Shown piece by piece: positions 1-64,000 of a stretch of DNA of 64,000 nt; the stretch's first letter is position 1; every line of letters starts with the position of its first letter. The stretch is from a virus. The translations under genes and the position numbers were made by a program. The notes under the pieces are model-generated. The model had not been told where the DNA came from, did no database searches, and worked only from the letters and a program-made list of their open reading frames with translations. The stretch lies in the IMG/VR virus record IMGVR_UViG_3300032308_002092, positions 87,208 through 151,207 of that record. One strand, 5' to 3'.

Positions 1-612
1 GCAGCCATCGTTGATCACAGTCGTGCCGTTAGCGCAAGTGATAGTGGTCTGACCCAGCGAGTTAGTGCCTAGCGTACAGCCGACGCCATCTTTTCCGTCT
101 TTACCATCCTTACCAGCAACACCTGTGTTACCAGTATCGCCTTTGTCACCCTTAGGGCCTTGGAGGAGTTTGTAAGCAGTCGAGTCGGTACAGCGAACCC
201 ATCCGTCTGACGTGACTGTGCAAGACGTTCCGTTAGTTCCATTGGTTCCGTTAGTTCCATTAGCACCCTTGTCGCCTTTATCTCCCTTATCTCCTTTGTC
301 ACCCTTAACGGAGACAAACTCAAATGCCAATCCATTAGGACACTTAACCTTAACCATGCCGCTCTCTACTTTGGAGATGCACTGGTTACAGTCTTTTGAG
401 TTAGGAAAGGCAGGTGGCAGAGCAACTGTTTGACCGCCAGTACATGTAAGCGATGCGCCATCTGGTGTGACTGTGCAAAGCCCGAGTTCTTGGTCCTGCA
501 TGTCTACTGAGCCTTGTGGTGCTTCCTCACCCGGAAGAGGGACAGTCATTGTGGGCTCGCCACCACATGCGGAAATCAACAACGGAACTATAAAAACAAA
601 CCTCTTAAGCAT
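1..612 (-). CDS. Collagen-like lipoprotein (C-terminus beyond window)
   Basis: The frame opens at ATG 612 behind an AAGGAGAG ribosome site and stays open for 204 codons to the left edge. Residues 1-16 are a lipoprotein signal peptide (K3 R4, hydrophobic core, lipobox LISAC with Cys16), so the product should be lipidated and envelope-anchored. Two runs of nine Gly-X-Y triplets follow (residues 104-130, rich in GDK and GTN, and 152-178, rich in GKD). They are separated by short Cys-bounded modules with a repeated CTVTxDG pattern (46-57, 131-141; a looser copy at 179-193). Collagen-like triplets in phages usually form trimeric stalks in fibres; here the lipobox points instead to the infected-cell surface. 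The C-terminal domain is not visible. The gene is the last of a minus-strand series and follows a second secreted protein. Confidence 0.85.
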   Translation of the reverse strand, partial: MLKRFVFIVPLLISACGGEPTMTVPLPGEEAPQGSVDMQDQELGLCTVTPDGASLTCTGGQTVALPPAFPNSKDCNQCISKVESGMVKVKCPNGLAFEFVSVKGDKGDKGDKGDKGANGTNGTNGTNGTSCTVTSDGWVRCTDSTAYKLLQGPKGDKGDTGNTGVAGKDGKDGKDGVGCTLGTNSLGQTTITCANGTTVINDGC

Positions 613-625
613 ACTCTCTCCTTGT

Positions 626-1207
626 TTAGAAATTAAATCCACCGGTTACATAGAAGCTTTGTTGTAAAGTAAAAGCAGCACCAAGCGACAAAGAACTGAA
701 GTCCCTGATATACATAAGCCCGACATCTGGCTCGTACTTGGCTTTAGCGGTTGCGGTACAGCACGAGTCAACCGTGGCATATGGTTGAGTCTTAGACATA
801 CCGAGCAAGAACATCAGTCTGTTTGGGTCAGACACAGTTACCTTCTTGATCTCGGTGCGGATGCGGACGCGTTCGATGTAACGCACTGGAGCTTCCTTCC
901 TAGATCCAGAAGTATCGCCAACGTTGATATTGAAACGGTTCACGTTGATGTTGTTAACATCTGTTTGAACACCGTCTTTGTCACAGCAAGGATCTACCTT
1001 ATCTACGACCTTAATCTCAGGCTTAGCAACCACTGGCTTGACAACCGCAGGCTTAGTAACTACAATGGTCTTCTTTGGCTTAGGCTTTGTCGCTTTTTTA
1101 AGCGGACACGGAGCCTCTGTTTTAGCTTTCTGCTCTGTTGCTTCGCAGACAGAACCCAAAGCAATACTGGGTAAAACCATTAGATACAAAATACCAAGAC
1201 GCTTCAT
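626..1207 (-). CDS. Secreted protein with Pro/Lys linker and aromatic beta-type C-terminus
   Basis: 193 residues. An N-terminal signal peptide (MKRLG then a hydrophobic stretch to about residue 20) is followed by a Lys/Pro/Val-rich linker (about 40-70) like those that span the periplasm in TonB-type proteins. An Asn-rich stretch (NNINVNRFNINV) comes next. The C-terminal 60 residues look like amphipathic beta-strands and end in GGFNF; a terminal Phe is typical of outer-membrane barrel signals. Four Cys occur as two CC pairs. It lies 13 bp upstream of the collagen-like lipoprotein gene, so the two may be co-expressed envelope proteins, perhaps altering the surface of the infected cell. That role is inference; I do not recognise the family. 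Confidence 0.7.
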   Translation of the reverse strand: MKRLGILYLMVLPSIALGSVCEATEQKAKTEAPCPLKKATKPKPKKTIVVTKPAVVKPVVAKPEIKVVDKVDPCCDKDGVQTDVNNINVNRFNINVGDTSGSRKEAPVRYIERVRIRTEIKKVTVSDPNRLMFLLGMSKTQPYATVDSCCTATAKAKYEPDVGLMYIRDFSSLSLGAAFTLQQSFYVTGGFNF

Positions 1208-1217
1208 ACTATCTCCT

Positions 1218-1493
1218 TTACTTGATTTTCCTAAGACGCAACCTAGTACCTGATGGATTGATTCTCTCGTCTTTCGTTAGCGCACTAGACACAGCAGAGC
1301 TGCAGTACTGTGCAAGCTCTTCCTCGCTAGAGTTCTTCTTCGTTGTCAGCTCGCCTGACTTAAAGACATCAAACAGCTTTTGTGCCACTTGGCTTTTAAA
1401 GCTCTTGTTCTTTAAGAGCTCTTCGTCAATACTAAGCTTGAGCTCTTCTGCTAGCTGGCATACGATTTGATAAATAGCTTCTTTTTGCGACAT
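1218..1493 (-). CDS. Hypothetical protein, 91 aa
   Basis: Mostly helical and charged; N-terminal MSQKEAIYQIVCQLAEEL looks like a small alpha-helical domain, and the tail is basic (RLRLRKIK). It is preceded by AAAGGAGA and by a TTCCGA-type intergenic hairpin at 1511-1531. No family recognised. Confidence 0.65.
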   Translation of the reverse strand: MSQKEAIYQIVCQLAEELKLSIDEELLKNKSFKSQVAQKLFDVFKSGELTTKKNSSEEELAQYCSSAVSSALTKDERINPSGTRLRLRKIK

Positions 1494-1513
1494 GGCAATC
1501 TCCTTTGAGGAAT

Positions 1514-1528
1514 GATAAGATCGGAATC
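1514..1528 (-). promoter_or_regulatory. TTCCGA intergenic motif in a hairpin
   Basis: The minus strand reads GATTCCGATCTTATC; flanking AATGAT and ATCATT (1511-1531) can pair, putting TTCCGA in the loop, just upstream of the SD of the 1218-1493 gene. Function unknown: early promoter or RNA signal. Confidence 0.4.
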
Positions 1529-1814
1529 ATTCGATGTTGTACCCTAGTTCCTTCGCTCGCTTTACGGAAAGGGTTCCTCTCTCTTCTCCAGGTCGCTTGG
1601 TTCGATCTACGCCGTAGCGTTCGAAGTTAACCCACTTGCCATCTAGCTCAGCTAACTGATAAACGATCTGCTGATCGTCGATGAACGAGTGGCCAACGCC
1701 ATGCTGTTTAACCAGAGCCTCTACGGTTTCTTTGTATTCCTCGAAGAACCGCTTAACCTCTGCTTTCTTGCGGTCTAGCTCGACTAATTTAAGATGCAGT
1801 TGTGTTAGTGACAT
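1527..1814 (-). CDS. Hypothetical protein, 95 aa
   Basis: An N-terminal coiled-coil-like helix (KLVELDRKKAEVKRFFEEY) is followed by a mixed region containing GVGHSFIDDQQIVYQLAELD. It overlaps the end of the upstream gene by 26 bp, typical of translational coupling here. SD GGAGAAGATC precedes ATG 1814. Its THLKLVELD-like start resembles a piece of the 3753-4028 product (HLKLVELDVV), which may be chance. No family recognised. Confidence 0.65.
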   Translation of the reverse strand: MSLTQLHLKLVELDRKKAEVKRFFEEYKETVEALVKQHGVGHSFIDDQQIVYQLAELDGKWVNFERYGVDRTKRPGEERGTLSVKRAKELGYNIE

Positions 1815-2205
1815 GATCTTCTCCTTTTAGTAGTGTTTCTATAGCTTTCTCGGTCTCGTAGATGTCTATGAACTTCTGGAAGTCTTTTCTGTAGATTGCA
1901 GAGTCGTGCAAGATGAACCAGGAGTATCCCATTGAGCGATCCGAGGATAGCTTGAAAGGACTACCCAAGCACTTGCGTGCGATTCTAACTGTGCTCAACC
2001 AATCTGCGGTAATATTCCTGCACATCCTACCAGCATCTGAGTACTCGCGAAGGGTACAGTTAGATCTAGATCTAATAGTGTTTCTTTTAGCCGAGGCCTT
2101 GTTCTTGACAACTGCATAGCGAAGCATGGTGATGATGTGTTCGCATGTTGTGTCATTATAGAGATTACGCAGATTACAGGGCTGCAAACCGCAAGACTTG
2201 TGCAT
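1789..2205 (-). CDS. Hypothetical protein, 138 aa
   Basis: Unrecognised; Cys-rich and basic in the first 90 residues (CGLQPCNLRNL, CEHI, SNCTL, GRMCRN), acidic and helical at the C-terminus. Start ATG 2205 has a strong GGAGGTG SD whose 5' part is locked in an 8-bp hairpin (2213-2236). Confidence 0.6.
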   Translation of the reverse strand: MHKSCGLQPCNLRNLYNDTTCEHIITMLRYAVVKNKASAKRNTIRSRSNCTLREYSDAGRMCRNITADWLSTVRIARKCLGSPFKLSSDRSMGYSWFILHDSAIYRKDFQKFIDIYETEKAIETLLKGEDHVTNTTAS

Positions 2206-2212
2206 AACACCT

Positions 2213-2236
2213 CCGATAGATACTGATGTCTATCGG
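2213..2236 (-). promoter_or_regulatory. Hairpin abutting the SD of the 1789-2205 gene
   Basis: CCGATAGA pairs perfectly with TCTATCGG around an 8-nt loop. On the transcript the 3' arm runs directly into the GGAGG ribosome site, so folding would limit ribosome access. A doubled CCGA motif (2231-2245) overlaps the 5' arm. Confidence 0.55.
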
Positions 2237-2245
2237 ATCGGGATC

Positions 2246-2809
2246 TTAATCTTTGATTACTGAGAGGTGTCGTGGCTTGGCTAGCTTGGTGGGCTCTGGC
2301 TTCACTTTGGCTTTAGTGGGTTCTTGCTTTGGCTTGGGCTGAACACGTGGCTTAGTTCCATCCATCACGGACATCGCTTGCTTTAGCTGTGCAGCTATGA
2401 CCTCTGACATCTTGGTTGGCTCGCCGTTGAACTGAATCATTGGGTTGTACCCGGAATCGACTGCACGCTGAAGGTGCTCTAATCTCTCTACGTTAAGATT
2501 CATCAGCCTATCTCTAAGGTCGTTCTTATAGAGCGCATGCGAAGCATTTTTGTTAGGTTGCTCTATCTGAGCTAAAAGTTCTTTCATCTCGCTGTGGCTC
2601 TTGTTGGCTGCCTTCATATGTATCTGTGCAGCCTTGGGAACCTCTAGCTCTGCTAGGTGCTCTTTGTAAAAAGCTAGGATGTTGGTCATCATCCTTAGTA
2701 CGTATCTGTGCTTGCTTATCTTGCTAGATAGGTAGTACCAGGCTGTGAGAAAACCTAAAGCAAATGAACCAGAGATTAGTAGTGTAACGGCTACGGCGGT
2801 CTTATCCAT
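2246..2809 (-). CDS. Membrane-anchored protein with Pro/Lys-rich tail
   Basis: About 187 residues from ATG 2809; an in-frame TTG 12 bp earlier is possible but less likely. One N-terminal transmembrane helix (VAVTLLISGSFALGFLTAWY) is followed by a long charged helical region (about 30-140) and a C-terminal tail of KP/PEPTK repeats (about 150-180). The layout, an anchor with a cytoplasmic or periplasmic coiled coil and extended tail, resembles i-spanin-like or envelope-tethering proteins, but nothing diagnostic is present. Function unknown. Confidence 0.65.
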   Translation of the reverse strand: MDKTAVAVTLLISGSFALGFLTAWYYLSSKISKHRYVLRMMTNILAFYKEHLAELEVPKAAQIHMKAANKSHSEMKELLAQIEQPNKNASHALYKNDLRDRLMNLNVERLEHLQRAVDSGYNPMIQFNGEPTKMSEVIAAQLKQAMSVMDGTKPRVQPKPKQEPTKAKVKPEPTKLAKPRHLSVIKD

Positions 2810-2829
2810 GGTTGTGTCCAATCACAACT

Positions 2830-3354
2830 TCAATCGTTGTTCTGCTCATCTTCTTGAACCTTAGAGTACACTAGTGCTGCTAACTCAGCTGTTGTTAAGC
2901 CTGTTTTCTTAAGTCTATCCCTGAATTCTTTTAGCTTCTTGGGGTCGGCATTGTGGCGACCTCTGTTCGCCTTCTCTGGGATATGTCTTGTGTTATCAGC
3001 AGCGTACCCATTTGAGTTTTTCTTACGATCTGGGCTCAGCTTTTCTCCCGCTTTCTTCTCTGCGTTCTCGAAGCTACTTGCCAACTTAGCATTAGACTCT
3101 GATTTGCCTTTGGACTTTGGCGTCGCGGTGCCGTTGCCGTGGTTCTCACGGCGGCGCGCCTGTTGCGCCTTATTCTGGGCCCTTTCCGGGTGTCCCACTG
3201 TCTGCCTGGCTGAGTTGAGCTTCTTCCTACATGCCCCGCATCTGACACCAGGTCCACCACCTGGGACGTCGGTATTGCATCTAACGCACTTAGATTTCTC
3301 AAGTATTTCGTTTGCCATCTTGTTTATTTTCTCTGAGAGATCTAAGTCGTCCAC
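2830..3354 (-). CDS. Zinc-ribbon, basic protein
   Basis: 174 residues from GTG 3354, chosen because GGAGG lies 6 nt upstream. Residues about 23-43 hold two CxxC pairs (CVRC and CGAC), a zinc ribbon of the sort found in nucleic-acid-binding proteins. A long Lys/Arg/Gln/Asn-rich low-complexity region follows, then a C-terminal helical segment (LKEFRDRLKKTGLTTAELAA). It could bind DNA or RNA or modify transcription; the exact role is unknown. Confidence 0.65.
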   Translation of the reverse strand: MDDLDLSEKINKMANEILEKSKCVRCNTDVPGGGPGVRCGACRKKLNSARQTVGHPERAQNKAQQARRRENHGNGTATPKSKGKSESNAKLASSFENAEKKAGEKLSPDRKKNSNGYAADNTRHIPEKANRGRHNADPKKLKEFRDRLKKTGLTTAELAALVYSKVQEDEQNND

Positions 3355-3366
3355 GTGAAACCTCCG

Positions 3367-3386
3367 ATAATAGCTATACTATTATA
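3367..3386 (-). promoter_or_regulatory. TATAAT box and hairpin before the zinc-ribbon gene
   Basis: On the minus strand TATAAT (3386-3381) overlaps a 7-bp hairpin (ATAATAG / CTATTAT, 5-nt loop, 3367-3385) whose 3' end adjoins CGGAGG, the SD of the GTG-started gene. It resembles the TAYAAT boxes of the late plus-strand genes. Confidence 0.4.
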
Positions 3387-3403
3387 CCACCGACACTGCC
3401 TCG

Positions 3404-3586
3404 TCAGTCTTGCTCTAAATGCTTGTATTTATTGAGAGTATAAGTTAGGCGCTTCATGATCTCTGTTATCACGGTCTTGAACTCTGAACTAGAAGATACA
3501 TCCGCCAATACGTCATAGTATAGGTCAGATTGGTTCTCTATGTGCTTCATCGCTTCTTTCTTTAGTTCTTGCTTTGTTGCGTTCAT
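3404..3586 (-). CDS. Hypothetical protein, 60 aa
   Basis: Small, charged and helical (MNATKQELKKEAMKHIENQ); SD is weak. It overlaps the upstream gene by 62 bp in a different frame, so one of the two starts or ends may be wrong. No family recognised. Confidence 0.5.
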   Translation of the reverse strand: MNATKQELKKEAMKHIENQSDLYYDVLADVSSSSEFKTVITEIMKRLTYTLNKYKHLEQD

Positions 3587-3749
3587 TCATTATCCTCGCG
3601 TATAGGTAGTACTCTAAGTATAGAACTCTGTCGAAGTTGTAGCCAAAGGTGTTCTCAAATATCGTCTCTGGCTCTATCAGCTCGAGATCTTTTAGCATGA
3701 TGATTAGGGCCATTAATAGGCTTCTGGGTTCGTCTCTATTTAGAACCAT
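3525..3749 (-). CDS. Hypothetical protein, 74 aa
   Basis: Hydrophobic/acidic N-terminal part (SLLMALIIMLKDLELIEPE) and a Tyr-rich middle (LYLEYYLYARIMNE), then a basic tail read through the start of the next gene. The overlap of 62 bp is long even for this region; the last 20 residues look like out-of-frame sequence. Function unknown. Confidence 0.5.
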   Translation of the reverse strand: MVLNRDEPRSLLMALIIMLKDLELIEPETIFENTFGYNFDRVLYLEYYLYARIMNERNKARTKERSDEAHREPI

Positions 3750-3752
3750 TGG

Positions 3753-4028
3753 TTATCCAAGTTTCATGGACAGATCATCTACTGACTTAAATGGGATTAT
3801 ACTTCTCTGATCTTGGTCCCAGGTGCATTCGTACACGCGACCGTTGCGAGTCACTACGCCCACCATGAAGCCATTGTCCTCTATATCGGTTACTATAGCA
3901 ATTCGATCGTCTTTCGTGTACCACATGCCTAGCAAATCAAACTCGTCAGGCTCGGTCGGCATGTCTTCAATCACTACATCTAATTCGACTAACTTCAGGT
4001 GTGAGTACTTCGTGTCTCTCAGATTCAT
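3753..4028 (-). CDS. Hypothetical protein, 91 aa
   Basis: Acidic N-terminus, then a beta-rich segment (DRIAIVTDIEDNGFMVGVV) reminiscent of small SH3-like barrels. It overlaps the upstream gene by 62 bp. A similar phrase, NDNGFIVEPV, occurs in the 5359-5703 product, so the two may be distant relatives. Function unknown. Confidence 0.6.
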   Translation of the reverse strand: MNLRDTKYSHLKLVELDVVIEDMPTEPDEFDLLGMWYTKDDRIAIVTDIEDNGFMVGVVTRNGRVYECTWDQDQRSIIPFKSVDDLSMKLG

Positions 4029-4212
4029 CTAAAACTCCTAGTGGTTTACAAACGTCTTCTAGGAGAAACAACCCACGATACAACATCGACCATCCGGTCT
4101 CGGTACGGAACTTAAACCAGACGAAGTCATTGACCTCTCCGCCTAGTGGTAGCACTATCTGCTTACCATTCAACTCATAGAGAGACATCGGCTCCAACAT
4201 TAAGCCGCTCAT
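3967..4212 (-). CDS. Hypothetical protein, 81 aa
   Basis: Beta-rich, with aromatic residues (VWFKFRTETGWSMLYRGLF); it starts inside the end of the RNase H gene (38-bp overlap). A second ATG at 4200 is an alternative start. No family recognised. Confidence 0.55.
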   Translation of the reverse strand: MSGLMLEPMSLYELNGKQIVLPLGGEVNDFVWFKFRTETGWSMLYRGLFLLEDVCKPLGVLDESERHEVLTPEVSRIRCSD

Positions 4213-4663
4213 ACTCCCTCCTCTTCCTCTCGTTGACTATAGCCATGGTTGCTAACTTGTCTGCCATCTCGTTGTACTGGTCACCAGAGTGACCCTTAAC
4301 CCACTTAAACACCAGATCTCTTTGATCTATCATCGATAGGATTTTTACCCAGATATCTTTATGGGCTATTGGATTTCCGTTGGCGGTCTTCCAGTTTCTC
4401 TTGATCCACCCGTCGGTCCAACCTTTGTTTATAGAGTTCACGATGTACTGCGAGTCGGTGTAGACCGTAGTTTTAGTCTTAGGGTCGACACGCTTTAGGC
4501 CTTCGTGTACCGCAGAAAGTTCGCAAAAGTTGTTGGTAGTGTTCTCTGAAACGTATCCGCAGTGTTGAGCCACTTGCCCACTAGGGTAGATTATTACACA
4601 ACCCCACGAGCCCTCTCCGGGATTCGGAGAGCAGGCGCCGTCGGTGTAAAGCAGTATCGTCAT
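4175..4663 (-). CDS. rnhA: Ribonuclease HI
   Basis: 162 residues, the usual length of bacterial RNase HI, which cuts the RNA strand of RNA-DNA hybrids by two-metal catalysis. The family motifs are intact: YTDGACSPNPG (first catalytic Asp, residue 8), NNFCELSAV (catalytic Glu), YTDSQYIVNSI (second Asp), and VKGHSGDQYNEMADKLA (flap His and fourth carboxylate). The usual basic-handle segment (WIKRNWKT) is present between the second Asp and the His. In phages it removes primers or R-loops during replication. It is co-translated with the 4660-4875 gene (4-bp overlap). Confidence 0.95.
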   Translation of the reverse strand: MTILLYTDGACSPNPGEGSWGCVIIYPSGQVAQHCGYVSENTTNNFCELSAVHEGLKRVDPKTKTTVYTDSQYIVNSINKGWTDGWIKRNWKTANGNPIAHKDIWVKILSMIDQRDLVFKWVKGHSGDQYNEMADKLATMAIVNERKRREYERLNVGADVSL

Positions 4664-4875
4664 ACTTGTTTTGCTTTGATGTAACCTAAGAGCATCTTGT
4701 CATACTCGCTTAGGTTAAAGGTTACCTTGATCTTTTGAGAGATGAGCATTAACTCGTACGCTAATCTCTCTTGCTCTCTTTGTCTTTGCAGTCTTTCGCC
4801 ACTGTACTCGTTGTCGTAGTTACCATAATACTCAGGCTCTTCGTACGTGCCGTAGCCTTGGTAAGTACTATACAT
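4660..4875 (-). CDS. Tyr-rich hypothetical protein, 71 aa
   Basis: The first 25 residues are Tyr/Gly/Glu-rich (MYSTYQGYGTYEEPEYYGNY); the rest is an amphipathic helix. ATGA-type coupling to RNase HI suggests co-expression. Function unknown. Confidence 0.6.
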   Translation of the reverse strand: MYSTYQGYGTYEEPEYYGNYDNEYSGERLQRQREQERLAYELMLISQKIKVTFNLSEYDKMLLGYIKAKQV

Positions 4876-5314
4876 TTTGCTTAGCCAGTGGTTTGTAAGA
4901 GAACTTATCTTTCCACGCTAGTCGTTGAGCTTCCGACCATGGTCCGCCACCTTCTTCGATGATCTTGGCTCTTTGCGCAAGCCATCGATCGCCATCCGAG
5001 GACTTATTGACTTGCTTTATGAACGGAGAGTCCTCAATTGGGACTAGGTAACCTTCCTTACCCTTCCTTAGAGTGATCTCTAGCGATTCGCTTGTTTCCA
5101 CGAAGAGCCTTAGATCTTCTAGACTGCACTCATAGTAGGTACTGCCACCAGCTTGGTGACCTAGTCTGATCTTAGTCACAGAGGCGTTCTCGTCTGCAAT
5201 CTCTTCGATGTCATCCATGCACAGAAAAAGAGTATTCTTGGTTGTATGTAACTTAGATGTCATAAATAGAATGTTACCGGTAACTTCGTATCCGCTTTTC
5301 AAAACTTTCTCCAA
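4868..5314 (-). CDS. Hypothetical protein, 148 aa
   Basis: A beta-rich N-terminal domain with an acidic stretch (CMDDIEEIADENASVTKIRL) is followed by a helical C-terminus with Trp residues (GPWSEAQRLAWKDKF). It overlaps the next gene by 8 bp. No family recognised. Confidence 0.65.
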   Translation of the reverse strand: MEKVLKSGYEVTGNILFMTSKLHTTKNTLFLCMDDIEEIADENASVTKIRLGHQAGGSTYYECSLEDLRLFVETSESLEITLRKGKEGYLVPIEDSPFIKQVNKSSDGDRWLAQRAKIIEEGGGPWSEAQRLAWKDKFSYKPLAKQNV

Positions 5315-5340
5315 TGCTGTTACTATTCGGTCTGGATGAT

Positions 5341-5354
5341 ATGATATCGGAATC
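5341..5354 (-). promoter_or_regulatory. TTCCGA motif between 5314 and 5359
   Basis: The minus strand reads GATTCCGATATCAT; the surrounding TATCG/CGATA can form a short stem. It lies in the 44-bp gap upstream of the 4868-5314 gene. Confidence 0.4.
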
Positions 5355-5358
5355 GATA

Positions 5359-5703
5359 CTAATCTGGTGGTAGTTTGACTTTATACGCCGTATATGTGAT
5401 CGTTGGGAACCTGTAGGGGAACAAGAAACTCGAGAAGAAAGGATCTTGAGAATGGTCGCGGACTTTAAACGGTACTGGCTCGACAATGAAGCCATTGTCA
5501 TTGAGGTCTTCTAAGCAACCGTCGTAGTAAGACAGACCCTCTTTTCCTGACCATGTTAGAGACTTGTCCCGGGGAAATATTACTGGTGTCTTGCCCTCCA
5601 ATAGGACAGTCTCTACGTCTTTGAGTAGCTTCTCTCTAACTTCTTTATTTCGCTCTAACCTATTATTTTCAATCTGACTTTTAATCTTCTGAGCAAGATT
5701 CAT
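5359..5703 (-). CDS. Hypothetical protein, 114 aa
   Basis: An N-terminal charged helix (about 1-35) precedes a beta-rich domain (VIFPRDKSLTWSGKEGL, then NDNGFIVEPVPFKV). A strong GGAGG SD precedes ATG 5703. Possible distant relation to the 3753-4028 protein through the DNGFxVxxV phrase. Function unknown. Confidence 0.65.
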   Translation of the reverse strand: MNLAQKIKSQIENNRLERNKEVREKLLKDVETVLLEGKTPVIFPRDKSLTWSGKEGLSYYDGCLEDLNDNGFIVEPVPFKVRDHSQDPFFSSFLFPYRFPTITYTAYKVKLPPD

Positions 5704-5766
5704 ATTTACCTCCTTCTTTCTTGCTGTAGGTAAAATAAGCTACCTATGAATTTGTAAACCCCCACC

Positions 5767-5967
5767 TTAATCTTTTGTATCTTTGCCTCTGAAGATATCT
5801 CTGTAGTACTTAATGTCCTGCAGCTGACGCATGCGGTTAATATCATCTGCCATCCTGCGTCTGTCTTGCTCTTCGGAAGAGCCGTAGCTGCCGCGACCTA
5901 GGAATATAGGTATCATGCCAATCAATATAAAAACTGCCAACAATATAAAAAATACGTCCGTGCTCAT
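5767..5967 (-). CDS. Small single-pass membrane protein, 66 aa
   Basis: One N-terminal transmembrane helix (VFFILLAVFILIGMIPIFL) and a basic/acidic cytoplasmic tail (RRRMADDINRMRQLQDIKYY). It is downstream of a 198-bp structured intergenic region. Function unknown. Confidence 0.65.
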   Translation of the reverse strand: MSTDVFFILLAVFILIGMIPIFLGRGSYGSSEEQDRRRMADDINRMRQLQDIKYYRDIFRGKDTKD

Positions 5968-5989
5968 TAATCCTCTAATTGAGATGGGT

Positions 5990-6150
5990 GAAGGGTGGGA
6001 ACCGCGTAGCCCAAGCTTCGAACTTGAAGGTACCGTTCCCTCTACGCAACTTAGGCGCGCGTAGCCTATCTAAGAACAACCCGGGGTTTTAAGTCCTTCG
6101 ATTCTTAGGGACAGCCTATGCTTTCTTCTCCCCTCACATATTTGGGGCTT
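5990..6150 (-). ncRNA. Structured intergenic RNA, unclassified
   Basis: The 198-bp gap between two genes has dense inverted repeats on the minus strand: CCCC/GGGG near 6140, CTAAGAA/TTCTTAG enclosing AACCCC/GGGTT, and two copies of CTACGC flanking one GCGTAG. GCGTAG can therefore pair with only one CTACGC at a time. GGGAAC/GTTCCC interleaves with the second pairing, and a hairpin around GTTCGAAG resembles a tRNA T-arm. No D-arm or anticodon arm fits, so it is not a tRNA. It could be an RNA switch or a processing site. Confidence 0.4.
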
Positions 6151-6165
6151 GCACGGACGCATCCG

Positions 6166-6672
6166 TCAAAGAGTCTTAAAGAGATTCTTATTGGATTTAT
6201 ACTCGTAAAAGAAATCATTAAGTAATTTCTCAACACCCCCTGCTTCACGTATTTCACTTAGTGTTAGTGTATATGTTCTCATTATGTGAGGTGCTGGACC
6301 TTCATTATGGTCTATGAAGAAGTAACAATGTATTAACTCATGATAAACTATTTGTTTAACCTCCTCCTCAGAGAGGTTTAGAGCATCAACAAAGCTTACT
6401 ATTATTAACGGCATTATGTATATGCCCATCACGCCTATGGCTTGACACGTGCCTACTGCGGTTTTGTCCGGCATATTTCCAAAGACTATTTGCGGTCTCT
6501 CTTTAGTAGAGCAGCTTAAGCCGTGACTATCGCATGTGGTGATAAAGCGGTCTACCAAGTCTTCTAGAAAGACATCAGATTTTCTTGGCCCATCATACCT
6601 AGTGGTGCAGCAAGATGCTAAGATAGAGTAGAGTATGATAAGTATTTTTATTCGATAGTGCAGTCTATACAA
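6166..6672 (-). CDS. Lipoprotein with zincin (HELIH) motif
   Basis: 168 residues starting at TTG 6672, the only start with a spaced SD (AAGGA, 6 nt). The N-terminus is basic then hydrophobic and ends in a lipobox (ILASC, Cys about 21). Around residue 110 is VYHELIHCYFFIDHNEG: HExxH with a third His seven residues later, a spacing seen in putative metallopeptidases of the HELGHC type. A zinc-dependent peptidase anchored to the inner face of the outer membrane, or to the cell surface, is the likeliest reading. The substrate is unknown; envelope remodelling or lysis would fit. It overlaps the upstream gene by 8 bp. Confidence 0.7.
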   Translation of the reverse strand: MYRLHYRIKILIILYSILASCCTTRYDGPRKSDVFLEDLVDRFITTCDSHGLSCSTKERPQIVFGNMPDKTAVGTCQAIGVMGIYIMPLIIVSFVDALNLSEEEVKQIVYHELIHCYFFIDHNEGPAPHIMRTYTLTLSEIREAGGVEKLLNDFFYEYKSNKNLFKTL

Positions 6673-7024
6673 GGAGCGTCCTTCTTATTATCTCGTCTGT
6701 TATTAGTTTTGCTGCCTCTTTGTGTATCACAGAGTTGTCGCGTGGCACAGTGGTTACCCTATCTATGGACCCACTGGAACTCAATAGCAACACATTCACC
6801 TGATCTCCATTGGAGCTTAGTTGTATTACTTTAGCGTAATGGTTTCCGTAGCTGCAGTAAACAAACGGAGAATCTCCATAGCCTTCGCACAACCAGAAGT
6901 GCCAGTCGTCGCGAAGAAGAGAATTAGGAGGCATAGACACGTCAGGTTTGGTCTTAGGACGAGTGAACACTATTGTGTCTTCACCGTCTAGTCCTTTGAT
7001 TGTCTTAATCGATGAATTTGCCAT
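6665..7024 (-). CDS. Hypothetical protein, 119 aa
   Basis: Beta-rich, with aromatic segments (DDWHFWLCEGYGDSPFVYC) and a helical C-terminus. SD is weak, so translation is probably coupled to the 7005-7184 gene, which overlaps it by 20 bp. Function unknown. Confidence 0.6.
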   Translation of the reverse strand: MANSSIKTIKGLDGEDTIVFTRPKTKPDVSMPPNSLLRDDWHFWLCEGYGDSPFVYCSYGNHYAKVIQLSSNGDQVNVLLLSSSGSIDRVTTVPRDNSVIHKEAAKLITDEIIRRTLLV

Positions 7025-7184
7025 CTTTTATACAATGCCCCCTGAAGTAGTAGCCTTGTTTATCTAGGCACTCTTTTCTGTCTTGATCGATACACGACTT
7101 CACCATAAATAGAAACATCACAGAAACTAAGATCGTCAGCGCCAAGCTGTATGCAAACCTTGTCACGTAATTGTCCTTATCCAT
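7005..7184 (-). CDS. Small membrane protein, 59 aa
   Basis: ATG 7184 to TAA 7005. One transmembrane helix (about residues 10-28, SLALTILVSVMFLFMVKSC) with three Cys in the short C-terminal part (C31, C39, C51). It fills the gap between two larger genes and overlaps the next start. Function unknown. Confidence 0.6.
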   Translation of the reverse strand: MDKDNYVTRFAYSLALTILVSVMFLFMVKSCIDQDRKECLDKQGYYFRGHCIKDGKFID

Positions 7185-7187
7185 AGC

Positions 7188-7976
7188 CTACTCTTGTTGT
7201 GCTTTATTGAGATGGTCGGCAGCTGCTCTAGTCCACTCCACGTAGATTTGATCAGGGTACAGTCTGCCGAACCACGTTATGTCGCAGCCCGGAGTCCAGA
7301 AGTACCAGTTCCAGGTAGGGTGGTCGTTTAGCGCGTTGTTCCTAGCTGCTTTAGATCTGTTTGCTTCTTCTTGTAGCTTTTGCAGATCACCTTTTAGGTA
7401 GTAAAGTACTGCGTCTTCCATGCCTCTTATTGTTTCAAAGGCTTTGAGAACGTGTTTCTCCCATAGTTTACCAACGCCGTGTTGTCTATTGAGCATCAGC
7501 GTAGCATAAACTAAGTTCAACTGGTAGTGCTTGTAGACTGTAAGTGCCTCAATCAAAGCAAGTGGGCCTCTCAACCAATTGAGCAAGAAGTACCATATGA
7601 TGCGCCAGCCAGCAAAGTGCATCTTTAGCTTAAGGGTTGGGATACAGGCTATCAGCTGAGCAAACCCCAGTACTCCCAGCTTGTTTCGGCCATCTGTGGA
7701 CGACGGTGTTATCAGCCCACCAGTTTTAACTACGTATCTAAGCATAAGGATGTGGTCGATGGTTGACCCGCCAAGCATAGCACCTAGGAACATGTCCCTG
7801 CTAGATGAGTTTGGGTAATCCTTTTGCGCTATTGCCGCTTCTGGGTTGCGCCAGACTCTGCCGTCTCGGTCAATGCACTGAGACACGTATAGAGATGCTT
7901 CGTAGTCGCCAACATGAGAAAACATCCCTGCGTATAGGGTGCTGTCGCCATGTACTTCTTTGTATTTTGGGTTCAT
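7188..7976 (-). CDS. Hypothetical protein with hydrophobic helices, 262 aa
   Basis: Largely helical; residues about 110-160 contain several hydrophobic segments (FAGWRIIWYFLLNWLRGPL, IEALTVYKHYQLNLVYA), and the C-terminus is Trp-rich (HPTWNWYFWTPGCDITWF). An aspartate-rich N-terminal half carries SQCIDRDGRVW. The length and conserved-looking aromatic core suggest a real enzyme or membrane-associated protein, but I do not recognise it. Its leader is long and contains hammerhead 1 and copy a of the 17-nt element. Confidence 0.65.
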   Translation of the reverse strand: MNPKYKEVHGDSTLYAGMFSHVGDYEASLYVSQCIDRDGRVWRNPEAAIAQKDYPNSSSRDMFLGAMLGGSTIDHILMLRYVVKTGGLITPSSTDGRNKLGVLGFAQLIACIPTLKLKMHFAGWRIIWYFLLNWLRGPLALIEALTVYKHYQLNLVYATLMLNRQHGVGKLWEKHVLKAFETIRGMEDAVLYYLKGDLQKLQEEANRSKAARNNALNDHPTWNWYFWTPGCDITWFGRLYPDQIYVEWTRAAADHLNKAQQE

Positions 7977-8027
7977 ATATCCTCCTACTCAGGGTTATAC
8001 CGAGAGGGTGGGGTGGTGTGGGCGCGC

Positions 8028-8042
8028 CGTAGCAGTGTCAGG
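8028..8042 (-). repeat. 17-nt intergenic element, copy a
   Basis: Plus strand cgtagcagtgtcagg, immediately 3' (on the transcript) of hammerhead 1 and upstream of the 7188-7976 gene. The flank after the core is GGCGCGCC rather than the CCC of the other copies. Confidence 0.65.
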
Positions 8043-8046
8043 TGTA

Positions 8047-8104
8047 GACTCGTCAGTCGCGTATACAACGCGAGACCAAGAGCGTGGCTACTCTTGGTTT
8101 CGTC
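8047..8104 (-). ncRNA. Type II hammerhead ribozyme 1
   Basis: Read on the minus strand: GAC (open helix II), GAAA, stem III CCAAGAG/CTCTTGG with an 8-nt loop, TC cleavage site, stem I TCGCG/CGCGA, CTGACGA, GTC closing helix II. The core differs from the commonest form only at position 7 (C for U), which hammerheads tolerate. It begins 1 nt after the stop codon of the 8106-8612 gene. Self-cleavage would separate that message from the downstream cistron. Confidence 0.88.
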
Positions 8105-8105
8105 T

Positions 8106-8612
8106 TTAGCCAACCAAAGCCCTAAGGTGCTCTGGGATTGAGGAGAGGTCGAGTTGCTTTGCTTTGTTTTGGCGAGGGGTCTTAGCTGGCTTGCTAGCTA
8201 CCATCTCAGCCCTAACATTAGCAATGAAGTTTTTCACTTCAACGATCTTAGTTTCTTCTGCGCCTGAAGCAATAAGATTCTTGAGTACCTCAGTTGCTTG
8301 CTTGATCTGTGGGTTAGTACGGCTACCAGGGTTTTTAGCTTCATACTTGCCGCCGCCGTTGATCTGAGGTGCCTTATTGAACCAGTTAGCTACGACGCTA
8401 GAAGCGTAAGACCTGAGTGCTTTGTCGTCATCTAGCTTACCAGCCGAGCGCTGTGCCAAGACGACTTCGCCAGAAATGAAGCCTTCAAGCATAAGGCTAA
8501 CGATCTCACGACGTTGCTCTTCAGTTACGTACGAAGAAATGGGGGCACTACTATTAAAACTAGAACCAAGGACCTGCTTAGTATACGTTACGACCGCTTC
8601 ATTTTGTTTCAT
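8106..8612 (-). CDS. Paralogous family A protein, copy 1
   Basis: 168 residues from ATG 8612; the longer frame back to 8636 lacks an SD, whereas AGGAG lies 8 nt before this ATG. It shares with the 16919-17365 and 20305-20754 products a helical EEQRREIVSLMLEGFISGEV segment, a central WFNKAPQINGGGKYEAKNPG / SR block, and a C-terminal LSSIPEHLRALVG. This copy has a longer insert (RSAGKLDDDKALRS) and an extra basic linker (KPAKTPRQNKAKQ). The central motif looks like a small nucleic-acid- or protein-binding module, but the function is unknown. It lies between hammerhead 2 (upstream) and hammerhead 1 (downstream). Confidence 0.8.
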   Translation of the reverse strand: MKQNEAVVTYTKQVLGSSFNSSAPISSYVTEEQRREIVSLMLEGFISGEVVLAQRSAGKLDDDKALRSYASSVVANWFNKAPQINGGGKYEAKNPGSRTNPQIKQATEVLKNLIASGAEETKIVEVKNFIANVRAEMVASKPAKTPRQNKAKQLDLSSIPEHLRALVG

Positions 8613-8637
8613 GGTAAAACTCCTATATAGAAACATT

Positions 8638-8692
8638 GACTCATCAGTGCTGGAACCTACCAGCAGATACCCTTGGTATCGGGTATTTCGTC
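8638..8692 (-). ncRNA. Type II hammerhead ribozyme 2
   Basis: Minus strand: GAC, GAAA, stem III TACCC/GGGTA with loop GATACCAA, TC, stem I TGCTGG/CCAGCA with loop TAGGTT, CTGATGA, GTC. All core residues are canonical. It sits 1 nt after the stop of the 8694-8909 gene and about 25 nt before the SD of family A copy 1. Stem III is nearly identical in hammerheads 4 and 6, while stem I differs by compensating changes. Confidence 0.93.
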
Positions 8693-8693
8693 A

Positions 8694-8909
8694 TTAGTCT
8701 ATTGCTGCGTAGTCATCTGGGAAGAAGGTTTCTTCTTCCATCTGACGGCTATTGAAGTCTAGCTGCTCATACACATCGTCTTCATAGTCGGACAAATAGA
8801 TATAATCTTGGTTGATTTGCACCGTGTTCACGACCATACCATCGGGCATAACCACGGTTGAATTAGGATCTTGTTGCGAAAGAATCTTAATGAGTTCTGA
8901 AACCAGCAT
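8694..8909 (-). CDS. Hypothetical acidic protein, 71 aa
   Basis: N-terminal LVSELIKILSQQDPNSTVVM resembles the start of small phage proteins with a helix then beta-hairpin; the rest is very acidic (SDYEDDVYEQLDF, FFPDDYAAID). SD GGAGG precedes ATG 8909. No defined function. Confidence 0.65.
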   Translation of the reverse strand: MLVSELIKILSQQDPNSTVVMPDGMVVNTVQINQDYIYLSDYEDDVYEQLDFNSRQMEEETFFPDDYAAID

Positions 8910-8934
8910 ATCAAACCTCCTTTATTTACTTGTG

Positions 8935-8953
8935 CATATTGATTCGGGAATCA
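8935..8953 (-). promoter_or_regulatory. TTCCCGA motif in a perfect hairpin
   Basis: TGATTC and GAATCA pair around the motif on the minus strand, followed by AATATG and, 15 nt later, the SD of the 8694-8909 gene. Confidence 0.4.
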
Positions 8954-9355
8954 TGACCTGAGTGTTAGTCTAGTTCCATCTGGCATCGTCGTATAGCTTA
9001 CGTCGGATGGTAAGGCACTGGTCACTCTAGTGAAGGTTTCTAGTTGCTTGCCTTTACCATCGAACGATCGCGCGCAGCCTGTGCCATCACACAAGATGAA
9101 TGAGTCTTGGTTGTAAGTCTGAGCCATGCTCTTCATCAAGTCAAACAACGACCAGCCTATGGTGTTAGGCGAACCACTTACAAGCCAAACATTCTCCATC
9201 TGATCTTTGTAAGATCCTCTGACGTACGTAGTTTTAAACCCATTCATCCTAATGAAGAAGCCTAGCTGCTCATGATCCTGCATATTTCTAATGTCGTCTT
9301 TGTCGCTTTTGTCTGCGGAGATCAGAGCGAAGATAGTATCTAAATCTAGTTTCAT
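8951..9355 (-). CDS. Hypothetical protein, 134 aa
   Basis: Mixed alpha/beta protein with GFFIRMNGFKTTYVRGSYKD and a Cys pair in CDGTGC; no family recognised. It starts 1 nt after the stop of a small membrane-protein gene. Confidence 0.65.
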   Translation of the reverse strand: MKLDLDTIFALISADKSDKDDIRNMQDHEQLGFFIRMNGFKTTYVRGSYKDQMENVWLVSGSPNTIGWSLFDLMKSMAQTYNQDSFILCDGTGCARSFDGKGKQLETFTRVTSALPSDVSYTTMPDGTRLTLRS

Positions 9356-9356
9356 G

Positions 9357-9518
9357 TTAACCCCACTTTCGTTTGTTTGCTAAAACACAAAGTACACCAA
9401 AGAATAAAGATATTAAGAACTTGAAAAAAGCATACTCAAGATTGCCGTTAATCAAATCAAACCATCCAAATACCTGTAGGAAGATACTTACGATAAACAG
9501 CGCGATGGCTAAGTTCAC
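9357..9518 (-). CDS. Two-helix membrane protein, 53 aa, GTG start
   Basis: GTG 9518 follows AAGGAGAG. Two hydrophobic helices (about 3-18 ALFIVSIFLQVFGWF and 32-47 FKFLISLFFGVLCVLA) with a basic C-terminus (NKRKWG). The GTG overlaps the stop of the 20-residue ORF upstream. Size and topology would suit a holin or holin modulator, but that is inference. Confidence 0.6.
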   Translation of the reverse strand: MNLAIALFIVSIFLQVFGWFDLINGNLEYAFFKFLISLFFGVLCVLANKRKWG

Positions 9519-9577
9519 TTGCCTCTCCTTACGATCAGGAGGATCGCGGTAATTATTTTCTTAAAAAAGTCAATCAT
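9515..9577 (-). CDS. 20-residue amphipathic cationic peptide
   Basis: ATG 9577 behind AAGGAGAGAAAG; the peptide is MIDFFKKIITAILLIVRRGK. Its end overlaps the next start (GTGA) and its start overlaps the previous stop. It looks like a short membrane-active helix of the toxin or phenol-soluble-modulin sort. Alternatively it only couples translation between neighbours. Confidence 0.45.
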   Translation of the reverse strand: MIDFFKKIITAILLIVRRGK

Positions 9578-9719
9578 CTTTCTCTCCTTCTTTTTCTGGG
9601 TGAAATTTATCGAGCACCTTAGCGAAGATCATCAGCAGCAGTACTGTTACTGCGAGCCCACCGATTATTGATATCGGTATCGCGACTCCAATAGCTATAA
9701 CGTAAAGCAATATACTCAT
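9570..9719 (-). CDS. Small membrane protein, 49 aa
   Basis: ATG 9719 overlaps the stop of the upstream gene (TAATG). One long hydrophobic helix (about 3-33) and a charged C-terminus (HPEKEGEKDD). First of three overlapping mini-genes encoding membrane peptides. Confidence 0.6.
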   Translation of the reverse strand: MSILLYVIAIGVAIPISIIGGLAVTVLLLMIFAKVLDKFHPEKEGEKDD

Positions 9720-9913
9720 TAGCTAACTTCCTCGCTTTCCTCGTAGATGTACCAGTCATTGGGCTTAAGACTAGCTGTCTTCTGCTCATACTCGTGTTTG
9801 CCGTATGAATACGCGAAGGCTCTGCCGTTCCAAACTATGAACGGAGCTGGGTGATCTTTGTGTGAGATCTTAGCTCCCTTGAGGGCCTCAATCAATGCTT
9901 CTTCTAGAGTCAT
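9719..9913 (-). CDS. Hypothetical protein, 64 aa
   Basis: Starts at ATG 9913 (GGAG 7 nt upstream) rather than at an in-frame TTG. Sequence MTLEEALIEALKGAKISHKD, then an aromatic beta-segment (FIVWNGRAFAYSYGKHEYEQ), suggests a compact domain like the small DUF proteins of other myoviruses. Function unknown. Confidence 0.65.
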   Translation of the reverse strand: MTLEEALIEALKGAKISHKDHPAPFIVWNGRAFAYSYGKHEYEQKTASLKPNDWYIYEESEEVS

Positions 9914-9915
9914 GA

Positions 9916-10056
9916 TCAGCTCCAATCGTTAGGGTCTTTGTTTTTGCCCTTGACTTCTTCGTAGAAGATAATACAAAGCAATCCCACCATGAAGATGCCA
10001 CCAAAGAAACCCGCTATAGAAATTGCAGCCATGAATCCTGTTAATGCTGAGTCCAC
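9916..10056 (-). CDS. Small membrane protein, 46 aa, GTG start
   Basis: GTG 10056 with AGGAGAG upstream. One transmembrane helix (GFMAAISIAGFFGGIFMVGL) extending into LLCIIFYEEV; the tail ends PNDWS, faintly like the PSDW ends of the Gly-rich family nearby. Confidence 0.55.
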   Translation of the reverse strand: MDSALTGFMAAISIAGFFGGIFMVGLLCIIFYEEVKGKNKDPNDWS

Positions 10057-10060
10057 GATA

Positions 10061-10411
10061 TTACTCTCCTAGTATTTGTTGCTCTATTTGTTGCGTCATA
10101 TATTTGTCTAACGTGAACTGAATAACATGGTTGTGAACATCTTTTACCTTTAGATAAACCGAATGAGGTGTTAGATCGCCTCTTGAATTCAGATAGCAGT
10201 TCGCTACTAGCTTAAAGGAATAAGGGGTTTTTGGATGTTTTATGGTCTTAGATACTGTGGTGTACGACTTACCTTTTCGCTTAGCACACTCTTTAACAGC
10301 ATAATGGTAGTGAGAGATAAGGGCGTCTAGGGTAAATTCGCTGCCTTCTACTGGACCCAGGCTTAGGTCTATGATTGTTCTATGCTCTCCAGTAACCGTA
10401 AATAAACACAT
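10061..10411 (-). CDS. Hypothetical protein, 116 aa
   Basis: Beta-rich with a Lys-rich loop (CAKRKGKSYTTVSKTIKHPK) and a helical C-terminus (YMTQQIEQQILGE). No family recognised; start ATG 10411 lacks a strong SD. Confidence 0.6.
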   Translation of the reverse strand: MCLFTVTGEHRTIIDLSLGPVEGSEFTLDALISHYHYAVKECAKRKGKSYTTVSKTIKHPKTPYSFKLVANCYLNSRGDLTPHSVYLKVKDVHNHVIQFTLDKYMTQQIEQQILGE

Positions 10412-10441
10412 GTTGCTAACCCCTACTCGTTATCGTTGAAT

Positions 10442-10460
10442 AGTATTGGTTTCGGATACT
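10442..10460 (-). promoter_or_regulatory. ATCCGAAAC motif in a short hairpin
   Basis: AGTAT / ATACT can pair around CCGAAACCA on the minus strand, in the gap upstream of the 10061-10411 gene. Confidence 0.4.
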
Positions 10461-10696
10461 CACTTAAGGTCTTGTGTCTCTGAGTAGAGAAGGTGTGACA
10501 TAGAGTCCATCACCACAAGAGTACTCTGCTTGCCATACTTAGACACCATGTCTGCCTTGAGGGAGCGAAACTCAGCTCTACACTTCTCTCGCTCTGCGAC
10601 TTCTCTGAAGTATTGTCTACCCTCGGCGGCCTCGTAGTAAGAGAGATCAGCTATGGATACTATAAATTTTTTGATTAGCTCGCAATTGTAGTTCAT
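10460..10696 (-). CDS. Hypothetical protein, 78 aa
   Basis: Starts at ATG 10696, 7 nt after TTGGAGG; the frame further upstream reads through the leader hairpin. Charged helical protein (YYEAAEGRQYFREVAEREKC). No family recognised. Confidence 0.6.
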   Translation of the reverse strand: MNYNCELIKKFIVSIADLSYYEAAEGRQYFREVAEREKCRAEFRSLKADMVSKYGKQSTLVVMDSMSHLLYSETQDLK

Positions 10697-10703
10697 GCAA
10701 CCT

Positions 10704-10727
10704 CCAATAAGATATTGGATCGGGATC
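10704..10727 (-). promoter_or_regulatory. CCCGA motif and SD-adjacent hairpin
   Basis: The minus strand reads GATCCCGAT, then a 6-bp hairpin CCAATA/TATTGG (loop TCT, 10704-10718) that runs into AGG of the SD for the 10460-10696 gene. Confidence 0.5.
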
Positions 10728-10956
10728 ACCTATCGGATGGGTTGCCGTGGCCGTTATCGCATAAGTCTTCTCCACAGCCAGCGCCACCGCCACACCCATC
10801 ACCATAACCGTTGCCATCGCCATAGCCATCACCACTAGGGCTGCAATTACTTAAACCACAGCCATAACCATCGCCGCTTTTCTTAATATAGTTGTCACCA
10901 TTGGGTCTACCGTAATGGTAACCGTAGCTAAAACCATCTATTTCTAGAGATTCCAC
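10726..10956 (-). CDS. GDGYG-rich protein, family G copy 1
   Basis: 76 residues, GTG start. After the family N-terminus (SLEIDGFSYG) the chain is Gly/Asp/Tyr/Cys-rich with GDGYG and GYGDG units and no hydrophobic core; it ends NPSDR. Eight Cys distinguish it from most siblings. Composition suggests a disordered or calcium-binding, RTX-like chain, but the nonapeptide spacing of true RTX repeats is missing. Function unknown. Confidence 0.75.
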   Translation of the reverse strand: MESLEIDGFSYGYHYGRPNGDNYIKKSGDGYGCGLSNCSPSGDGYGDGNGYGDGCGGGAGCGEDLCDNGHGNPSDR

Positions 10957-10962
10957 GATAGC

Positions 10963-11181
10963 TCACCAATCAGATGGGTAGTGATCGAACCGATCTTCGG
11001 TGCCACTACCGCAACCATCACCATACTCATCGCTATGTCCATCACCTCTGCCATAACCGTCGCCGTCAGCAGTGCCACCACTTAAACCCCAACCATCACC
11101 ATCGCTGTAAGTATGACTATCGCCGTTGGCCATGCCGTAACGATCGCCGTAACCAAAAGCATCTATTTTTAGAGATTTCAT
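10963..11181 (-). CDS. GDGYG-rich protein, family G copy 2
   Basis: 72 residues beginning MKSLKIDAFGYG and ending HYPSDW. The middle carries GDGWG, GDGYG and GDGHS units. It lies 6 bp upstream of copy 1, so the two are co-transcribed. It has Ala where the family Gly follows the Asp. Confidence 0.75.
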   Translation of the reverse strand: MKSLKIDAFGYGDRYGMANGDSHTYSDGDGWGLSGGTADGDGYGRGDGHSDEYGDGCGSGTEDRFDHYPSDW

Positions 11182-11201
11182 GGTTTATTCTCAGTCTGAG
11201 A

Positions 11202-11537
11202 TTAAAGCCACTTATTCAAGTCAGCTTTCATCACAAAGATATCCTTACCGAAGATCGTACCAGCTTCGTTTAGCACAGTCTCAGCCTGAGGACCTTCGAC
11301 GCACAGCTGGCCGAGACCCTTGGTCGTACCCCATCGGTGGATGTTGTAGGCGTTGTCAAGCCTGATTCTCTCGCTGGAGAGGCGAGTAACGAAGCCGATG
11401 AATACCCAACCGCGATCCATGACTGCGATGACTAGATCGCCGTTCTCATAGTCAAGCTTAGGCTGAGGTGCGCCTCGCAAAGACTCCTCAACCTGACTGT
11501 TGATTACATAATTACCGAATAACTTACTCTTAGCCAT
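11202..11537 (-). CDS. Hypothetical beta-barrel-like protein, 111 aa
   Basis: Strong AAAGGAGG SD. The sequence DYENGDLVIAVMDRGWVFIG / FVTRLSSERIRLDNAYNIHRW has the alternating pattern of a small SH3/Sm-like barrel; WGTTKGLGQL follows, then a helical end. Many myoviruses carry such small barrels of unknown role. It interrupts the family G series. Confidence 0.7.
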   Translation of the reverse strand: MAKSKLFGNYVINSQVEESLRGAPQPKLDYENGDLVIAVMDRGWVFIGFVTRLSSERIRLDNAYNIHRWGTTKGLGQLCVEGPQAETVLNEAGTIFGKDIFVMKADLNKWL

Positions 11538-11560
11538 AATAAACCTCCTTTGTTTCTGTC

Positions 11561-11578
11561 TATATTTATATCGGAAAT
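11561..11578 (-). promoter_or_regulatory. TTTCCGATATAAATA site
   Basis: The minus strand has TTTCCGA directly followed by TATAAATA, matching the -10 region of T4-type late promoters by eye, 30 nt upstream of ATG 11537. Confidence 0.45.
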
Positions 11579-11594
11579 GATACTCTGTGGACCG

Positions 11595-11675
11595 TTACAA
11601 TCCTCTTTCGCTGTTATACATCAGAAATACAATCGCAACAGTGAAACCAAGTATAAGTAGCGCAAATACACTCAT
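11595..11675 (-). CDS. 26-residue membrane peptide
   Basis: ATG 11675 overlaps the upstream stop (TAATG). Almost entirely one hydrophobic helix (VFALLILGFTVAIVFLM) with a short YNSERGL tail. Too small to classify. Confidence 0.5.
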   Translation of the reverse strand: MSVFALLILGFTVAIVFLMYNSERGL

Positions 11676-11890
11676 TAAGAAATCTCGCTTGCTTCTACGT
11701 ATTGGCTGAAGATTTCTGGGTATCTTTGTACGTAACCGTTGTCTTCTAGGAAGTAGTACAGAGCTACACCAGGTGGTACTTCGTCATCGAAGTTGCTCCG
11801 CCAAGCGTAGTCTTCGAAGTCACTCGTAGTTAATCCCGTGACCTTAACACACAGCTTATCTACTTTGTTCATGTAAGACTTGAAAGACAT
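11675..11890 (-). CDS. Hypothetical protein, 71 aa
   Basis: Acidic, helical with aromatic residues (DFEDYAWRSNFDDEVPPGVA, LYYFLEDNGYVQRYPEIF). Coupled to the 26-residue membrane peptide. No family recognised. Confidence 0.6.
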   Translation of the reverse strand: MSFKSYMNKVDKLCVKVTGLTTSDFEDYAWRSNFDDEVPPGVALYYFLEDNGYVQRYPEIFSQYVEASEIS

Positions 11891-11923
11891 ACAAACCCCT
11901 TATTGAAGACACCCCATCGTTGG

Positions 11924-11947
11924 GATATATAATCTGGTTTCGGGATT
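11924..11947 (-). promoter_or_regulatory. TCCCGAAAC motif with AT-rich box
   Basis: The minus strand reads AATCCCGAAACCAGATTATATA downstream of family G copy 3 and about 35 nt upstream of the 11675-11890 gene. Confidence 0.4.
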
Positions 11948-11948
11948 C

Positions 11949-12143
11949 TCACCAGTCTGATAGATCATCGTAGCCATAACAGTCACCGTAGCTCTCTCCA
12001 TCACCATTTCCATAGCCGTATCCGCTACCACTACCGTCGTATTCTGTAATGATGATGATATTAGGGCCTTCAGAGCCGCTGTCGCCGTCACCGTTATAGT
12101 GGCCGTCACCACAACCCCAGCCATCTATTTCTAGCTTGTCCAT
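11949..12143 (-). CDS. GDGYG-rich protein, family G copy 3
   Basis: 64 residues, shortest of the seven: MDKLEIDGWGCG at the start, DDLSDW at the end. Unlike its siblings it carries a hydrophobic insert (PNIIIITEY) in the middle, followed by GSGSGYGYGNGDG. Confidence 0.75.
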   Translation of the reverse strand: MDKLEIDGWGCGDGHYNGDGDSGSEGPNIIIITEYDGSGSGYGYGNGDGESYGDCYGYDDLSDW

Positions 12144-12149
12144 TGCTCT

Positions 12150-12389
12150 TCACTTATCTGACGGGCCGTGATGGCCCTTGCCACTGCCATCTCCAACAAC
12201 GAGATCTTGCCCCAGACAATTTAGATCATAACCATAGCCATCGCCATTAGGGAGGCTGTCTCCGTAGCCACAGCCATACCTCTCTCCATCGTAGCCATAA
12301 CCATAGTTCCCATGGACACCACTGCCATCGCCGCAGAAGTAACCGTGAAAGCGTCCATAACCTAAGCCGTCTATGTCTAGCTTGTCCAT
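12150..12389 (-). CDS. GDGYG-rich protein, family G copy 4
   Basis: 79 residues: MDKLDIDGLGYG start, GPSDK end. The central part contains NYGYGYDGERYGCGYGD and NGDGYGYD. It is 6 bp from copy 3. The C-terminal Trp of the other copies is Lys here. Confidence 0.75.
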   Translation of the reverse strand: MDKLDIDGLGYGRFHGYFCGDGSGVHGNYGYGYDGERYGCGYGDSLPNGDGYGYDLNCLGQDLVVGDGSGKGHHGPSDK

Positions 12390-12392
12390 GGT

Positions 12393-12689
12393 TTATGCTT
12401 TACGCTTCTTCTTTTGGCCGTCTTTGATGGCCTGAACCTCTGCTTGGTCAAGCGGGACACCGTGGCGGTACCAGCTATCACCCCACACCGCGCCGTCTTC
12501 CCAGTAGGTTATAGCAGGGCTACCCTCACGATGTAACCTACCTTGGCAATACCAATACTCGGTGTCTACCTTGCCGTCTTCGCTATAGTAGACAATGGCA
12601 GGGCCATCCACACGATGTGGAACACCCTCCTCCAGGTATCGCTCGGACTCTACCTTACCGTTTTCGTAGTGTTTCTTAACGCACTCCAT
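12393..12689 (-). CDS. MORN-like repeat protein
   Basis: 98 residues with three imperfect repeats of about 20-25 residues: YENGKVESERYLEEG, then PHRVDGPAIVYYSEDGKVD / YWYCQGRLHREGSPAITYWED. The HR-x-DGPA-x-x-Y-x-DG pattern is common in phage and bacterial MORN-variant proteins, which form beta-hairpin ladders. A basic tail (KDGQKKKRKA) ends it. It lies inside the family G cluster and may act with it, though this is only position-based. Confidence 0.7.
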   Translation of the reverse strand: MECVKKHYENGKVESERYLEEGVPHRVDGPAIVYYSEDGKVDTEYWYCQGRLHREGSPAITYWEDGAVWGDSWYRHGVPLDQAEVQAIKDGQKKKRKA

Positions 12690-12701
12690 AAATCTCCTTG
12701 A

Positions 12702-12941
12702 TTACCAATCTGAAGGCATGTCATGATCATCACCTGAACCCCAGCCGTTGCCGTGGTTGTAGGACGTATCACCATAGCCAACACCATCGCGATAAATTGG
12801 GTGATAGCCACGACCATGGAGATCACTGCCACCATTGCCCCAGCCATCCCCACTCGCCATGGAGTATTCACCTTCTCCCTCGCCGTTACCATCCCACCAA
12901 CAGTCTGGTGAGCCGTCGCCATCTATGTCTAGCTTTTCCAT
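12702..12941 (-). CDS. GDGYG-rich protein, family G copy 5
   Basis: 79 residues: MEKLDIDGDGSPDCWWDGNG, with a Trp-rich N-terminal part, then GDGWGNGGSD and GVGYGDTSY; ends MPSDW. This copy has more Trp and His than its siblings. Confidence 0.75.
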   Translation of the reverse strand: MEKLDIDGDGSPDCWWDGNGEGEGEYSMASGDGWGNGGSDLHGRGYHPIYRDGVGYGDTSYNHGNGWGSGDDHDMPSDW

Positions 12942-12948
12942 AAGTTAG

Positions 12949-13215
12949 TTACCAATCTGAGGGTTCTAAATCTTCCCCATCACCAGCACCATCTCCACCG
13001 GTGTCGCCACCAGAACCGTCGCAATAACCATCACCGCCGAGGGTGGTATAACCGCTGCCTCTTCCGTCGCCGGTTCCAGTGCCGCAGTCGCCGTCGCCAT
13101 AGCGATCGTCTGGTATAGAGGGGCTATAGCAACCTATACCGCCGTCCCCATTAGGGGACGTTCTGTCTACACCACAACCAAATCCATCCACAGCGAGCTT
13201 GCTTTCTAATATCAC
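12949..13215 (-). CDS. GDGYG-rich protein, family G copy 6
   Basis: 88 residues from GTG 13215; ESKLAVDGFGCG aligns with the family start, and LEPSDW ends it. The body is GDG/GTG/GGD-rich with fewer Tyr, and is the most RTX-like of the set (GGDGYCDGSGGDTGGDGAG). Confidence 0.75.
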   Translation of the reverse strand: MILESKLAVDGFGCGVDRTSPNGDGGIGCYSPSIPDDRYGDGDCGTGTGDGRGSGYTTLGGDGYCDGSGGDTGGDGAGDGEDLEPSDW

Positions 13216-13227
13216 TTAATATGTCCT

Positions 13228-13461
13228 CTACCAGTCAGAAGGGTCACCCTCAGGCTGTATCTCATGGAATTGGATGAATGTCATAGAATCGGATTTTGTG
13301 AGTTCGTGTTCGCCGTAGCCATAGCCGTCACCATTTGGTTTGGTTCTGCCTATGAAGCTATCTGGCGTTTTTACGCCCTCTCCAAAGCCGTCGCCATGTA
13401 TCCTACCGTATTGACCATAGCCGTAGCCAACTCCGTCTACGATCGTCTCGCCTATCTTCAT
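13228..13461 (-). CDS. GDGYG-rich protein, family G copy 7
   Basis: 77 residues: MKIGETIVDGVGYGYGQYG start, GDPSDW end. The C-terminal third (KSDSMTFIQFHEIQPE) is ordinary sequence not seen in the other copies. Its start codon lies in a 37-bp direct repeat whose second copy is at 13891-13927. Confidence 0.75.
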   Translation of the reverse strand: MKIGETIVDGVGYGYGQYGRIHGDGFGEGVKTPDSFIGRTKPNGDGYGYGEHELTKSDSMTFIQFHEIQPEGDPSDW

Positions 13462-13487
13462 GGGTCCTCATATCCATTAAAGCTGCC
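13451..13487. repeat. 37-bp direct repeat, copy 1
   Basis: Covers the start of family G copy 7 and the end of the 13458-13862 gene. It matches 13891-13927 with one mismatch (tgggtcc against taggtcc). Confidence 0.85.
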
Positions 13488-13862
13488 CGCCAAGAAAAGC
13501 CGCCCGCCAAGAACGCTATTGAGCTTAACGTAGTTAAACTCTTCTTTTGAGGTTCGCTTAAGTGTTTCAAGCATAAATAGCTTCTTGGCTTCCTCTGATT
13601 CCATCACTTTGATACCATCTACCCAGATGCTGCATTCCGGACTACATATCTCTTCATACCCAGCCTTATATCCAGCAGCGGACACCTCTTCTAAAGTGAG
13701 AGGCTGGTCTTTGATGGCCTCATACATTTCTCGCACCTGTTCATACGACACTTCTGTTTTGCGATGAGGACCCCCAGTTTGTTGAGAGCCGTTCTCACTA
13801 CCTCCTTGACCATTATGGGAAACCATTAGGCCCATCACTATAAACGCCGCCGCCGCACCCAT
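13458..13862 (-). CDS. Hypothetical exported or anchored protein, 134 aa
   Basis: A hydrophobic N-terminus (GAAAAFIVMGLMVSH) is followed by a Gly/Ser/Gln linker and a soluble domain with CSPECSIWVDG. Strong GGAGGG SD; ATGA overlap with the next gene. It is bracketed by the 37-bp direct repeats, so it may have been inserted or the flanks duplicated. Confidence 0.65.
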   Translation of the reverse strand: MGAAAAFIVMGLMVSHNGQGGSENGSQQTGGPHRKTEVSYEQVREMYEAIKDQPLTLEEVSAAGYKAGYEEICSPECSIWVDGIKVMESEEAKKLFMLETLKRTSKEEFNYVKLNSVLGGRLFLAGSFNGYEDP

Positions 13863-13890
13863 TACTTACCCTCCTCTTTCTTACACAACA

Positions 13891-13927
13891 CCTATCTTCA
13901 TAGGTCCTCATATCCATTAAAGCTGCC
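13891..13927. repeat. 37-bp direct repeat, copy 2
   Basis: Carries a remnant of a family G start: ATG AAG ATA GGT, followed after two codons by a stop. It ends inside the stop region of the 13917-14198 gene. Confidence 0.85.
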
Positions 13928-14198
13928 ACCATTTACGTGGGGTGCGTGGGACACTTGCATGAGGATGCGGCTTTTCTATCTCAAGGTGCCGAATGGCTAC
14001 AACATCAAATAGCTCTATCCCATTCGTGTTGCGACCCTCTTTATCAACGTAAACACAGGAAGCAACCCCCGGAGCAAACAGCACCATTAAATAAAACGCC
14101 GGTGACCAATCAGCGCGTTCGTTGAATTCAACAAACGAACCCACTAGTCCGTTTCTAAGTGTGATCTCGTCCCAAGCCTTTAGTTTTGTAATATCCAT
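13917..14198 (-). CDS. Hypothetical protein, 93 aa
   Basis: AAGGAGG SD. A beta-rich domain (AWDEITLRNGLVGSFVEFNE, FYLMVLFAPGVASCVYVD) and a Pro/His/Arg-rich tail ending RKWWQL. No family recognised. Confidence 0.65.
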   Translation of the reverse strand: MDITKLKAWDEITLRNGLVGSFVEFNERADWSPAFYLMVLFAPGVASCVYVDKEGRNTNGIELFDVVAIRHLEIEKPHPHASVPRTPRKWWQL

Positions 14199-14238
14199 AA
14201 TGGCCTCCTTTTTATAGTAATTTTAATACACTAATCAT

Positions 14239-14259
14239 TCCCAAACTTCAATCTCACCA
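14239..14259. repeat. 21-bp direct repeat, copy 1
   Basis: The plus-strand stretch from tcccaaac to ctcacca is repeated exactly at 14528-14548; the two copies flank the 14270-14515 gene. Confidence 0.8.
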
Positions 14260-14269
14260 GTCAGCTCAA

Positions 14270-14515
14270 CTACCTGAACCGGCTCACCTTAGGTATCTCA
14301 AATACAGAAACATCCTCGTCCCTTAGATTTTCAGTCTTGCCTATGGGAATTCTTATCTCATACAAAACCCCATCGCTACCTGTCACGCGAGTGTATCCAC
14401 GTTCTTTCAAGCTTGAGAGCTGCTCCCTCGTGAGGTCCTCAAAGATTTCTATGGGCACAGGTCCTTTGTCTGTCAAGAACCCTTCTTCAATTAACCGGTC
14501 AATTACTTTAGACAT
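14270..14515 (-). CDS. Hypothetical protein, 81 aa
   Basis: Start ATG 14515 (MSKVIDRLIEEGFLTDKG); the frame 18 bp further lacks an SD. Charged helical protein with EDLTREQLSSLKERGYTRV. It sits between the two 21-bp repeats. Confidence 0.6.
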   Translation of the reverse strand: MSKVIDRLIEEGFLTDKGPVPIEIFEDLTREQLSSLKERGYTRVTGSDGVLYEIRIPIGKTENLRDEDVSVFEIPKVSRFR

Positions 14516-14516
14516 A

Positions 14517-14669
14517 TTACAAACTACTCCCAAACTTCAATCTCACCACTCCGAAGGGGTCTCCCTTAGTATCCCTGTCTCTTGTACCTGCAAAATGGGC
14601 ACCGAACAACAGTCTAACATTACCTTGAGAACCGAAGTCCTCATCAAAGACTGGCAGGCTTCGTCCCAT
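14517..14669 (-). CDS. Hypothetical protein, 50 aa
   Basis: ATG 14669 after GGAGTGTGAGGC. Sequence MGRSLPVFDEDFGSQGNVRL then LFGAHFAGTRD; the last codons lie in copy 2 of the 21-bp repeat. No family recognised. Confidence 0.5.
   Translation of the reverse strand: MGRSLPVFDEDFGSQGNVRLLFGAHFAGTRDRDTKGDPFGVVRLKFGSSL
14528..14548. repeat. 21-bp direct repeat, copy 2
   Basis: Exact copy of 14239-14259, here encoding part of the C-terminus (VRLKFGSS) of the 50-residue protein. Confidence 0.8.
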
Positions 14670-14672
14670 GCC

Positions 14673-14744
14673 TCACACTCCAACTACATACAGAACGAAG
14701 ATCCCTATCAGGATGGCAGCCCAAACCCCAATTAGTATCTCCAT
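14673..14744 (-). CDS. 23-residue membrane peptide
   Basis: ATG 14744. Almost a single hydrophobic helix (LIGVWAAILIGIFVLYVVGV). SD is weak; kept because it fills the gap in the same manner as the other mini membrane ORFs of this arm. Confidence 0.4.
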   Translation of the reverse strand: MEILIGVWAAILIGIFVLYVVGV

Positions 14745-14757
14745 AGTCCCTATCCCC

Positions 14758-14952
14758 TTAAAGCAGGCTCAGTATGAAGCCTAGCACCACCAAGAACACC
14801 CAAAGCACCACAGAGTACAAAACAACAGTCAAGTACCATAGCCACAAAGCGGTCATCCCGACTATCTCTCTGAAGCCGGGGATAGACATCAAACCGCATA
14901 CTGCAGCTATAGCCAACACCAGTACGACCACCCTTGCCAGTAAGCGCCGCAT
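14758..14952 (-). CDS. Small integral membrane protein, 64 aa
   Basis: Strong GGGGAGGGG SD. Two or three hydrophobic helices: LLARVVVLVLAIAAVCGLM, then LWLWYLTVVLYSVVLWVFLV and VLGFILSLL, with basic residues only at the N-terminus. A class II holin-like layout, but with no adjacent lysis genes (the lysozyme is 7 kb away), so the role is open. Confidence 0.65.
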   Translation of the reverse strand: MRRLLARVVVLVLAIAAVCGLMSIPGFREIVGMTALWLWYLTVVLYSVVLWVFLVVLGFILSLL

Positions 14953-14973
14953 AACCCCTCCCCATATCGTGAT

Positions 14974-14993
14974 TCATATACCTTCGGAATATA
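14974..14993 (-). promoter_or_regulatory. TTCCGAAGG motif
   Basis: The minus strand reads TATATTCCGAAGGTATATGA; ATAT repeats on both sides can pair. It lies upstream of the 14758-14952 gene. Confidence 0.4.
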
Positions 14994-15023
14994 ACTCAAG
15001 GGTCTGATGCCCACTTCCCACCC

Positions 15024-15233
15024 CTACTTAAACTTACAGCTCAAACCAGCTTTATTCAGGCCGTTATATCTATAGCAAATCACTTCGCTATTCTCTAGTC
15101 TGTACACACCAAAACCAACCGCCTTAGCTTCGCTAAAGCCATACTCACCGTCAACACCTCCATCAACGTTAGGCTCAGATACCCTAAAAGTACATCCGCT
15201 CAATACAATCAATCCAACCACTAGCACCTTCAT
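15024..15233 (-). CDS. Small lipoprotein, 69 aa
   Basis: Signal peptide MKVLVVGLIVLSGC with a classic lipobox (LSGC, Cys14); mature part of 56 residues with two Cys (VICYRYNGLNKAGLSCKFK). GGGAGGGG SD. Small phage lipoproteins can be o-spanins or superinfection-exclusion proteins; the lack of a Pro-rich segment and of a partner i-spanin leaves this undecided. Confidence 0.7.
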   Translation of the reverse strand: MKVLVVGLIVLSGCTFRVSEPNVDGGVDGEYGFSEAKAVGFGVYRLENSEVICYRYNGLNKAGLSCKFK

Positions 15234-15264
15234 AAACCCCTCCCCACAATTACCCTACAACTAT

Positions 15265-15284
15265 CCATTATCAATTCGGAATCC
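15265..15284 (-). promoter_or_regulatory. ATTCCGAAT motif upstream of the lipoprotein
   Basis: The minus strand reads GGGATTCCGAATTGATAATG, with the TTCCGA core followed by TGATAAT. Spaced about 30 nt from ATG 15233. Confidence 0.42.
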
Positions 15285-16262
15285 CATACCTTACCTTCCC
15301 CAAACCCTGGGTGGAAGATATAGTAACCGCCGTAACTAACTTATAAACCCCTAAAATAACCTCTTATAACAACCTATACCCACCTATACCCAGTTATAAC
15401 TACCTACTAATCCCTATACCCTCAAATACCCTAATCCCCTACGTAACTACTACTATTAGATACACTTAAGTGCCAAAACCTACCGTAACTAACACGTACG
15501 TATCACCTTAACCCCATACCATTCCCAACCAACCACCTATACCAGTTAGTAGCACGAAAGGGATAGGGAGTGGACTGGTAGAGTTATAGTGATAATGATC
15601 CTCACCATTACTATAGGAAAGACATAAAAACTATAGTGATTTAACTAGCCTAGGGCGAGCCTATAGGCAGGTTGTTTCCGCCCACAACTATCCCTACTCT
15701 CGCAACAACATCTCTCACTTGTGGCCACGCCGCGGTAACCTATAGGGTTACAAATCACCACGGTTTTGCCCACCTATAGGTTTACAGGTCGGGTATCCTG
15801 CTCCCTCCTACCCTATCCCTACAGATACCTCCCGGGTGGTTTGCGTGTTGTCCTAGGGGTAAATCGGGTGTCGAGGAAATCATTAGGCTTTTTGGTAGTT
15901 GGGTTGGGAATGGTGCTTTCCCCTAGGGGTAAAATGAGATAGGTGGGTGGCTTTGTTGATATTGCTAGAGATTTTAGTTTCGGGATGATAGGAGTGAGAG
16001 AAGTCCTAGGGAGTTTTGCTCGTTTTAGGGCTTCGGGTGTGGGGCGTAGCAGTGTCAGGTGGTTTGGTGGGGTTGTTGGGCTACGGGGTGGGATAATGAT
16101 ATCAGTGAGTTACGGGTGTTTTGGTGGCGCGAGTTGGTGCGCTTAGGGCTGGGGGTTTATATACACTTTTATTTTGTGGTCTTGAGTTGTAGTTGGGAGA
16201 GTAGGATAAGTAGGGTGCGAATTCAAGTTGTTTGGGGGTGGCTATGATAAGCCCGTAGCCCA
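15285..16262. other. Gene-free region with base-skew inversion and palindromes
   Basis: About 1 kb without a convincing gene. On the plus strand 15361-15540 has only 8 G in 180 nt and repeats CCTATACC; 15961-16140 has only 18 C. Between them lie CCTATAGG palindromes at 15660, 15739 (inside a longer GTAACC/GGTTAC inverted repeat, 15735-15751) and 15773, a related ACTATAGG at 15610, and CCTAGGGG-type sites at 15852, 15922 and 16005. Copy b of the 17-nt element is at 16042. Such iterated palindromes at a skew switch fit a replication origin or master control region. No database-like motif (DnaA box) is evident. Confidence 0.55.
16042..16059 (-). repeat. 17-nt intergenic element, copy b
   Basis: Plus strand gggcgtagcagtgtcagg. 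The flank shares ttcgggtg with copy c. Confidence 0.7.
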
Positions 16263-16263
16263 A

Positions 16264-16506
16264 TCAGACTATATACTCTTCGTCTAGTGGCTCATCGTAT
16301 AGGTGAGCTATGGAGTGCCATGGTCCTGGGACTGTGAAGAGGTCTAAGTTGCCAGAGCGTATAGCGTGAGCCTTAGCCATAGCTTCGTCCATGTCAGAGT
16401 GAGAGGAAACTACCCACGTCACTAGGTTGTGGACTTCGGAATCCACCTTCACGATAGTGTCGAAAGTAGAGTGGTCGTACATCACGAAGTACCTAATAGG
16501 TTGCAT
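16264..16506 (-). CDS. Hypothetical protein, 80 aa
   Basis: Start ATG 16506 after AAGGAGACT. Compact alpha/beta pattern (IRYFVMYDHSTFDTIVKV, DEAMAKAHAIRSGNLDLF), acidic end. It is the first gene left of the 16.3-kb boundary. No family recognised. Confidence 0.65.
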   Translation of the reverse strand: MQPIRYFVMYDHSTFDTIVKVDSEVHNLVTWVVSSHSDMDEAMAKAHAIRSGNLDLFTVPGPWHSIAHLYDEPLDEEYIV

Positions 16507-16518
16507 AACATAGTCTCC

Positions 16519-16590
16519 TTACTTAATGGACAAGTTAATGAAGATGAGAGTCATTATCAACAAGAATATAGCCGCTGTGCCTGGATCCAT
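16519..16590 (-). CDS. 23-residue membrane peptide
   Basis: ATG 16590 overlaps the upstream stop (TGATG). Nearly all hydrophobic (AAIFLLIMTLIFINLSI). Its stop adjoins the SD of the next gene. Confidence 0.5.
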   Translation of the reverse strand: MDPGTAAIFLLIMTLIFINLSIK

Positions 16591-16805
16591 CACTCTGTCT
16601 CTTCCACGGTTATGGTGTAGGACTTGTCGTACTGGTCCTTCACTATGATGGTGCGCTTAGGTGACCTAAAGCTACCGTCTTCGTTTAAGTCCATCTTTAT
16701 CTCTACGTTCCTGAGCTTTATCTCAGTCGCCTTAGGTATGGCCGCAGTGATCACATGAGTGATATAGTCGCAGTATGCTAATCTCAACCCGCTTGACTTA
16801 AACAT
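16590..16805 (-). CDS. Hypothetical protein, 71 aa
   Basis: Beta-strand-rich (KLRNVEIKMDLNEDGSF, RTIIVKDQYDKSYTITVEE). AAGGAGG SD in a leader that begins at hammerhead 3. No family recognised. Confidence 0.65.
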   Translation of the reverse strand: MFKSSGLRLAYCDYITHVITAAIPKATEIKLRNVEIKMDLNEDGSFRSPKRTIIVKDQYDKSYTITVEETE

Positions 16806-16819
16806 AGTCGTTCCTCCTT

Positions 16820-16842
16820 ATATAGGGGATGGTATCGGAAAC
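16820..16842 (-). promoter_or_regulatory. TTTCCGATACC motif after hammerhead 3
   Basis: Follows the 3' end of hammerhead 3 by 3 nt on the transcript and precedes TATATAAGGAGG, the SD region of the 16590-16805 gene. Confidence 0.42.
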
Positions 16843-16844
16843 CG

Positions 16845-16905
16845 GACTCATCAGCATGGCTATCAGCCATGGACCTAGGATCTCGAGCGAGTCCTAGGTT
16901 TCGTC
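16845..16905 (-). ncRNA. Type II hammerhead ribozyme 3
   Basis: Minus strand: GGAC, GAAA, stem III CCTAGGA/TCCTAGG with an 11-nt loop, TC, stem I CATGGC/GCCATG with loop TGATA, CTGATGA, GTCC. Helix II has four pairs. It lies 13 nt after the stop of family A copy 2. Confidence 0.92.
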
Positions 16906-16918
16906 CTCGGTTACGGAC

Positions 16919-17365
16919 TTATCCCACCAGGGATCTCAAGTGCTCGGGTAGTGCGGAGAGGTCCACAGTCTTGGCAGCAGACTTAGGCTGTGGGCGGTTA
17001 GCTTCAATGAACGCTTCGAGCTCAGCTGTAACTTCAGATCCCTTAGCGATCAGAGCCGCTTTGAGAGCTAGAGCTTGCTTGAACTCTGGGCTACCAGATC
17101 GGCTACCAGGGTTCTTGACTTCGTGCTTGACCCCACCGTTGAGGGCAGGTGACTTACGGAGCCAGTTGCTGAGCAGACCTGAAGCGTAGCTTCGCGCCTT
17201 AGCTTCGCTGTACTCCTTGCTCAAGCTGATCTCTCCGTTCATGAGTCCCGCTACGAGCATACCGATTGCTTCCTTGCGTTGCTCACTAGTTAGGGTGACT
17301 GCTTCCGCAGTTACTCCAACGATTGACTGTACGATCTCTACGACTGCCTTTGATTGTGACTTCAT
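16919..17365 (-). CDS. Paralogous family A protein, copy 2
   Basis: 148 residues from ATG 17365 (GGAG 8 nt upstream). Shares SEQRKEAIGMLVAGLMNGEI-like and NWLRKSPALNGGVKHEVKNP / GSRSG blocks and the ALPEHLRSLVG end with the other two copies. Contains K/E-rich helices and no insert, closest to copy 3. Preceded by hammerhead 4 and followed by hammerhead 3. Confidence 0.8.
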   Translation of the reverse strand: MKSQSKAVVEIVQSIVGVTAEAVTLTSEQRKEAIGMLVAGLMNGEISLSKEYSEAKARSYASGLLSNWLRKSPALNGGVKHEVKNPGSRSGSPEFKQALALKAALIAKGSEVTAELEAFIEANRPQPKSAAKTVDLSALPEHLRSLVG

Positions 17366-17384
17366 ATGTAACACTCCTTAATTA

Positions 17385-17439
17385 GACTCATCAGTGCCAG
17401 AACCTACTGGCAGATACCCTTGCTATCGGGTATTTCGTC
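17385..17439 (-). ncRNA. Type II hammerhead ribozyme 4
   Basis: Same stem III as hammerheads 2 and 6 (TACCC/GGGTA, loop GATAGCAA); stem I is TGCCAG/CTGGCA with loop TAGGTT. Compared with hammerhead 2, both sides of stem I changed together. Helix II AGAC/GTCT. Cleavage would leave a short 5' leader with the SD of family A copy 2. Confidence 0.93.
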
Positions 17440-17444
17440 TTAAG

Positions 17445-17594
17445 TTACCGACAGTAGTGATCGGCGTAGTTGCAGTAGAAGTCATAGACTTCGTCGTCAG
17501 TCCACGAGTCACAAGAGTAGTCTACGTCATCGTTTCCCGCTGCGATCATCTGAGCGAGGATGATGTTCACCGTAGTGCGAAGCGAACCTCTCAT
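17445..17594 (-). CDS. Hypothetical protein, 49 aa
   Basis: ATG 17594 after GGAGTGCTTCAT. A hydrophobic N-terminal helix (TTVNIILAQMIAAG) followed by a Cys/Asp/Tyr-rich tail (DYSCDSWTDDEVYDFYCNYA). It ends 6 nt before hammerhead 4. Confidence 0.6.
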   Translation of the reverse strand: MRGSLRTTVNIILAQMIAAGNDDVDYSCDSWTDDEVYDFYCNYADHYCR

Positions 17595-17630
17595 ATGAAG
17601 CACTCCTTGGTTAATCAACCTTGGTTGGTT

Positions 17631-17655
17631 GATAGTTATATATGGTATCGGGAAA
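17631..17655 (-). promoter_or_regulatory. TTTCCCGATACC motif, AT-rich box
   Basis: Minus strand: TTTCCCGATACCATATATAA, upstream of the 17445-17594 gene. Confidence 0.42.
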
Positions 17656-17701
17656 CTGGGGCTGCATCGGATCGTGGGGCCGAGGTGTGGGTTCGGGTGC
17701 T

Positions 17702-17718
17702 GGGCGTAGCAGTGTCGG
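17702..17718 (-). repeat. 17-nt intergenic element, copy c
   Basis: Plus strand gggcgtagcagtgtcgg, one change from the other copies; flank ttcgggtgctggg matches copy b. Confidence 0.7.
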
Positions 17719-17741
17719 GCTTCACGCAGACACCCTCGGTA

Positions 17742-17924
17742 TCACTCCAGACCCTTGCAGGAGCTAGCGTCGTTGCTCTCGTTGGCCTGACAAGCCACGT
17801 ACTTCTCGCTGCTTTCCTTGGAGTTAGCCACCGAGATCTCACCTACTACGTTGATGGAGGTGTTGACTACAACTCCGCCCACGATAGCGTACACACAGTA
17901 CAAGACCACTAGTTCGATGCCCAT
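17742..17924 (-). CDS. Small membrane protein, 60 aa
   Basis: N-terminal helix (IELVVLYCVYAIVGGVVV) and a hydrophilic tail with two Cys (YVACQANESNDASSCKG). AAGGGG SD. Function unknown. Confidence 0.6.
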   Translation of the reverse strand: MGIELVVLYCVYAIVGGVVVNTSINVVGEISVANSKESSEKYVACQANESNDASSCKGLE

Positions 17925-17963
17925 TATAATGCCCCTTATAAACCTTAAAGCCCACTTAAACTG

Positions 17964-17984
17964 CCATTCTAATAGCTAGAATGG
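17964..17984 (-). terminator. 8-bp hairpin between 17742 and 18017 genes
   Basis: CCATTCTA/TAGAATGG with a 5-nt loop. It could be an attenuator; no U-tract follows on the minus strand. Confidence 0.4.
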
Positions 17985-18016
17985 TATTCTAAAATCTAGT
18001 ATGTTATACTTTGCCC

Positions 18017-18334
18017 TTACCCCGGCAAGTTCTGCTTGTAGTACAAGTCACCCCAGTCGATGTAGAAGTCCTCGACCTTAGCGTGATCCCAAGCGTCGGA
18101 CCACAGCTTGATATCCTCGTAGCTATCCATGCTCATCTCCCTGCCAGTCACCAACTTAAAGGCATCGTTCATGAACATATTAGCGTCTACGTAGTCATGC
18201 GAAGCGCACTCATGCTTATGGTTGTGCTTGTTAGCTTCGCATATATCAACCATAGTGGCTAGACCAAGCTCAGCCATCAGTAACTCGGAGAACTTTTCTG
18301 CTATCTGTTCGTGTAGCTCTACTTCGAAATCCAT
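18017..18334 (-). CDS. Hypothetical His/Asp-rich protein, 105 aa
   Basis: Acidic helical protein with a His cluster (ANKHNHKHECASHDYVDANM) that could bind a metal. Ends QNLPG, like the preceding 51-residue protein (DNLPG), so the ends may share ancestry. Confidence 0.65.
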   Translation of the reverse strand: MDFEVELHEQIAEKFSELLMAELGLATMVDICEANKHNHKHECASHDYVDANMFMNDAFKLVTGREMSMDSYEDIKLWSDAWDHAKVEDFYIDWGDLYYKQNLPG

Positions 18335-18337
18335 CGT

Positions 18338-18493
18338 TCACCCCGGTAAGTTGTCTAGTATAAAGTTAAGCTCTTCTACTACTTCGTCGGAAACAGGTTG
18401 ATCTAGTGCCTCATCAGGTACATCTGGGTAGTATTCCAGCTTGAATTCGTCCCAAGCGAACTGCATTAACTGTCTAAGCGTAAGTTCGTTCAT
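18338..18493 (-). CDS. Hypothetical acidic protein, 51 aa
   Basis: ATG 18493 overlaps the upstream stop (ATGA). Sequence MNELTLRQLMQFAWDEFKLE, ending FILDNLPG. Small helical protein, function unknown. Confidence 0.6.
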   Translation of the reverse strand: MNELTLRQLMQFAWDEFKLEYYPDVPDEALDQPVSDEVVEELNFILDNLPG

Positions 18494-18699
18494 TGTCCAC
18501 CTCTTTCTTCTAAGGCTTGATACACTCGCTTCAGTAGCTCTGTGGGTTCGGTATAGAAATCATCCTTATCTAACTGCACCATATCCAGGTTTATCAGCGC
18601 CTGACTGAACCTCATATCGGGATAGGTCCTCAAGTAGGTCTCTAGTATCCGTAGTAGCTCCAAGTTAGCATGTAGTCGGACGCTCGTTGGTTGACTCAT
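18490..18699 (-). CDS. Hypothetical protein, 69 aa
   Basis: AGGAGG SD. Helical, with VRLHANLELLRILETYLRTY resembling the dimerisation helices of small regulators; no DNA-binding motif seen. Confidence 0.6.
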   Translation of the reverse strand: MSQPTSVRLHANLELLRILETYLRTYPDMRFSQALINLDMVQLDKDDFYTEPTELLKRVYQALEERGGQ

Positions 18700-18716
18700 A
18701 ATAACCTCCTAGTTAC

Positions 18717-18738
18717 ATATAGATATAGATTCGGATAC
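18717..18738 (-). promoter_or_regulatory. ATCCGAATC motif with ATATCTATAT
   Basis: Minus strand: GTATCCGAATCTATATCTAT, 15 nt before the SD of the 18490-18699 gene. Confidence 0.42.
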
Positions 18739-18743
18739 GACTA

Positions 18744-18920
18744 TCAGAACCACTCACCCTTTCTTACAATCACCACTCTACTCGCTGTATTGACTATCAT
18801 CGCTCTTCTCCTTCTGCCATCGGAGAAGTATCTCATAGCCTCTTGTAAAGCAGAGAATGAGTGTATAGTCATGAAAGACCGTGCATCAGTTGAGCCGTGC
18901 CAAACCTGAACTTGATACAT
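18744..18920 (-). CDS. Hypothetical protein, 58 aa
   Basis: Start ATG 18920 (GGAG 6 nt upstream) preferred to the in-frame 18932 start. Pattern YQVQVWHGSTDARSFMTIHS then a helix and DGRRRRAMIVNTASRVVIV, a compact beta-alpha-beta domain. Function unknown. Confidence 0.6.
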   Translation of the reverse strand: MYQVQVWHGSTDARSFMTIHSFSALQEAMRYFSDGRRRRAMIVNTASRVVIVRKGEWF

Positions 18921-18936
18921 AATAAACTCCAATGTG

Positions 18937-18960
18937 TAAGAGAACTTTGTTATTCTCTTA
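18937..18960 (-). promoter_or_regulatory. 8-bp leader hairpin
   Basis: TAAGAGAA/TTCTCTTA around an 8-nt loop, 10 nt upstream of the SD of the 18744-18920 gene. Confidence 0.5.
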
Positions 18961-19012
18961 TTAATAATATATAGTTACGGGAATTAAATTCCCCTGGGCG
19001 TAGCAGTGTCAG
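18960..19012 (-). repeat. Composite repeat: 17-nt element copy d plus AT-rich box
   Basis: Core tgggcgtagcagtgtcag at 18995-19012, preceded on the plus strand by attaataatatatagtt and a cggg motif. About 50 nt are homologous to 20221-20271. On the minus strand the order is element, hairpin (GGGAA/TTCCC), CCCGTAACTATATATT. Confidence 0.75.
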
Positions 19013-19019
19013 ATAGTGG

Positions 19020-19025
19020 TATAAT
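19020..19025 (+). promoter_or_regulatory. TATAAT box for the plus-strand gene at 19048
   Basis: tggTATAATACCC, 22 bp before the ATG, the same form as the late boxes of the right arm; no -35 match. Confidence 0.55.
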
Positions 19026-19047
19026 ACCCTTAGGTTAAGGAGAACAC

Positions 19048-19524
19048 ATGGAAAAGCTAATCAAGCATAGCAACGGGCAGTGGACACTAGTTAAGGCCAA
19101 GGACACTAGTAAGCACGGCAACTTCGGTGGTGGTAACTCCTTTGACGGAGGAGACCAGTATGTCCCCTCTAAAGAGGGTATTGCAGCAAACGCGGCTAGA
19201 GCAGCGGAGCAGAAACGCCTAGAAGCAGAAGCGAGCGCAGTATCGGCTGCACACAAAGATGTAGCCGACAGAGGCGAAGTTCGCCGACGCACCGAGCCGC
19301 CGAAAACCGTAGAAGATCACCCACTACACGGCGAGTTAGTTAATCACTTCAAGAACAAGCATGGGTTGGACCATCACGCTGCGTTTGCTGCGGCTACTCA
19401 TGTCATGACTTCGGGCCTCGGCGAAAAGACTCATGAAAGTGACTCAGATAAAGCAGCTACTGGTTCTGGAGCAGCCGAGGCCAAGAAGATCCTGGCTGGT
19501 AAGGTTAAGACCAAGATCTCTTAG
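19048..19524 (+). CDS. Isolated plus-strand gene, 158 aa
   Basis: The only plus-strand gene in the left arm. AAGGAGAAC SD and its own TATAAT box. Composition is Ala/Lys/Glu/Gly-rich, with a Gly-rich N-terminal segment (GNFGGGNSFDGGDQYVPSKE), a helical middle, and HHAAFAAATHVMTSGLGEKT near the C-terminus. Late-type promoter and composition suggest a virion-associated or scaffold-like protein; this is inference. Confidence 0.7.
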   Translation: MEKLIKHSNGQWTLVKAKDTSKHGNFGGGNSFDGGDQYVPSKEGIAANAARAAEQKRLEAEASAVSAAHKDVADRGEVRRRTEPPKTVEDHPLHGELVNHFKNKHGLDHHAAFAAATHVMTSGLGEKTHESDSDKAATGSGAAEAKKILAGKVKTKIS

Positions 19525-19529
19525 TCGTC

Positions 19530-19796
19530 TTATATAAGACCTTGTTCACTCAGTTGCTTCATCAGTGAATCATCATTCTTAGACCCAAAGACTCTCACTA
19601 CATCCTCATAATCACATAGTTCATCGGGGTCGTCGTGACATACGAACGCTAGTCCTTCGACTGTCTTCCACACTGAGAACTCATATATGCAGTGAACTCC
19701 TGTCTCTACGTAACCATCAGGTTCAGTGATTGAGCCATCGAACATCTTCCCCGCTTCTAACTCTGCAACAAGTTGATCGACTGTGAACTTACTCAT
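19530..19796 (-). CDS. Paralogous family B protein, copy 1
   Basis: 88 residues. Shares the plan of the 19873-20139 product: MSKxTVxxLxxxL start, TGVHCIYEFSVWKTVEGLAF, HDDPDELCDYEDVVRVF, and a C-terminal LMKQLSEQGLI. Acidic, small alpha/beta protein of unknown function. Its leader begins at hammerhead 5. Confidence 0.75.
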   Translation of the reverse strand: MSKFTVDQLVAELEAGKMFDGSITEPDGYVETGVHCIYEFSVWKTVEGLAFVCHDDPDELCDYEDVVRVFGSKNDDSLMKQLSEQGLI

Positions 19797-19814
19797 AGTG
19801 ACTCCTTAAAGTTA

Positions 19815-19872
19815 GACTCATCAGTGTGACTCTTAGTCACAGACTATCTTCGTTTCGGAAGATAGTTTCGTC
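19815..19872 (-). ncRNA. Type II hammerhead ribozyme 5
   Basis: Minus strand: AGAC, GAAA, stem III CTATCTTC/GAAGATAG with loop CGAAAC, TC, stem I TGTGACT/AGTCACA with loop AAG, CTGATGA, GTCT. It adjoins the stop of family B copy 2 directly. The stem III hairpin itself contains TTCCGAAAC, the recurring intergenic motif of this arm. Confidence 0.93.
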
Positions 19873-20139
19873 TTATGCGAGACCTACTGCACTCAGCTGC
19901 TGATCAAGAGTGTCGTCTTCCTTATCCTCCTCGAAGAACCGCTTGACATCGTCGTAAGTTAGTATCTCATCGGGGTCTTCAGTGCATATGAACCTCAAAC
20001 CTTCGTCAGTGTCCCACACCTCGAAGTCGTATATGGAGTGAACACCGGTGCTCACGCCTCCGTGTGACAGGAACTCACCTGCAGTTAGTCTACCATCGGC
20101 GATCGCTTCTTCTAACTCTCTGACTGTGATCTTACTCAT
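19873..20139 (-). CDS. Paralogous family B protein, copy 2
   Basis: 88 residues: VRELEEAIADGRLTAGEFLS, TGVHSIYDFEVWDTDEGLRF, TEDPDEILTYDDVKRFFEED, ending LDQQLSAVGLA. About half of the residues match copy 1 without gaps, showing a tandem duplication with hammerhead 5 at the junction. Function unknown. Confidence 0.75.
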   Translation of the reverse strand: MSKITVRELEEAIADGRLTAGEFLSHGGVSTGVHSIYDFEVWDTDEGLRFICTEDPDEILTYDDVKRFFEEDKEDDTLDQQLSAVGLA

Positions 20140-20162
20140 GACTTCTCCTCATGTTGTTCACA

Positions 20163-20182
20163 CATTAATAGAATCGGAAAAC
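20163..20182 (-). promoter_or_regulatory. TTTTCCGATTC motif
   Basis: Minus strand: TTTTCCGATTCTATTAATG, about 25 nt upstream of the family B copy 2 start. Confidence 0.42.
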
Positions 20183-20218
20183 ACACTAATAAATATTTAA
20201 GTTTTTCAACTCATTTAT

Positions 20219-20271
20219 TTATTAATAATATATAGTTTCGGAAACTATATCCCTGGGCGTAGCAGTGTCAG
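20219..20271 (-). repeat. Composite repeat: 17-nt element copy e plus palindromic box
   Basis: Core tgggcgtagcagtgtcag at 20254-20271. On the minus strand it is followed by a 9-bp hairpin (ATATAGTTT/AAACTATAT) with CCG in the loop, then ATATTATTAATAA. Upstream a GC-rich hairpin GGGTGCGGGC/GCCCGTACCC follows the stop of family A copy 3. Confidence 0.75.
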
Positions 20272-20298
20272 TGGGTACGGGCACCACGCCCGCACCCA
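20272..20298 (-). terminator. GC-rich hairpin after family A copy 3
   Basis: GGGTGCGGGC pairs with GCCCGTACCC (loop GTGGT; one mismatch) a few nt after the stop codon; no U-tract, the 17-nt element follows. Confidence 0.5.
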
Positions 20299-20304
20299 AC
20301 TCAC

Positions 20305-20754
20305 TTAGCCAACCAACTTCTGGAGGTGCTCGGGAAGCGCTGAGATATCCACGGTCTTCTCGGTCTTCACCGGAGCGTTGGCTGCGATGAACATCAGGAG
20401 CCCAGTAGGAATCTCCTTGCCTTGCTCAGCCAAGTACTTCTTAAGCGCGATCGCTTGCTTGTACTCATTGCTCCCACTTCGTGAGCCTGGGTTCTTAGCT
20501 ACGTACTTCACTCCGCCATTCAACTCGGGCGACTTACGTACCCAGTTGTCCAGCAGTCCCACCGAGTAACTCCTCATCTTCTCGGGAGTGTCGTGCTTAG
20601 CCCGAGCACCCGCGCTCATATCAATCTCACCATCAACCAAGCCTTGTGTGATCAGAGTCAAGCACTCTTCTTTCTGCTCCTTGGTCAACTTAACTCCGGG
20701 AGTAAATCCCTCGATCCCACTCACGATCGCTACGACTGCATCTACTTGCTTCAT
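20305..20754 (-). CDS. Paralogous family A protein, copy 3
   Basis: 149 residues from ATG 20754, behind GGAGTGTTAC as in copy 2. KEECLTLITQGLVDGEIDMS, then NWVRKSPELNGGVKYVAKNP / GSRSGSNEYKQAIALKK, and ISALPEHLQKLVG at the end. Preceded by hammerhead 6; its 3' flank holds a hairpin and copy e of the 17-nt element instead of a ribozyme. Confidence 0.8.
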   Translation of the reverse strand: MKQVDAVVAIVSGIEGFTPGVKLTKEQKEECLTLITQGLVDGEIDMSAGARAKHDTPEKMRSYSVGLLDNWVRKSPELNGGVKYVAKNPGSRSGSNEYKQAIALKKYLAEQGKEIPTGLLMFIAANAPVKTEKTVDISALPEHLQKLVG

Positions 20755-20773
20755 GTAACACTCCTTAAAGTTA

Positions 20774-20828
20774 GACTCATCAGTGCAACCACTTAGTTGC
20801 AGATACCCTTGCTATCGGGTATTTCGTC
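20774..20828 (-). ncRNA. Type II hammerhead ribozyme 6
   Basis: Stem III TACCC/GGGTA with loop GATAGCAA as in hammerhead 4; stem I TGCAAC/GTTGCA, changed on both sides compared with hammerheads 2 and 4. Core GAAA, TC, CTGATGA intact. It lies 1 nt after the stop of the 20830-20955 gene. Confidence 0.93.
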
Positions 20829-20829
20829 C

Positions 20830-20955
20830 TCACTTCTTCTTGAACACTAGTTCCTTAATCACATCGGATACAGTCAGAACTGCGAATCCCCCGACTAGAA
20901 CAACCATCAACATCCACGAGAGTTGCCAGAGATAGATCAGGTAAATCAATTCCAT
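20830..20955 (-). CDS. Small membrane protein, 41 aa
   Basis: ATG 20955 after AAGGAGG. One long hydrophobic helix (LSWMLMVVLVGGFAVLTV), Lys-rich end (VFKKK). Function unknown. Confidence 0.6.
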   Translation of the reverse strand: MELIYLIYLWQLSWMLMVVLVGGFAVLTVSDVIKELVFKKK

Positions 20956-20970
20956 CGGATCCTCCTTGTA

Positions 20971-20990
20971 GAGATAGTTAGAATCGGGGA
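20971..20990 (-). promoter_or_regulatory. CCCCGATTC motif
   Basis: Minus strand: TCCCCGATTCTAACTATC, 20 nt upstream of ATG 20955. The rest of the gap to 21173 shows no gene. Confidence 0.4.
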
Positions 20991-21173
20991 GGTTATTCTC
21001 ACCCGTTTCCTTCAGTAAGGGGAGGTAATATCGGGAAGTATACCCGCTAGCCTCTGCTTACAGGGAACCCCTTGTTTCGGAAGTACCGATGAGGGTGCCT
21101 AAACACTCTCTACATACTACTTTTACAACTATTGCCATAAGGGATAAACAACCATACCCACCGCCCTTACCCT

Positions 21174-21836
21174 CTATAGACGCCCACTAGCCTTAAAACG
21201 ACTCTTGGGTACTGGTACCCCAAGCTCCTTACATGCCTTCTCAGTTATCTCCCGCTTCCTGAGCCACTCCTTAAGCCTTGCCTTCTCCGCTTCCACTTCT
21301 AGCGCTACCTCACGAGCTTCCCTCTCCCTCGCCTCTCTGTACTTAGCCTCGCCCTTAGCACGAGCCACGGCTATCATCTTAGCCTTTGCCTCTTCTCTCG
21401 TCATCCCGCTGTAGTCGGGTCTAGGCTCGGCCGGCTTAGGCGGCACCGCGTTTGCCACAACGGCGACACCGGATATCTCCGCATCTAGGTAACGAGCCTT
21501 GGCCCAGATCGCATCGATCTTGTCTTGGCTCAGCCATACCGATGCAGGCTTCTGGTTCTTGTCACGGTTGCAGGTCATGCACAAAGGAACCACGTTTAGG
21601 CGCTTGGTGCCGGTAGTCTCGACGAGGACGAAGTCACCGCCGTTGCACTTCGGCACGAAGAAGTGGTCTAGCTCCATGCCGTTGTCGTTGGCACCGCAGT
21701 TGGCACAGGCGCAGTCAAAGGCCTTTAGCAGCTTTAGGGTGTAGCTGCGGCGGAAGCCTTGCTCCCTAGCCGAGTAGCGCTTGTACGAGTTCTGATCTGT
21801 TTTGTATAGGGATGGGTCTTCACTTGGTCTTGTCAC
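21174..21836 (-). CDS. HNH endonuclease
   Basis: 220 residues from GTG 21836 (GGAG 6 nt upstream). Residues about 35-95 form an HNH nuclease domain: zinc-binding CANC and CMTC, the catalytic LDHFFVPKCNGG, and NVVPLCMTCNRDKNQ. The C-terminal half is a long Ala/Glu/Arg coiled coil (AKAKMIAVARAKGEAKYREA) ending in a basic patch, which could bind DNA or a partner. It may be a homing endonuclease or an accessory nuclease; no intron or insertion site is apparent beside it. The lysozyme gene follows on the same strand upstream. Confidence 0.85.
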   Translation of the reverse strand: MTRPSEDPSLYKTDQNSYKRYSAREQGFRRSYTLKLLKAFDCACANCGANDNGMELDHFFVPKCNGGDFVLVETTGTKRLNVVPLCMTCNRDKNQKPASVWLSQDKIDAIWAKARYLDAEISGVAVVANAVPPKPAEPRPDYSGMTREEAKAKMIAVARAKGEAKYREAREREAREVALEVEAEKARLKEWLRKREITEKACKELGVPVPKSRFKASGRL

Positions 21837-21907
21837 GATTGTCTCCTCATATCACGTAGACGAGGAGGGTATGGGATCGGGGAATATTGGGGGTAGGGCC
21901 GATCGAC

Positions 21908-22507
21908 TTACTTCAGGAACAAGGCTCTTTCTGCTTGGCGGCGCCTAGTTAGGCCAGCCATCACTTGGCCTTTTGCTTTATCCCACTTTAAGAACTCATC
22001 TGCGGCTTCTTGGAACTTACCCTCGTTGACTCGCTTAAGTAGGGTGGATCCACTTAAGTTACCGACGCCGCAATTGTATGCGAAGCTAACTAGCGCGGAG
22101 AACTGGTTGTCGTTTATGTTCGAGGTGACTAGATCATTTACTTGTTTGCAGAACCTCTCTAGGTCTGTTGTCTTTCTCTGGTCCGCTTGGACTTGGGTCC
22201 ACTGCGTGTTTGGTCCGATCTTCGTGGGCTTGCCCTGCGCATCTAGGTTGAAGTAGTCTAAGCCGGTTGATCCCCAGCCGACTGTCCAAGGGTCGCCTGA
22301 CATATTTTCCCAACCCTTGACCCTCTTACTTAAAATCTTTCTTAGTTGTTGGGCTAGGGCTGAGGCCGGGTCCGCATAGGCCTTTAGGACGCAAGACTCG
22401 TAGGACTTTATCAAGTCCATGCCTTCTTTAGTTATAGTTCTCACTTTGTCGTCTCCTTCTTTTGGAGGTTCAGGGATAATATTCTTCACCATATCGAATA
22501 CGTTCAT
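21908..22507 (-). CDS. Endolysin, GH24 lysozyme
   Basis: 199 residues. Cleaves the N-acetylmuramic acid to N-acetylglucosamine bond of peptidoglycan. KEGMDLIKSYESCVLKAYAD holds the catalytic Glu of the family, and DPWTVGWGSTG the conserved Thr; between them is a ~25-residue insert (QLRKILSKRVKGWENMSGD) absent from T4-type enzymes. NDNQFSALVSFAYNCGVGNL and LTRRRQAERALFL complete the domain. No signal peptide, so a holin must release it. It overlaps the next upstream gene by 4 bp. Confidence 0.93.
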   Translation of the reverse strand: MNVFDMVKNIIPEPPKEGDDKVRTITKEGMDLIKSYESCVLKAYADPASALAQQLRKILSKRVKGWENMSGDPWTVGWGSTGLDYFNLDAQGKPTKIGPNTQWTQVQADQRKTTDLERFCKQVNDLVTSNINDNQFSALVSFAYNCGVGNLSGSTLLKRVNEGKFQEAADEFLKWDKAKGQVMAGLTRRRQAERALFLK

Positions 22508-22722
22508 CTTTGCTCAACCTCTATTAGCTTATCTATTATGGCAGATACTGCGGCCCTAGAGTAGGAGCCATCCCCGGTTCGCTTAAAACCAACCGCGTCT
22601 GCGCAGCTAGTATAAGTTCCGTCTGCCCTCTTCTTCATCTTTGCTAGAGGGCAGGTTTCACAAACCGACTGTGAAAAACTGTTGCATGAGTCCGTGTCTG
22701 CTATGATATATAAGTGTTCCAT
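22504..22722 (-). CDS. Cys-rich hypothetical protein, 72 aa
   Basis: ATG 22722 (MEHLYIIADTDSCNSF); the longer frame upstream runs into the divergent plus-strand gene. SVCETCPLAKMKKRADGTYTSC gives four Cys that could bind zinc. Coupled to the lysozyme gene by a 4-bp overlap. Confidence 0.65.
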   Translation of the reverse strand: MEHLYIIADTDSCNSFSQSVCETCPLAKMKKRADGTYTSCADAVGFKRTGDGSYSRAAVSAIIDKLIEVEQR

Positions 22723-22746
22723 GTTTGTATTATAACAGGAAATGAG

Positions 22747-23529
22747 ATGACGAACCCAATAGATAAGCCAAACGCCCCTACTCCTGTATCGCCCCAATCC
22801 TATAATAGTTATATGCCACCCAATATACACGACTTTAGTGTAAAGAGGGATTCCTTTAATGAGCTTATACAGAACAGAGGGATCAGGTTCCTTCACTCTA
22901 AGGCTTACCCGTGCTCAAACATGAAGAGCCTGAGTGACAACAACCACGATCCGCTTTGTCCCCACTGCGATGGAAGCGGCATACTATACTACGATACAAA
23001 AGAGATATTTGGTTTCTTCTCGTCTAATTCAATCGAACGTCAGTTCGAGAAACAAGGCGTCTGGGAGATCGGTACCGTAGTGGTCACGTTCCCAACTGAG
23101 TATCCAGATGGCGTCGAAGCAGACTTTTCTATGTTCGATAAGGTACAAGTTACTGATTTTACAGTAAGATTATGGGAACTAAAGGAGTTTGAGACTAGGG
23201 TCGGGCTTATACAAAAACTAAGATATCCAATAGTTAAAACAGCTAGGATTGAAGCCGCCAATAACTCCACTAGAAAAGAATACATTGAGGGACAAGACTT
23301 TAATATAGTTGATGGAAGTATAGCCTGGATTCAAGGAAGACAGCCTCCCGAAGGACAGGTGTACTCTGCTAATTATTACTGTAAGCCAGTGTATATAGTG
23401 CTGAATCCGATGAGAGAACTAAGGGTGACACAAGAGATGTCAGGAACGGAGAAGACAGCTAGGAGAATGCCGCAGCAGGTTGTTCTTCGTAGGGACTTCT
23501 TTGTTAATGGCCCAGAAACACTGAAGTAA
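22747..23529 (+). CDS. Virion neck/connector-type protein with zinc motif
   Basis: 260 residues from ATG 22747, AGGA 6 nt upstream; first gene of the late plus-strand series, divergent from 22722. Residues about 75-85 hold PLCPHCDGSG, a CxxCxGxG zinc-knuckle phrase seen in small structural proteins of myoviruses. The rest is beta-rich (TVVVTFPTEYPDGVEADFSM, IVDGSIAWIQGRQPPEGQVY). Position directly before the tail genes suggests a neck or head-completion role. Confidence 0.7.
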   Translation: MTNPIDKPNAPTPVSPQSYNSYMPPNIHDFSVKRDSFNELIQNRGIRFLHSKAYPCSNMKSLSDNNHDPLCPHCDGSGILYYDTKEIFGFFSSNSIERQFEKQGVWEIGTVVVTFPTEYPDGVEADFSMFDKVQVTDFTVRLWELKEFETRVGLIQKLRYPIVKTARIEAANNSTRKEYIEGQDFNIVDGSIAWIQGRQPPEGQVYSANYYCKPVYIVLNPMRELRVTQEMSGTEKTARRMPQQVVLRRDFFVNGPETLK

Positions 23530-23543
23530 GCCCCTTGAGACCG

Positions 23544-23549
23544 TATAAT
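23544..23549 (+). promoter_or_regulatory. TATAAT box within an AGACC/GGTCT inverted repeat
   Basis: Located 29 bp before ATG 23578; the box is the centre of a 5-bp inverted repeat (23538-23554). No TTGACA-like -35. Confidence 0.55.
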
Positions 23550-23577
23550 GGTCTATAGGGAATACGGAGATTAGCCA

Positions 23578-25041
23578 ATGCCACAGTTCGCGTCTAAGAA
23601 GCAGTACAGGATGATGATGGCTATCATGCACGGTGGCAAGGGCAAAACATCGCGTGGCGATAGTGGTCCACCAAAATCTGTAGCTGAGAAATACTCTGGG
23701 GGCGGCAAAGATCTGACCGAGTCTAAGGGTAAAGAAGACAGGGGTGGACGATGGGACAAAGAAAAGAAGGCCAAGCACTCCGAGAAGGCTAAGTTTAAAA
23801 AAGCAGACATCAAGGGTGTTGGAGTCATCGTTCAGAACGACGAAGGTGCTATCCTTATAGGCACCAACCCCGAAAACGGCCAGAAGATGCTTCCAGGTGG
23901 CGGTGTCGACGATGGCGAGCTTCCGATGGAAGCAGCTATTAGAGAGCTATCTGAAGAGTCTGGCTTAGAGGCTCAAGAGGCCAAAGAATTAGACGCTGAC
24001 GAATATGGCGCGGTGTTTCTGGTTAGGAAGTTTTCTGGTTCACTAAAAGATACTAAAGAGATGGTTGATGCCAAGTTCGTATCCGTTAAGGATATCCCCT
24101 GGCACAAACTAAGGGAATGCTGTATCCCTGGGCTTAGCAGATTTGTGTCAGAGCAAATGAAGAAGTCTAAGAAGCTCGACGACATGCTTTATCTAGAGAA
24201 GCTAGAGAAGAATATTATTCGCTCATCTCAAGTAGCTCATGCTGTGTACGAGATGACTCATGGCGATGCCTTAAAGCTGATTGGCAATAAAACATTTCGC
24301 ATACTTCGAGATGGCATCAAGGGCATGGGCGACGATGAAGTCAAAGAGATCGAGATGGGACCATATACGATGGTCGTCAGAAAGCACGTCAACGACGTGT
24401 ACTCTGGGCACATACGCGACGGACACAAAACAATCCATAATTTTGTAAACAGATCTCTCCCTGCTCTCACAGGTGAGCTGATGAGCGTGTTCGAGTGGTA
24501 CCTACCAGAAGATATCCCAGATCTAGAGATAGAAGAAGACGACAAGCTTTCTGACGATACCCTAGATAGTGGTATCGAAAAAATGATCCACAACTATAGA
24601 AACTACAATTTAGCAGATGTCTACGATGAGATGGAGTCAATCAGGCAAGAAGTCAGGCACGGCGTTGCGGTTGACCTACAGCAGATCGAAGATAGGGTTG
24701 GCAAGCTCATAGATAAGCTCGAGTCTAAGTTGGATGACATGTCTGATAAGCACAACTCTCTAGCGCGAGAGCTTGGCTCTGACATAGACGAGTTGGAATC
24801 TAAGTTAAGGGAACTTAGAAGCAAAGTGCCCGATAAAGACGATAAGACGGTTGTCAACGCTGTTTCTCAAGAAACACCTAATGTAGGTAGGGTTCTAGAC
24901 ACGTTTTACAACTATCTGTCAAAACCAACTGTGACGATAGAACCCAATGGAAGGATTCAGATATCCTTTTCTTCAGACTGGTCAACCCTGGATCAGGGTA
25001 ATTTCTTAACCGATCTGAAGGCGAAAGTTGCTAAAAAATGA
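23578..25041 (+). CDS. Nudix-domain structural-cluster protein
   Basis: 487 residues. The N-terminal 60 residues (PQFASKKQYRMMMAIMHGGK then Gly/Lys-rich) resemble the disordered N-termini of phage head/scaffold proteins. Residues about 80-190 are a Nudix hydrolase domain with a perfect box: G-x5-E-x7-REL-SEE-SGL (GGVDDGELPMEAAIREL). The C-terminal 300 residues include HGDALKLIGNKTF, a coiled coil (about 370-420, KLIDKLESKLDDMSDKHNSL) and a beta-rich end. A nucleotide- or ADP-ribose-hydrolysing enzyme fused to structural sequence in a virion operon is unusual. It may be packaged with the particle. Confidence 0.85.
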   Translation: MPQFASKKQYRMMMAIMHGGKGKTSRGDSGPPKSVAEKYSGGGKDLTESKGKEDRGGRWDKEKKAKHSEKAKFKKADIKGVGVIVQNDEGAILIGTNPENGQKMLPGGGVDDGELPMEAAIRELSEESGLEAQEAKELDADEYGAVFLVRKFSGSLKDTKEMVDAKFVSVKDIPWHKLRECCIPGLSRFVSEQMKKSKKLDDMLYLEKLEKNIIRSSQVAHAVYEMTHGDALKLIGNKTFRILRDGIKGMGDDEVKEIEMGPYTMVVRKHVNDVYSGHIRDGHKTIHNFVNRSLPALTGELMSVFEWYLPEDIPDLEIEEDDKLSDDTLDSGIEKMIHNYRNYNLADVYDEMESIRQEVRHGVAVDLQQIEDRVGKLIDKLESKLDDMSDKHNSLARELGSDIDELESKLRELRSKVPDKDDKTVVNAVSQETPNVGRVLDTFYNYLSKPTVTIEPNGRIQISFSSDWSTLDQGNFLTDLKAKVAKK

Positions 25042-25748
25042 TAGACTACAAGGTGAGTCAACTCAGACTCTACTTGTCGAGTAGAGGTGTCTCTCAAGAT
25101 ACGATCGAGACCATAATCGATAGTATTAACTCCTCAGCTCAAAGTCAGATAGCCTCAATACTTGAGAACAATGTATTCGCCGCCTCTCAAAGAGCAGAGG
25201 AGATGAGGGCAAAAGGCTTTATATCCGAGATCGTCGTCAGACCTACCGGGAGTGGTCTGGAGATAACGACCGATAGTGGTAATCATGATTTTAGTAAACA
25301 ACCCTTTCCAATGCTAGATAGGTTGCTCGCTAAGGGTAAGGTCTCTAAAGACGGATCTATGTATAAGACCATACCTATCGGCTCCAATAATAAAAATATG
25401 ACAACTGTGGTTAAGGATGTTGCTGCGGGTGTGAGTTCTATAAGGGACTCCAATGACAAGCCAAGATCTTTGACTGAAGCGGTTAATAGCATGGCCCAAT
25501 CTTTTGGACTGGGTGCTAGACCTATGATTAAGACGTCGGAGTCAAAACCCCAATCTCAAGTACAATTTAGAACAGCGAGCAGTAAGCAGGATAGAAACAC
25601 CCAGTGGGTTCAACCTGGCATAGATGCTGATATGACTCCTATCTTGAATGAGATAAATGCAACGATGGCAGCCGATATAGAAAACGCAATAGACTCTGCT
25701 ATTAGAGAGCACCAGATGGAGATAGACTATGCCATTCGCAATGCCTGA
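25038..25748 (+). CDS. Hypothetical neck/tail-completion protein, 236 aa
   Basis: ATGA overlap with the Nudix gene. Helical N-terminus (QDTIETIIDSINSSAQSQIA), a mixed middle, and a C-terminal amphipathic helix (ENAIDSAIREHQMEIDYAIR). Position and length fit the HK97-gp10-like tail-completion group, but no diagnostic motif is visible. Confidence 0.65.
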   Translation: MIDYKVSQLRLYLSSRGVSQDTIETIIDSINSSAQSQIASILENNVFAASQRAEEMRAKGFISEIVVRPTGSGLEITTDSGNHDFSKQPFPMLDRLLAKGKVSKDGSMYKTIPIGSNNKNMTTVVKDVAAGVSSIRDSNDKPRSLTEAVNSMAQSFGLGARPMIKTSESKPQSQVQFRTASSKQDRNTQWVQPGIDADMTPILNEINATMAADIENAIDSAIREHQMEIDYAIRNA

Positions 25749-26379
25749 GATAGCTGTCTCTAAGTTAATAAGCCATGGATTACAACAACTTAGGGCGGAC
25801 GAAGAATCCTTTAGAGATCTTTTTTGCTACTTAAGTCACGACCCATTTATGATCGATGCTTACGGACCAGCCTACGTAGATAGGTTGTGGGAATGGTTTA
25901 ACACCGATAAAATAAGGGTTATTCAGGGCTGGTCTCTAAATATGCAGAGCGTGCCATGCTACTCTATAACTCTATCTTCTGAGGTTGAAGATGAGTCTAC
26001 GGCAGCTCTGAGCGACTACTATGGTGACGCTGAGTGCAGCGAGCTACTTGTATACCCAAAGATAGTGAATCTTGATATAGGGTGTCACGCAAGTAAATCC
26101 CCAGATCAAGTACTTTGGCTTTACTACATACTTTCATACCTTCTGTTTAAAAATAAAAGGTATGCAGAATCAATGGGTTTGGAGCTACAGACAGCTACAG
26201 CATCAGACTGGGCTAGGGAAAACGGCAAGACCCCAGAGAACATCTACACTAGATGGGTAAGAATGCGAGTAAAATCATGGGATACACTAATAGGAGATAG
26301 GTTCTCAGGACCTTACGATTTGGAAATAGAATTAGACGTAGAAAGGCTTAACAATGAGCAAGAAAACACAGAAGAATAA
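25729..26379 (+). CDS. Hypothetical tail-terminator-type protein, 216 aa
   Basis: ATG 25729 is chosen because GGAG lies 7 nt upstream; 25741 is an alternative. Contains MPEIAVSKLISHGLQQLRAD and a C-terminal segment RMRVKSWDTLIGDRFSGPYD. Its position directly before the sheath gene suggests tail terminator or sheath terminator. Function inferred from order only. Confidence 0.65.
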   Translation: MPFAMPEIAVSKLISHGLQQLRADEESFRDLFCYLSHDPFMIDAYGPAYVDRLWEWFNTDKIRVIQGWSLNMQSVPCYSITLSSEVEDESTAALSDYYGDAECSELLVYPKIVNLDIGCHASKSPDQVLWLYYILSYLLFKNKRYAESMGLELQTATASDWARENGKTPENIYTRWVRMRVKSWDTLIGDRFSGPYDLEIELDVERLNNEQENTEE

Positions 26380-26668
26380 CCCGCAACCTGCACCAGTGAG
26401 TCCAGAGCCTGCAGTGGTTGATTGGGCTGCTATTGCCGCTCTAGAGAAGCAGGCTCTAGAAGCCGCTAGAAAGATTGAGCCAATCGTAAGCAGTGAGCCA
26501 GAGGCTTTATCGTTTGAAGACTGGTGGTTACTCCGCGAAGTCCTCATCAATAAGCCCGGCCATTATAAAGAGATACTCAAGGCTGACTTCAATGCCCGCG
26601 GCCTGAGTAAGAAAGAGCCGCTTGAGCGGTGGGACTGGGCTGGTAAGCAGTTTGGACTTAAGTGGTGA
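26354..26668 (+). CDS. Hypothetical protein, 104 aa
   Basis: Overlaps the previous gene by 26 bp. Pro/Ala-rich start (KNNPQPAPVSPEPAVVDWAA), then a Trp-containing helical part (EDWWLLREVLINKPGHYKEI). Role unknown, last gene before the sheath promoter. Confidence 0.6.
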   Translation: MSKKTQKNNPQPAPVSPEPAVVDWAAIAALEKQALEAARKIEPIVSSEPEALSFEDWWLLREVLINKPGHYKEILKADFNARGLSKKEPLERWDWAGKQFGLKW

Positions 26669-26716
26669 GCTAAGTAGGGTTTTTGAGTTAGATAATCCTC
26701 AACTACCCACATAGGT

Positions 26717-26722
26717 TATAAT
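26717..26722 (+). promoter_or_regulatory. TATAAT box before the sheath gene
   Basis: Located 41 bp before ATG 26763 in a 94-bp leader with SD TTGGAGG. A TTGAGT at 26683 is too far away (28 bp) for a normal -35. Confidence 0.55.
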
Positions 26723-26762
26723 GAAGAGTGATCTTTTAGGACTAGGATTGGAGGTCAAATAA

Positions 26763-29321
26763 ATGGCTATTAGTGTAAGTTTCAACGGTGCGACGATTTT
26801 TAAGCCGGGCGCATATTCTCGTCGTTTCATCGACTTAGGCGGAAACCTGCCACTCGGACCTGCTGGTCTTATCGCTATCCTCGGGGAAGCAGATGCTGGT
26901 ACGCCAGGTGATGCAGAGGTTGACATCAAGGACAATTTCTTCACCGCAGACTCTATCTCTGTTGCTCGCGACAAGTATAGGTCGGGTCCGATTCTCGACG
27001 CTCTCAACTTCTTGTTCTCGCCTGCATCTGACGGCGCCATCCCAAATGGTGCCCAGGTAGTTTGGGTTTACAAGACGAACTCCTCTAGCAGAGCATCGCT
27101 TGCTTTAGCAAATAGCTACGGCACAGCAAGGGCTCGCGAATGGGGCGTTGGTGGTAACAGGGTTACTGCTCGCGTAACGCTCTCTGGTGCAGGTCAGGCA
27201 GAAGCGGCAAGCGCAGCACTCAACTTTAACGCTGAAGAGCTCCAACTCGGCGGCGGCACGCCAGTCGACGGATCTGTTCTTGCAGTTCCTCCTACTGGTT
27301 ACTACTTCGACGTTTCTTCTGCAACCACCAACTACAGAGTGTGGTTCGATGCTGGTTCACAGACCGCTCCTGCTGCTGCGAGTAAGACTCTTGTTCAAGT
27401 TGTTGTTGGGCCATCTGATACAACTGCTCAAGTTCTTACTGCACTTAAGGCTGCTCTTGAAGGCTTAAGTGGAAATCCATTCTGGGCAACCATCAATGGG
27501 ACCCATATCTTCATCAAGATTAGGTCGTTCGGTGCAGCTCTGCTTCCATCGAGTATCGGCACCATCCCAGCTACAGCAAGTATCTCTACTGATTCTGGCA
27601 GCGGTCATTGGCTCAACTCTAGGTCTTTCTCTTTCAGAGCAAACGGCGGATCAGTCGTAGGACCAGTAACGCTTTCTGGTGCAGAAGCGAACCATGACAC
27701 ACTCGCTGAGATCGCAAGTGAACTAAATGCTCTTCCAGCATTTAACGGCGACTTGGTTGCATCCGTATCTGGTCAAACAATCGTATTTAAGTCAATCGCT
27801 GTTGCCAACAAGCATCGCGACGGTTTCTCTGAGACCTTCGAGCTCGTTGACTCTACTGCTGGTGATTTGGCTGCTCTTGGTCAAACTGCTGGTCTCAAGC
27901 TTCCTTCTGCTGAGCCACGCGCTAGCATCAAGATCGACCAGAAGCGCGACCTGCTCGTCGAAGAGTCTACTCTCGGCGGAAACGCAGTTCTTACTTTTGG
28001 TCACGACGGCTCTGGCGGTGTAACTTCTGCAAGCGTGTCTGTGACAGCAAGCCAGGTTACTATCACTACGAACCTTGGATCTGAGTCTTTTGACAAGGCT
28101 GCATTCACAACCGTTAAGCAGCTAGCTGATGCAGTTGAGCTTCTTCCTGGTTGGGAAGCTGCTGTTTCGAACACTGTGTACAACTCCCTACCTCTTTCCG
28201 TACTTGACGTAGTTTCTACTGTCGGCGCTCTTAAGACAGCTGCTGGCGCTAAGCCTGCTCGTATCAAGAAAGATGCGTTTGAAGTTGCTCAGTTCTTCGC
28301 TCAATCCCAAAGCGTTGAAGCCGTCGGACAATCCGTAACTGGTCTTCCAGAGGCTCTGATTGAAACATTCCTTGCTGGCGGAGCAAAGGGCGCATCGCTC
28401 TCTAGCGACATCGTTGACGGTCTAGCTAAGTTCGAGAAGTTCCACGTTAACTTCGTTGTTCCTCTCTTTAGCCGCGACGCTACTGCTGATATTGCTGACA
28501 GCCTTACTGACGCTGGATCTACATACACGATCGACGGTATTCACCAAGCGGTTAAGACACACATCTCTTTGATGAAGACAACTAAGAGACGCAGTGAGCG
28601 CCAAGGCGTTCTCTCACTCAAGAAGAGCTACGATGACTGTAAGACTTCTGCTGGGACACTTGCAGATGCCAGACTCCAGTTGGTAATCCAAGATGCTCGT
28701 CAGATCGATGCAGCTGGTAACATCAAGTGGTTCCAACCATGGGCTCTTGCCTGCTTGGTCGCTGGCGCTCGTGGTGGAGCTCCTATCGGTCTACCTCTGA
28801 CGTTCAAGTTCTTGAACCTCTCTGGTATCCGTCAGACAGCTCAACCTATGACGACTGCAGAAGCAGATATCGTAGTCGACTTCGATCCAGATGTCCAGTA
28901 TGATGACGCAATCCAAAGCGGTATCACCTTCTTGGAAGCTCCTCAGACTGGCGGATTCCGCGTAGTTGTTGATAACACAACTTACGGCATCGACAACAAC
29001 TGGGTATACAATCGTGCCAACGTTCTGTATGCTGCTGACATCATTGAGTTCAACTTCCGTAATGCGATGGAATCGCGCTACGTAGGTGTTAAGAATACTG
29101 TTAGGGCTTCTGAAGTCAAATCGACTGCTGAATCCGTAATGGCTACGTTCTTGGCTCAAGGGATCACAGTTAGTACGAATGATGCCCCTCAAGGCTTCCG
29201 CGATATGAGCGTACGTATTGAAGGCAATACGATCTACATCACGGTAACCGTGAAGTTGGTCGAAGGAATTGACTTCGTACTCAACGACATCACTCTCCAG
29301 AGAGCTACTCAGCAAGCCTAA
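26763..29321 (+). CDS. Contractile tail sheath protein
   Basis: 852 residues, longer than the 400-700 usual for sheath proteins. The N-terminus (SVSFNGATIFKPGAYSRRFI then LGPAGLIAILGEADAGTPGD) is the classic sheath start, and the C-terminus (VRIEGNTIYITVTVKLVEGI / DFVLNDITLQ) is the classic conserved end that forms the extended-arm strands. Extra domains in the middle include FDVSSATTNYRVWFDAGSQT, homologous in pattern to modules in the baseplate J protein. Next to three tube-type genes and followed by a strong terminator. Confidence 0.93.
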   Translation: MAISVSFNGATIFKPGAYSRRFIDLGGNLPLGPAGLIAILGEADAGTPGDAEVDIKDNFFTADSISVARDKYRSGPILDALNFLFSPASDGAIPNGAQVVWVYKTNSSSRASLALANSYGTARAREWGVGGNRVTARVTLSGAGQAEAASAALNFNAEELQLGGGTPVDGSVLAVPPTGYYFDVSSATTNYRVWFDAGSQTAPAAASKTLVQVVVGPSDTTAQVLTALKAALEGLSGNPFWATINGTHIFIKIRSFGAALLPSSIGTIPATASISTDSGSGHWLNSRSFSFRANGGSVVGPVTLSGAEANHDTLAEIASELNALPAFNGDLVASVSGQTIVFKSIAVANKHRDGFSETFELVDSTAGDLAALGQTAGLKLPSAEPRASIKIDQKRDLLVEESTLGGNAVLTFGHDGSGGVTSASVSVTASQVTITTNLGSESFDKAAFTTVKQLADAVELLPGWEAAVSNTVYNSLPLSVLDVVSTVGALKTAAGAKPARIKKDAFEVAQFFAQSQSVEAVGQSVTGLPEALIETFLAGGAKGASLSSDIVDGLAKFEKFHVNFVVPLFSRDATADIADSLTDAGSTYTIDGIHQAVKTHISLMKTTKRRSERQGVLSLKKSYDDCKTSAGTLADARLQLVIQDARQIDAAGNIKWFQPWALACLVAGARGGAPIGLPLTFKFLNLSGIRQTAQPMTTAEADIVVDFDPDVQYDDAIQSGITFLEAPQTGGFRVVVDNTTYGIDNNWVYNRANVLYAADIIEFNFRNAMESRYVGVKNTVRASEVKSTAESVMATFLAQGITVSTNDAPQGFRDMSVRIEGNTIYITVTVKLVEGIDFVLNDITLQRATQQA

Positions 29322-29347
29322 TAGCCAACCTAAACAGTAGGTGAGTT

Positions 29348-29380
29348 AAACCCCATATCCTAGGATATGGGGTTTTACTT
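29348..29380 (+). terminator. Intrinsic terminator after the sheath gene
   Basis: A perfect palindrome at 29351-29372 (CCCCATATCC / GGATATGGGG) flanked by AAA and TTTTACTTT, 27 bp after the sheath stop. Confidence 0.9.
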
Positions 29381-29389
29381 TATGCGTGA

Positions 29390-29395
29390 TACAAT
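29390..29395 (+). promoter_or_regulatory. TACAAT box before the first tube gene
   Basis: gtgaTACAATATG, 15 bp after the terminator and 73 bp before ATG 29468. Confidence 0.5.
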
Positions 29396-29467
29396 ATGAA
29401 AGTGATGTGCCATTGTGGCCTTCACTCTAAGTATTATGGGTTCTAGAGTCCCAAGGGAGATTATACA

Positions 29468-30046
29468 ATGGCAGGGAAGAAAACCTCTTTAATTACAGGC
29501 AGTAACGCCAAGATCAAGATCAATGGCGTTACGTTGGCTTATGCAACCGATGTGAGTTTTGACGTAACAGTCCAAACCATCCCAGTAGAGACAATGGGTC
29601 GCTACGAAGTTCTGAGCAATGAGCCAATTGCTACTACAGTTCAGGGTTCTTTCTCGGTGGTTCGATACACTAATCGCGCTAAGGCAAACAACATCTCAGG
29701 TGCTGCTGCAAACGGGAACGGTATTGGTCGCTGGGGAACTCGAGCTGGTGGCGAAGGCGGTGCAATTGCTGGTCAAAACAGCGGTATGTCTACGCATGTA
29801 AACCCTGGTGACATCTTGACATCGACAACTGTAGATATCGAGATCTATCAGAAGTTTGTAAACGATCCTAACGACCCAACTGGTCAGACTAGATTTAAGC
29901 GTCTTACGGACTGCCGAGTAACCAGACAGTCTGGCTCTGTAAACAAGCGCGGAATCCTTACAGAATCCTATCAGTTTGTTGGCGAGCTCGCGGATGACGA
30001 CAGCTTCACACAGAAGATCTCTGGTGAGGAAGACCTCAGTAACTAA
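29468..30046 (+). CDS. Tail tube protein, copy 1
   Basis: 192 residues. SLITGSNAKIKINGVTLAYA then VSFDVTVQTIPVETMGRYEV and GSFSVVRYT match the fold pattern of contractile-tail tube subunits (beta-sandwich with a long hairpin). C-terminal ESYQFVGELADDDSFTQKIS. AAGGGAGA SD. Its paralogue follows directly. Best candidate for the major tube. Confidence 0.85.
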   Translation: MAGKKTSLITGSNAKIKINGVTLAYATDVSFDVTVQTIPVETMGRYEVLSNEPIATTVQGSFSVVRYTNRAKANNISGAAANGNGIGRWGTRAGGEGGAIAGQNSGMSTHVNPGDILTSTTVDIEIYQKFVNDPNDPTGQTRFKRLTDCRVTRQSGSVNKRGILTESYQFVGELADDDSFTQKISGEEDLSN

Positions 30047-30058
30047 GTTCGCTTACAG

Positions 30059-30107
30059 CCCAATATAGCCTATCACTACGTAGAGTAGAATAGGCTATAT
30101 TGGGAGG
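30059..30107 (+). promoter_or_regulatory. 15-bp perfect inverted repeat overlapping an SD
   Basis: The 15-nt arms (30059-30073 cccaatatagcctat and 30090-30104) pair perfectly around a 16-nt loop that itself contains ctacgtag. The 3' arm's GGG is part of GGGAGG (30102-30107), the SD of ATG 30112. It can act as terminator, attenuator or translation block between the tube genes. Confidence 0.75.
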
Positions 30108-30111
30108 TTTC

Positions 30112-30702
30112 ATGGCCAACAAAGCTCCATTCTTCATTAGTGGTGGAAATGCGAAGTTACGCGTAAACGGCGTAACCTTAGCGTATGTTACCGATTTCAA
30201 ATACTCTATTAAGATCAATCATACAGATGTCAGAATACTCGGCGTGTACGAACATGACACAGCAGAACCTATGTCTTACGACGTAGACGGAAGCTTTACT
30301 ATAATCCGTTACGTAGAGGGCATGGTCAAGAGAGCCAAAGACAAACGTCAAGCAGTACCCAACGGTGCCAGCAATGCCGGTAACGGTGTTGGCAGCTGGA
30401 CTAGGGGTTCGAGCACAGCTATTGGTAGACTTAAGGCGGGTCAGTTCAATGACGGTCGCGCCAATGAAGCTTTAGATCCGAGCACATTCCAAAACTCTAC
30501 GTGGTTCGATATAGAGTTCTATCAGAAGATCGGCAACGGCCAAACCGGCGTGGCTCGCATACGCAACTGTAAAATTACCAGTGCCGAGTCCCAAGTGGGT
30601 AAGCGAGGTCTCATGACCCAGACCTTCACGTTTATCGCGAATGCAGTAGATGAAGACTCCTTTATTGCAAACTCATCGGGCGTTGGTCAAACTACGGCGT
30701 AA
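30112..30702 (+). CDS. Tail tube paralogue, copy 2
   Basis: 196 residues from ATG 30112 (the longer frame uses TTG inside the hairpin). FFISGGNAKLRVNGVTLAYV then DVRILGVYEHDTAEPMSYDV, and GSFTIIRYV, aligned with copy 1; C-terminal QTFTFIANAVDEDSFIANSS. It may cap the tube ends or decorate it. Distinct stoichiometry from copy 1 is likely, given the SD hairpin. Confidence 0.8.
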   Translation: MANKAPFFISGGNAKLRVNGVTLAYVTDFKYSIKINHTDVRILGVYEHDTAEPMSYDVDGSFTIIRYVEGMVKRAKDKRQAVPNGASNAGNGVGSWTRGSSTAIGRLKAGQFNDGRANEALDPSTFQNSTWFDIEFYQKIGNGQTGVARIRNCKITSAESQVGKRGLMTQTFTFIANAVDEDSFIANSSGVGQTTA

Positions 30703-30711
30703 GGATATCTA

Positions 30712-31293
30712 ATGTCTAGATCTGGTTTTGATAGAAGCGGCGGCAAAATAGTAGATAGGGTTGCCAATAACCTACTCTCTAATATAGGCAACATATCAAC
30801 CAAGCCTGAAGCTAAGTACCACACGGGTGCGCGGTGTGTAGTTAAGGTGAATGGTGTACTAGTCGGTTTTGCATTCTCAGTATCCTGGTCTATCCAAACA
30901 GAGAACCAAGAGATACGCACCATAGATGAGTATCTACCAGTAGAGCTAGCGCCCAGCATGGTCTCTGTAAGTGGGACAATGGGGACGTTTGTTATACCGG
31001 GCCGTAGTGCTACTTCAGAGCGACTACAGTCTAACGCGTTGTCTTTTATGCAAAACAAATACATCACCATAGAGATCTCAGACTCTGCTACTGGCACCCT
31101 GTTATTCAAGACTAACAAGGCGGTCATAACTGGACAGTCGACCAGCATTCAGTCAGAGCAGATGTCTGTGACACAGCTAACCTGGAAGGCAATCGGTTGG
31201 CAACATGAGTTTGCCCCAGAAGAGCCCACCGAATCCGGTGGCGATAGACTAGTCTCTGGTGTTAAGAATTTCGCTAAAACTTTGGGCTTTTAG
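30712..31293 (+). CDS. Tail tube-like paralogue, copy 3
   Basis: 193 residues, more diverged: YHTGARCVVKVNGVLVGFAF then SWSIQTENQEIRTIDEYLPV, MGTFVIPG, and SVTQLTWKAIGWQHE. The tube-fold pattern (VNGV, then -R-I-D/L-G-Y-) is kept, but N- and C-terminal extensions differ. Likely a tube initiator or terminator of the gp54/gp3 kind. Confidence 0.7.
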   Translation: MSRSGFDRSGGKIVDRVANNLLSNIGNISTKPEAKYHTGARCVVKVNGVLVGFAFSVSWSIQTENQEIRTIDEYLPVELAPSMVSVSGTMGTFVIPGRSATSERLQSNALSFMQNKYITIEISDSATGTLLFKTNKAVITGQSTSIQSEQMSVTQLTWKAIGWQHEFAPEEPTESGGDRLVSGVKNFAKTLGF

Positions 31294-31299
31294 TATAAT
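31294..31299 (+). promoter_or_regulatory. TATAAT box before the chaperone gene
   Basis: ttagTATAATCC overlaps the stop of tube copy 3, 19 bp before ATG 31319. Confidence 0.5.
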
Positions 31300-31318
31300 C
31301 CATTGATGGAGGATAATC

Positions 31319-31699
31319 ATGGAACTACCATCACGCGAGAAGACTTTCTACTTTGATCACACAGGTGAATCTGGCTTTAGGTATGAGGGTCACTTCACTA
31401 TTAAGTGTAGGCTGAATACAGCAGAGAAAATTTCTAGAGAGAACGAGATCTCTAGGCTACTTGGGGATTCAACCAACCCAACCAGGGAACTACAGTCCCT
31501 GGCACTATGCCTTGCGACGTGCCGCGTACATGTTATCGATGCCCCCGAGTGGTTTAAGCAGACTAGAGGTCTTTTAGAAGACGACTCTGCACTTGCTGAA
31601 CTATATATTAAGATTATGGACACCACCGACGAGTGGCGCAAAGAGGTGTCTAAGAACGCCTCTAAGACAGATAAAAAAGAAGAGCAAGTGGGAAACTAG
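31319..31699 (+). CDS. Tail assembly chaperone, short form (G-type)
   Basis: 126 residues, SD GGAGG. A conserved-looking start (ELPSREKTFYFDHTGESGF) and a helical middle; ends with DKKEEQVGN immediately at the slippery site. Its position between tube and tape measure is that of the G/gpE chaperones, which keep the tape-measure protein soluble. Confidence 0.85.
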   Translation: MELPSREKTFYFDHTGESGFRYEGHFTIKCRLNTAEKISRENEISRLLGDSTNPTRELQSLALCLATCRVHVIDAPEWFKQTRGLLEDDSALAELYIKIMDTTDEWRKEVSKNASKTDKKEEQVGN

Positions 31700-32160
31700 A
31701 CGCGGATAGGGAAGATGATTCCCTCTCCGCTTTAGAAGCCATAGATAAACTCACCTACAACATAGCTCGTGCTGCTCTAAGCACCGAGCAATCACAACTA
31801 TTATTCCTACGCTCCTGGTGGTCTAAGTACTATAATCGTCCATTAAAAGATCCGCTATTACAAGAGTATACGCTAGAAGACCTGTATTACGAGTACAGGG
31901 ACAAGGTTGAGCGCGAAGAGGCTGCTCAAGAAGCCTCTGAAGAAGCTACTGATAATATAGAACAGAAGAAGATAGACGAAGCCATGGCTTGGGCGGAAGA
32001 GGAAGAGCTGAGAGAGCAAGAAGCGCTAGCTCAGGAGCCAACTGACACCGACACCTTATCTGAGGACGACAAGGCCTGGATGGAGGACCAGCTCGAGCAG
32101 GCTAAGGCTATCTACGGTGAAGACTTTGGCGAAGATATAGTAGAGGACTTCGATGGCTGA
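31319..32160 (+). CDS. Tail assembly chaperone, -1 frameshift product (GT-type)
   Basis: Ribosomes that slip back 1 nt at GGGAAAC (31690-31696) leave the 0 frame 1 codon before its stop and read 154 further codons (LDADREDDSLSALEAID then LFLRSWWSKYYNRPLKDPLL, and an acidic tail ending GEDIVEDFDG) to TGA 32158, giving about 280 residues. The T-type extension has no start codon of its own, so the frameshift is the only way to make it. Acidic, helical, typical of chaperones that bind the tape measure. It overlaps the tape-measure start by 8 bp. Confidence 0.88.
31690..31730 (+). promoter_or_regulatory. Programmed -1 frameshift site
   Basis: Heptamer G GGA AAC in the right frame (codons GGA AAC then TAG), then 5 nt later a hairpin at 31702-31730 (GCGGA/TCCGC and AGGGAA/TTCCCT around one mismatch, loop GATGA). 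This is the textbook arrangement. Confidence 0.9.
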
Positions 32161-35038
32161 CAACGACGATATCAATAGCCGTAAAGACAAGAAGCATATC
32201 AACGAGCGCACCGACAGCTTCATGAAGCCGTATGTAGAGGCTGTCGATAAGTTCAATAGATTGAAAAATCTAGAAACCAAAGGACTTAGAGACCAAGAGC
32301 GCGACTGGCACGAAGAGCAGGAATATTACGATACACTTCAAAAACGCTATGGCCACATATACGAAGACGCACTAGGCACTCCAGAAGGCTCTAAAGAAAG
32401 AGTCGCTCTAAATAGGATGGAGAATCGTCTAACTCAAACAAAAGAGAGAGTGTCTACTCTTGGCGATAATTATGTTCAAAATCTAACTGAACACGACCTG
32501 ATGCTTCGCGAGCGTATGGCTAACCAGGTGCGCGAGCATGCCAATAAGGACATGTCGCTAAAGTCCTTGCCTTTCGCTGCAAGAGCTCACGCCATGCATC
32601 GAGCAAAAATCCTGGTCGAGAGCGGTGGTATTAATGAATCAAGGATACAAGAGGGTAAGGAACAGCTAGCAGCTAAAGCAGATACTCAGCGAGCTTCGTT
32701 GTTTGAAACCATCAGCAATATGAGCAATACCGATGAGCTTGATAAGGAGTTTCTAGGCAAGGCAAAAAAGTTAGAGACAACTAAGAGAAGAGCTGTAACG
32801 CTAGAGGCCGCAGAGCAAGTAATAAAGAGCAAGGGCTTAGATACCGAGAGCGTACTAAAGTCAAGCGAAGCCAAGAGAGAAAAGATACTCGCCCAGAGAG
32901 ACAATCTAGCTCTACAATACAAGGTCTCGCAGGGTAAGACTGGTACCATGGACGAAGAGTCTAGTAAGCTTAATGATTTAACCAATAAGTTTCTAGATGC
33001 TCAGCAGAAATTTATCGACGCGCTCGACGAGTCACCAGAGGCCCTGGAAGATTTCAAGAAATCAGTGGTCGATGCTGGCAAAGCCATGGATGATCAGAAT
33101 AAGATCGTCAAGGAGATGAATAGGCAAGGCAAGGATAGCGGGAATCGTGGAAGCATGATTTCTGTCCTTGACGCGGCATCTGCTGGGATACAAGCAGCGG
33201 GTAAGTTGTATACTTACGGAGCAGTTACTTCTGAGAATCAACAGATGGCGCAAAGAGCGCAGTTTGCTAGAATACAAAACCAGACATTCATGGAGCACTA
33301 TGGTGCATCCCAAGGCGACATGATGGCGTTGGCAATGGTACAGTCGCAAGCCGCAGGTCGATCTACAGAGAAGGGCAACGAACAAGGCAAAGACATGTTA
33401 ATCGGTCAGACTATAGACGCAGCAGGTGCGGGTATTAGTGCTGGCCTAGATATATCTGCTGCGTCTGGTAGTACTTTAAATCCAGTAGGTATTGCTGCTA
33501 AGGCCGCAAAAGAAGCCGCAAGGCATGCAGAAGCGCTTGGTATGCGAGGCATAGATGTGACTCGAGGCATTTCTGTAAACCAAGCAAGCATAGAAGGCTA
33601 CCAAAACCGATACGATTTATCTAGAGCTACAAATGAGATCAAGGGCTCTGCGATGCAAGAGTTCTACAATCAGTCCGCAACCAACTTTGCTGCGTCTTCT
33701 GGTTTTGGCCAAAGAAGAAGCGACGTTTTCTCTGAGATGCAGAAGAGCAGACTAGGGATGGCAGGTCTAGGAGTTAGCACCGAAGAACAAGCAGCGATGT
33801 ACCAGACTGCGGCTCGCTCAATGGGTGACGTGTTCACGAAACGCGGCGCAGCAGGCATGCAGGCTGCGGTCAGTAGAGCTGCTGAGGTTGGAGTCTCTGG
33901 CGTAACTTCTGGACAAGATTACCTCGCTAGAATCGGCCAAGTAGCTCAGGTTGGTGGTAGCGATAAGCAGATAGAAGACATCTTGGCCAACGCTGTCGCA
34001 AGAGGCGTAGATGATGCTAAGTCATTTGGCGACATGGTAGACTCCCTAACTCAACTATCTGGATCGTCAGCTGCATCTGGTATAGATGTTACCGGAGCCA
34101 CTAACGCAGGCATGCTTCGTAGTTTGGACTCTACTAGAGGCAATGGTCTCGATCAGAGATTGAACTTAAATGCGGTAGAGAAAGGCATGCAAGCTGTAAA
34201 AGCAATGTCCTCCGATACTGGGCTGACATTTGCATCTCTGATAGAGCAGGCTGACCTGTCCAATAAGTTCTCAGATATGTCTATGCCTGGTAGGGCTAAC
34301 GCAGCTGCTGTGAGTACAGAGGAAGCAAGGACCGTTCAAGGACTATTGAAGGCCGGCGAAACGAAGCTAGCGAAGACCACTGCAGAGAGACTCGGTATCT
34401 CAGAGATGTTCTTTGATCAATCTGGGGAGCTGCGCGAAGACGCACAGAAAAGAGCTTCTGATTTTGTAGAGACGAAACGCTCTAAGATCATGTCGAATTT
34501 GTCAGCGCTGACGACCGATAAAGATCAAATTGAAAGAATAAAGAGCGGTAATCTAATACCGGGCGACGATGCGATAGTAAAGGCCAGTGGTTTAAATAGA
34601 GAGGGGCTTGCTTCACTTGGTAATGGCGAATTCTCTAAAGAGGAATTGAAACAAATAACAGGTGACGCAGCCGCAGCTCAGATGAGCACTAAAGTAGCTC
34701 CAGCTACCGGTAAGGCTAGGATGTCTGGTGCCGGGGAGGAAGTTGGTGGTGGTCTAGGCAAGATAGCAGCGGAGATGAGCAGGATAGCTACGTCACTCGA
34801 GCCACTAAAGGCAATGACTAAAGCTACTACAGCCGCAGGCGAGATGAAGTTGGATACAGGAGCATTCGATGGCTCTGTCGCCAACTTTACCGCAGCAGTG
34901 GATAAATTTATCGCAGCTATAGGCGAAAAAGGCGGACCTGGTTCTTCAGTAAAACCGGCAACATCGACGACCACAGTACAACCAGCTAGTGATATTCGGC
35001 CGAATATGAGGAAAAGCTCACCTAAGGCTTTACAATAA
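32153..35038 (+). CDS. Tape measure protein
   Basis: 961 residues. Sets tail length by spanning the tube lumen: at about 1.5 angstrom per residue a tail near 140 nm is expected (family knowledge). Long charged helical regions (about 20-340), an Ala/Gly-rich hydrophobic section (IDAAGAGISAGLDISAASGS, then VGIAAKAAKEAARHAEALG) and many Gln/Ala/Met helices follow; the C-terminus is Thr/Pro-rich. No peptidase or transglycosylase motif seen, unlike some tape measures. Start overlaps the chaperone stop. Confidence 0.88.
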   Translation: MADNDDINSRKDKKHINERTDSFMKPYVEAVDKFNRLKNLETKGLRDQERDWHEEQEYYDTLQKRYGHIYEDALGTPEGSKERVALNRMENRLTQTKERVSTLGDNYVQNLTEHDLMLRERMANQVREHANKDMSLKSLPFAARAHAMHRAKILVESGGINESRIQEGKEQLAAKADTQRASLFETISNMSNTDELDKEFLGKAKKLETTKRRAVTLEAAEQVIKSKGLDTESVLKSSEAKREKILAQRDNLALQYKVSQGKTGTMDEESSKLNDLTNKFLDAQQKFIDALDESPEALEDFKKSVVDAGKAMDDQNKIVKEMNRQGKDSGNRGSMISVLDAASAGIQAAGKLYTYGAVTSENQQMAQRAQFARIQNQTFMEHYGASQGDMMALAMVQSQAAGRSTEKGNEQGKDMLIGQTIDAAGAGISAGLDISAASGSTLNPVGIAAKAAKEAARHAEALGMRGIDVTRGISVNQASIEGYQNRYDLSRATNEIKGSAMQEFYNQSATNFAASSGFGQRRSDVFSEMQKSRLGMAGLGVSTEEQAAMYQTAARSMGDVFTKRGAAGMQAAVSRAAEVGVSGVTSGQDYLARIGQVAQVGGSDKQIEDILANAVARGVDDAKSFGDMVDSLTQLSGSSAASGIDVTGATNAGMLRSLDSTRGNGLDQRLNLNAVEKGMQAVKAMSSDTGLTFASLIEQADLSNKFSDMSMPGRANAAAVSTEEARTVQGLLKAGETKLAKTTAERLGISEMFFDQSGELREDAQKRASDFVETKRSKIMSNLSALTTDKDQIERIKSGNLIPGDDAIVKASGLNREGLASLGNGEFSKEELKQITGDAAAAQMSTKVAPATGKARMSGAGEEVGGGLGKIAAEMSRIATSLEPLKAMTKATTAAGEMKLDTGAFDGSVANFTAAVDKFIAAIGEKGGPGSSVKPATSTTTVQPASDIRPNMRKSSPKALQ

Positions 35039-35051
35039 GATGGGTCCATGA

Positions 35052-36779
35052 ATGACTATTAAACAACCAGACTGTAGAGTTATAGTTTTTAATCTCGATG
35101 AGAGAGAGGGCTCTAATTTAAAAAATTCTGCAGTAGCGCCAATCGGGTCTACCGAGATAGATATCAGTTCTAATGTGATATCTGTAAAAACAAGTAAAGC
35201 CAAGTCTTCCGCATCCGGCACATTTGCCATACAACTCGACTCATCCAGCAACTGGGTATCGCTGATAAGCGTCGGTAGCTGGATCTCTATTTTTATTGAC
35301 GAGAAACAAATCCCAGACCTCTCTCTTGTCCAATGGGAGCAAGACTCACTTAAATGGATTGGGCGCATAGATACGGTTAGAGCAACTCGTCAAGTCGATC
35401 AAACCACGGGTGCGTGGATAACGACCTACACCATATCTGGTAGAGACTGGGCTTCTGCCTTAGAAGCAATGATATACATCGATACTATTGCCTCAGAGTC
35501 TCCAAAGGCATTGGCGGCTGCACCGGGCAACTCTGGTGTTGGTCAGGCTACTCGTTTTGTTTTTGACGATAAGGTTAGAGGTCTGTACAACAAGGGCGTC
35601 GTAAGTTCAAGCGACATCGCAGAGATGCTGTTGGATATATGGGGCAAGCAAGGAAGCGCTTTCAATATAACATCTAGCCTAAGCGCAGAGATGGCAGAGC
35701 GCTTTATGCCATTCGCCCCATTTTACCTACCGGGTAGCATCCCACTATACATGGGTAAGACACCAGAGTTTCGCCTGTCATCTATTGTTGAGCGCAAGTA
35801 CGGTAAGCTCGTTAGAGAAGGTGAGTACGAGAATAATGTGGAAGCGGCTGGGGCATTTGACTACACGACCATATTAGGCGTGAACTCCATATGGCAGGTT
35901 CTTAACGCTACCACTACTGTTGGCGGTATCAACGAAATACTCGCTGATCTTGATTTTTCAGATGGGTCACCAAACATGACCATATTTAAGCGGATCAGGC
36001 CGTTCTCTCTGAAAAGAGAAGGGTTGTCGCTTTCTTCTTTGCTGCCTTTTTCTTCGCCATCTGTGTCTGTGCTTGGATCTGATCACAAATCTGAAATAAC
36101 ATCCTCCTTCTTCCTACTGCCTAAGACCTACATAGATACCGCGAACATCCTTTACGTTGACGTCGGCGGCAACTGGGGTGATGTGATTAACTTTATTGAG
36201 GTAATGCCGGTTCTATCGCTGTGGCCAAGCTTAGAAGTACCTAAGGCGGTATTCAAGGGCAATAACGCTATCTACAGTATACCCAGCTATACAATCAGTG
36301 GTTTTAAACCTATACGCATAGAAGTCACTATGTTCCCACTAAAGAGCGACGGAGCTCCTGACATAGTAGGAATCAGAGATTGGCTCGAAGTGCTACAAGA
36401 GTGGTACTTCGACACGCATAAAATGTTAAATGGTACTGTTGTATTCTCTGGTCAGAGTGGCTACATATCCGTTGGAAACAACATCTTGTTTTCAGCAAAC
36501 TCTATATCGGATGCTAGCTTCGTATCGACTAGTGGGATACCTAATTTTGGAAGCGGTAATGATCCGCACATCTTGGCCCACGTAGAGAGCGTTTCCCACT
36601 CAGTAGAAAAGAACCCAAATGGTGCACTAAACTACACAACTACGGTTCAGTTCGTTAGAGGTATTATTGTCGACAATGAAGGGTCTTCTAAGATAGCGAG
36701 CGGAAACAGTGGTTTTGGAGTTGATTCAAAGGCGCCGAGCGATCCTAAAAACAACAAAAATGTCTTGGTGACTAAGTGA
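35052..36779 (+). CDS. Baseplate hub protein (gpD/gp27-like)
   Basis: 575 residues. N-terminal domain with SVKTSKAKSSASGTFAIQLD and LVQWEQDSLKWIGRIDTVRA, and TTYTISGRDWASALE, the pattern of hub beta-barrel domains that grip the spike. The C-terminal part (HILAHVESVSHSVEKNPNGA then TTTVQFVRG) is typical of gpD-like ends. In T4-like tails the hub trimer joins tube to spike; the spike gene follows with GTGA overlap. Confidence 0.8.
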   Translation: MTIKQPDCRVIVFNLDEREGSNLKNSAVAPIGSTEIDISSNVISVKTSKAKSSASGTFAIQLDSSSNWVSLISVGSWISIFIDEKQIPDLSLVQWEQDSLKWIGRIDTVRATRQVDQTTGAWITTYTISGRDWASALEAMIYIDTIASESPKALAAAPGNSGVGQATRFVFDDKVRGLYNKGVVSSSDIAEMLLDIWGKQGSAFNITSSLSAEMAERFMPFAPFYLPGSIPLYMGKTPEFRLSSIVERKYGKLVREGEYENNVEAAGAFDYTTILGVNSIWQVLNATTTVGGINEILADLDFSDGSPNMTIFKRIRPFSLKREGLSLSSLLPFSSPSVSVLGSDHKSEITSSFFLLPKTYIDTANILYVDVGGNWGDVINFIEVMPVLSLWPSLEVPKAVFKGNNAIYSIPSYTISGFKPIRIEVTMFPLKSDGAPDIVGIRDWLEVLQEWYFDTHKMLNGTVVFSGQSGYISVGNNILFSANSISDASFVSTSGIPNFGSGNDPHILAHVESVSHSVEKNPNGALNYTTTVQFVRGIIVDNEGSSKIASGNSGFGVDSKAPSDPKNNKNVLVTK

Positions 36780-37774
36780 TAAAAGACTCCTCCATATGGC
36801 GTGATATAAGCAGTATCGCAGTAGTGCCGAACAACCCTATTGTTACTGGGGTTGTAGTGGATAAAACGGACGATAAAGAGCTCGGTAGCGTCAGATACTT
36901 TGTCGATGTGGCATCTAATGGTAGACGCTATCAGATACAATGCATTCAAATGGTTCGCTTCGGTAGCCCGTACAACTACGAGCAGTACACTTACACCAAG
37001 ATGGAGAACATAATCCCTCCGGCTTTGCCTGATGTCAACCCACTAGACTACGGTTTAAAATCTGGGGACACAGTTATAGTTGCTCAGTTGTCTGGCTCTG
37101 AGGGGGTGATACTCGGCGCTGTCAAACACCCTAAGCGTAAAAGCCAAGTGCCAGCCGATGACGTTGGCTACGAGTCTTGCTACAATGGCATTAAGACCCA
37201 GATAAAGAAAGATGGTAGCTACAAAATTACCTTTCAAGGCAAGCCGTTGCCCACAGTTGATGCGCAACTAAAGCTACCAATCATGACGCCAACCCTACCA
37301 GACGCATTAGCATATAACCCGCTCATATCGGGTAGTAGCTTTGGTTTCGACGAGAAGGGTGGCTACGAGGTTACTGATGCCTCCGTCGTCTTGCCGCAGA
37401 GCATCAAGATCGACAAAGCTGGCGGCACAACTACTATCACCTCTGGCTTGGTGACTATAGCGATCGACAAGAAGACTCAGAAGATAGATGTGTCTTGTAT
37501 CGACGCTGCAATATCTGCGAAGAAGTCAGTGAAGATAGATACAACTCAGCTCGAGATGTCTGGCCTTGCTGGAGTAAAGATCAAGGGTGCCAAGATAGCC
37601 ATTGGCTTCGGTGGCGTCGAGCTCATCGACTCTATCATACAACTAATCGACAACATTGGCCTTTTGGTCATACCACACCACTTGGGTCCCTGCTCACCTG
37701 TGTCTGCCTCTCCTACGTGGGCGCAGATACTGGCACTGAAGGTTAAACTATCCCTGATCAAAGGCAGTCTATAA
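36776..37774 (+). CDS. Baseplate spike / puncturing protein with OB fold (gpV-like)
   Basis: 332 residues, GTG start overlapping the hub stop. N-terminal OB-type domain (TGVVVDKTDDKELGSVRYFV, then LKSGDTVIVAQLSGSEGVIL) as in gpV/VgrG. The middle and C-terminal segment has short beta repeats (KIDKAGGTTTITSGLVTIAI, KKSVKIDTTQLEMSGLAGVK) forming the needle-like triple beta-helix. The extreme C-terminus carries HHLGPCSPVSASPTWAQ, not a typical PAAR tip. Confidence 0.8.
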   Translation: MIKDSSIWRDISSIAVVPNNPIVTGVVVDKTDDKELGSVRYFVDVASNGRRYQIQCIQMVRFGSPYNYEQYTYTKMENIIPPALPDVNPLDYGLKSGDTVIVAQLSGSEGVILGAVKHPKRKSQVPADDVGYESCYNGIKTQIKKDGSYKITFQGKPLPTVDAQLKLPIMTPTLPDALAYNPLISGSSFGFDEKGGYEVTDASVVLPQSIKIDKAGGTTTITSGLVTIAIDKKTQKIDVSCIDAAISAKKSVKIDTTQLEMSGLAGVKIKGAKIAIGFGGVELIDSIIQLIDNIGLLVIPHHLGPCSPVSASPTWAQILALKVKLSLIKGSL

Positions 37775-37775
37775 T
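37770..37775 (+). promoter_or_regulatory. TATAAT box after the spike gene
   Basis: cagtcTATAATAG covers the spike stop region, 19 bp before ATG 37795. Confidence 0.45.
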
Positions 37776-37794
37776 AGTCGAGGGGGTGTTGTAG

Positions 37795-38736
37795 ATGCCA
37801 ATAAGAGAAGCAAGTAAAGCCGTAAATGATGCTGCACAAGCACAATTAGGAGGGCTAGTAACTTCTATTGCAAAATCTATTAATTCCAGAAAAAGCCCAT
37901 ACGAGCCAATAGTAGAGAACTGGTATAAGTCGCTCCCGTATGCCTTTATTGCTACTGACTCTAGTGGCGCACAAAAATCATTCAACCTCCCACTAAACCC
38001 CAACAACATCAGTATAACTACGCATTTTGCCACCAACGTTATTGCAACCATCGGTGGGACCGTAGAAGAGCATGCGCCACAGCGCTACTTCGATATCTCG
38101 ATATCTGGCACGACCGGTATAGCTCCTCAGCACATCGAGGAGTCGCCGGTAGTGTCTAGGCCTAACACGGCGATCGATGGCAGAACAGCCTATACGCCAG
38201 AGTTCAATCTAGGTGCGCTAACTGGTGGGTTCTTCGCCAAGACTACTGGACAGTTGGATAACGCTCTAAATAAAGCACGTGACATTCTTGGCGGATCTAA
38301 GAAGCACGAGTCTGGAGTTGCAGCTGCGTCTAGTGGGTACGCAGCGTTCCACAATTTCTATAAATTCTTACTAGCAAACAAGAACCAGCTGTCAGGCGGC
38401 GGCTCTTCTATTGCTGGGTTTGGCTCATCTAGCAAGGCGCAACCACTTAGGTTCCTTTCGTACAAAGACAACCAAGAGTATAAGTGTGCAATTTTGCGCT
38501 TTGAGCTGATTCGCTCAGCGGACAACCCAATGCTCTACAACTACAATATACAGCTTAGGGCTTACAGCCTTAGCAGCACTGGTTTTAGCGATTTTAAGGA
38601 GCTGGGAAACTTGCGTCTACAAGTACTTGGCTTGGGTGGTGACTCTTCTACGCTCTCTAGTTTTAAGAACAAAATATCGGGTGCGAAGGCAGGAATAGCT
38701 GCAGTGTCTGGCGCCTTTAAATCGTTTGGTAGGTAA
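37795..38736 (+). CDS. Baseplate protein, 313 aa
   Basis: GGGGG-rich SD region. The segment FNLPLNPNNISITTHFATNV / IATIGGTVEEHAPQRYFDIS / ISGTTG is a pattern found in baseplate proteins of Gram-positive and Gram-negative myoviruses downstream of the spike. Helical C-terminal half with QYKCAILRFELIRSADNPMLY-like beta segment. Exact ring position unknown. Confidence 0.7.
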   Translation: MPIREASKAVNDAAQAQLGGLVTSIAKSINSRKSPYEPIVENWYKSLPYAFIATDSSGAQKSFNLPLNPNNISITTHFATNVIATIGGTVEEHAPQRYFDISISGTTGIAPQHIEESPVVSRPNTAIDGRTAYTPEFNLGALTGGFFAKTTGQLDNALNKARDILGGSKKHESGVAAASSGYAAFHNFYKFLLANKNQLSGGGSSIAGFGSSSKAQPLRFLSYKDNQEYKCAILRFELIRSADNPMLYNYNIQLRAYSLSSTGFSDFKELGNLRLQVLGLGGDSSTLSSFKNKISGAKAGIAAVSGAFKSFGR

Positions 38737-38739
38737 CCG

Positions 38740-40335
38740 ATGACTAGTGCGATCGAGACTGGCTTCTCACAGATGTCAGACCTAAACCTCTGGCTGAAGA
38801 ACAAGCTGAGTGAGACCTTCACGCTCGCCGACATCCCTGCCATCATCAAGATACGCTACCCGTATATCGTTGAGAACTGGGGTATAGTCAAAGACTCACT
38901 ACTACAGCGTCTAGACAGTTATCAGGACCCATACCGTTTACAGCGTGAGATCGGCACCTTTGACTCACTGGTCAAGGCTCAGCTGGCTGGCGCAACCACT
39001 ACTCCATCTGAGACCAGGCTTCTATCCAGATATTACTCGGTGTTCGACGCGCTGACAATAGAAGAAGTAGTTCTCACGAAGCCAGAGTCAGTAATCGTTG
39101 ACTCCGAGACCAAGCGAGTAGAGACCTTCACGAAAACTACGTTTCTCAAGATCCGAGCGGATCTCGTTGTGGCTAGGGATCAAGTCGCCGACAACATCGG
39201 AGGCACTGACCCAGACTACAACCGCGTGTACAACAGAAGTCCAGTGCGCCAGACTCTAAACAAGGGCATAGACGAGATACAGCTGTCGTCACAGTTTCAG
39301 CAAGGTGTCTACCTAGTCGACACTATCCTGGCCAACGAGCAGATCATCAAGGGTGATGCAGCTATTGATCCCTTCGCGTTTGCTCGTTCTAACGCAAACA
39401 ACCCAGACTTCAATATCGGTCAGTATGCCTCAGGCAGGTTGGTTCGCATGCAGTACGGCGAGACTCTGCAGCAGCTGGCACAGCGCACCTTGGGTAACCC
39501 GGATCTTTGGTACGACATCGCTATCGCCAACGGGCTGAAACCACCGTACGTAGATGAGATCGGAGTCCAAGTGTCTCTGATCAGCAACGGTAACGGCAAC
39601 CGAGTCAACATCGCCCAGATCGGCCCCAACAACGTACTCAATCGTGACAGATTCTATTTGAATCAAATCATACTATTACAGTCCAACACTGAGCGAGTCC
39701 CAGACCAAAGGGTCATAAGGTCCATCACCGAGATCCCAGTATCTGGGGAGTTGGTGCTAGAGCTCTCTGGAGACGAGGATCTGGACAAATACGCTTTGGC
39801 GGACTCTGCGTACATACGGGTGTTTGCAGCGCAGACGATCAACTCTAGCTTCTTCGTCTTGATTCCATCTGGGACACCTCCGGATCCAAACCAGATCCAG
39901 AAGACAACACCTTGGTTTCTCAGGAGTAAGAGCGAGGACGAGCGCCAGGCAGGCGTGGATCTCTATATTGGCGACGACGGAGATCTGTCGTTCACGCCGG
40001 CCGGCGATGTTCAGCTGAGCTACGGCGCAGCCAACGGTATGCAGGCATTACTGATACTTCTGAGCACTGAGGCAGCCTCGCTCGCTAGACACCCAGAGTA
40101 TGGTGTGGCCTACAACATCGGCGACAAGAATACCAACGCAGCAATTACCCGCCAGAAGTTGGCAGAAGCCGTGGGAGATCAGATACTTCGTGACAGAAGG
40201 TTCGACCGCCTTAAGACTTTGACAGTAGAATTACTAGATGGGGCAAGTGGATACAAGGTGTTCGTAGAGGTGGTCTTGGCTGGTGGTCAGTCTGTTATAC
40301 CGATCTCATTCTCCGTCAACACCCAAGTAGATTGA
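38740..40335 (+). CDS. Baseplate wedge protein: LysM-like plus gp25 domain
   Basis: 531 residues. Residues about 235-285 match a LysM-like/gpX module (RMQYGETLQQLAQRTLGNPD, LWYDIAIANGLKPPYVDE). Residues about 415-531 match gp25/gpW (DGDLSFTPAGDVQLSYGAAN, then ILLSTEAASLARHPEYG), the wedge protein that initiates sheath assembly. Fusion of the two in one protein is less usual than separate genes. N-terminus helical (MSDLNLWLKNKLSETFTLAD). Confidence 0.82.
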   Translation: MTSAIETGFSQMSDLNLWLKNKLSETFTLADIPAIIKIRYPYIVENWGIVKDSLLQRLDSYQDPYRLQREIGTFDSLVKAQLAGATTTPSETRLLSRYYSVFDALTIEEVVLTKPESVIVDSETKRVETFTKTTFLKIRADLVVARDQVADNIGGTDPDYNRVYNRSPVRQTLNKGIDEIQLSSQFQQGVYLVDTILANEQIIKGDAAIDPFAFARSNANNPDFNIGQYASGRLVRMQYGETLQQLAQRTLGNPDLWYDIAIANGLKPPYVDEIGVQVSLISNGNGNRVNIAQIGPNNVLNRDRFYLNQIILLQSNTERVPDQRVIRSITEIPVSGELVLELSGDEDLDKYALADSAYIRVFAAQTINSSFFVLIPSGTPPDPNQIQKTTPWFLRSKSEDERQAGVDLYIGDDGDLSFTPAGDVQLSYGAANGMQALLILLSTEAASLARHPEYGVAYNIGDKNTNAAITRQKLAEAVGDQILRDRRFDRLKTLTVELLDGASGYKVFVEVVLAGGQSVIPISFSVNTQVD

Positions 40336-40342
40336 GGCAAAA

Positions 40343-43300
40343 ATGGCAGTAGAATTAAAGACGTACAACGAAATTTTGGGCCAACTGGTCCGTAAGATCA
40401 TTGCCGACACCTCGGTCAACGACCTCGCTACGGGTTCCGTGTTGCTTACCCTGCTTGAAGCAGTAGCAGCTAATGACTTCGACAACTCTACTTCCATACT
40501 GAGCGTCCTAGAGACCCTCAACATCGACGCTATCCGCAACCAAGACTTGGACTCCAGAGCTGCAGACTACGGTCTGACGAGAAAGCCTTCCCAGAGGGCA
40601 ACTGGCTTCATACAAATCTCTGACTCCGCGATCACCAAGAGAGCCACTTCGCTGTACGCGGTAAAGCCGCCACCGATCGCGGGCTCTAGCATCATCTACG
40701 TAAATAACGCAGCAGGATGGAGTCCCACTGGGACTTTGTTTATCGGCCGCGGCACTCAGCAGTTCGAAGGTCCAGTATCGTACACCTCTATCGTGAACAA
40801 CGGTAGCTTCTACACGATCACATTGGGTTCTGCACTGCAGAAAGACCACCTCATCTCTGACTCTGTGATTGACTCACAGGGCAACGCGGATCGCTTGATC
40901 CCAGCTGGTACCGAGGTGTCCATACCTGCGAACAACCAGAGCCCAGAGATCAAGTTCTCGACCCTGCGTGACGCAGTCCTTGCTTCCGGTGAAGACACCG
41001 TGGGCAACATTGGTATCGTGGCCCAAGCCGCGGGCGTGAGGAGCAACGCGAGTATCAATACTATCGTGGCTTTCGTGAACGCGCCGTTCGCTACCGCTGC
41101 AGTCACAAACACCTCGGTTCTATCAGATGGAGCAGACGCAGAGTCCGACGATGACCTGCGTGAGCGAATCAAGTCCTACGCGTCTACCTTGGCACGTGGA
41201 ACTAGAGATGCCATCCTCTCCGCTATCTTGAACGTATCGGACCCAGACGACGGCAAGCAAGTAGCATCTGCGGTGATCACGGAACCAGCTGAGATCGGCG
41301 ACCCATCTATCGTCTACATTGACGACGGCTCTGGCTTCCAGCCGAGCTACGAGGGTCAACCACTAGATACACTACTTGGTTCTGCTACTGGTAACGAAGA
41401 GTTCTTGCAGCTCGCAAACTTTCCGCTACCTAGACCTCAAGTCGTGAATGCAGCAGAAGGTCCGTACCAACTATCCGACGGCATGAAGCTTAGGGTCAAG
41501 ATAGACATTACGGAGGAGGAAGTAACATTCTCCAGCAGCCAGTTCTTGAACATCGCTGCGGCTACGCTGCAAGAAGTAGTGGTTGCGATCAACGACCAAG
41601 CGATCAACTTCCGCGCACGACTTACTGACAACTCTGCTAGATTGCTCCTGTCACCAGTTGACGACAAGGTAGAGCTCATCCAAGTGCCTGCGCTGAGGGA
41701 AGGCGAGTTACTGTCGACCTACGCCAACAACATCTTTAGATTCCCAACCAACGAATACTCGTATATCAAACTGTATCGTAACAACACCTTACTCAGAAGT
41801 ACACTGAGATCTGCTACGATCACGACTGCAGCATTCTCGTCTTGGACCATTACCGGACCAGGTAACCTAATCCTGCAAGTCGATGGCACGCCAGCGCAGA
41901 ACGTTTCTTTCACTACACTCGACTTCGGTGGCAACCCGTTCGCGTCACTAGACATCAATGACTGGGTAACCGCTTTCAACGCGAAGTATGCGGGTATCAC
42001 CGCATCTGCAACTAGTTCCGGTAGGGTGACCTTTATATCCAACCGAGACGGAGCCGCTTCGTCTATCACCGCTATCGGCGGCAGCTACATCACCCAAGTC
42101 TTCGGCACCAACGTAGTGTCGGACGTAGGACAAGACTCTGACTTCGTCTTGAATCGCCAGACCGGTAACCTGCAGCTTAAGTTCAAGCCAGACGTTGGTG
42201 ACACCATCGTCGCTGGTAACACAGATGCCAAGGGTTTCTTCTCTTCGTCTGAGTCAGGCACGGGCACATTCAACTTGTCTTCCGACCCACAGAGCAGAGC
42301 TTCCCAGCTGGTCATATCGGTGGATGGATCTACCGACGTAAGACAAGGCGTGTCTTTCTCACAAGGCAACACCATCACCATCCAAGACATGGGAAGCGGA
42401 GTGATGAGGGTTATCGGCAACACGCTCGCATCGTTCGCAGCTGCACAACTAGGTGACTACCTTTGGATCACGAACCGCGGCGACGTAGGTGGCGGTGGCG
42501 CTTGGGCTGCAGTTAGCAGCAGCGGCATCTACAAGATCCTCCGCAAGGGCGACCACCTCACCGCAGGCACAGATACCTGGGTCGAGGTCTACAACGACAG
42601 CATCGTAGCTGGCGGACCATACTCAGTCCAAGATACTGCAGACGTAGCAGTATTCGAGTCCAAGACATACCCACAGATCTGGAGTGCATCCACTCTACCT
42701 ACTCCAGCAGCTGCGACGCTGCAGTCGATAGTTGACTCTATCGCCAAAGAAGTAACCAATATCAAAACGTCGGTCTTCAAGACTAGTACGGTAAAGACCT
42801 CCTCCTCCACTGAGGAAGGCGGGTCGATCGGCCTACCGGTGTCTACTGGTAGGGGAACCAATATATTCGCGAAGACCTTGGTAGAGCAGCTTGGTAACCC
42901 AACTCATACCGCTACTAAGATCTCAGATCGTGATTTGTTTGGCAACCCACGCATGGGATCTGAGTCTAGCGCGTTTTTGAATCGAACCGTGTACAAAGAA
43001 CTAGTGGGTAGCTTAGACGCAGGCGCGACACCTGGTATCGATGGTGTTGATCCGTACAGCGAGCTGCTGAGTATCAACGCTTCGACGCTGAACACTAGCT
43101 CCGTAGAGCTCGACGATATCCTCATGCTCGGCAAGGCCAACAACTCTAGGCACTTCAGGAGCATCAAGGAGCTACAACCGACCAACGACATCGGTACCCA
43201 GCACCAACTACCTAAGACAATACTCGACCACGCTTCTGGCGACGAGGTCCTGATCAGCAGGCCTGTCTCTATTGCCTCAGATGACTCTGCGGTTTTTGTT

Positions 43301-46300
43301 CTCGACAGAGATCTAGTAACCAAGACCATCAACGTTAATTTCTGGCGCAGCGGCAAGGTCAACACGCAGTACTCTGCTAGCGTGACCGCATTCTCTGCCG
43401 ACGACTACGATAACGAGCCAGGCGTAAACTTCGGTTCTCCCGCTGTGTGGAGCAAGACTCTCACTGGAGCTGAGTTCAAGGACTACGGCGTACTGATGAG
43501 ATCACGCAACTGGTACCGTACTGGTGGTGCAGCAAACGCAGCTGGTGCAACCATGATCCTGCGGTCCAAGGAATACGGCAGAGCAGGCGATCGATTCAGA
43601 TTCAAACTAGAATACCCTACTATACCGAATCAGAGCACCATCGTAAGTCACAGCAACCTACCGAACTACTCCATCGTTACTGCAACGCTCGGCTCTGACA
43701 GCGTCAAGAACGCGGGCATCATCGGCGGTACTACTTTCAAAGTCACTTCCCCAGCAGCTGACATCTATCGCTACACGTTTGATCAAGCGTATGTAGACCT
43801 CACTCCGTTAGTTCCAAACGACGTGGTCTCCATACAGCCGTCATCCGGTGTATCTGCTGCGAACCGCGGCGTGTTCAACGTGCAAGCGTTCAACGTACCG
43901 GGTAGATGGATCGAGGTCTACAACCCAACTGGGGCAATTACCTCGGTCGGTCAGCCAGAGATCTCTTACATTACTGCTACCGTAGATGTGGTTGGTACAC
44001 CGCAGGTTACCGACGTGGTTTGTACAGCAGAAGGTGCTGGAGCCGGCAACATCGGAAATAGCGAGTACTTCACTCTGTTTGACGACGTAGGTATGGTCGT
44101 ATTCTGGTACGACATCAACAACTCGGGAGCAGTGGCTCCTGTAGTACCACTTGCTAGTAGGTATGTGGAAATTTCAACAGTAATATCTGCAGACACCGAT
44201 GCTGCAGTAGCGAGCAAGACTGCTGCGGTTGTAAACTCAGACCTCAAATTCTCTGCAACAGCATCCACCAACACGGTAACCGTCACCAATCTATTCAACG
44301 GAACAGTAGCGCTCGGCGTAGCTGGACCTAACACTGGCTTTGCGGTGAATTTGGTTACAGCGGGTACTGCTAATGCTTCCGTAGGTGGCAAGTACTTCAC
44401 TCTTGCGGACAAAGATGGCTCCGTAGCAGTGTGGTTCAACGTCTACTCCGAATCAGAACCTCCACACGGAGCAGACCGTAGTATTCAAGTAGTGATCGCT
44501 CCTGGAGACTCGGCGAACACAGTAGCAACAAAAACTGCGGCACAGATAAATGCCGACTCGCAGTATGCTTCGTCAGCATCTGGCGCCTTGATTACTATCA
44601 CCGATGCCTTCAATGGTGCTAGAACCAATATCGCGGTTGGAACCTCTGGCTTCACTATCCCCGTTTCGCCAGTACGACAAGACGGTATCGACGATGGCGT
44701 GGAGACCATCACGGTCGCTTCCCTGTTTCAGTTCTTCTCTCTCGCAGAGAACGATTGCCAGACCGTATGCGACGTGATCTCTACGTCCCAGTTGATCAAC
44801 GCAGTCCCAGTGGGTAACGCGGGTGCTCTGTTTCAGAAAGCAACGAGACAAGAGACCTACACCTACGGCGGGAATAGTACTGCTCTAGCTTTTGACCACG
44901 ATCCGAACCCACTGAATCTGAAGCACGACTTCGTGACGTTCTGGGACGGCTACTCGTTCGTAAAGACTTACGCCAACACCAACCCACAGTTCGTTCTGAA
45001 GAAGGACCTCGTACTACCTGGCGTAGTGCCTAGCATCTACAACATGGCTTCAGTCCCCAACCCAGACACGACCGACGTTGGTGAGATCTTCCGGTTGGTA
45101 CCGAAGACAGTGGCCAACGTCAAGCACCACATGTCGCACAAGGCTCTGTCGCAGCTACCACTAGTTGCAGACGTAGATACTGCGGGCAATTATCGTCGTA
45201 TCCAGGTCAAATCGAAGAAGCTTGGAACCGATGGTGCCGTAGAGATGGTCGGTGGTCGTGCAAATGCAGCCTCGTTCGAGCTTATCGGCGACGGCCAACT
45301 AGCAACACAGAGCGGCACGAACTACGCAGAGCTTCGCGTATCCGCCTACCCATCGTCAATAAGCGTAGGTGACTACGTTAAAATCAAGAACGCTCTACCA
45401 GCCAAGCGGTTGTCTAGATTGGTGTCCAGCGACAAGGTCAACGTGGTCAACACCGCGTCTGGGGTATTTGAGTACAGGCTGATGCCAAAGCTCACGAACT
45501 CTGGTCAGTACGTTCCATGGACCATCACGGATACATCTGGTAGCTACTCGCTGCCAGCTGGCACGGTGTGGCGCTGGACGCACGCTCAGGCAGGATCGAC
45601 TTGCTCCATCACTGCAGTAGCAAACGGCGCTGTACTCACTGGGCCAGCCGACTACCAAGACGACTCTACTCCAGATGCAGCTAACCTACATGTAGTCAGC
45701 TACACCAACGGTACGGCTAGCACCAAGGCCAACTTCGTACTCACGCTGAGCTCTTACCCCGTGTCTGGTGATTTCTTCTTGTTCCAGACTCAAGGCGGCT
45801 CGCCAGTGATCTTCGCCGTGTGGTTCGATGTGACCGGTTCAGATCCTACTCCTACTGGGGTAGCATTTGCTGGCGCGACACATCAGATCGCTGTTGACGT
45901 ATCTGGCGCATCTACTGCTGACGGCGCTATCGCACTGATGCAAGCTGCGCTTGCGGGCAACGTAAACTTCGTCGCAAACTTCACCTCGGTACAGACCAGC
46001 GCTACTACGCTTACAAACGTAAACGCAGGCGATTTGCTTGCTGCTAGACCTACTGCTGCCTACTCTTCTGGTAACTTCTTGGATCGTTGGAGCAACGGTA
46101 ACTTGGTTCGAGCTGCTGGCGACGGGAAGGTGTCTGGCTTACCCATCATTGCCGTCAACGCTGCCTCGCGCTACGTAGATGTCTTGAACCCATGGGGCAA
46201 GGCTATGTCAGCCGACTACACCGACTCTAGTGGCGTAATCGACTTCCTTCCTGCTGCTGCAATCAAGTGGAACCTGAGTAACCGCGCTAGGGTTCGCGTA

Positions 46301-47863
46301 ACCTCGGTCACTCTAGCTGGCGGAACCGCTACGGTGGTAACTGATGGTGAGCACGGACTCAACGTGGGCGACTCCTTCCTACTCGAGGGTGTAAGCACCT
46401 CGCCTGCAGTTGATGGCACTTACACCGTAGTCGATACGCTGTCTACAATCAGCTTCACGTTCGCCCTAGCTGGTACTGCTAGCTACGTCGGCGGCGTGGT
46501 GACCAAAGATACCGTCTCAGACGTGACGCGCTACCGCGTAGAGAACATGGGTATGAACAACCTGTTCAGGTACCGCAGGGTCTCTGGACCTAGCCCTAAG
46601 TTCGTGGACTTCGGAGTAGCAGTAGACGACTACGTGCTGATCTCTGGAAAGACTTTCTTGTCCCAGAATACCGGTAGGTTCCGAGTGCGAGCAGTCGCCA
46701 ACGACCACATCGTGGTAGAGAACTCTACTGGCACAGAGCAAATCAGCGGAGTTACTCCGTTCAACGAAGAAGAACTCTCTGCTACTTGGACTGGTGCAGC
46801 TACTACCGTCACGGGTACTAGATCTGCTCTACGCAGGGTAACAGTCGGAAGCTGGATCAAGAAGCAAGAAGACCCAGATACCTACTACGTACAGGTCGCT
46901 ACTATTACCGGCAGCACTGGACCTAGCGATCCCGTTACAATCACGTTGGCCCAACCATACCCAGGTCTAAGTGGAACCGCCAAGGGCGTTCTGCTGGAGC
47001 AGGACACTGGCGCAGAAGCCGGTGTTCCACTTCTATCCATCGGCGACATCCAAGTGCTCGAGGGTGATGCAGCGTTCTCTGGCGACTCCGTAGTCGTGGA
47101 GAATATCGTCAACCCGAACTGGTTCAACACCAGCAACTCTGGAGTCAGGGAGATTACCGCAGTAGGATCTACACTAACCGACCACACCCAGTTCCTACGT
47201 GTAACCAACGCTGGCGGTATCGCTGAGACCAACCGTCTGATGTCAGTGCAGCTAGATGGTCTCTATATCCTAGAGGACTCCGACTTCACTTACGAGACAA
47301 ACCGCTACGTACACCACGCTGCCATCAGCTCCTCCAACTCAAGTCAGAGGACCGTGTACACCAAGCCATCTGACCGCATCTACAAGTTGAGCGACCTGTA
47401 TCAGACCGCTGTATCCGTAGAGGGCAAGATGGGCATGGACGTTGGTGTAACCACTGGTGTCGACGGCTACACCTACTACACTGGCTTGATGCGCACGGTG
47501 CAAAGGATCATCGACGGCTTCGAGCCAGATCCATCCAACTACCCAGGTAGACGAGCAGTGGGATCGATCATCGAGACCTTGCCGCCACTCATTAGATCTG
47601 TGTCGTTGTCACTCAACGTAACCACGAGAGACGGTGTGAACTTGACGGATATCACTAACGACATCAAGTCTGCGGTTATAACCTACGTGAGCTCGCTCGG
47701 TGTTGGTGAAGACGTGATACTCTCTGAGATCATCGCTAGGGTCATGGCTATATCTGGAGTCGCGGCGGTAACGTTCACGAACCCAGTTCCGTCAACCGAG
47801 AGGATTGCTATCGCAGATGACGCCAAGGCGTTCGTCGCGCCAGAATCAATCAGCGTATCGTAA
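40343..47863 (+). CDS. Giant baseplate J-like protein (gp6/gp47 family)
   Basis: 2506 residues. The first ~330 residues are a baseplate J core (VLLTLLEAVAANDFDNSTSI, RLIPAGTEVSIPANNQSPEI, DAESDDDLRERIKSYASTLA / RGTRDAILSAILNV). The last ~100 close it (SVSLSLNVTTRDGVNLTDIT, VGEDVILSEIIARVMAISGV). Between them about 2000 residues of beta-rich modules are inserted, including at least three copies of a YFTLxDxxGxxxVWFDV module (about 1240, 1350 and 1815). The family normally has 300-900 residues. The inserts could form wing-like extensions or fibre sockets on the wedge. Codons and composition are uniform throughout, so it is not a fusion artefact. Confidence 0.88.
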   Translation: MAVELKTYNEILGQLVRKIIADTSVNDLATGSVLLTLLEAVAANDFDNSTSILSVLETLNIDAIRNQDLDSRAADYGLTRKPSQRATGFIQISDSAITKRATSLYAVKPPPIAGSSIIYVNNAAGWSPTGTLFIGRGTQQFEGPVSYTSIVNNGSFYTITLGSALQKDHLISDSVIDSQGNADRLIPAGTEVSIPANNQSPEIKFSTLRDAVLASGEDTVGNIGIVAQAAGVRSNASINTIVAFVNAPFATAAVTNTSVLSDGADAESDDDLRERIKSYASTLARGTRDAILSAILNVSDPDDGKQVASAVITEPAEIGDPSIVYIDDGSGFQPSYEGQPLDTLLGSATGNEEFLQLANFPLPRPQVVNAAEGPYQLSDGMKLRVKIDITEEEVTFSSSQFLNIAAATLQEVVVAINDQAINFRARLTDNSARLLLSPVDDKVELIQVPALREGELLSTYANNIFRFPTNEYSYIKLYRNNTLLRSTLRSATITTAAFSSWTITGPGNLILQVDGTPAQNVSFTTLDFGGNPFASLDINDWVTAFNAKYAGITASATSSGRVTFISNRDGAASSITAIGGSYITQVFGTNVVSDVGQDSDFVLNRQTGNLQLKFKPDVGDTIVAGNTDAKGFFSSSESGTGTFNLSSDPQSRASQLVISVDGSTDVRQGVSFSQGNTITIQDMGSGVMRVIGNTLASFAAAQLGDYLWITNRGDVGGGGAWAAVSSSGIYKILRKGDHLTAGTDTWVEVYNDSIVAGGPYSVQDTADVAVFESKTYPQIWSASTLPTPAAATLQSIVDSIAKEVTNIKTSVFKTSTVKTSSSTEEGGSIGLPVSTGRGTNIFAKTLVEQLGNPTHTATKISDRDLFGNPRMGSESSAFLNRTVYKELVGSLDAGATPGIDGVDPYSELLSINASTLNTSSVELDDILMLGKANNSRHFRSIKELQPTNDIGTQHQLPKTILDHASGDEVLISRPVSIASDDSAVFVLDRDLVTKTINVNFWRSGKVNTQYSASVTAFSADDYDNEPGVNFGSPAVWSKTLTGAEFKDYGVLMRSRNWYRTGGAANAAGATMILRSKEYGRAGDRFRFKLEYPTIPNQSTIVSHSNLPNYSIVTATLGSDSVKNAGIIGGTTFKVTSPAADIYRYTFDQAYVDLTPLVPNDVVSIQPSSGVSAANRGVFNVQAFNVPGRWIEVYNPTGAITSVGQPEISYITATVDVVGTPQVTDVVCTAEGAGAGNIGNSEYFTLFDDVGMVVFWYDINNSGAVAPVVPLASRYVEISTVISADTDAAVASKTAAVVNSDLKFSATASTNTVTVTNLFNGTVALGVAGPNTGFAVNLVTAGTANASVGGKYFTLADKDGSVAVWFNVYSESEPPHGADRSIQVVIAPGDSANTVATKTAAQINADSQYASSASGALITITDAFNGARTNIAVGTSGFTIPVSPVRQDGIDDGVETITVASLFQFFSLAENDCQTVCDVISTSQLINAVPVGNAGALFQKATRQETYTYGGNSTALAFDHDPNPLNLKHDFVTFWDGYSFVKTYANTNPQFVLKKDLVLPGVVPSIYNMASVPNPDTTDVGEIFRLVPKTVANVKHHMSHKALSQLPLVADVDTAGNYRRIQVKSKKLGTDGAVEMVGGRANAASFELIGDGQLATQSGTNYAELRVSAYPSSISVGDYVKIKNALPAKRLSRLVSSDKVNVVNTASGVFEYRLMPKLTNSGQYVPWTITDTSGSYSLPAGTVWRWTHAQAGSTCSITAVANGAVLTGPADYQDDSTPDAANLHVVSYTNGTASTKANFVLTLSSYPVSGDFFLFQTQGGSPVIFAVWFDVTGSDPTPTGVAFAGATHQIAVDVSGASTADGAIALMQAALAGNVNFVANFTSVQTSATTLTNVNAGDLLAARPTAAYSSGNFLDRWSNGNLVRAAGDGKVSGLPIIAVNAASRYVDVLNPWGKAMSADYTDSSGVIDFLPAAAIKWNLSNRARVRVTSVTLAGGTATVVTDGEHGLNVGDSFLLEGVSTSPAVDGTYTVVDTLSTISFTFALAGTASYVGGVVTKDTVSDVTRYRVENMGMNNLFRYRRVSGPSPKFVDFGVAVDDYVLISGKTFLSQNTGRFRVRAVANDHIVVENSTGTEQISGVTPFNEEELSATWTGAATTVTGTRSALRRVTVGSWIKKQEDPDTYYVQVATITGSTGPSDPVTITLAQPYPGLSGTAKGVLLEQDTGAEAGVPLLSIGDIQVLEGDAAFSGDSVVVENIVNPNWFNTSNSGVREITAVGSTLTDHTQFLRVTNAGGIAETNRLMSVQLDGLYILEDSDFTYETNRYVHHAAISSSNSSQRTVYTKPSDRIYKLSDLYQTAVSVEGKMGMDVGVTTGVDGYTYYTGLMRTVQRIIDGFEPDPSNYPGRRAVGSIIETLPPLIRSVSLSLNVTTRDGVNLTDITNDIKSAVITYVSSLGVGEDVILSEIIARVMAISGVAAVTFTNPVPSTERIAIADDAKAFVAPESISVS

Positions 47864-47871
47864 GGTGAACC

Positions 47872-49974
47872 ATGACCACTAGATCAGCAAGCAAGCTACA
47901 CAGTCAGCTGAACCCTTACTTCAAGAGTAAGCTGAACAAGAACTGGAGCGCGTTGGTAGAGGCTATCGGCGACATGGACGAGGAGACCGCTACTCTAGTA
48001 GAAGAAGTGCGCAAGCAGTTCTTTATTCAGACTGCGGAGAGACCTTACATCGACCGACTTGCTGCGAACCTGAACGTCCAGCGACCAAAGATCGTGGGCA
48101 TGAGCGATACTGATTTCCGTAGGTATGTGCCAGTGATGGCGTATCAGCCCAAGCAGGTCAAGCTCATCATCGACAAACTAGTGGACATCTTCTTTTTCAA
48201 GGAGGCAACTACTGCCTTCGCGCAGTCAGTTGCTTACGAGCCGTACGCGCTAGAAGACAACTGGGAGATCATCTACGACGTAGATGGCTCGATTACCGAG
48301 CAGCTCATCTTCAAGGCAGAGGACTTCACCTCGATCACGAGTGCTACTGCAGAAGAAGTAGCCTCGTCCATCAACCGTCAGGCACAGCACTCCTTTGCCA
48401 TCGTGTTCGACGACCGCATCCAGAAGCGCAAGTACGTCAGGGTCTTCACCGAGACGGTGGGTTCCAAGGGGTCGATAGAAGTCACCGGCGGCAGAGCCAA
48501 CATCGCGCTAGAGTTTACTGGCTCGCTGCAGAACTCTGGTAGCGGAGCTACTACACAGTGGGTTATCACCAAAGTGGGAAGTACCACCACGTTTCAGTGG
48601 GTCGGCGGTGACTCGCCTGGACTCAACTTCGTGCAAGCCGGCGACAACGTCATCATCGACATCCAAGACAACTCGGGCACGTTCGATGTGACTGAGGTCG
48701 ACATCTCCAACAACTCGTTCAGCTTCGAGAACCTGTTCTCTACTCCGACTTCGTTCGACCACGGTCTGACGCCAAACTCCTACGTACGGTTCATCCGTCC
48801 GGTGAAGTCCATCGTGTGGAACCGCAACAACCGAGCTGCGGTGTGGGAAGTCTCACCGGGCGAGGTGATCGTGGAGATCCCAGCTACACCGCCAGTAGTA
48901 AGACGTAATCTGAAGGGCTCTGCTCACCTGAACGGTATCGTGGGCGAGATGGTTGCTAGACCTAGCGACACCTCCCTAGTACTCAGTGACGCCTCAGAGT
49001 GGCCGACTGCGGGTATGTTCGCATTAGAGCCACAACACTCCATCGACGCCCACATCCTCACACCAGGTGCAGACCTTATCACATCGACTACTATCGATGG
49101 TAGGTTCGACATCAGCGAACTGAGGTTCACTTACACCAGTAAGTCGGGCAACAATATCCTCGGTATCTCACCGCCTCTCCCTCGCGCAGCAGAGGTCTCA
49201 GAGATGGCTACCACTTCTGCGACCAGATTCTCCAGCCAGGTCTCTGTGCTGACCATACCTCCACACAAACTGAGGGTAGGTCAAGCCGTAAGGGTCCTAG
49301 ACATGGCAGACGCTACCTTCAACGGTGTATTCACGGTCACCGAGATCGTGAGTCCTACGGTGTTCAAATACAACAACCCAGGCCCAAACGCATCTACTGC
49401 TGGTGGCTACGTCAGAGCGGAGTTCGTGGGTCTGTCTAATGCCGGCAGCAAGGTCTTCCTCACGAGCGCCAAAGTAAACACCGGTATATTGGGTCCTTAC
49501 CTTTGGGACGCAAGCTCTGCCTTCGTACTCTCGTCGTACACAGCAAACACAACTACAGACGTAAGAGCGGGTAACATCGTTCTGAATTTGCAGATCCAGA
49601 CACCCAACAACGTTCCATTCGAGCAAGGCTTCCTGATATTCGACTACGGTCTAGAGACCCAGGAGGGTCCGGTTAGGTATCTGTACAAAGCGTCTGATTC
49701 TATCGTGGCGCTAGACCCTAGCTACGTATTTAGGTTCGATCACCCTCCCAGTAGCTCTATCACTGCGATACGTCGCAAGGGTGGGCATGTGCTGTCTGGG
49801 TTGGGAACTGAGTATCCATTCTATGTTTCTGATCCGGCTGCTGCTAGAGCAGTACTGCAGGGACTCATTGCAGACATAAAATCGGTAGGTGTTTTCTTGC
49901 GGTTTATCGTGCGATACCCTGAGCTCTTCTACGCGACCATAGACACCTACGGAAGCGGGATAGATCCTGGGTAG
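47872..49974 (+). CDS. Baseplate protein, gpI-like, 700 aa
   Basis: Follows baseplate J with 8 bp spacing, the usual J-I order. N-terminal 110 residues are helical (LVEAIGDMDEETATLVEEVR, SDTDFRRYVPVMAYQPKQVK). The central part is beta-rich, containing ITSATAEEVASSINRQAQHS and RVFTETVGSKGSIEVTGGRA, close in pattern to a stretch in the J protein (KLGTDGAVEMVGGRANAASF). C-terminal ILKSVGVFLRFIVRYPELFY-like end. It probably links the wedge to tail fibres. Confidence 0.7.
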   Translation: MTTRSASKLHSQLNPYFKSKLNKNWSALVEAIGDMDEETATLVEEVRKQFFIQTAERPYIDRLAANLNVQRPKIVGMSDTDFRRYVPVMAYQPKQVKLIIDKLVDIFFFKEATTAFAQSVAYEPYALEDNWEIIYDVDGSITEQLIFKAEDFTSITSATAEEVASSINRQAQHSFAIVFDDRIQKRKYVRVFTETVGSKGSIEVTGGRANIALEFTGSLQNSGSGATTQWVITKVGSTTTFQWVGGDSPGLNFVQAGDNVIIDIQDNSGTFDVTEVDISNNSFSFENLFSTPTSFDHGLTPNSYVRFIRPVKSIVWNRNNRAAVWEVSPGEVIVEIPATPPVVRRNLKGSAHLNGIVGEMVARPSDTSLVLSDASEWPTAGMFALEPQHSIDAHILTPGADLITSTTIDGRFDISELRFTYTSKSGNNILGISPPLPRAAEVSEMATTSATRFSSQVSVLTIPPHKLRVGQAVRVLDMADATFNGVFTVTEIVSPTVFKYNNPGPNASTAGGYVRAEFVGLSNAGSKVFLTSAKVNTGILGPYLWDASSAFVLSSYTANTTTDVRAGNIVLNLQIQTPNNVPFEQGFLIFDYGLETQEGPVRYLYKASDSIVALDPSYVFRFDHPPSSSITAIRRKGGHVLSGLGTEYPFYVSDPAAARAVLQGLIADIKSVGVFLRFIVRYPELFYATIDTYGSGIDPG

Positions 49975-50057
49975 GAGTCACACTTGCTGCGTATAACCTA
50001 TTCGTAGATGGGATATTATATCTATAGATTTGTACCTTACCCTCCAGGAGATAAGTG

Positions 50058-53000
50058 ATGGCCGTTTTAGGAAGAGTCCTCATTGGCTCACAACAACGAG
50101 TTGATTTAACAGACTTTTTGGCGATCGACAGCTATTCTGGTGGGGACTGGAAATACTTTGTACAGTCGCTCACGGCTAACCCACTGGTACTCAAGGGCTT
50201 CGAAGTCATCGACGCACCACTCAGTATCGGTACTACTGGCATCTCTATTAAGGTAGCAGATTCAGTGGTTTACGCGCCAGGCTCTACTGCTGGCTGCTTC
50301 TTCTACGGCTTGCCCGAGGGCAGCGCACTGTCTACGCCTCTGGTACCAGAGCTTCGTGTAAGTGCCACTAACTTTGTCTACCTGACCTTGACTGCAGAGG
50401 GTGTAGCACAGGACTCTAGGGCATTCTGGGACGTTGACTTGAATGGTGGCCAAGGCGGCGAGTTCAACCAAGACGTGAACACAGAATCGGTACTCCGAGC
50501 TCAAATCGGTGTATCTGTGTCTACCTTCCCAGATGGCGCCATCCCATTGTGCAAAGTGACGATGAGTGCTACTGTCATCACCTCTATCGAAGACTGCCGC
50601 GACATGATGTTTCGGCTGGGCAAGGGCGGTGTAAACCCGGACCCCTTCTACAGCTTCGCTTGGAAGAACGAGCCGTCTGCTACATACGCTAGAAACGAGA
50701 CCCCGAACAGCATCATCAGCTCCGCGCAGCCAACACCTTTCGCTGGTGGCGACAAGAACATCGAGACACTGAAAGAGTGGATGGACGCAGTGATGTCCAA
50801 ACTACTCGAGATCAGCGGTACTACCTTCTGGTACGAGAGCACTGGTGGTGCTAGCATCCCCACTATATTCGACGACGCTTTGTCGAGCACCATCAAGTCC
50901 AAGGGTCAGTGGACCCACTCCGGTACTGTACCTGGTTTGGTGACATGGTCCGAAGACATCATCTACAAAAAAGTAAACGACAACCGCGACATCATCATCC
51001 GCGAGAACCCCATCACTGGTGCACAGCTCGCCAACGAGGAAGTGCTCTATCTGAAGATGGAGCGAGACGATGCGATCAACGCCATTAACTCCCCAGTGAG
51101 TTGGGCTTTCGGCTCGGTGTTCGTCAACGGCGTAGCGGGCAACTTCGAGTACCTCCGCAAAGGCGACTGGATCCGTAAGCAGAGCGACGACGCTAGACTC
51201 TACTACCGAGTCGAGGAGCTTTACTCTGCGATTAGCGGTGGTGGTAGCTCAGGCGTAGCCGGCAACGTAGCTCAGAGTATCAGACTCTCTGGGACATATG
51301 CTGGCGTGACTGAAGTCTCTGTGGCGCAGCGCACGAAAGGTGAGTTCCGCCAGTCTCCAGCCGAGTATAGTATCGCAGCAAGAGACGCAGTAGCTTTGAC
51401 TACAGCCGGCGGTGATGCTTACTGGCTCGCACTGCGTAGTGACTCCATACTGAACATCGCTTCTATCGACACCGTTTACTTCGGTGCTACGGTAAATATC
51501 TCTGACTCCGACGGCACTAAGGCCAAGCTTACTTTTCCTTCGGCACACGGGCTTAGTGACGGCGAGCGCATCGTAGTTGCAGGCGCGGGTTCCTACAACG
51601 GAACTCACGCCGTAGAAGTCAGCAGCACCACCGAAGTCTACATCGACACCACTGCAGTAAACAACCCAAGCGGCGTGACCGCTTCGTGGGCGGTAGTCAC
51701 TACCGCAGCTAGAACCAACGGCTACAGTTTCCAACTAGAATCCGCAGACCACGGTTTCTCAACGGGCGAGAGCGTCCAGATCTCTGGCACTGCTACGGCT
51801 TACGACACGTATACCGATATCGCTCCTGGCCTCTACGGCTTGAGTGTAAGGACAAGCACTACGTTCCAGATCCCGTACGACGCCAACACCCCGGACGTGG
51901 GCGCAGTTGGCCAGTCGACGGTAGCTAGGGTAATCCTACGTACCGAGTTCGGTGCCATCAGCGTAGTCCAAGGCGAGTCCGTGGATATCGGCGGCGACAT
52001 TCAGAACGTGATGGACTTCATCGGCATGCAGTCTTTGTCACAGACCTCTCCTGCGTACGCGATCCCAGGGGATGCGGCAGGACAAACTTTGCTTGTTGGT
52101 TCCCAGGACTACAACTCTGGTATCACTGACTCCCTTACTGTTCGCGTCAGTCGCTTGACCGGTATGATGCAGGGTCGAGTGCAAGACCGAGGACTCGCGT
52201 TCAATGGCAGACTCACCGTAAGAAACACGAATCCTACCGATGGTAGTAGCCAGACATTGACCATTACTGGCACACAGTTTCTCTCCAAGCCTGGTTCGCC
52301 AGAGCAGACCATCTCCTACGCTGGTAGCTACAACCTCGCCGCGAATACGGCGCTAGTAGCTACACTCAGTCGCGATGGCAGCTCGGCCATGGTACCTACG
52401 GTAGAGAGTCTAGGTAGTCCGTTCTTACTTGCTGAGAACAAGTTGGTTCTCTACAGTCGTTTCAATACATCGAGTGTATACGCGTGGGACGGTACCGAGA
52501 TATTAGAATCTTCCTCGTATACTGTAGGAGCTCTAGAGGACTCACAGTCGAAGAACCTACTTGTACACGACCAAGCCGGCATGAAGATGGATCCGCTTAC
52601 GGGCGAGTTTGATTTCAACAACACCCTCGCAGACATTACGCTCTTCTTCCCTGGTCCGTCGTCTACATCTAACGTGATCGACACCTCTTCTATCGCGATG
52701 TTGAGCTCTGGACAGCGCACTATACCTAGCGGTAGCTGTTTGTGGGTAAGGGTAAATAGGAGAGTAAGTAAGACCTTCACCACCACTACTACCTCACCTA
52801 CGTATGAGGATACAGACTCTGCTGGTGCTTTGTACATCACCACTCTGGCAGATGTGCCTGCCGACCAAGACGCATTCGTGCTGTTCGTAAACAACGGCGG
52901 CGCGCTACTTGCACCATGGAACACCAACCCAGTGGGCAACGTCTACGAGGAAGACAAGGTCGTGGTCTCAACCCCACCGGCAAATGACAACGAACTCCTC

Positions 53001-55418
53001 GGTCCAGTCACTAGCGGCAGCATCATCACGCTCCCAAGTGACTCACGTAATTTCGACGAAGTGCAGTACTACGTCGTGGGTAGCGGTCAACTAGAGGTAT
53101 ATCTCTCTGGTCAAAGGCTTCTTGCAGGCTCAGACTGGCTCGAAGTTGGCAGCAGCGGAACTCTCTCAAGTCAGATCCAGATCCAGCAGAACCTAGTCGT
53201 TGGTGACATCCTCACCTTCCGCATCGGTACTACTGGCGCAGTATACTTTACGACACAGCCACCAAGCTCGGCTACGCTGCAGACCGCTTACGACAACGGC
53301 AACGTAGTCAATGTCAACACCGGTACTCCGGTTACGATCAACGGCACCAGCGGTAAGCTGCTGGTAGTAAACGGTGACGTAGAGATCACGGGCGTCATTG
53401 ACCCCAAGGGTATCGAGTTCATACGCCAGGGTTCCGATCCACTTGGCTCTGGTTCAGACGGTCTTTGGGTAGATGGTGCTGGTCACTTACAGCAGAAGCG
53501 TGGATCAGACCCCACGCTAGACATAACGGAAGCGATACTAAACCCAAGCTACTTCGTGACTGCGGGCGACGGCCTATCGTGGACTGGCTCGGTACTCGAT
53601 GTTAACACAGACTCTACTTCTGGTATCGCGATCGTAGCAGACGAAGTTACTCTGGTCAAGGACGCAGCTGGTGCCATCACCGGCGACTCTACTACTGGTA
53701 TCAAGGTAAATCTAGAGCCATCCAACGCTTCCTTGGAAGTCAACACCAACCAACTGCGCTTGAAGCGTAGGACTGACTCCGGCTTGGAAGTGGACTCTAA
53801 CGGTGTTGGTATCGATCTAGAGGCTACAAACCCTTCGCTGCAGATCTCATCCAATGAGCTCGGTGTTAAACTAGACGCTGCTGGTGCGATCGTCAAGGGC
53901 GCTGGCGGAGTTGCCGTACAGCTCGAGGCTTCCAACCCATCGTTGCAGATCTCATCCAACCGATTGGGTGCAAAACTGAATCCAAGCGGAGCGATCGTAA
54001 GTGGCGTGAGCGGACTTGGACTACAGATCGACTCCAGTCTGAACATTACTGGCAACACACTCTCGGTCTCCAACGTTGGAACCATCCTCGTTGATTTGAC
54101 CAACAACACTGGTGCTACTGCAGCACCTGGTACACCTATCTCTGCAGACGTCACTACTGGCCAATACATCCTTGCGAACGCTGGTTCACTTGGTTCTGCG
54201 CAACGCTACATCGGTATCGTCTACGCTAGCACCGCCAACACAGCCGTAGGCAAGGTGCAGATCGGTGGTCTAGCTACTGTCCCTGGTGCTTCATTCATTG
54301 TGGGTCAGCCGGTGTACCTGGGCGTGACCCCGGGTACCTTTACTACTACATCGCCTACTGCAACTTCAGCCGCCATCTTGGTGGTTGGTGTCGCAGTAGC
54401 AGTCGATCAGTTCGTGATGAACCAAGACGTCATCGCGGTCAAAGGCAACATCTACGAGGAAACCTACACCGCAGTTGGAACCGTAACTGCCGGTGACCCG
54501 ATCTCGTTACCAGTCGACTCTCGTGACGGCTCTAGCTTCCAGAACTACTTGGTTGGATCTGGTGACCTAGAGGTCTTCCTCAACGGCCAGAAGATGATCG
54601 TGGCCAGCGACTATACCGAAGTAGGTTTGGTCAACACCTTCTCGTCTTCAATTCAGATGACGCAAGATCTAGTTGACGGCGATGCAATATTCTTCCGCGT
54701 GTCACCTACCCAGACCAGCTACGCTGGCGGTGGACTCATCGACGTCATGACTTCGTCTGGTGACTTACTCTACCGCAACGTAAGCAACGTGACCACCAGA
54801 CTCCCAGCTGGAACTACGGGTCAAGTACTCCAGGTCACTGCACCGGGTGTAGTAGCTTGGGCTGCGAACCCAGCAGGCTTCTCGGACCCGATGACCACGG
54901 CTGGTGATTTCATCTACAAGAACTCCGGCGGCACGACCACTAGGTTACCGCTAGGTACGATAGGCCAGGTACTCTCGGTAACTGGTGCAGGTACTGCGGC
55001 ATGGTCTAGTCCAGCTGCGGTGGCGCAAGAGATCCTACTCGAGAACAACTCGGGCTCTACGATCGCTACGTTCACCCCAGTCAGAGCCGACACCAACGGC
55101 GACATGGATGTAGTCGATGTTGCAGTAGAAGCAGAGTCGCTGGCCATCGTAGGTATCACCAAGACCAGCGTGCCAGACGCCACTACGGGTGCTATGGTTA
55201 CTAGTGGTCGCTTGGAGAACGTTACTGGGACCTTCGTGTTTGGTGAAGTCATCTACGTTTCCAAGACTGGCGGTCTGACCAGCACCAAGCCAGATATCGG
55301 CGTGGATGGATTCTTGGCGGGCGATTGGGTTATTAAGCTAGGGGTTGTCACGAAGAACCAAGTCAACCCACTGAACAAAGATCTCATCATCCAGATCCAG
55401 CTCATGGGGCAGCTATAG
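50058..55418 (+). CDS. Large tail fibre / receptor-binding stalk protein
   Basis: 1786 residues from ATG 50058 (AGGAG 7 nt upstream). Domain mosaic: two copies of a hairpin module (EVYLSGQRLLAGSDWLEVGS near 1015 and EVFLNGQKMIVASDYTEVGL near 1505), each preceded by SLPVDSR/LPSDSR. A run of short repeats (PSLQISSNELGVKLDAAGAI, PSLQISSNRLGAKLNPSGAI, about 1260-1340) is characteristic of beta-stranded trimeric fibre shafts. Possibly glycan- or protein-binding at the C-terminus. No enzymatic motif seen. Confidence 0.8.
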   Translation: MAVLGRVLIGSQQRVDLTDFLAIDSYSGGDWKYFVQSLTANPLVLKGFEVIDAPLSIGTTGISIKVADSVVYAPGSTAGCFFYGLPEGSALSTPLVPELRVSATNFVYLTLTAEGVAQDSRAFWDVDLNGGQGGEFNQDVNTESVLRAQIGVSVSTFPDGAIPLCKVTMSATVITSIEDCRDMMFRLGKGGVNPDPFYSFAWKNEPSATYARNETPNSIISSAQPTPFAGGDKNIETLKEWMDAVMSKLLEISGTTFWYESTGGASIPTIFDDALSSTIKSKGQWTHSGTVPGLVTWSEDIIYKKVNDNRDIIIRENPITGAQLANEEVLYLKMERDDAINAINSPVSWAFGSVFVNGVAGNFEYLRKGDWIRKQSDDARLYYRVEELYSAISGGGSSGVAGNVAQSIRLSGTYAGVTEVSVAQRTKGEFRQSPAEYSIAARDAVALTTAGGDAYWLALRSDSILNIASIDTVYFGATVNISDSDGTKAKLTFPSAHGLSDGERIVVAGAGSYNGTHAVEVSSTTEVYIDTTAVNNPSGVTASWAVVTTAARTNGYSFQLESADHGFSTGESVQISGTATAYDTYTDIAPGLYGLSVRTSTTFQIPYDANTPDVGAVGQSTVARVILRTEFGAISVVQGESVDIGGDIQNVMDFIGMQSLSQTSPAYAIPGDAAGQTLLVGSQDYNSGITDSLTVRVSRLTGMMQGRVQDRGLAFNGRLTVRNTNPTDGSSQTLTITGTQFLSKPGSPEQTISYAGSYNLAANTALVATLSRDGSSAMVPTVESLGSPFLLAENKLVLYSRFNTSSVYAWDGTEILESSSYTVGALEDSQSKNLLVHDQAGMKMDPLTGEFDFNNTLADITLFFPGPSSTSNVIDTSSIAMLSSGQRTIPSGSCLWVRVNRRVSKTFTTTTTSPTYEDTDSAGALYITTLADVPADQDAFVLFVNNGGALLAPWNTNPVGNVYEEDKVVVSTPPANDNELLGPVTSGSIITLPSDSRNFDEVQYYVVGSGQLEVYLSGQRLLAGSDWLEVGSSGTLSSQIQIQQNLVVGDILTFRIGTTGAVYFTTQPPSSATLQTAYDNGNVVNVNTGTPVTINGTSGKLLVVNGDVEITGVIDPKGIEFIRQGSDPLGSGSDGLWVDGAGHLQQKRGSDPTLDITEAILNPSYFVTAGDGLSWTGSVLDVNTDSTSGIAIVADEVTLVKDAAGAITGDSTTGIKVNLEPSNASLEVNTNQLRLKRRTDSGLEVDSNGVGIDLEATNPSLQISSNELGVKLDAAGAIVKGAGGVAVQLEASNPSLQISSNRLGAKLNPSGAIVSGVSGLGLQIDSSLNITGNTLSVSNVGTILVDLTNNTGATAAPGTPISADVTTGQYILANAGSLGSAQRYIGIVYASTANTAVGKVQIGGLATVPGASFIVGQPVYLGVTPGTFTTTSPTATSAAILVVGVAVAVDQFVMNQDVIAVKGNIYEETYTAVGTVTAGDPISLPVDSRDGSSFQNYLVGSGDLEVFLNGQKMIVASDYTEVGLVNTFSSSIQMTQDLVDGDAIFFRVSPTQTSYAGGGLIDVMTSSGDLLYRNVSNVTTRLPAGTTGQVLQVTAPGVVAWAANPAGFSDPMTTAGDFIYKNSGGTTTRLPLGTIGQVLSVTGAGTAAWSSPAAVAQEILLENNSGSTIATFTPVRADTNGDMDVVDVAVEAESLAIVGITKTSVPDATTGAMVTSGRLENVTGTFVFGEVIYVSKTGGLTSTKPDIGVDGFLAGDWVIKLGVVTKNQVNPLNKDLIIQIQLMGQL

Positions 55419-55424
55419 TATAAG
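55419..55424 (+). promoter_or_regulatory. TATAAG box after the large fibre gene
   Basis: ctatagTATAAGG directly follows the stop; ATG 55460 is 35 bp downstream. Confidence 0.4.
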
Positions 55425-55459
55425 GTTTAGGTCTGCCCACTACATAAAAGGAGTCAACC

Positions 55460-55663
55460 ATGGCAACCAAACGTAAAGCCAACCTAGAAGCCATGAGCCC
55501 AGAGGCCGTCGACAACCTCGCCGAGCAGGCAGGTATTAAGATCAATGAAATCCTCCAGAAAGCAAAGCGCGACTGCGACAAGCTACTGAGCAAGATGGGG
55601 CTTGAGCTTGACCTAGGGTATGAGTTAAAATCTAAGAGTGAGGATCACAAACCCAAGGAGTAA
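55460..55663 (+). CDS. Small helical protein, 67 aa
   Basis: AAAGGAG SD. Charged alpha-helical (KANLEAMSPEAVDNLAEQAG, then ILQKAKRDCDKLLSKMG). It may be a fibre-assembly chaperone or connector; role inferred from its position between fibre genes. Confidence 0.6.
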   Translation: MATKRKANLEAMSPEAVDNLAEQAGIKINEILQKAKRDCDKLLSKMGLELDLGYELKSKSEDHKPKE

Positions 55664-55667
55664 ATAG

Positions 55668-58490
55668 ATGGCTGATATTACAATCATTTCCAGGCTAGTT
55701 GCCGGCATTAGCCGCAACGTCAACCTACAGAACAACTCTCTAGTCGTAGGTAGCCTGAAGGTAGGGTCATCTAGCCCTACCGAGTTGACCAAGGCTATCT
55801 TGGACCAACTCATTGATTTGACTGACGGTGGCGACGCCGGGTCACTTCACCACCATGACGCTGCGTACTTCACCCAGACTCAGTTGGGATCTGTTACAGG
55901 CGTAACTGGTTCCGATCGCATCGGTGACGACAATACCTACACCAACTTCACTCCTGCTGCAGCTACGGTAAAGGGTGCTCTTTCGGGCATCGACAGTGCC
56001 TTGGCTTCTGCTGGTGGCGGTCTGGTCAAAGTTACTGCTGCTGACACAACCTCTGGGTACTTGAACAGCAAGATCGTGGCTGGTGCTGGTTTGGCCAGCT
56101 CTGTGTTGAACGGTGGCGGCGACGAGGACTTGAACCTCGCGGTCAACGTAGATGACTCCACGATCGAGATCAACGCAGACGCACTTAGGGTTAAGGCTGG
56201 CGGGATCGCCGATGCACAGGTAAGTGCTTCTGCAGCTATCGCCTACAGTAAGTTGGCTTTGACCGGGAGCATCGTCGACGCAGACGTAAACGCTTCTGCT
56301 GCTATTGCCTACTCGAAGTTGGCTCTTACTGGCAGCATCGTCAATGCTGATATCAACGCTTCTGCAGCTATTGCCTACTCGAAGTTGGCTCTTACATCCA
56401 GTATCGTCAACGCAGACATCTCTGGATCTGCAGCTATTGCATACTCGAAGTTGGCTCTTACTGGTAGTATCGTAAACGCGGATATTGCTTCTGGCGCTGC
56501 TATCGCAGTAAACAAGCTTGCGGCTTTGACCGCCAACCGCGCAACCGCCACAGACGCTTCTGGCTTCTTGGTTGCCTCTGCTGCTACTGACACAGAGCTC
56601 GGTTACCTGACCGGCGTGACCTCCAACATCCAGACCCAGTTCGGCGACAAGCTGTCGTTGAGCGGTGGCACGATGACTGGCATCCTTAACATGGGTGGCT
56701 TCAAGATTGCCTCGGTTGGATCTCCGACGAATGCTGGGGACGCTACGACTAAGGCTTACGTAGATGCTCTTGTAAGTGCTGGAAACGTCTGGCTTGATCC
56801 AGTCTTAGAACCAGACCTAGTCGACGACAGTCTCAGTACTCCGCCAGGTAGTCCAGTCAGCGGAGCTGCATACCTCATCGGTTCTTCTCCTACTGGAGCG
56901 TGGTCTGGTCTAGCTGGTCGCTTAGTCTACTGGGACGGCGCTAGTTGGGTAGATATCCTCGGTCGCGTCGTAGCGATTGGCGACAGATTCGGTATTACGA
57001 TCATCCACGGAGCTGGCTCCGAGGGTGGCAACATGGCCACTCGCGGAAACCAGATCGCCGAGCTCACCAACGCAACCCCTGGATCCTACGCGTATACTTT
57101 TACTACACCTAGTGCTGGTGACGCCATATTCGTCAGCGAACCAGACTCGCAACACTTCGGTAAGTCCTACACCTACAACGGAACCGACTGGATTCAGTTC
57201 GGTGGACCTGGTGCTACCAACGCTGGTATCGGTCTCCAGTGGGATGGCAACACCCTGAACGTCAAGCTAGGCGCTGGTATCGTCGAGCTTCCAAGTGACG
57301 AAGTCGGTATCGACGTCCACACCTCCGGCGGCTTGTTCCTGACGGTAGACAACTCTGCTGCGAGCTCTAGTAGTGCGGCCCAACTGGCAGTTAGACTTGA
57401 TGGCAGCACGCTGGCCAAGTCCGCTAGCGGTCTGAAAGTAGCTGACGGCGGTATCTCAAATACCCAAGTCAGTGGTTCTGCAGCTATCGCCTACTCGAAA
57501 CTAAACCTCGCTGGCAGCATCGTCAACGCCGATGTAGCTACTGGTGCGGCTATCGCATACAGCAAGTTGGCTCTTACTGGTAGTATCGTTGACGCAGACG
57601 TGAATGCTTCTGCGGCCATCGCTTACTCGAAGTTGGCTTTGACTGGCAGCATCGTCAATGCTGATATCAACTCTGCAGCTGCTATCGCCTACAGCAAACT
57701 AAGCCTTACTGGCAGCATCGTAAACGCAGACATCTCTGGATCTGCTGCTATCGCCTACAGCAAGCTCTCACTCGGTAACAGTATCTTGGATGCGGACATC
57801 AACGCATCTGCCGCTATTGCCTACAGCAAGCTCGCACTAACCTCCAGCATCGTAAACGCGGACATCGCCGCAGCTGCAGCTATCGCTCGCAGCAAGCTCG
57901 CTTCCGGCACGGCCAACCATGTAGTCATCAACGATGGCTCCGGTGTCCTGAGCTCCGAAGCTAGACTCTCACTGAGCCGCTTCTCTACTGGCGCTTCTGG
58001 CTCTTTGCTCATCGGCCAAGGTGCAGGCGACGCTGCCTTCACGGCTATGTCTGGCGACGTAACCATCGACAACACTGGTGTTGCTACCGTAGGCGCTGCA
58101 GCTAAGTCTGCGGTATACCTCACGTTCACTGCTGGTGAAGCTTTGACTGCAGGCGACATCGTGTACCTCAGTACCACTGTGGCTGGCGAAGTACTCAAGG
58201 CTGACTCCGACGCTCTGGCTACCTGCGAAGGTGTCGTCGGTATCGCGGATCAAACCGTGTCTGCTGCTGCTAGCGTCAGGGTTCAGGTTGCGGGACAAAG
58301 AGCTGTTTCTGGATCTGGCTTCGTAGCTGGCGACAGAGGCAAGAGGATGTACGTCGGTGGTACTGCTGGTGCAGCTACTCCAACTGCACCTAGCGCAACT
58401 AACTCGGTCGTGTTCTTGATTGGGCATCTGGTCAACCACACTGCAGGTACGATCGTGATCGCGCCTAGCTTGATCGCGGTCAACGACTAG
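55668..58490 (+). CDS. Tail fibre protein with 22-residue repeats
   Basis: 940 residues. Two blocks of a 22-residue repeat (consensus AIAYSKLALTGSIVNADINA): four copies at residues about 180-285 and six or seven at about 593-745. Between the blocks is a soluble module (GAAYLIGSSPTGAWSGLAGR). The C-terminal 100 residues (TAGEALTAGDIVYLSTTVAG) resemble capsid-decoration/DUF2190-type folds. Such repeats form triple beta-helix shafts in phage fibres. Repeat number can change by recombination. Confidence 0.82.
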   Translation: MADITIISRLVAGISRNVNLQNNSLVVGSLKVGSSSPTELTKAILDQLIDLTDGGDAGSLHHHDAAYFTQTQLGSVTGVTGSDRIGDDNTYTNFTPAAATVKGALSGIDSALASAGGGLVKVTAADTTSGYLNSKIVAGAGLASSVLNGGGDEDLNLAVNVDDSTIEINADALRVKAGGIADAQVSASAAIAYSKLALTGSIVDADVNASAAIAYSKLALTGSIVNADINASAAIAYSKLALTSSIVNADISGSAAIAYSKLALTGSIVNADIASGAAIAVNKLAALTANRATATDASGFLVASAATDTELGYLTGVTSNIQTQFGDKLSLSGGTMTGILNMGGFKIASVGSPTNAGDATTKAYVDALVSAGNVWLDPVLEPDLVDDSLSTPPGSPVSGAAYLIGSSPTGAWSGLAGRLVYWDGASWVDILGRVVAIGDRFGITIIHGAGSEGGNMATRGNQIAELTNATPGSYAYTFTTPSAGDAIFVSEPDSQHFGKSYTYNGTDWIQFGGPGATNAGIGLQWDGNTLNVKLGAGIVELPSDEVGIDVHTSGGLFLTVDNSAASSSSAAQLAVRLDGSTLAKSASGLKVADGGISNTQVSGSAAIAYSKLNLAGSIVNADVATGAAIAYSKLALTGSIVDADVNASAAIAYSKLALTGSIVNADINSAAAIAYSKLSLTGSIVNADISGSAAIAYSKLSLGNSILDADINASAAIAYSKLALTSSIVNADIAAAAAIARSKLASGTANHVVINDGSGVLSSEARLSLSRFSTGASGSLLIGQGAGDAAFTAMSGDVTIDNTGVATVGAAAKSAVYLTFTAGEALTAGDIVYLSTTVAGEVLKADSDALATCEGVVGIADQTVSAAASVRVQVAGQRAVSGSGFVAGDRGKRMYVGGTAGAATPTAPSATNSVVFLIGHLVNHTAGTIVIAPSLIAVND

Positions 58491-58509
58491 TCCCCGAATA
58501 TTGGTGCAG

Positions 58510-58515
58510 TACAAT
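58510..58515 (+). promoter_or_regulatory. TACAAT box
   Basis: gcagTACAATAGAGG, followed by a hairpin (58517-58543) and ATG 58561. Confidence 0.5.
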
Positions 58516-58516
58516 A

Positions 58517-58543
58517 GAGGGGTGGGAAGTGATTCTCACCCCT
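58517..58543 (+). promoter_or_regulatory. Leader hairpin, GGGGTG/CACCCC
   Basis: GGGGTG and GAA pair with TTC and CACCCC around a 4-nt loop and single bulges. It ends 18 bp before ATG 58561. Confidence 0.5.
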
Positions 58544-58560
58544 TCGTACTATAGAGGTAG

Positions 58561-58851
58561 ATGATGGCCAAGGTAGTAAAACTGATCAGTGGACTCTTGC
58601 GGTATCAAGAGCTTGCCTCTTCTGCCTACGAGGGTATCCTAAACGTGGGCAGCACTATTACCGCTGGGACTAACGTTACTTTGCCCACTAGCGGCACCTA
58701 CACGGACACCGACCTAGTGATCTTCTTGAACGGTCAGCGCCTAAACTACGTAGAAGACTTCGCGTACGTAGGTAGCCCACCTAGGACCCAAGTCAGCTTT
58801 ACTTTCAATCTGATCGCTGGCGACATAGTTACCTTCCGCCGAGAGATCTAA
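58561..58851 (+). CDS. Fibre hairpin-module protein, 96 aa
   Basis: Starts with tandem ATGs (58561, 58564). Its second half (LVIFLNGQRLNYVEDFAYVG, FNLIAGDIVTF) is the same LNGQ hairpin module found twice in the 1786-residue fibre protein, here as a stand-alone gene. Probably a fibre tip or collar component. Confidence 0.65.
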   Translation: MMAKVVKLISGLLRYQELASSAYEGILNVGSTITAGTNVTLPTSGTYTDTDLVIFLNGQRLNYVEDFAYVGSPPRTQVSFTFNLIAGDIVTFRREI

Positions 58852-58864
58852 GGCTTTCGTCTGA

Positions 58865-58870
58865 TACAAT
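58865..58870 (+). promoter_or_regulatory. TACAAT box before the 58950 fibre gene
   Basis: tctgaTACAATACC, 80 bp before the ATG. Confidence 0.5.
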
Positions 58871-58880
58871 ACCTCTAGAA

Positions 58881-58941
58881 ACTTGACGGGAGGGTTCAAG
58901 TGACCATGGCTTACTAGAGCCATACCTCCTGCTACAGGAGG
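58881..58941 (+). promoter_or_regulatory. Three tandem leader hairpins, last one hiding the SD
   Basis: Hairpins ACTTGA/TCAAGT (58881-58901), ATGGCT/AGCCAT (58906-58923) and CCTCCTG/CAGGAGG with a CTA loop (58925-58941). The last 3' arm is the whole SD for ATG 58950, so translation needs melting or disruption of a 7-bp stem. Confidence 0.75.
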
Positions 58942-58949
58942 ATGAATCC

Positions 58950-60398
58950 ATGGTAACCCGCATAGATGCCCGTCAGTCTCGTCAGAGAGCTCTGTTAGAT
59001 CAGCTCTCGCTAAACACAGACGTCAAACTAGACACCCTACTTAATTTGATCAACGACGAGCTGCAGCCACTGCTACGGCTACGTCAAGCGAATCCGTCTT
59101 CCCTGGTCCTGAACGTGGATGCCATCTCGGTGACCACCTCGGACTCTGGTGATGGTCACGGCAGAACTAGAACCATACAGCCCATCTCAGGCGTGTTGCC
59201 ATCCTTCACTCCCGGTAGCATCACCTTCCCTGGCGCTACTGGCGGCAGCATTACCGCTACCGGCGTAACCCTTGCTGCCGCTTACACGCTAACGGTAGCT
59301 CCCAACAACTGGATTAAGGTGCTCTTGGCACTCAATACCGACGGCCAGATCGTACTGACCTTCGGGACCACAGGTGCGAGCGAAGCTGCAGCTGGCTTCC
59401 CAGACGTGGATACGGGCACGTTGCCAATCGGCTACGTAAGCATGCAGAACGACGGCTCTGGTACCATCCAGAACGTAACTGGCTCCAGGATCTACCAGTT
59501 CGCTGGCGGTGGTGGCGGCGGAAGCGGTACTGGTAGCGGGACTTTCAAGAACTATTTGAGCAAGTGGTTCGATGGCGAAGCCAACATTACCGGCGTCAAC
59601 AACGGCGGCGTTAGTGACACGGGCAACCGTAGTGCGGCAGACACGGTCTGGGCTAGCACCAACACCACCAATATCACGGTAGGACGCAACGCCGGTATTA
59701 TTCTGCGTGGCAAGAACTCTATTCTGGTAAACAGCATCACTGGCTCAGGTACAGGCTCTACCTTCGTAGAGACCCCAGTGTTCACGCTTGATACCGCAGA
59801 CCGCGACCTAACTTCTAGCGCTTTCCTCTTCTACGTGTCTTTCGTATTCAGCGTACCAAGCAGCAACGTGTTTGATGTGGTGCTAGTGCGATACAACTCA
59901 GCTGGCGTCTTCCAAGAGAAGATCCCAGTGTACGGGGTGTTTGGCAACAGCGGTGCCGTTCCTCCATCGCAGTTCGTCAGCACCAACACTACGAACAACC
60001 GCTACTTTGGCTACAGCGCCAAGATCGCAAGCGGCGTAGCTGCCACCGACAAGCTCGCACTCCGTATCCGGGGTCTGGGCAACCTCGGCATGTACTTGGA
60101 AGATCTCTACGTCGGCCCCAACGCAGACATGAACAACGGCAACCAAAGGTTCATCGGGCAGAAAGAGCACGCAGACCGAGTCCAGCACAGACAGGGAACT
60201 AACTTCCCGCTGAACATGGACCTGACTGTTCCAGGCACACCGCTATCGGTATTGAACAACGAAACCAAGATGGTAGGCAAGCTAGACATCCTAACCGGCA
60301 CCGGTATCTTCGTGGATACTGGTTGTAACCTGGTTACCGTCGGCAGCATCACTGGACCAGGCACGCTTAGTGGTGCTGGTACCGTAACTAGTATTTAA
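58950..60398 (+). CDS. Tail fibre protein, 482 aa
   Basis: Helical N-terminus (RQRALLDQLSLNTDVKLDTL), then beta-rich; a Gly linker (GGGGGGSGTGSGTF) near residue 190 separates it from a compact C-terminal domain (SKWFDGEANITGVNNGGVSD, then LRIRGLGNLGMYLEDLYVGP), which could bind receptor. Expression seems under leader control (three hairpins). Confidence 0.72.
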   Translation: MVTRIDARQSRQRALLDQLSLNTDVKLDTLLNLINDELQPLLRLRQANPSSLVLNVDAISVTTSDSGDGHGRTRTIQPISGVLPSFTPGSITFPGATGGSITATGVTLAAAYTLTVAPNNWIKVLLALNTDGQIVLTFGTTGASEAAAGFPDVDTGTLPIGYVSMQNDGSGTIQNVTGSRIYQFAGGGGGGSGTGSGTFKNYLSKWFDGEANITGVNNGGVSDTGNRSAADTVWASTNTTNITVGRNAGIILRGKNSILVNSITGSGTGSTFVETPVFTLDTADRDLTSSAFLFYVSFVFSVPSSNVFDVVLVRYNSAGVFQEKIPVYGVFGNSGAVPPSQFVSTNTTNNRYFGYSAKIASGVAATDKLALRIRGLGNLGMYLEDLYVGPNADMNNGNQRFIGQKEHADRVQHRQGTNFPLNMDLTVPGTPLSVLNNETKMVGKLDILTGTGIFVDTGCNLVTVGSITGPGTLSGAGTVTSI

Positions 60399-60413
60399 GT
60401 AGGGGTTTAACAC

Positions 60414-61286
60414 ATGGCTTTCATACCAGGCAACAGCGGGACTCCGTCTACCTTCCCAGATGGGTTTCAGATCGCGAACGGCACAGTCACCGCGCCTACA
60501 CTTAGATTCTCTGACACACAGACAGGATGGTATCGATCTGGTCTGAACCAGATGGCGTTGGCTAGCAATGGCGTGCAGACAATTTTAGTGAGTGCGGCTG
60601 GGGCGGTGACGGTTGGTCCTTCAGTAGTTGTAGCAACCACAGCTCAACCCTTCAATGTGTTTGGAGGCATAAACAGCCTAGCCACTGGAACGGCCGATGC
60701 GGCCCGTCGCCTCATCCTGAACACAAACACACACATCGCTGGCGAAACAACTAGAGGCACAAGAAACAGCAACACTAACACTCTTGGTGGAGCTGCTCTA
60801 CAGCTGATTGCCAGAACTACAGACAGCAGCAATGCAGTCATATTCCAGACAAACTTGGCAGCTAACGGTGACACCACTGATGCAACCGCTATCGCAACTG
60901 CAACACAAGCAGGCGCATGGACGCTGGGGCCTGCTTCGTCTACCAACCTTAATCTGACGGTTAATGGGCTAGCGCTCGCCGGCGCATTCAGGGTTGCAAG
61001 AATCAGCTCAGTTTCAGGTACAGTAAACGACTTTGCTTTGGGTGCAAATGGGTACATCAGTACATCAGCTGGTGCAACTACCTTTACAGGGATAGCTGAT
61101 GGAGTGGATGGCAGAGTTGTTTACATTACTGCAGCTTCTGGCCTTACTTGCCAGATTAATCACCAAGATGCAGGGTCAACTGCAACAAACAGAATTATCA
61201 CTAAGACTGGCGCAAATACATCAACTTCAGGCGGATTCACGCTAATTTATGATACAAACTTAAACCGATGGGTGCAGGTGGGATAA
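60414..61286 (+). CDS. Fibre protein of the MxxIPG family, lacking S74
   Basis: 290 residues. Begins MAFIPGNSGTPSTFPDGF, homologous to the next two genes, and contains SAAGAVTVGP and QAGAWTLGP cassettes. It ends in a beta-rich domain (RVVYITAASGLTCQINHQDA) without the peptidase S74 chaperone of the next gene. The 20-codon ORF right behind it preserves the S74 C-terminal helix. Confidence 0.78.
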   Translation: MAFIPGNSGTPSTFPDGFQIANGTVTAPTLRFSDTQTGWYRSGLNQMALASNGVQTILVSAAGAVTVGPSVVVATTAQPFNVFGGINSLATGTADAARRLILNTNTHIAGETTRGTRNSNTNTLGGAALQLIARTTDSSNAVIFQTNLAANGDTTDATAIATATQAGAWTLGPASSTNLNLTVNGLALAGAFRVARISSVSGTVNDFALGANGYISTSAGATTFTGIADGVDGRVVYITAASGLTCQINHQDAGSTATNRIITKTGANTSTSGGFTLIYDTNLNRWVQVG

Positions 61287-61348
61287 TGACTAAACTCCAC
61301 GCCGAACTACAGACCGCAAGAATCGCAACTCTAGAAGGAGGCCAATAA
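61286..61348 (+). pseudogene. 20-codon relic of an S74 C-terminal helix
   Basis: ATG 61286 overlaps the preceding stop (TAATG). The peptide MTKLHAELQTARIATLEGGQ parallels the end of the 61351 gene product (LKAELDAAKNRITELEGA). This suggests that an S74 domain was deleted from the preceding fibre gene, leaving its last codons. Translation is possible but not shown. Confidence 0.65.
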
Positions 61349-61350
61349 CC

Positions 61351-63087
61351 ATGGCAATTATCCCCGGAAATACTGGCACACCCGCCAGAGCAGTAGACGG
61401 ACTAGAGGGTCCTACCGCTGGCTCACCAGTTGTCTTCCCCTCTGGACTCAGTGGTAACTTCGTGCCTACTGCCCTAGCAGACGCGAATGCTACCTTGACC
61501 TCAGCTAACTCTATCGTAGTGATGACACCTAGTGCGAACCGAGTTCTCACACTCCCGAGCTCAGTGCCATCTGCAGCGTTCGCCATCACGGTGATCAACC
61601 GGTCGGCCAGCTTCACCATCGCTTTGAATGCAAGCGGCGGTGGAACGGTAGCTACGGTGGGATTGGGTGAGGTAACGATACTCAGTACGATCACCAACCC
61701 GACGACTACGGCGCACTGGACCATCAGTACCAACGGAGCCGCTCTACAAGGTGGGAATAGCTTTGGCGCTACGATGCTGCTTGGGACCAACGATAGCTTC
61801 GGTTTGGACTTCGAGACGAATGGGACGGTGAAGCTGGGGATATCGGCGGCGGGGGCGGTGACGCTGGGGCCTCCAGTAGTCCCAGCAACAAACGGCGTCT
61901 TGCATCGTATACGAACAGGAGACCAGGGCAGTACAATTAGTATAGCCACAGCAGAGCATGGAATACTGCAGCTAGGAAACCAGGCAGGGTCTGAAGGAAG
62001 TCCGTCTTTAGCTGGCGTAACGACCGACAACATCGCAGGTCTTGCATTTTTTAGTGGAAGTACCGACACCAACACTGCTGGCGATATGCTTTTTGATGTT
62101 AGACTTAATAGCAATGCCTCCTTCACTACTACCGGCAACAAAGCTTTCGTCTGGCGGCATGCCGGTTCAGAAATATCCTCAATGACCAGAGCAGGCGCAT
62201 GGACGCTAGGTGTTTCTGGTGGTACTCCTAACTTTCACAACATCGTTGCCAACATAAGCAGCAACTACGCTTGTCGTATAGAAAATATGGCTGGAGCTGA
62301 CGCCACTTGCAGCGTTTTAAGGCTCAACTCTAATACCGCTTCTGGTGCAAGAATTCTTTCTTGCCAAAACGCTAACGTAGAGAGATTCAGTGTAGATGGG
62401 GCTGGAAACATCGGTTTTGGGAATAGTGGTTCTCTTGGTCTCATAGCCGCAACAGGCGCATGGACGCTGGGGCCTGCAAGCTTTAGCGGAACCCATACTG
62501 TAAACGGTAGCGATACCTTCTTCCAGCGCGACTTCAATGGCACCACACAAGTCAGCGTATCCAACCAAGACGCCGGTTCAAGTGTTTACGCTGGATTCAG
62601 GTGTAGAAGCAATGCTGGCGATGCTTTTTTCATCAAGAACTCTATTGCCAACACAGCAGGAGCAGCCGAAGCCCTGCGGGTGATAAACGAGACTGGTGGT
62701 GTTTACCTTGCGGTTGGCGGTACCTCCTGGCTTGCAATCTCCGACATGCGTCACAAGACCAAAGTCCAAGACCTGGGTAACGTCCTCGCAGGTATCCAAG
62801 GACTGAGTACCTTTACTTACAAACTGAATGGTGACGACGGTCTTATTGGAGAGGGACCAACCGAACTCGGTCTATCCGCACAAGAACTCAAGCTTGTTGC
62901 CCCTGAGATAGTAAACGGCTCAGACGATACGTCCTACTCGGTGAGCTATGACCGACTGTCTGTAGTCCTCGTCAAAGCCATCCAGGAACAACAAGTCCTT
63001 ATTCAGTCCTTGTCGGCCAAAGTAGAAGAACTTAAGGCAGAGCTAGATGCAGCCAAAAACCGCATCACAGAACTAGAAGGAGCTTAA
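61351..63087 (+). CDS. Tail fibre with peptidase S74 intramolecular chaperone
   Basis: 578 residues. N-terminus MAIIPGNTGTPARAVDGLEG as in its neighbours; shaft with repeated GAVTLGP/GAWTLGP cassettes. From about residue 464 the S74 auto-processing chaperone: ISDMRHKTKVQDLGNVLAGI, EGPTELGLSAQELKLVAPEI, YDRLSVVLVKAIQEQQ and a coiled coil to the end. In the family this domain trimerises the fibre and cuts itself off before the conserved Ser of SDMRHK. Confidence 0.9.
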   Translation: MAIIPGNTGTPARAVDGLEGPTAGSPVVFPSGLSGNFVPTALADANATLTSANSIVVMTPSANRVLTLPSSVPSAAFAITVINRSASFTIALNASGGGTVATVGLGEVTILSTITNPTTTAHWTISTNGAALQGGNSFGATMLLGTNDSFGLDFETNGTVKLGISAAGAVTLGPPVVPATNGVLHRIRTGDQGSTISIATAEHGILQLGNQAGSEGSPSLAGVTTDNIAGLAFFSGSTDTNTAGDMLFDVRLNSNASFTTTGNKAFVWRHAGSEISSMTRAGAWTLGVSGGTPNFHNIVANISSNYACRIENMAGADATCSVLRLNSNTASGARILSCQNANVERFSVDGAGNIGFGNSGSLGLIAATGAWTLGPASFSGTHTVNGSDTFFQRDFNGTTQVSVSNQDAGSSVYAGFRCRSNAGDAFFIKNSIANTAGAAEALRVINETGGVYLAVGGTSWLAISDMRHKTKVQDLGNVLAGIQGLSTFTYKLNGDDGLIGEGPTELGLSAQELKLVAPEIVNGSDDTSYSVSYDRLSVVLVKAIQEQQVLIQSLSAKVEELKAELDAAKNRITELEGA

Positions 63088-63088
63088 A

Positions 63089-64000
63089 ATGAGTTTTATC
63101 CCAGGCGGAACTGGAACCGCATCAAGCTTCCCAGACGGATTCACTGGCTCCCCACTAGCCAACGTGGAGACGATTTCTGCTACCAAGGTGCTCACCACCT
63201 CGGACCGCAGGACCCAGATTATTACTCCTTCTGGAGCTCTGCGAATTGCACAGCTTCCAGCCACCGCCATCATCGGCGAAGGCTGGTCTTTTATATGTGC
63301 AGCTGGCTCTTCTTTCTCACTGCAGATCAACTCCAGCAACGGTAGCCAACTGGCTTTAATCGTGCCTGGGCAGAGCATCACCATCAACGCTTCTTCTGCT
63401 ACTCCTACCACACCATCCAACTGGTCCATCCAGTCTGGTGGTGGTGGACTAGACCCGGTAGAAGTAAGTTCCAGCGTGGCTTTGGCCGCGAACCGTACCC
63501 AGTACCTCTGCAACACTAGCGGCGGCGCTTTCTCCATCACCCTACCTACGGGAGCAAGTAAGACGAGTATCGGCATCGCGGATGCTAGGGATACCTTCGC
63601 CACCAATAACCTGACGGTGATTCCTGCTACCGGCCAGACCATCGACGGACTGGCAGTGAACGAGACCTTGGTCTTGGACTTGAACGGTAGCTGGGTGATT
63701 TTGACTTGGAGCGTGGCGGACAGCAGGTGGGTAATCCAGAGCTCGGCACCAGGAAGTAGTAGCCAGGCGATCGTTCAGAACGGTAACACCCTTGGCGCAG
63801 CGATGCTCATCGGGACCAATGACAACTTTGGCGTCAACATTGAGACCAATGGTACGACTAAGCTGGCTGTATCTAGTGCTGGGGCGGTGACGCTGGGGGT
63901 AGCCTCAGGAACACAGGCTCATGTTGTCAACGGAGCGACTCTTACCGTAACGGCTCCTTCTGGCACCAACGCCCAAGTTAGAGCGGATGCAGTCTCACCA
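63089..64000 (+). CDS. Tail fibre protein of the MxxIPG family (3' end beyond window)
   Basis: 304 codons visible. GAAGGAGC SD. Starts MSFIPGGTGTASSFPDGFTG; a Ser/Thr-rich shaft and the cassette IGTNDNFGVNIETNGTTKLA, then SSAGAVTLGV follow, as in the 61351 product (LGTNDSFGLDFETNGTVKLG). It likely ends with its own S74 or a receptor-binding domain. Confidence 0.82.
   Translation, partial: MSFIPGGTGTASSFPDGFTGSPLANVETISATKVLTTSDRRTQIITPSGALRIAQLPATAIIGEGWSFICAAGSSFSLQINSSNGSQLALIVPGQSITINASSATPTTPSNWSIQSGGGGLDPVEVSSSVALAANRTQYLCNTSGGAFSITLPTGASKTSIGIADARDTFATNNLTVIPATGQTIDGLAVNETLVLDLNGSWVILTWSVADSRWVIQSSAPGSSSQAIVQNGNTLGAAMLIGTNDNFGVNIETNGTTKLAVSSAGAVTLGVASGTQAHVVNGATLTVTAPSGTNAQVRADAVSP

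Follow-up and report, generated by a model that had tools for sequence, protein, structure and literature searches.

Six elements on the minus strand of a 64-kb stretch of DNA from an uncultured phage (the window, which is the whole stretch that was analyzed, within a 151-kb record) are type II hammerhead ribozymes (HHRs). They probably act as intercistronic cutters, so that a polycistronic mRNA becomes several units whose ends are protected by hairpins. The window also holds a tail sheath homolog, and the record is that of a contractile-tailed phage.

Motif and structure of the six copies

Read directly from the letters, each of the six copies has the order 5′-GAC-GAAA-stem III hairpin-TC-stem I hairpin-CTGA[T/C]GA-GTC. 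The invariant core, consisting of CUGANGA, GAAA and the UH that precedes the cleavage site, was complete in all six. Stem II has 4 bp, stem III 5–8 bp and stem I 6–8 bp, and every stem is fully paired; helices I and III are closed by loops while helix II is open. Six minus-strand type II hammerheads claimed in an earlier, sequence-only reading of this DNA were thus found letter for letter, with complete cores and paired stems. A fourth stem II pair lengthens each copy by one base per side relative to the coordinates given there. The stem I covariation claimed there was also seen in the stem sequences of copies 2, 4 and 6 (TGCTGG/CCAGCA, TGCCAG/CTGGCA and TGCAAC/GTTGCA, respectively).

Minimum-energy folding in context gave the whole hammerhead in copies 2, 4 and 6, and stems I and III only in copies 1, 3 and 5. 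Four Watson-Crick pairs are possible in a pseudoknot between loop I and the 3′ tail in copy 1 (UGUA/UACA) and copy 6 (AAGU/ACUU), while copies 2–5 have three pairs or need a G-U pair. Among all relatives, 4-bp pairing between loop I and the 3′ tail was found in 20%, compared with 12% after permutation. Nucleotide 7 of stem-loop I was U in all six window copies and in 116 of 133 relatives.

The type II kind was reported in 2011 (Perreault et al., PMC3088659). The six copies are like the Rfam family of type II hammerheads (RF02276) in the core, the permutation with helix II open, the cut after UC, the loop I starting with U after a 6-bp stem I, and the phage or bacterial intergenic setting. They are unlike it in their poor match to the Rfam model and in the pseudoknot between loop I and tail, typical of the class, which only copies 1 and 6 have in a clear form.

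Placement between genes

A stop codon lies 0–12 nt upstream of every copy, in agreement with the sequence-only reading, which had placed each HHR between a stop and the next transcribed gene. The next start on the same strand lies 17, 18, 18, 24, 38 and 69 nt downstream (17–38 nt in five of the six copies). The HHRs, genes A1–A3 and the other elements given coordinates of their own in this section are on the minus strand.

Copy 1 (8046–8105, predicted cleavage at 8074/8073) follows the stop of gene A1 (8106–8612, 168 amino acids) and precedes the GACACTGCTACG element and a gene at 7188–7976. Directly after this copy is a TGACACTGCTACGGC element (8026–8040), a putative transcription-unit boundary element. 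The position of copy 1, downstream of gene A and ahead of the GACACTGCTACG element, is taken by a GC hairpin at gene A3 and in several related phages. Copy 2 (8637–8693, predicted cleavage at 8666/8665) comes directly after the stop of the gene at 8694–8909, with gene A1 starting 24 nt on, so that gene A1 has an HHR on both sides. The same is true of gene A2 (16919–17365, 148 amino acids): its stop is 12 nt upstream of copy 3 (16844–16906, predicted cleavage at 16872/16871), which is followed after 38 nt by a gene at 16590–16805, and its start is 18 nt downstream of copy 4 (17384–17440, predicted cleavage at 17413/17412), itself 4 nt from the stop of 17445–17594. Copy 5 (19814–19873, predicted cleavage at 19842/19841) separates two small genes that are paralogs by inspection, one upstream (19873–20139, an ORF with translation) and one downstream (19530–19796, an ORF with a Shine-Dalgarno sequence). 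Copy 6 (20773–20829, predicted cleavage at 20802/20801) is directly after the stop of 20830–20955 and 18 nt before gene A3 (20305–20754, 149 amino acids), which has the GC hairpin and the GACACTGCTACG element downstream.

When the window was taken together with ten array loci, 52 of 66 HHRs had a stop at most 20 nt upstream as well as a Shine-Dalgarno sequence and start at most 60 nt downstream, as against 5% of random same-strand positions. In all 29 loci with multiple HHRs, the HHRs were on one strand. Scans of consensus sequences for sigma-70 promoters and terminators gave no more matches than in shuffled sequences. The promoter-like CCGATACCA within stem III of copy 2 was rejected, as matches to such a loose pattern are estimated to occur at about chance level.

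Gene A family

HHRs precede all three gene A paralogs (copies 2, 4 and 6). A1 is 44% identical to A2 and 37% to A3. Copies 2, 4 and 6 have stem III and its loop in common, and these HHRs are 80–88% identical, compared with 56–61% for the genes; an HHR and its gene were therefore duplicated together, or the HHRs exchanged sequence. We found gene A homologs at 18 viral loci. A distant one (L149) also has an HHR ahead of it, with wholly different stems, while 14 others have none nearby, so the device is dispensable for gene A. The near-identical record L134 gave no information on divergence. The protein had no matches in Pfam and none that were convincing in PHROGs; its structure model is helical, with a convincing structural match only to one uncharacterized phage protein. 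Neither megablast nor a tblastn search with gene A gave a match to cultured phages.

The shared stem III and loop ahead of paralogous genes would also be expected if the HHRs were evolutionary hitch-hikers, carried along without a function for the phage by gene cassettes of the gene A family that duplicate or move. This is improbable, because the stems are fully paired with compensatory changes in stem I of copies 2, 4 and 6 and the cores are intact in all six. In addition, HHRs of other phages also stand ahead of unrelated genes in the same geometry, which neutral passengers would not keep.

Proposed role in mRNA processing

As the minus-strand polycistronic RNA emerges, each HHR would fold and cut itself once, after the UC that joins stems III and I. 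The upstream message would then terminate in the hairpin of stem III, carrying a 2′,3′-cyclic phosphate, and the downstream message would start with a 5′-OH on a 6-bp hairpin, the predicted distance from the new 5′ end to the start codon being 45–97 nt (45–66 nt for five of the copies). Single genes, or short blocks of genes, would in this way have their own mRNA with standardized, hairpin-capped ends, insulated from their neighbors. The phage would probably benefit through control over how stable its mRNAs are, with the cutter doing the job of a terminator and a leader without halting transcription. For these six copies we infer that they are active, when they cut and that mRNA stability is what the phage gains. 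The sequence-only reading had proposed that the HHRs cut an early mRNA into units with 5′-OH ends. The cutting is the best reading, and was published in 2011 (PMC3088659), but the term early is unsupported, the same arm having a phage lysozyme gene (21908–22444). A version in which cleavage switches translation is unsupported because the predicted accessibility of the Shine-Dalgarno sequence is nearly the same before and after cleavage.

The piece between two HHRs would have a 5′-OH, a 2′,3′-cyclic phosphate and half a ribozyme at either end; the stem II strands of these halves, GUC and GAC, are able to pair. It might thus be ligated into a circle, giving circular or spliced mRNA through the reverse reaction or through a ligase such as RtcB, which the end chemistry suits; the idea was already raised in 2011 (PMC3088659). 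Within the window, any 5′ half can pair with the next 3′ half by 3–4 bp. In many other arrays, however, neighboring stem II halves mismatch, yet the two halves belonging to one ribozyme pair in every case: neighbors pair by only 1 bp in 3 of 9 cases in array L152 and 5 of 7 in L156, and mismatches are also found in L157, L158, L160, L161 and L024. A circularizing element is expected to have interchangeable halves and a route for ligation; the window's halves could be exchanged for one another, which is not so in many arrays, and the record has no RtcB or PF09414 RNA ligase, although RtcB of the host is possible. The 2011 authors saw no circular or spliced product (PMC3088659). We regard circularization as quite unlikely.

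Ligand- or protein-gated cutting, by which the array would serve as a switch, is very unlikely. The loop III sequence GATA[G/C]CAA, common to copies 2, 4 and 6, is conserved beyond what pairing needs, but it varies in copies 1, 3 and 5 and in the relatives, recent common origin explains the sharing, and the compact hairpin loops leave no room for an aptamer.

Detection of the motif

A strict pattern scan of the window gave exactly the six matches described, while 200 simulated windows (first-order Markov) gave two matches overall, or about 0.01 expected per window by chance. A covariance model, R1, was built from 49 HHRs of other phages without any sequence from the window. It recovered all six copies, with 50.9, 55.1, 57.5, 55.2, 51.5 and 52.9 bits for copies 1 through 6 and E-values from 1.5e-16 to 2.8e-14 (the latter for copy 1); the next-best match in the whole 151-kb record had 13.2 bits.

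The search proposed in the sequence-only reading, which expected scores above the threshold of the Rfam model, failed for all six. With RF02276, copy 4 had 29.4 bits and copy 2 had 26.1 bits, both below the gathering score of 37 bits, which is the curators' threshold and not a biochemical definition; copies 1, 3, 5 and 6 were not listed. No match was found at this score in the window or the rest of the record, the cut-off being too strict for this subclass. Across six array loci, the Rfam model passed 1 of 38 HHRs, so the failure of the six copies reflects poor coverage of the subclass by the model, not false motifs. Type I and III hammerheads were sought throughout the record, the window included, and at the gene A loci, and none was found.

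In other phages, 97 of 134 pattern hits obtained by sequence alone folded, as against 6 of 26,800 shuffled sequences. In the alignment of relatives, whose rows had been pre-selected for pairing, both partners had changed in 15 of 16 pairs and 99.5% of cells were paired. That the six are chance or decayed, inactive motifs, as scores below the Rfam threshold might suggest, is hardly credible given the chance expectation and the E-values from an independent model, which are at most about 1e-14.

Arrays in other phages and comparison with known systems

The sequence-only reading took six HHRs in one genome to be striking, but the number is not exceptional: some other phage records have 7–11, up to nearly one per gene and all on one strand. 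Six cultured phage records reached by distant similarity (Appa, NC1, NatB6, MellowYellow, Mx1 and Cece) had no HHR. Two strains that can be cultured, Phycicoccus jejuensis NRRL B-24460 and Streptomyces iakyrus NRRL ISP-5482, have triple arrays and are possible bench systems.

Clusters of HHRs flanking prophage genes, and the idea that they cut transcripts, were published by Perreault et al. (PMC3088659). In that work, 14 of 18 tests of HHRs conforming to the consensus showed activity, and a triple array around ardA in an Agrobacterium tumefaciens prophage was cleaved in vitro and in E. coli. The window is similar in having several same-strand HHRs that flank single phage genes or short blocks; the published case compared in detail is the triple, whereas the window has six over 13 kb and its relatives up to 11. 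The role of bacterial and phage hammerheads was still open in a 2017 review (PMC6155905).

With RiboJ, an engineered insulator made of an HHR and a hairpin, transcript levels rise about twofold and protein levels two- to tenfold (PMC6206723). As in RiboJ, a hammerhead lies upstream of the ribosome binding site and the product would begin with a hairpin, a match in geometry. RiboJ insulates a gene from upstream sequence, and we propose the same for the window HHRs. RiboJ differs in that it was engineered from the hammerhead of sTRSV satellite RNA and sits after promoters, not between cistrons. Retrozymes and viroid-like RNAs (PMC6155905) likewise have a transcribed unit flanked by hammerheads, but the window has no repeated identical unit, circular replicon or ligase, and its units are ordinary phage genes.

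New here are the strict order of stop, HHR, Shine-Dalgarno sequence and start, the cutter ahead of three gene A paralogs and a distant homolog, the HHR in place of the GC hairpin of related phages, the near-complete failure of Rfam in the six arrays, and the evidence against obligatory circularization. The strict layout makes HHR function directly testable. Phage sequences commonly contain long arrays in which there is about one cutter for each gene, and these are nearly invisible to the standard RNA library. We tentatively suggest that such arrays may be a widespread, largely unannotated strategy of phage expression, in which a cutter takes the place of terminator plus leader at every gene boundary, and accessory genes, when inserted, would thus bring their own insulated mRNA ends. 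As the Rfam type II model misses nearly all of the subclass, phage annotation understates how far RNA self-cleavage shapes phage messages.

Six type II hammerheads and the Rfam model

At six minus-strand sites (copies 1 to 6: 8046-8105, 8637-8693, 16844-16906, 17384-17440, 19814-19873 and 20773-20829), the sequence can be read directly as GAC-GAAA-stem III-TC-stem I-CTGA(T/C)GA-GTC. An extra, fourth stem II pair adds one base per side in each copy and varies (A-U, U-A, G-C or G-U). A strict structural scan of the 64 kb window returned these copies and zero further matches; across 200 simulated windows of equal dinucleotide make-up, it returned 2 in total.

The sequence-only reading had looked to Rfam for support, which did not come: at gathering scores there was no match in the window or the rest of the record. 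With lax settings, the Rfam type II model gave copy 4 29.4 bits and copy 2 26.1 bits (cut-off, 37) and still missed copies 1, 3, 5 and 6. We therefore gathered hammerhead ribozymes (HHRs) from other phages for a model of our own, using a sequence-only pattern without a structure criterion. Both hairpins closed in 97 of 134 distinct pattern matches, among the matches listed, and in 6 of 26,800 with shuffled inner letters. A covariance model built from 49 of the other-phage HHRs, with the window sequence left out, gave all six copies scores of 50.9-57.5 bits (E-values between 1.5e-16 and 2.8e-14) and detected no other credible match in the whole record, nor with filters off over 30 kb. Because only 1 of 38 HHRs in six array loci exceeded the Rfam type II cut-off, the failed check says more about that model than about the motifs. 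The claim of six type II hammerheads thus held by direct reading, strict scan and independent covariance model.

The viral record is 151,207 bases long, the window being its right-hand 64 kb. Two products encoded in the window, a phage lysozyme and a tail sheath that is distantly related to the Myxococcus phage Mx1 sheath, mark it as a contractile-tailed phage.

Placement between genes

The proposed position between a stop codon and the next gene was confirmed: in all six copies the upstream stop lies 0-12 nt before the ribozyme, and the next start follows after 17-38 nt in five copies and 69 nt in copy 1. Of 66 HHRs taken from the window and from ten array loci, selected for holding arrays, 52 combined a stop no more than 20 nt upstream with a Shine-Dalgarno sequence (SD) and start no more than 60 nt downstream, as against 5% of random same-strand positions. 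In a broader set of 144 HHRs, among the matches listed, those clear of called genes had same-strand neighbours in about 90% of cases, compared with about 50% at random. All 29 loci with at least two HHRs, among the matches listed, had them on a single strand.

Six HHRs in one genome had seemed striking, but the highest counts per whole record, among the matches listed, were 11, 9, 8 and 8, so six is not a unique count, nor is it the highest. Array runs alternate gene-HHR-gene-HHR at a spacing of 225-1979 nt (median 577); spacing is wider in the window. In one viral locus, L152 (G008), ten HHRs (11 by covariance model) occupy 4.8 kb (1928-6743), almost one per gene. A DNA helicase gene follows immediately where this array ends, an arrangement also found in locus L156.

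The gene A family and boundary elements

Copies 2, 4 and 6 each lie upstream of one of three gene A paralogues, A1 (8106-8612), A2 (16919-17365) and A3 (20305-20754), which share the motif NWxRKxxxLNGGVKYExKNPGSR; copies 1 and 3 lie downstream of A1 and A2. Identity to A1 is 44% for A2 and 37% for A3. The three upstream ribozymes are 80-88% identical, compared with 56-61% for their genes. Homologues of gene A, located in 18 viral loci, are without a named function, and its helical structure model had no PDB match. A distant phage (L149) has an HHR at the equivalent site before its gene A, with wholly different stems (stem II GGTC/GACC); fourteen other gene A homologues have none.

Downstream of A3, and of gene A in several HHR-less relatives, a GC hairpin is followed by GACACTGCTACG. 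After A1, an HHR takes the place of the hairpin before the same element, which suggests that an HHR can assume the task of 3'-end formation.

Five near-identical minus-strand TGACACTGCTACGCC elements (8026-8040, 16043-16057, 17703-17717, 18997-19011 and 20256-20270) are often preceded by a GC hairpin and followed, 14-50 nt on, by a CCGANNCTATA-like sequence, an AT-rich stretch and an SD. In many viral contigs (L133-L148) the element recurs beside gene A homologues; it may act as a phage promoter or mark transcription-unit boundaries. Another candidate promoter, CCGANNCTA (for example at 20241, 20177, 18734, 20987 and 15983, minus strand), occurs seven times on the minus strand and never on the plus strand within 1-22.6 kb, several times 25-45 nt ahead of a start codon. 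Also on the minus arm, about 1 kb between 15233 and 16264 is without evident genes; short TATAGG/GGTATAG repeats are abundant at 15240-16260, a possible regulatory or origin-like region. Three small adjacent genes at 12700-13461 encode Gly/Asp-rich, repeat-like proteins, all ending in SDW.

Proposed role of cleavage

Cleavage is predicted to give an upstream message whose 3' end is the stem III hairpin and a downstream message that opens with the stem I hairpin, its 5'-OH end lying 45-97 nt upstream of the start codon. Since predicted SD accessibility is nearly unchanged by cleavage, defined, protected ends and insulation are a likelier role than the switching of translation. As a general purpose of HHR arrays, circularisation is unlikely: in other arrays neighbouring half-ribozymes (stem II halves) often mismatch while each ribozyme's own stem II pairs, and neither RtcB nor a PF09414 ligase was found in the record searched. 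In the window the halves of different copies are interchangeable, so circularisation might, with low probability, take place there. As to protected ends, RNAs with a 5'-OH are generally resistant to decay that depends on a 5'-monophosphate, and a hairpin at the 3' end slows exonucleases. RiboJ, which combines a hammerhead with a hairpin, increases transcript about twofold and protein two- to tenfold in E. coli (PMC6206723).

Natural type II hammerheads were discovered by Perreault et al. 2011 (PMC3088659), who found that in prophages several HHRs often lie on either side of a single gene or short gene block and proposed transcript cutting. They demonstrated that a triple array cleaves both in vitro and in E. 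coli, and sought circles but found none; a 2017 review still listed the function as open (PMC6155905). The window array therefore belongs to a known kind, of which it is a clean example; the likeness lies in several HHRs flanking genes, and cleavage of the window copies is predicted. What seems under-described in the open-licence literature is the extent of such arrays, up to 11 HHRs and about one per gene, together with the Rfam blind spot.
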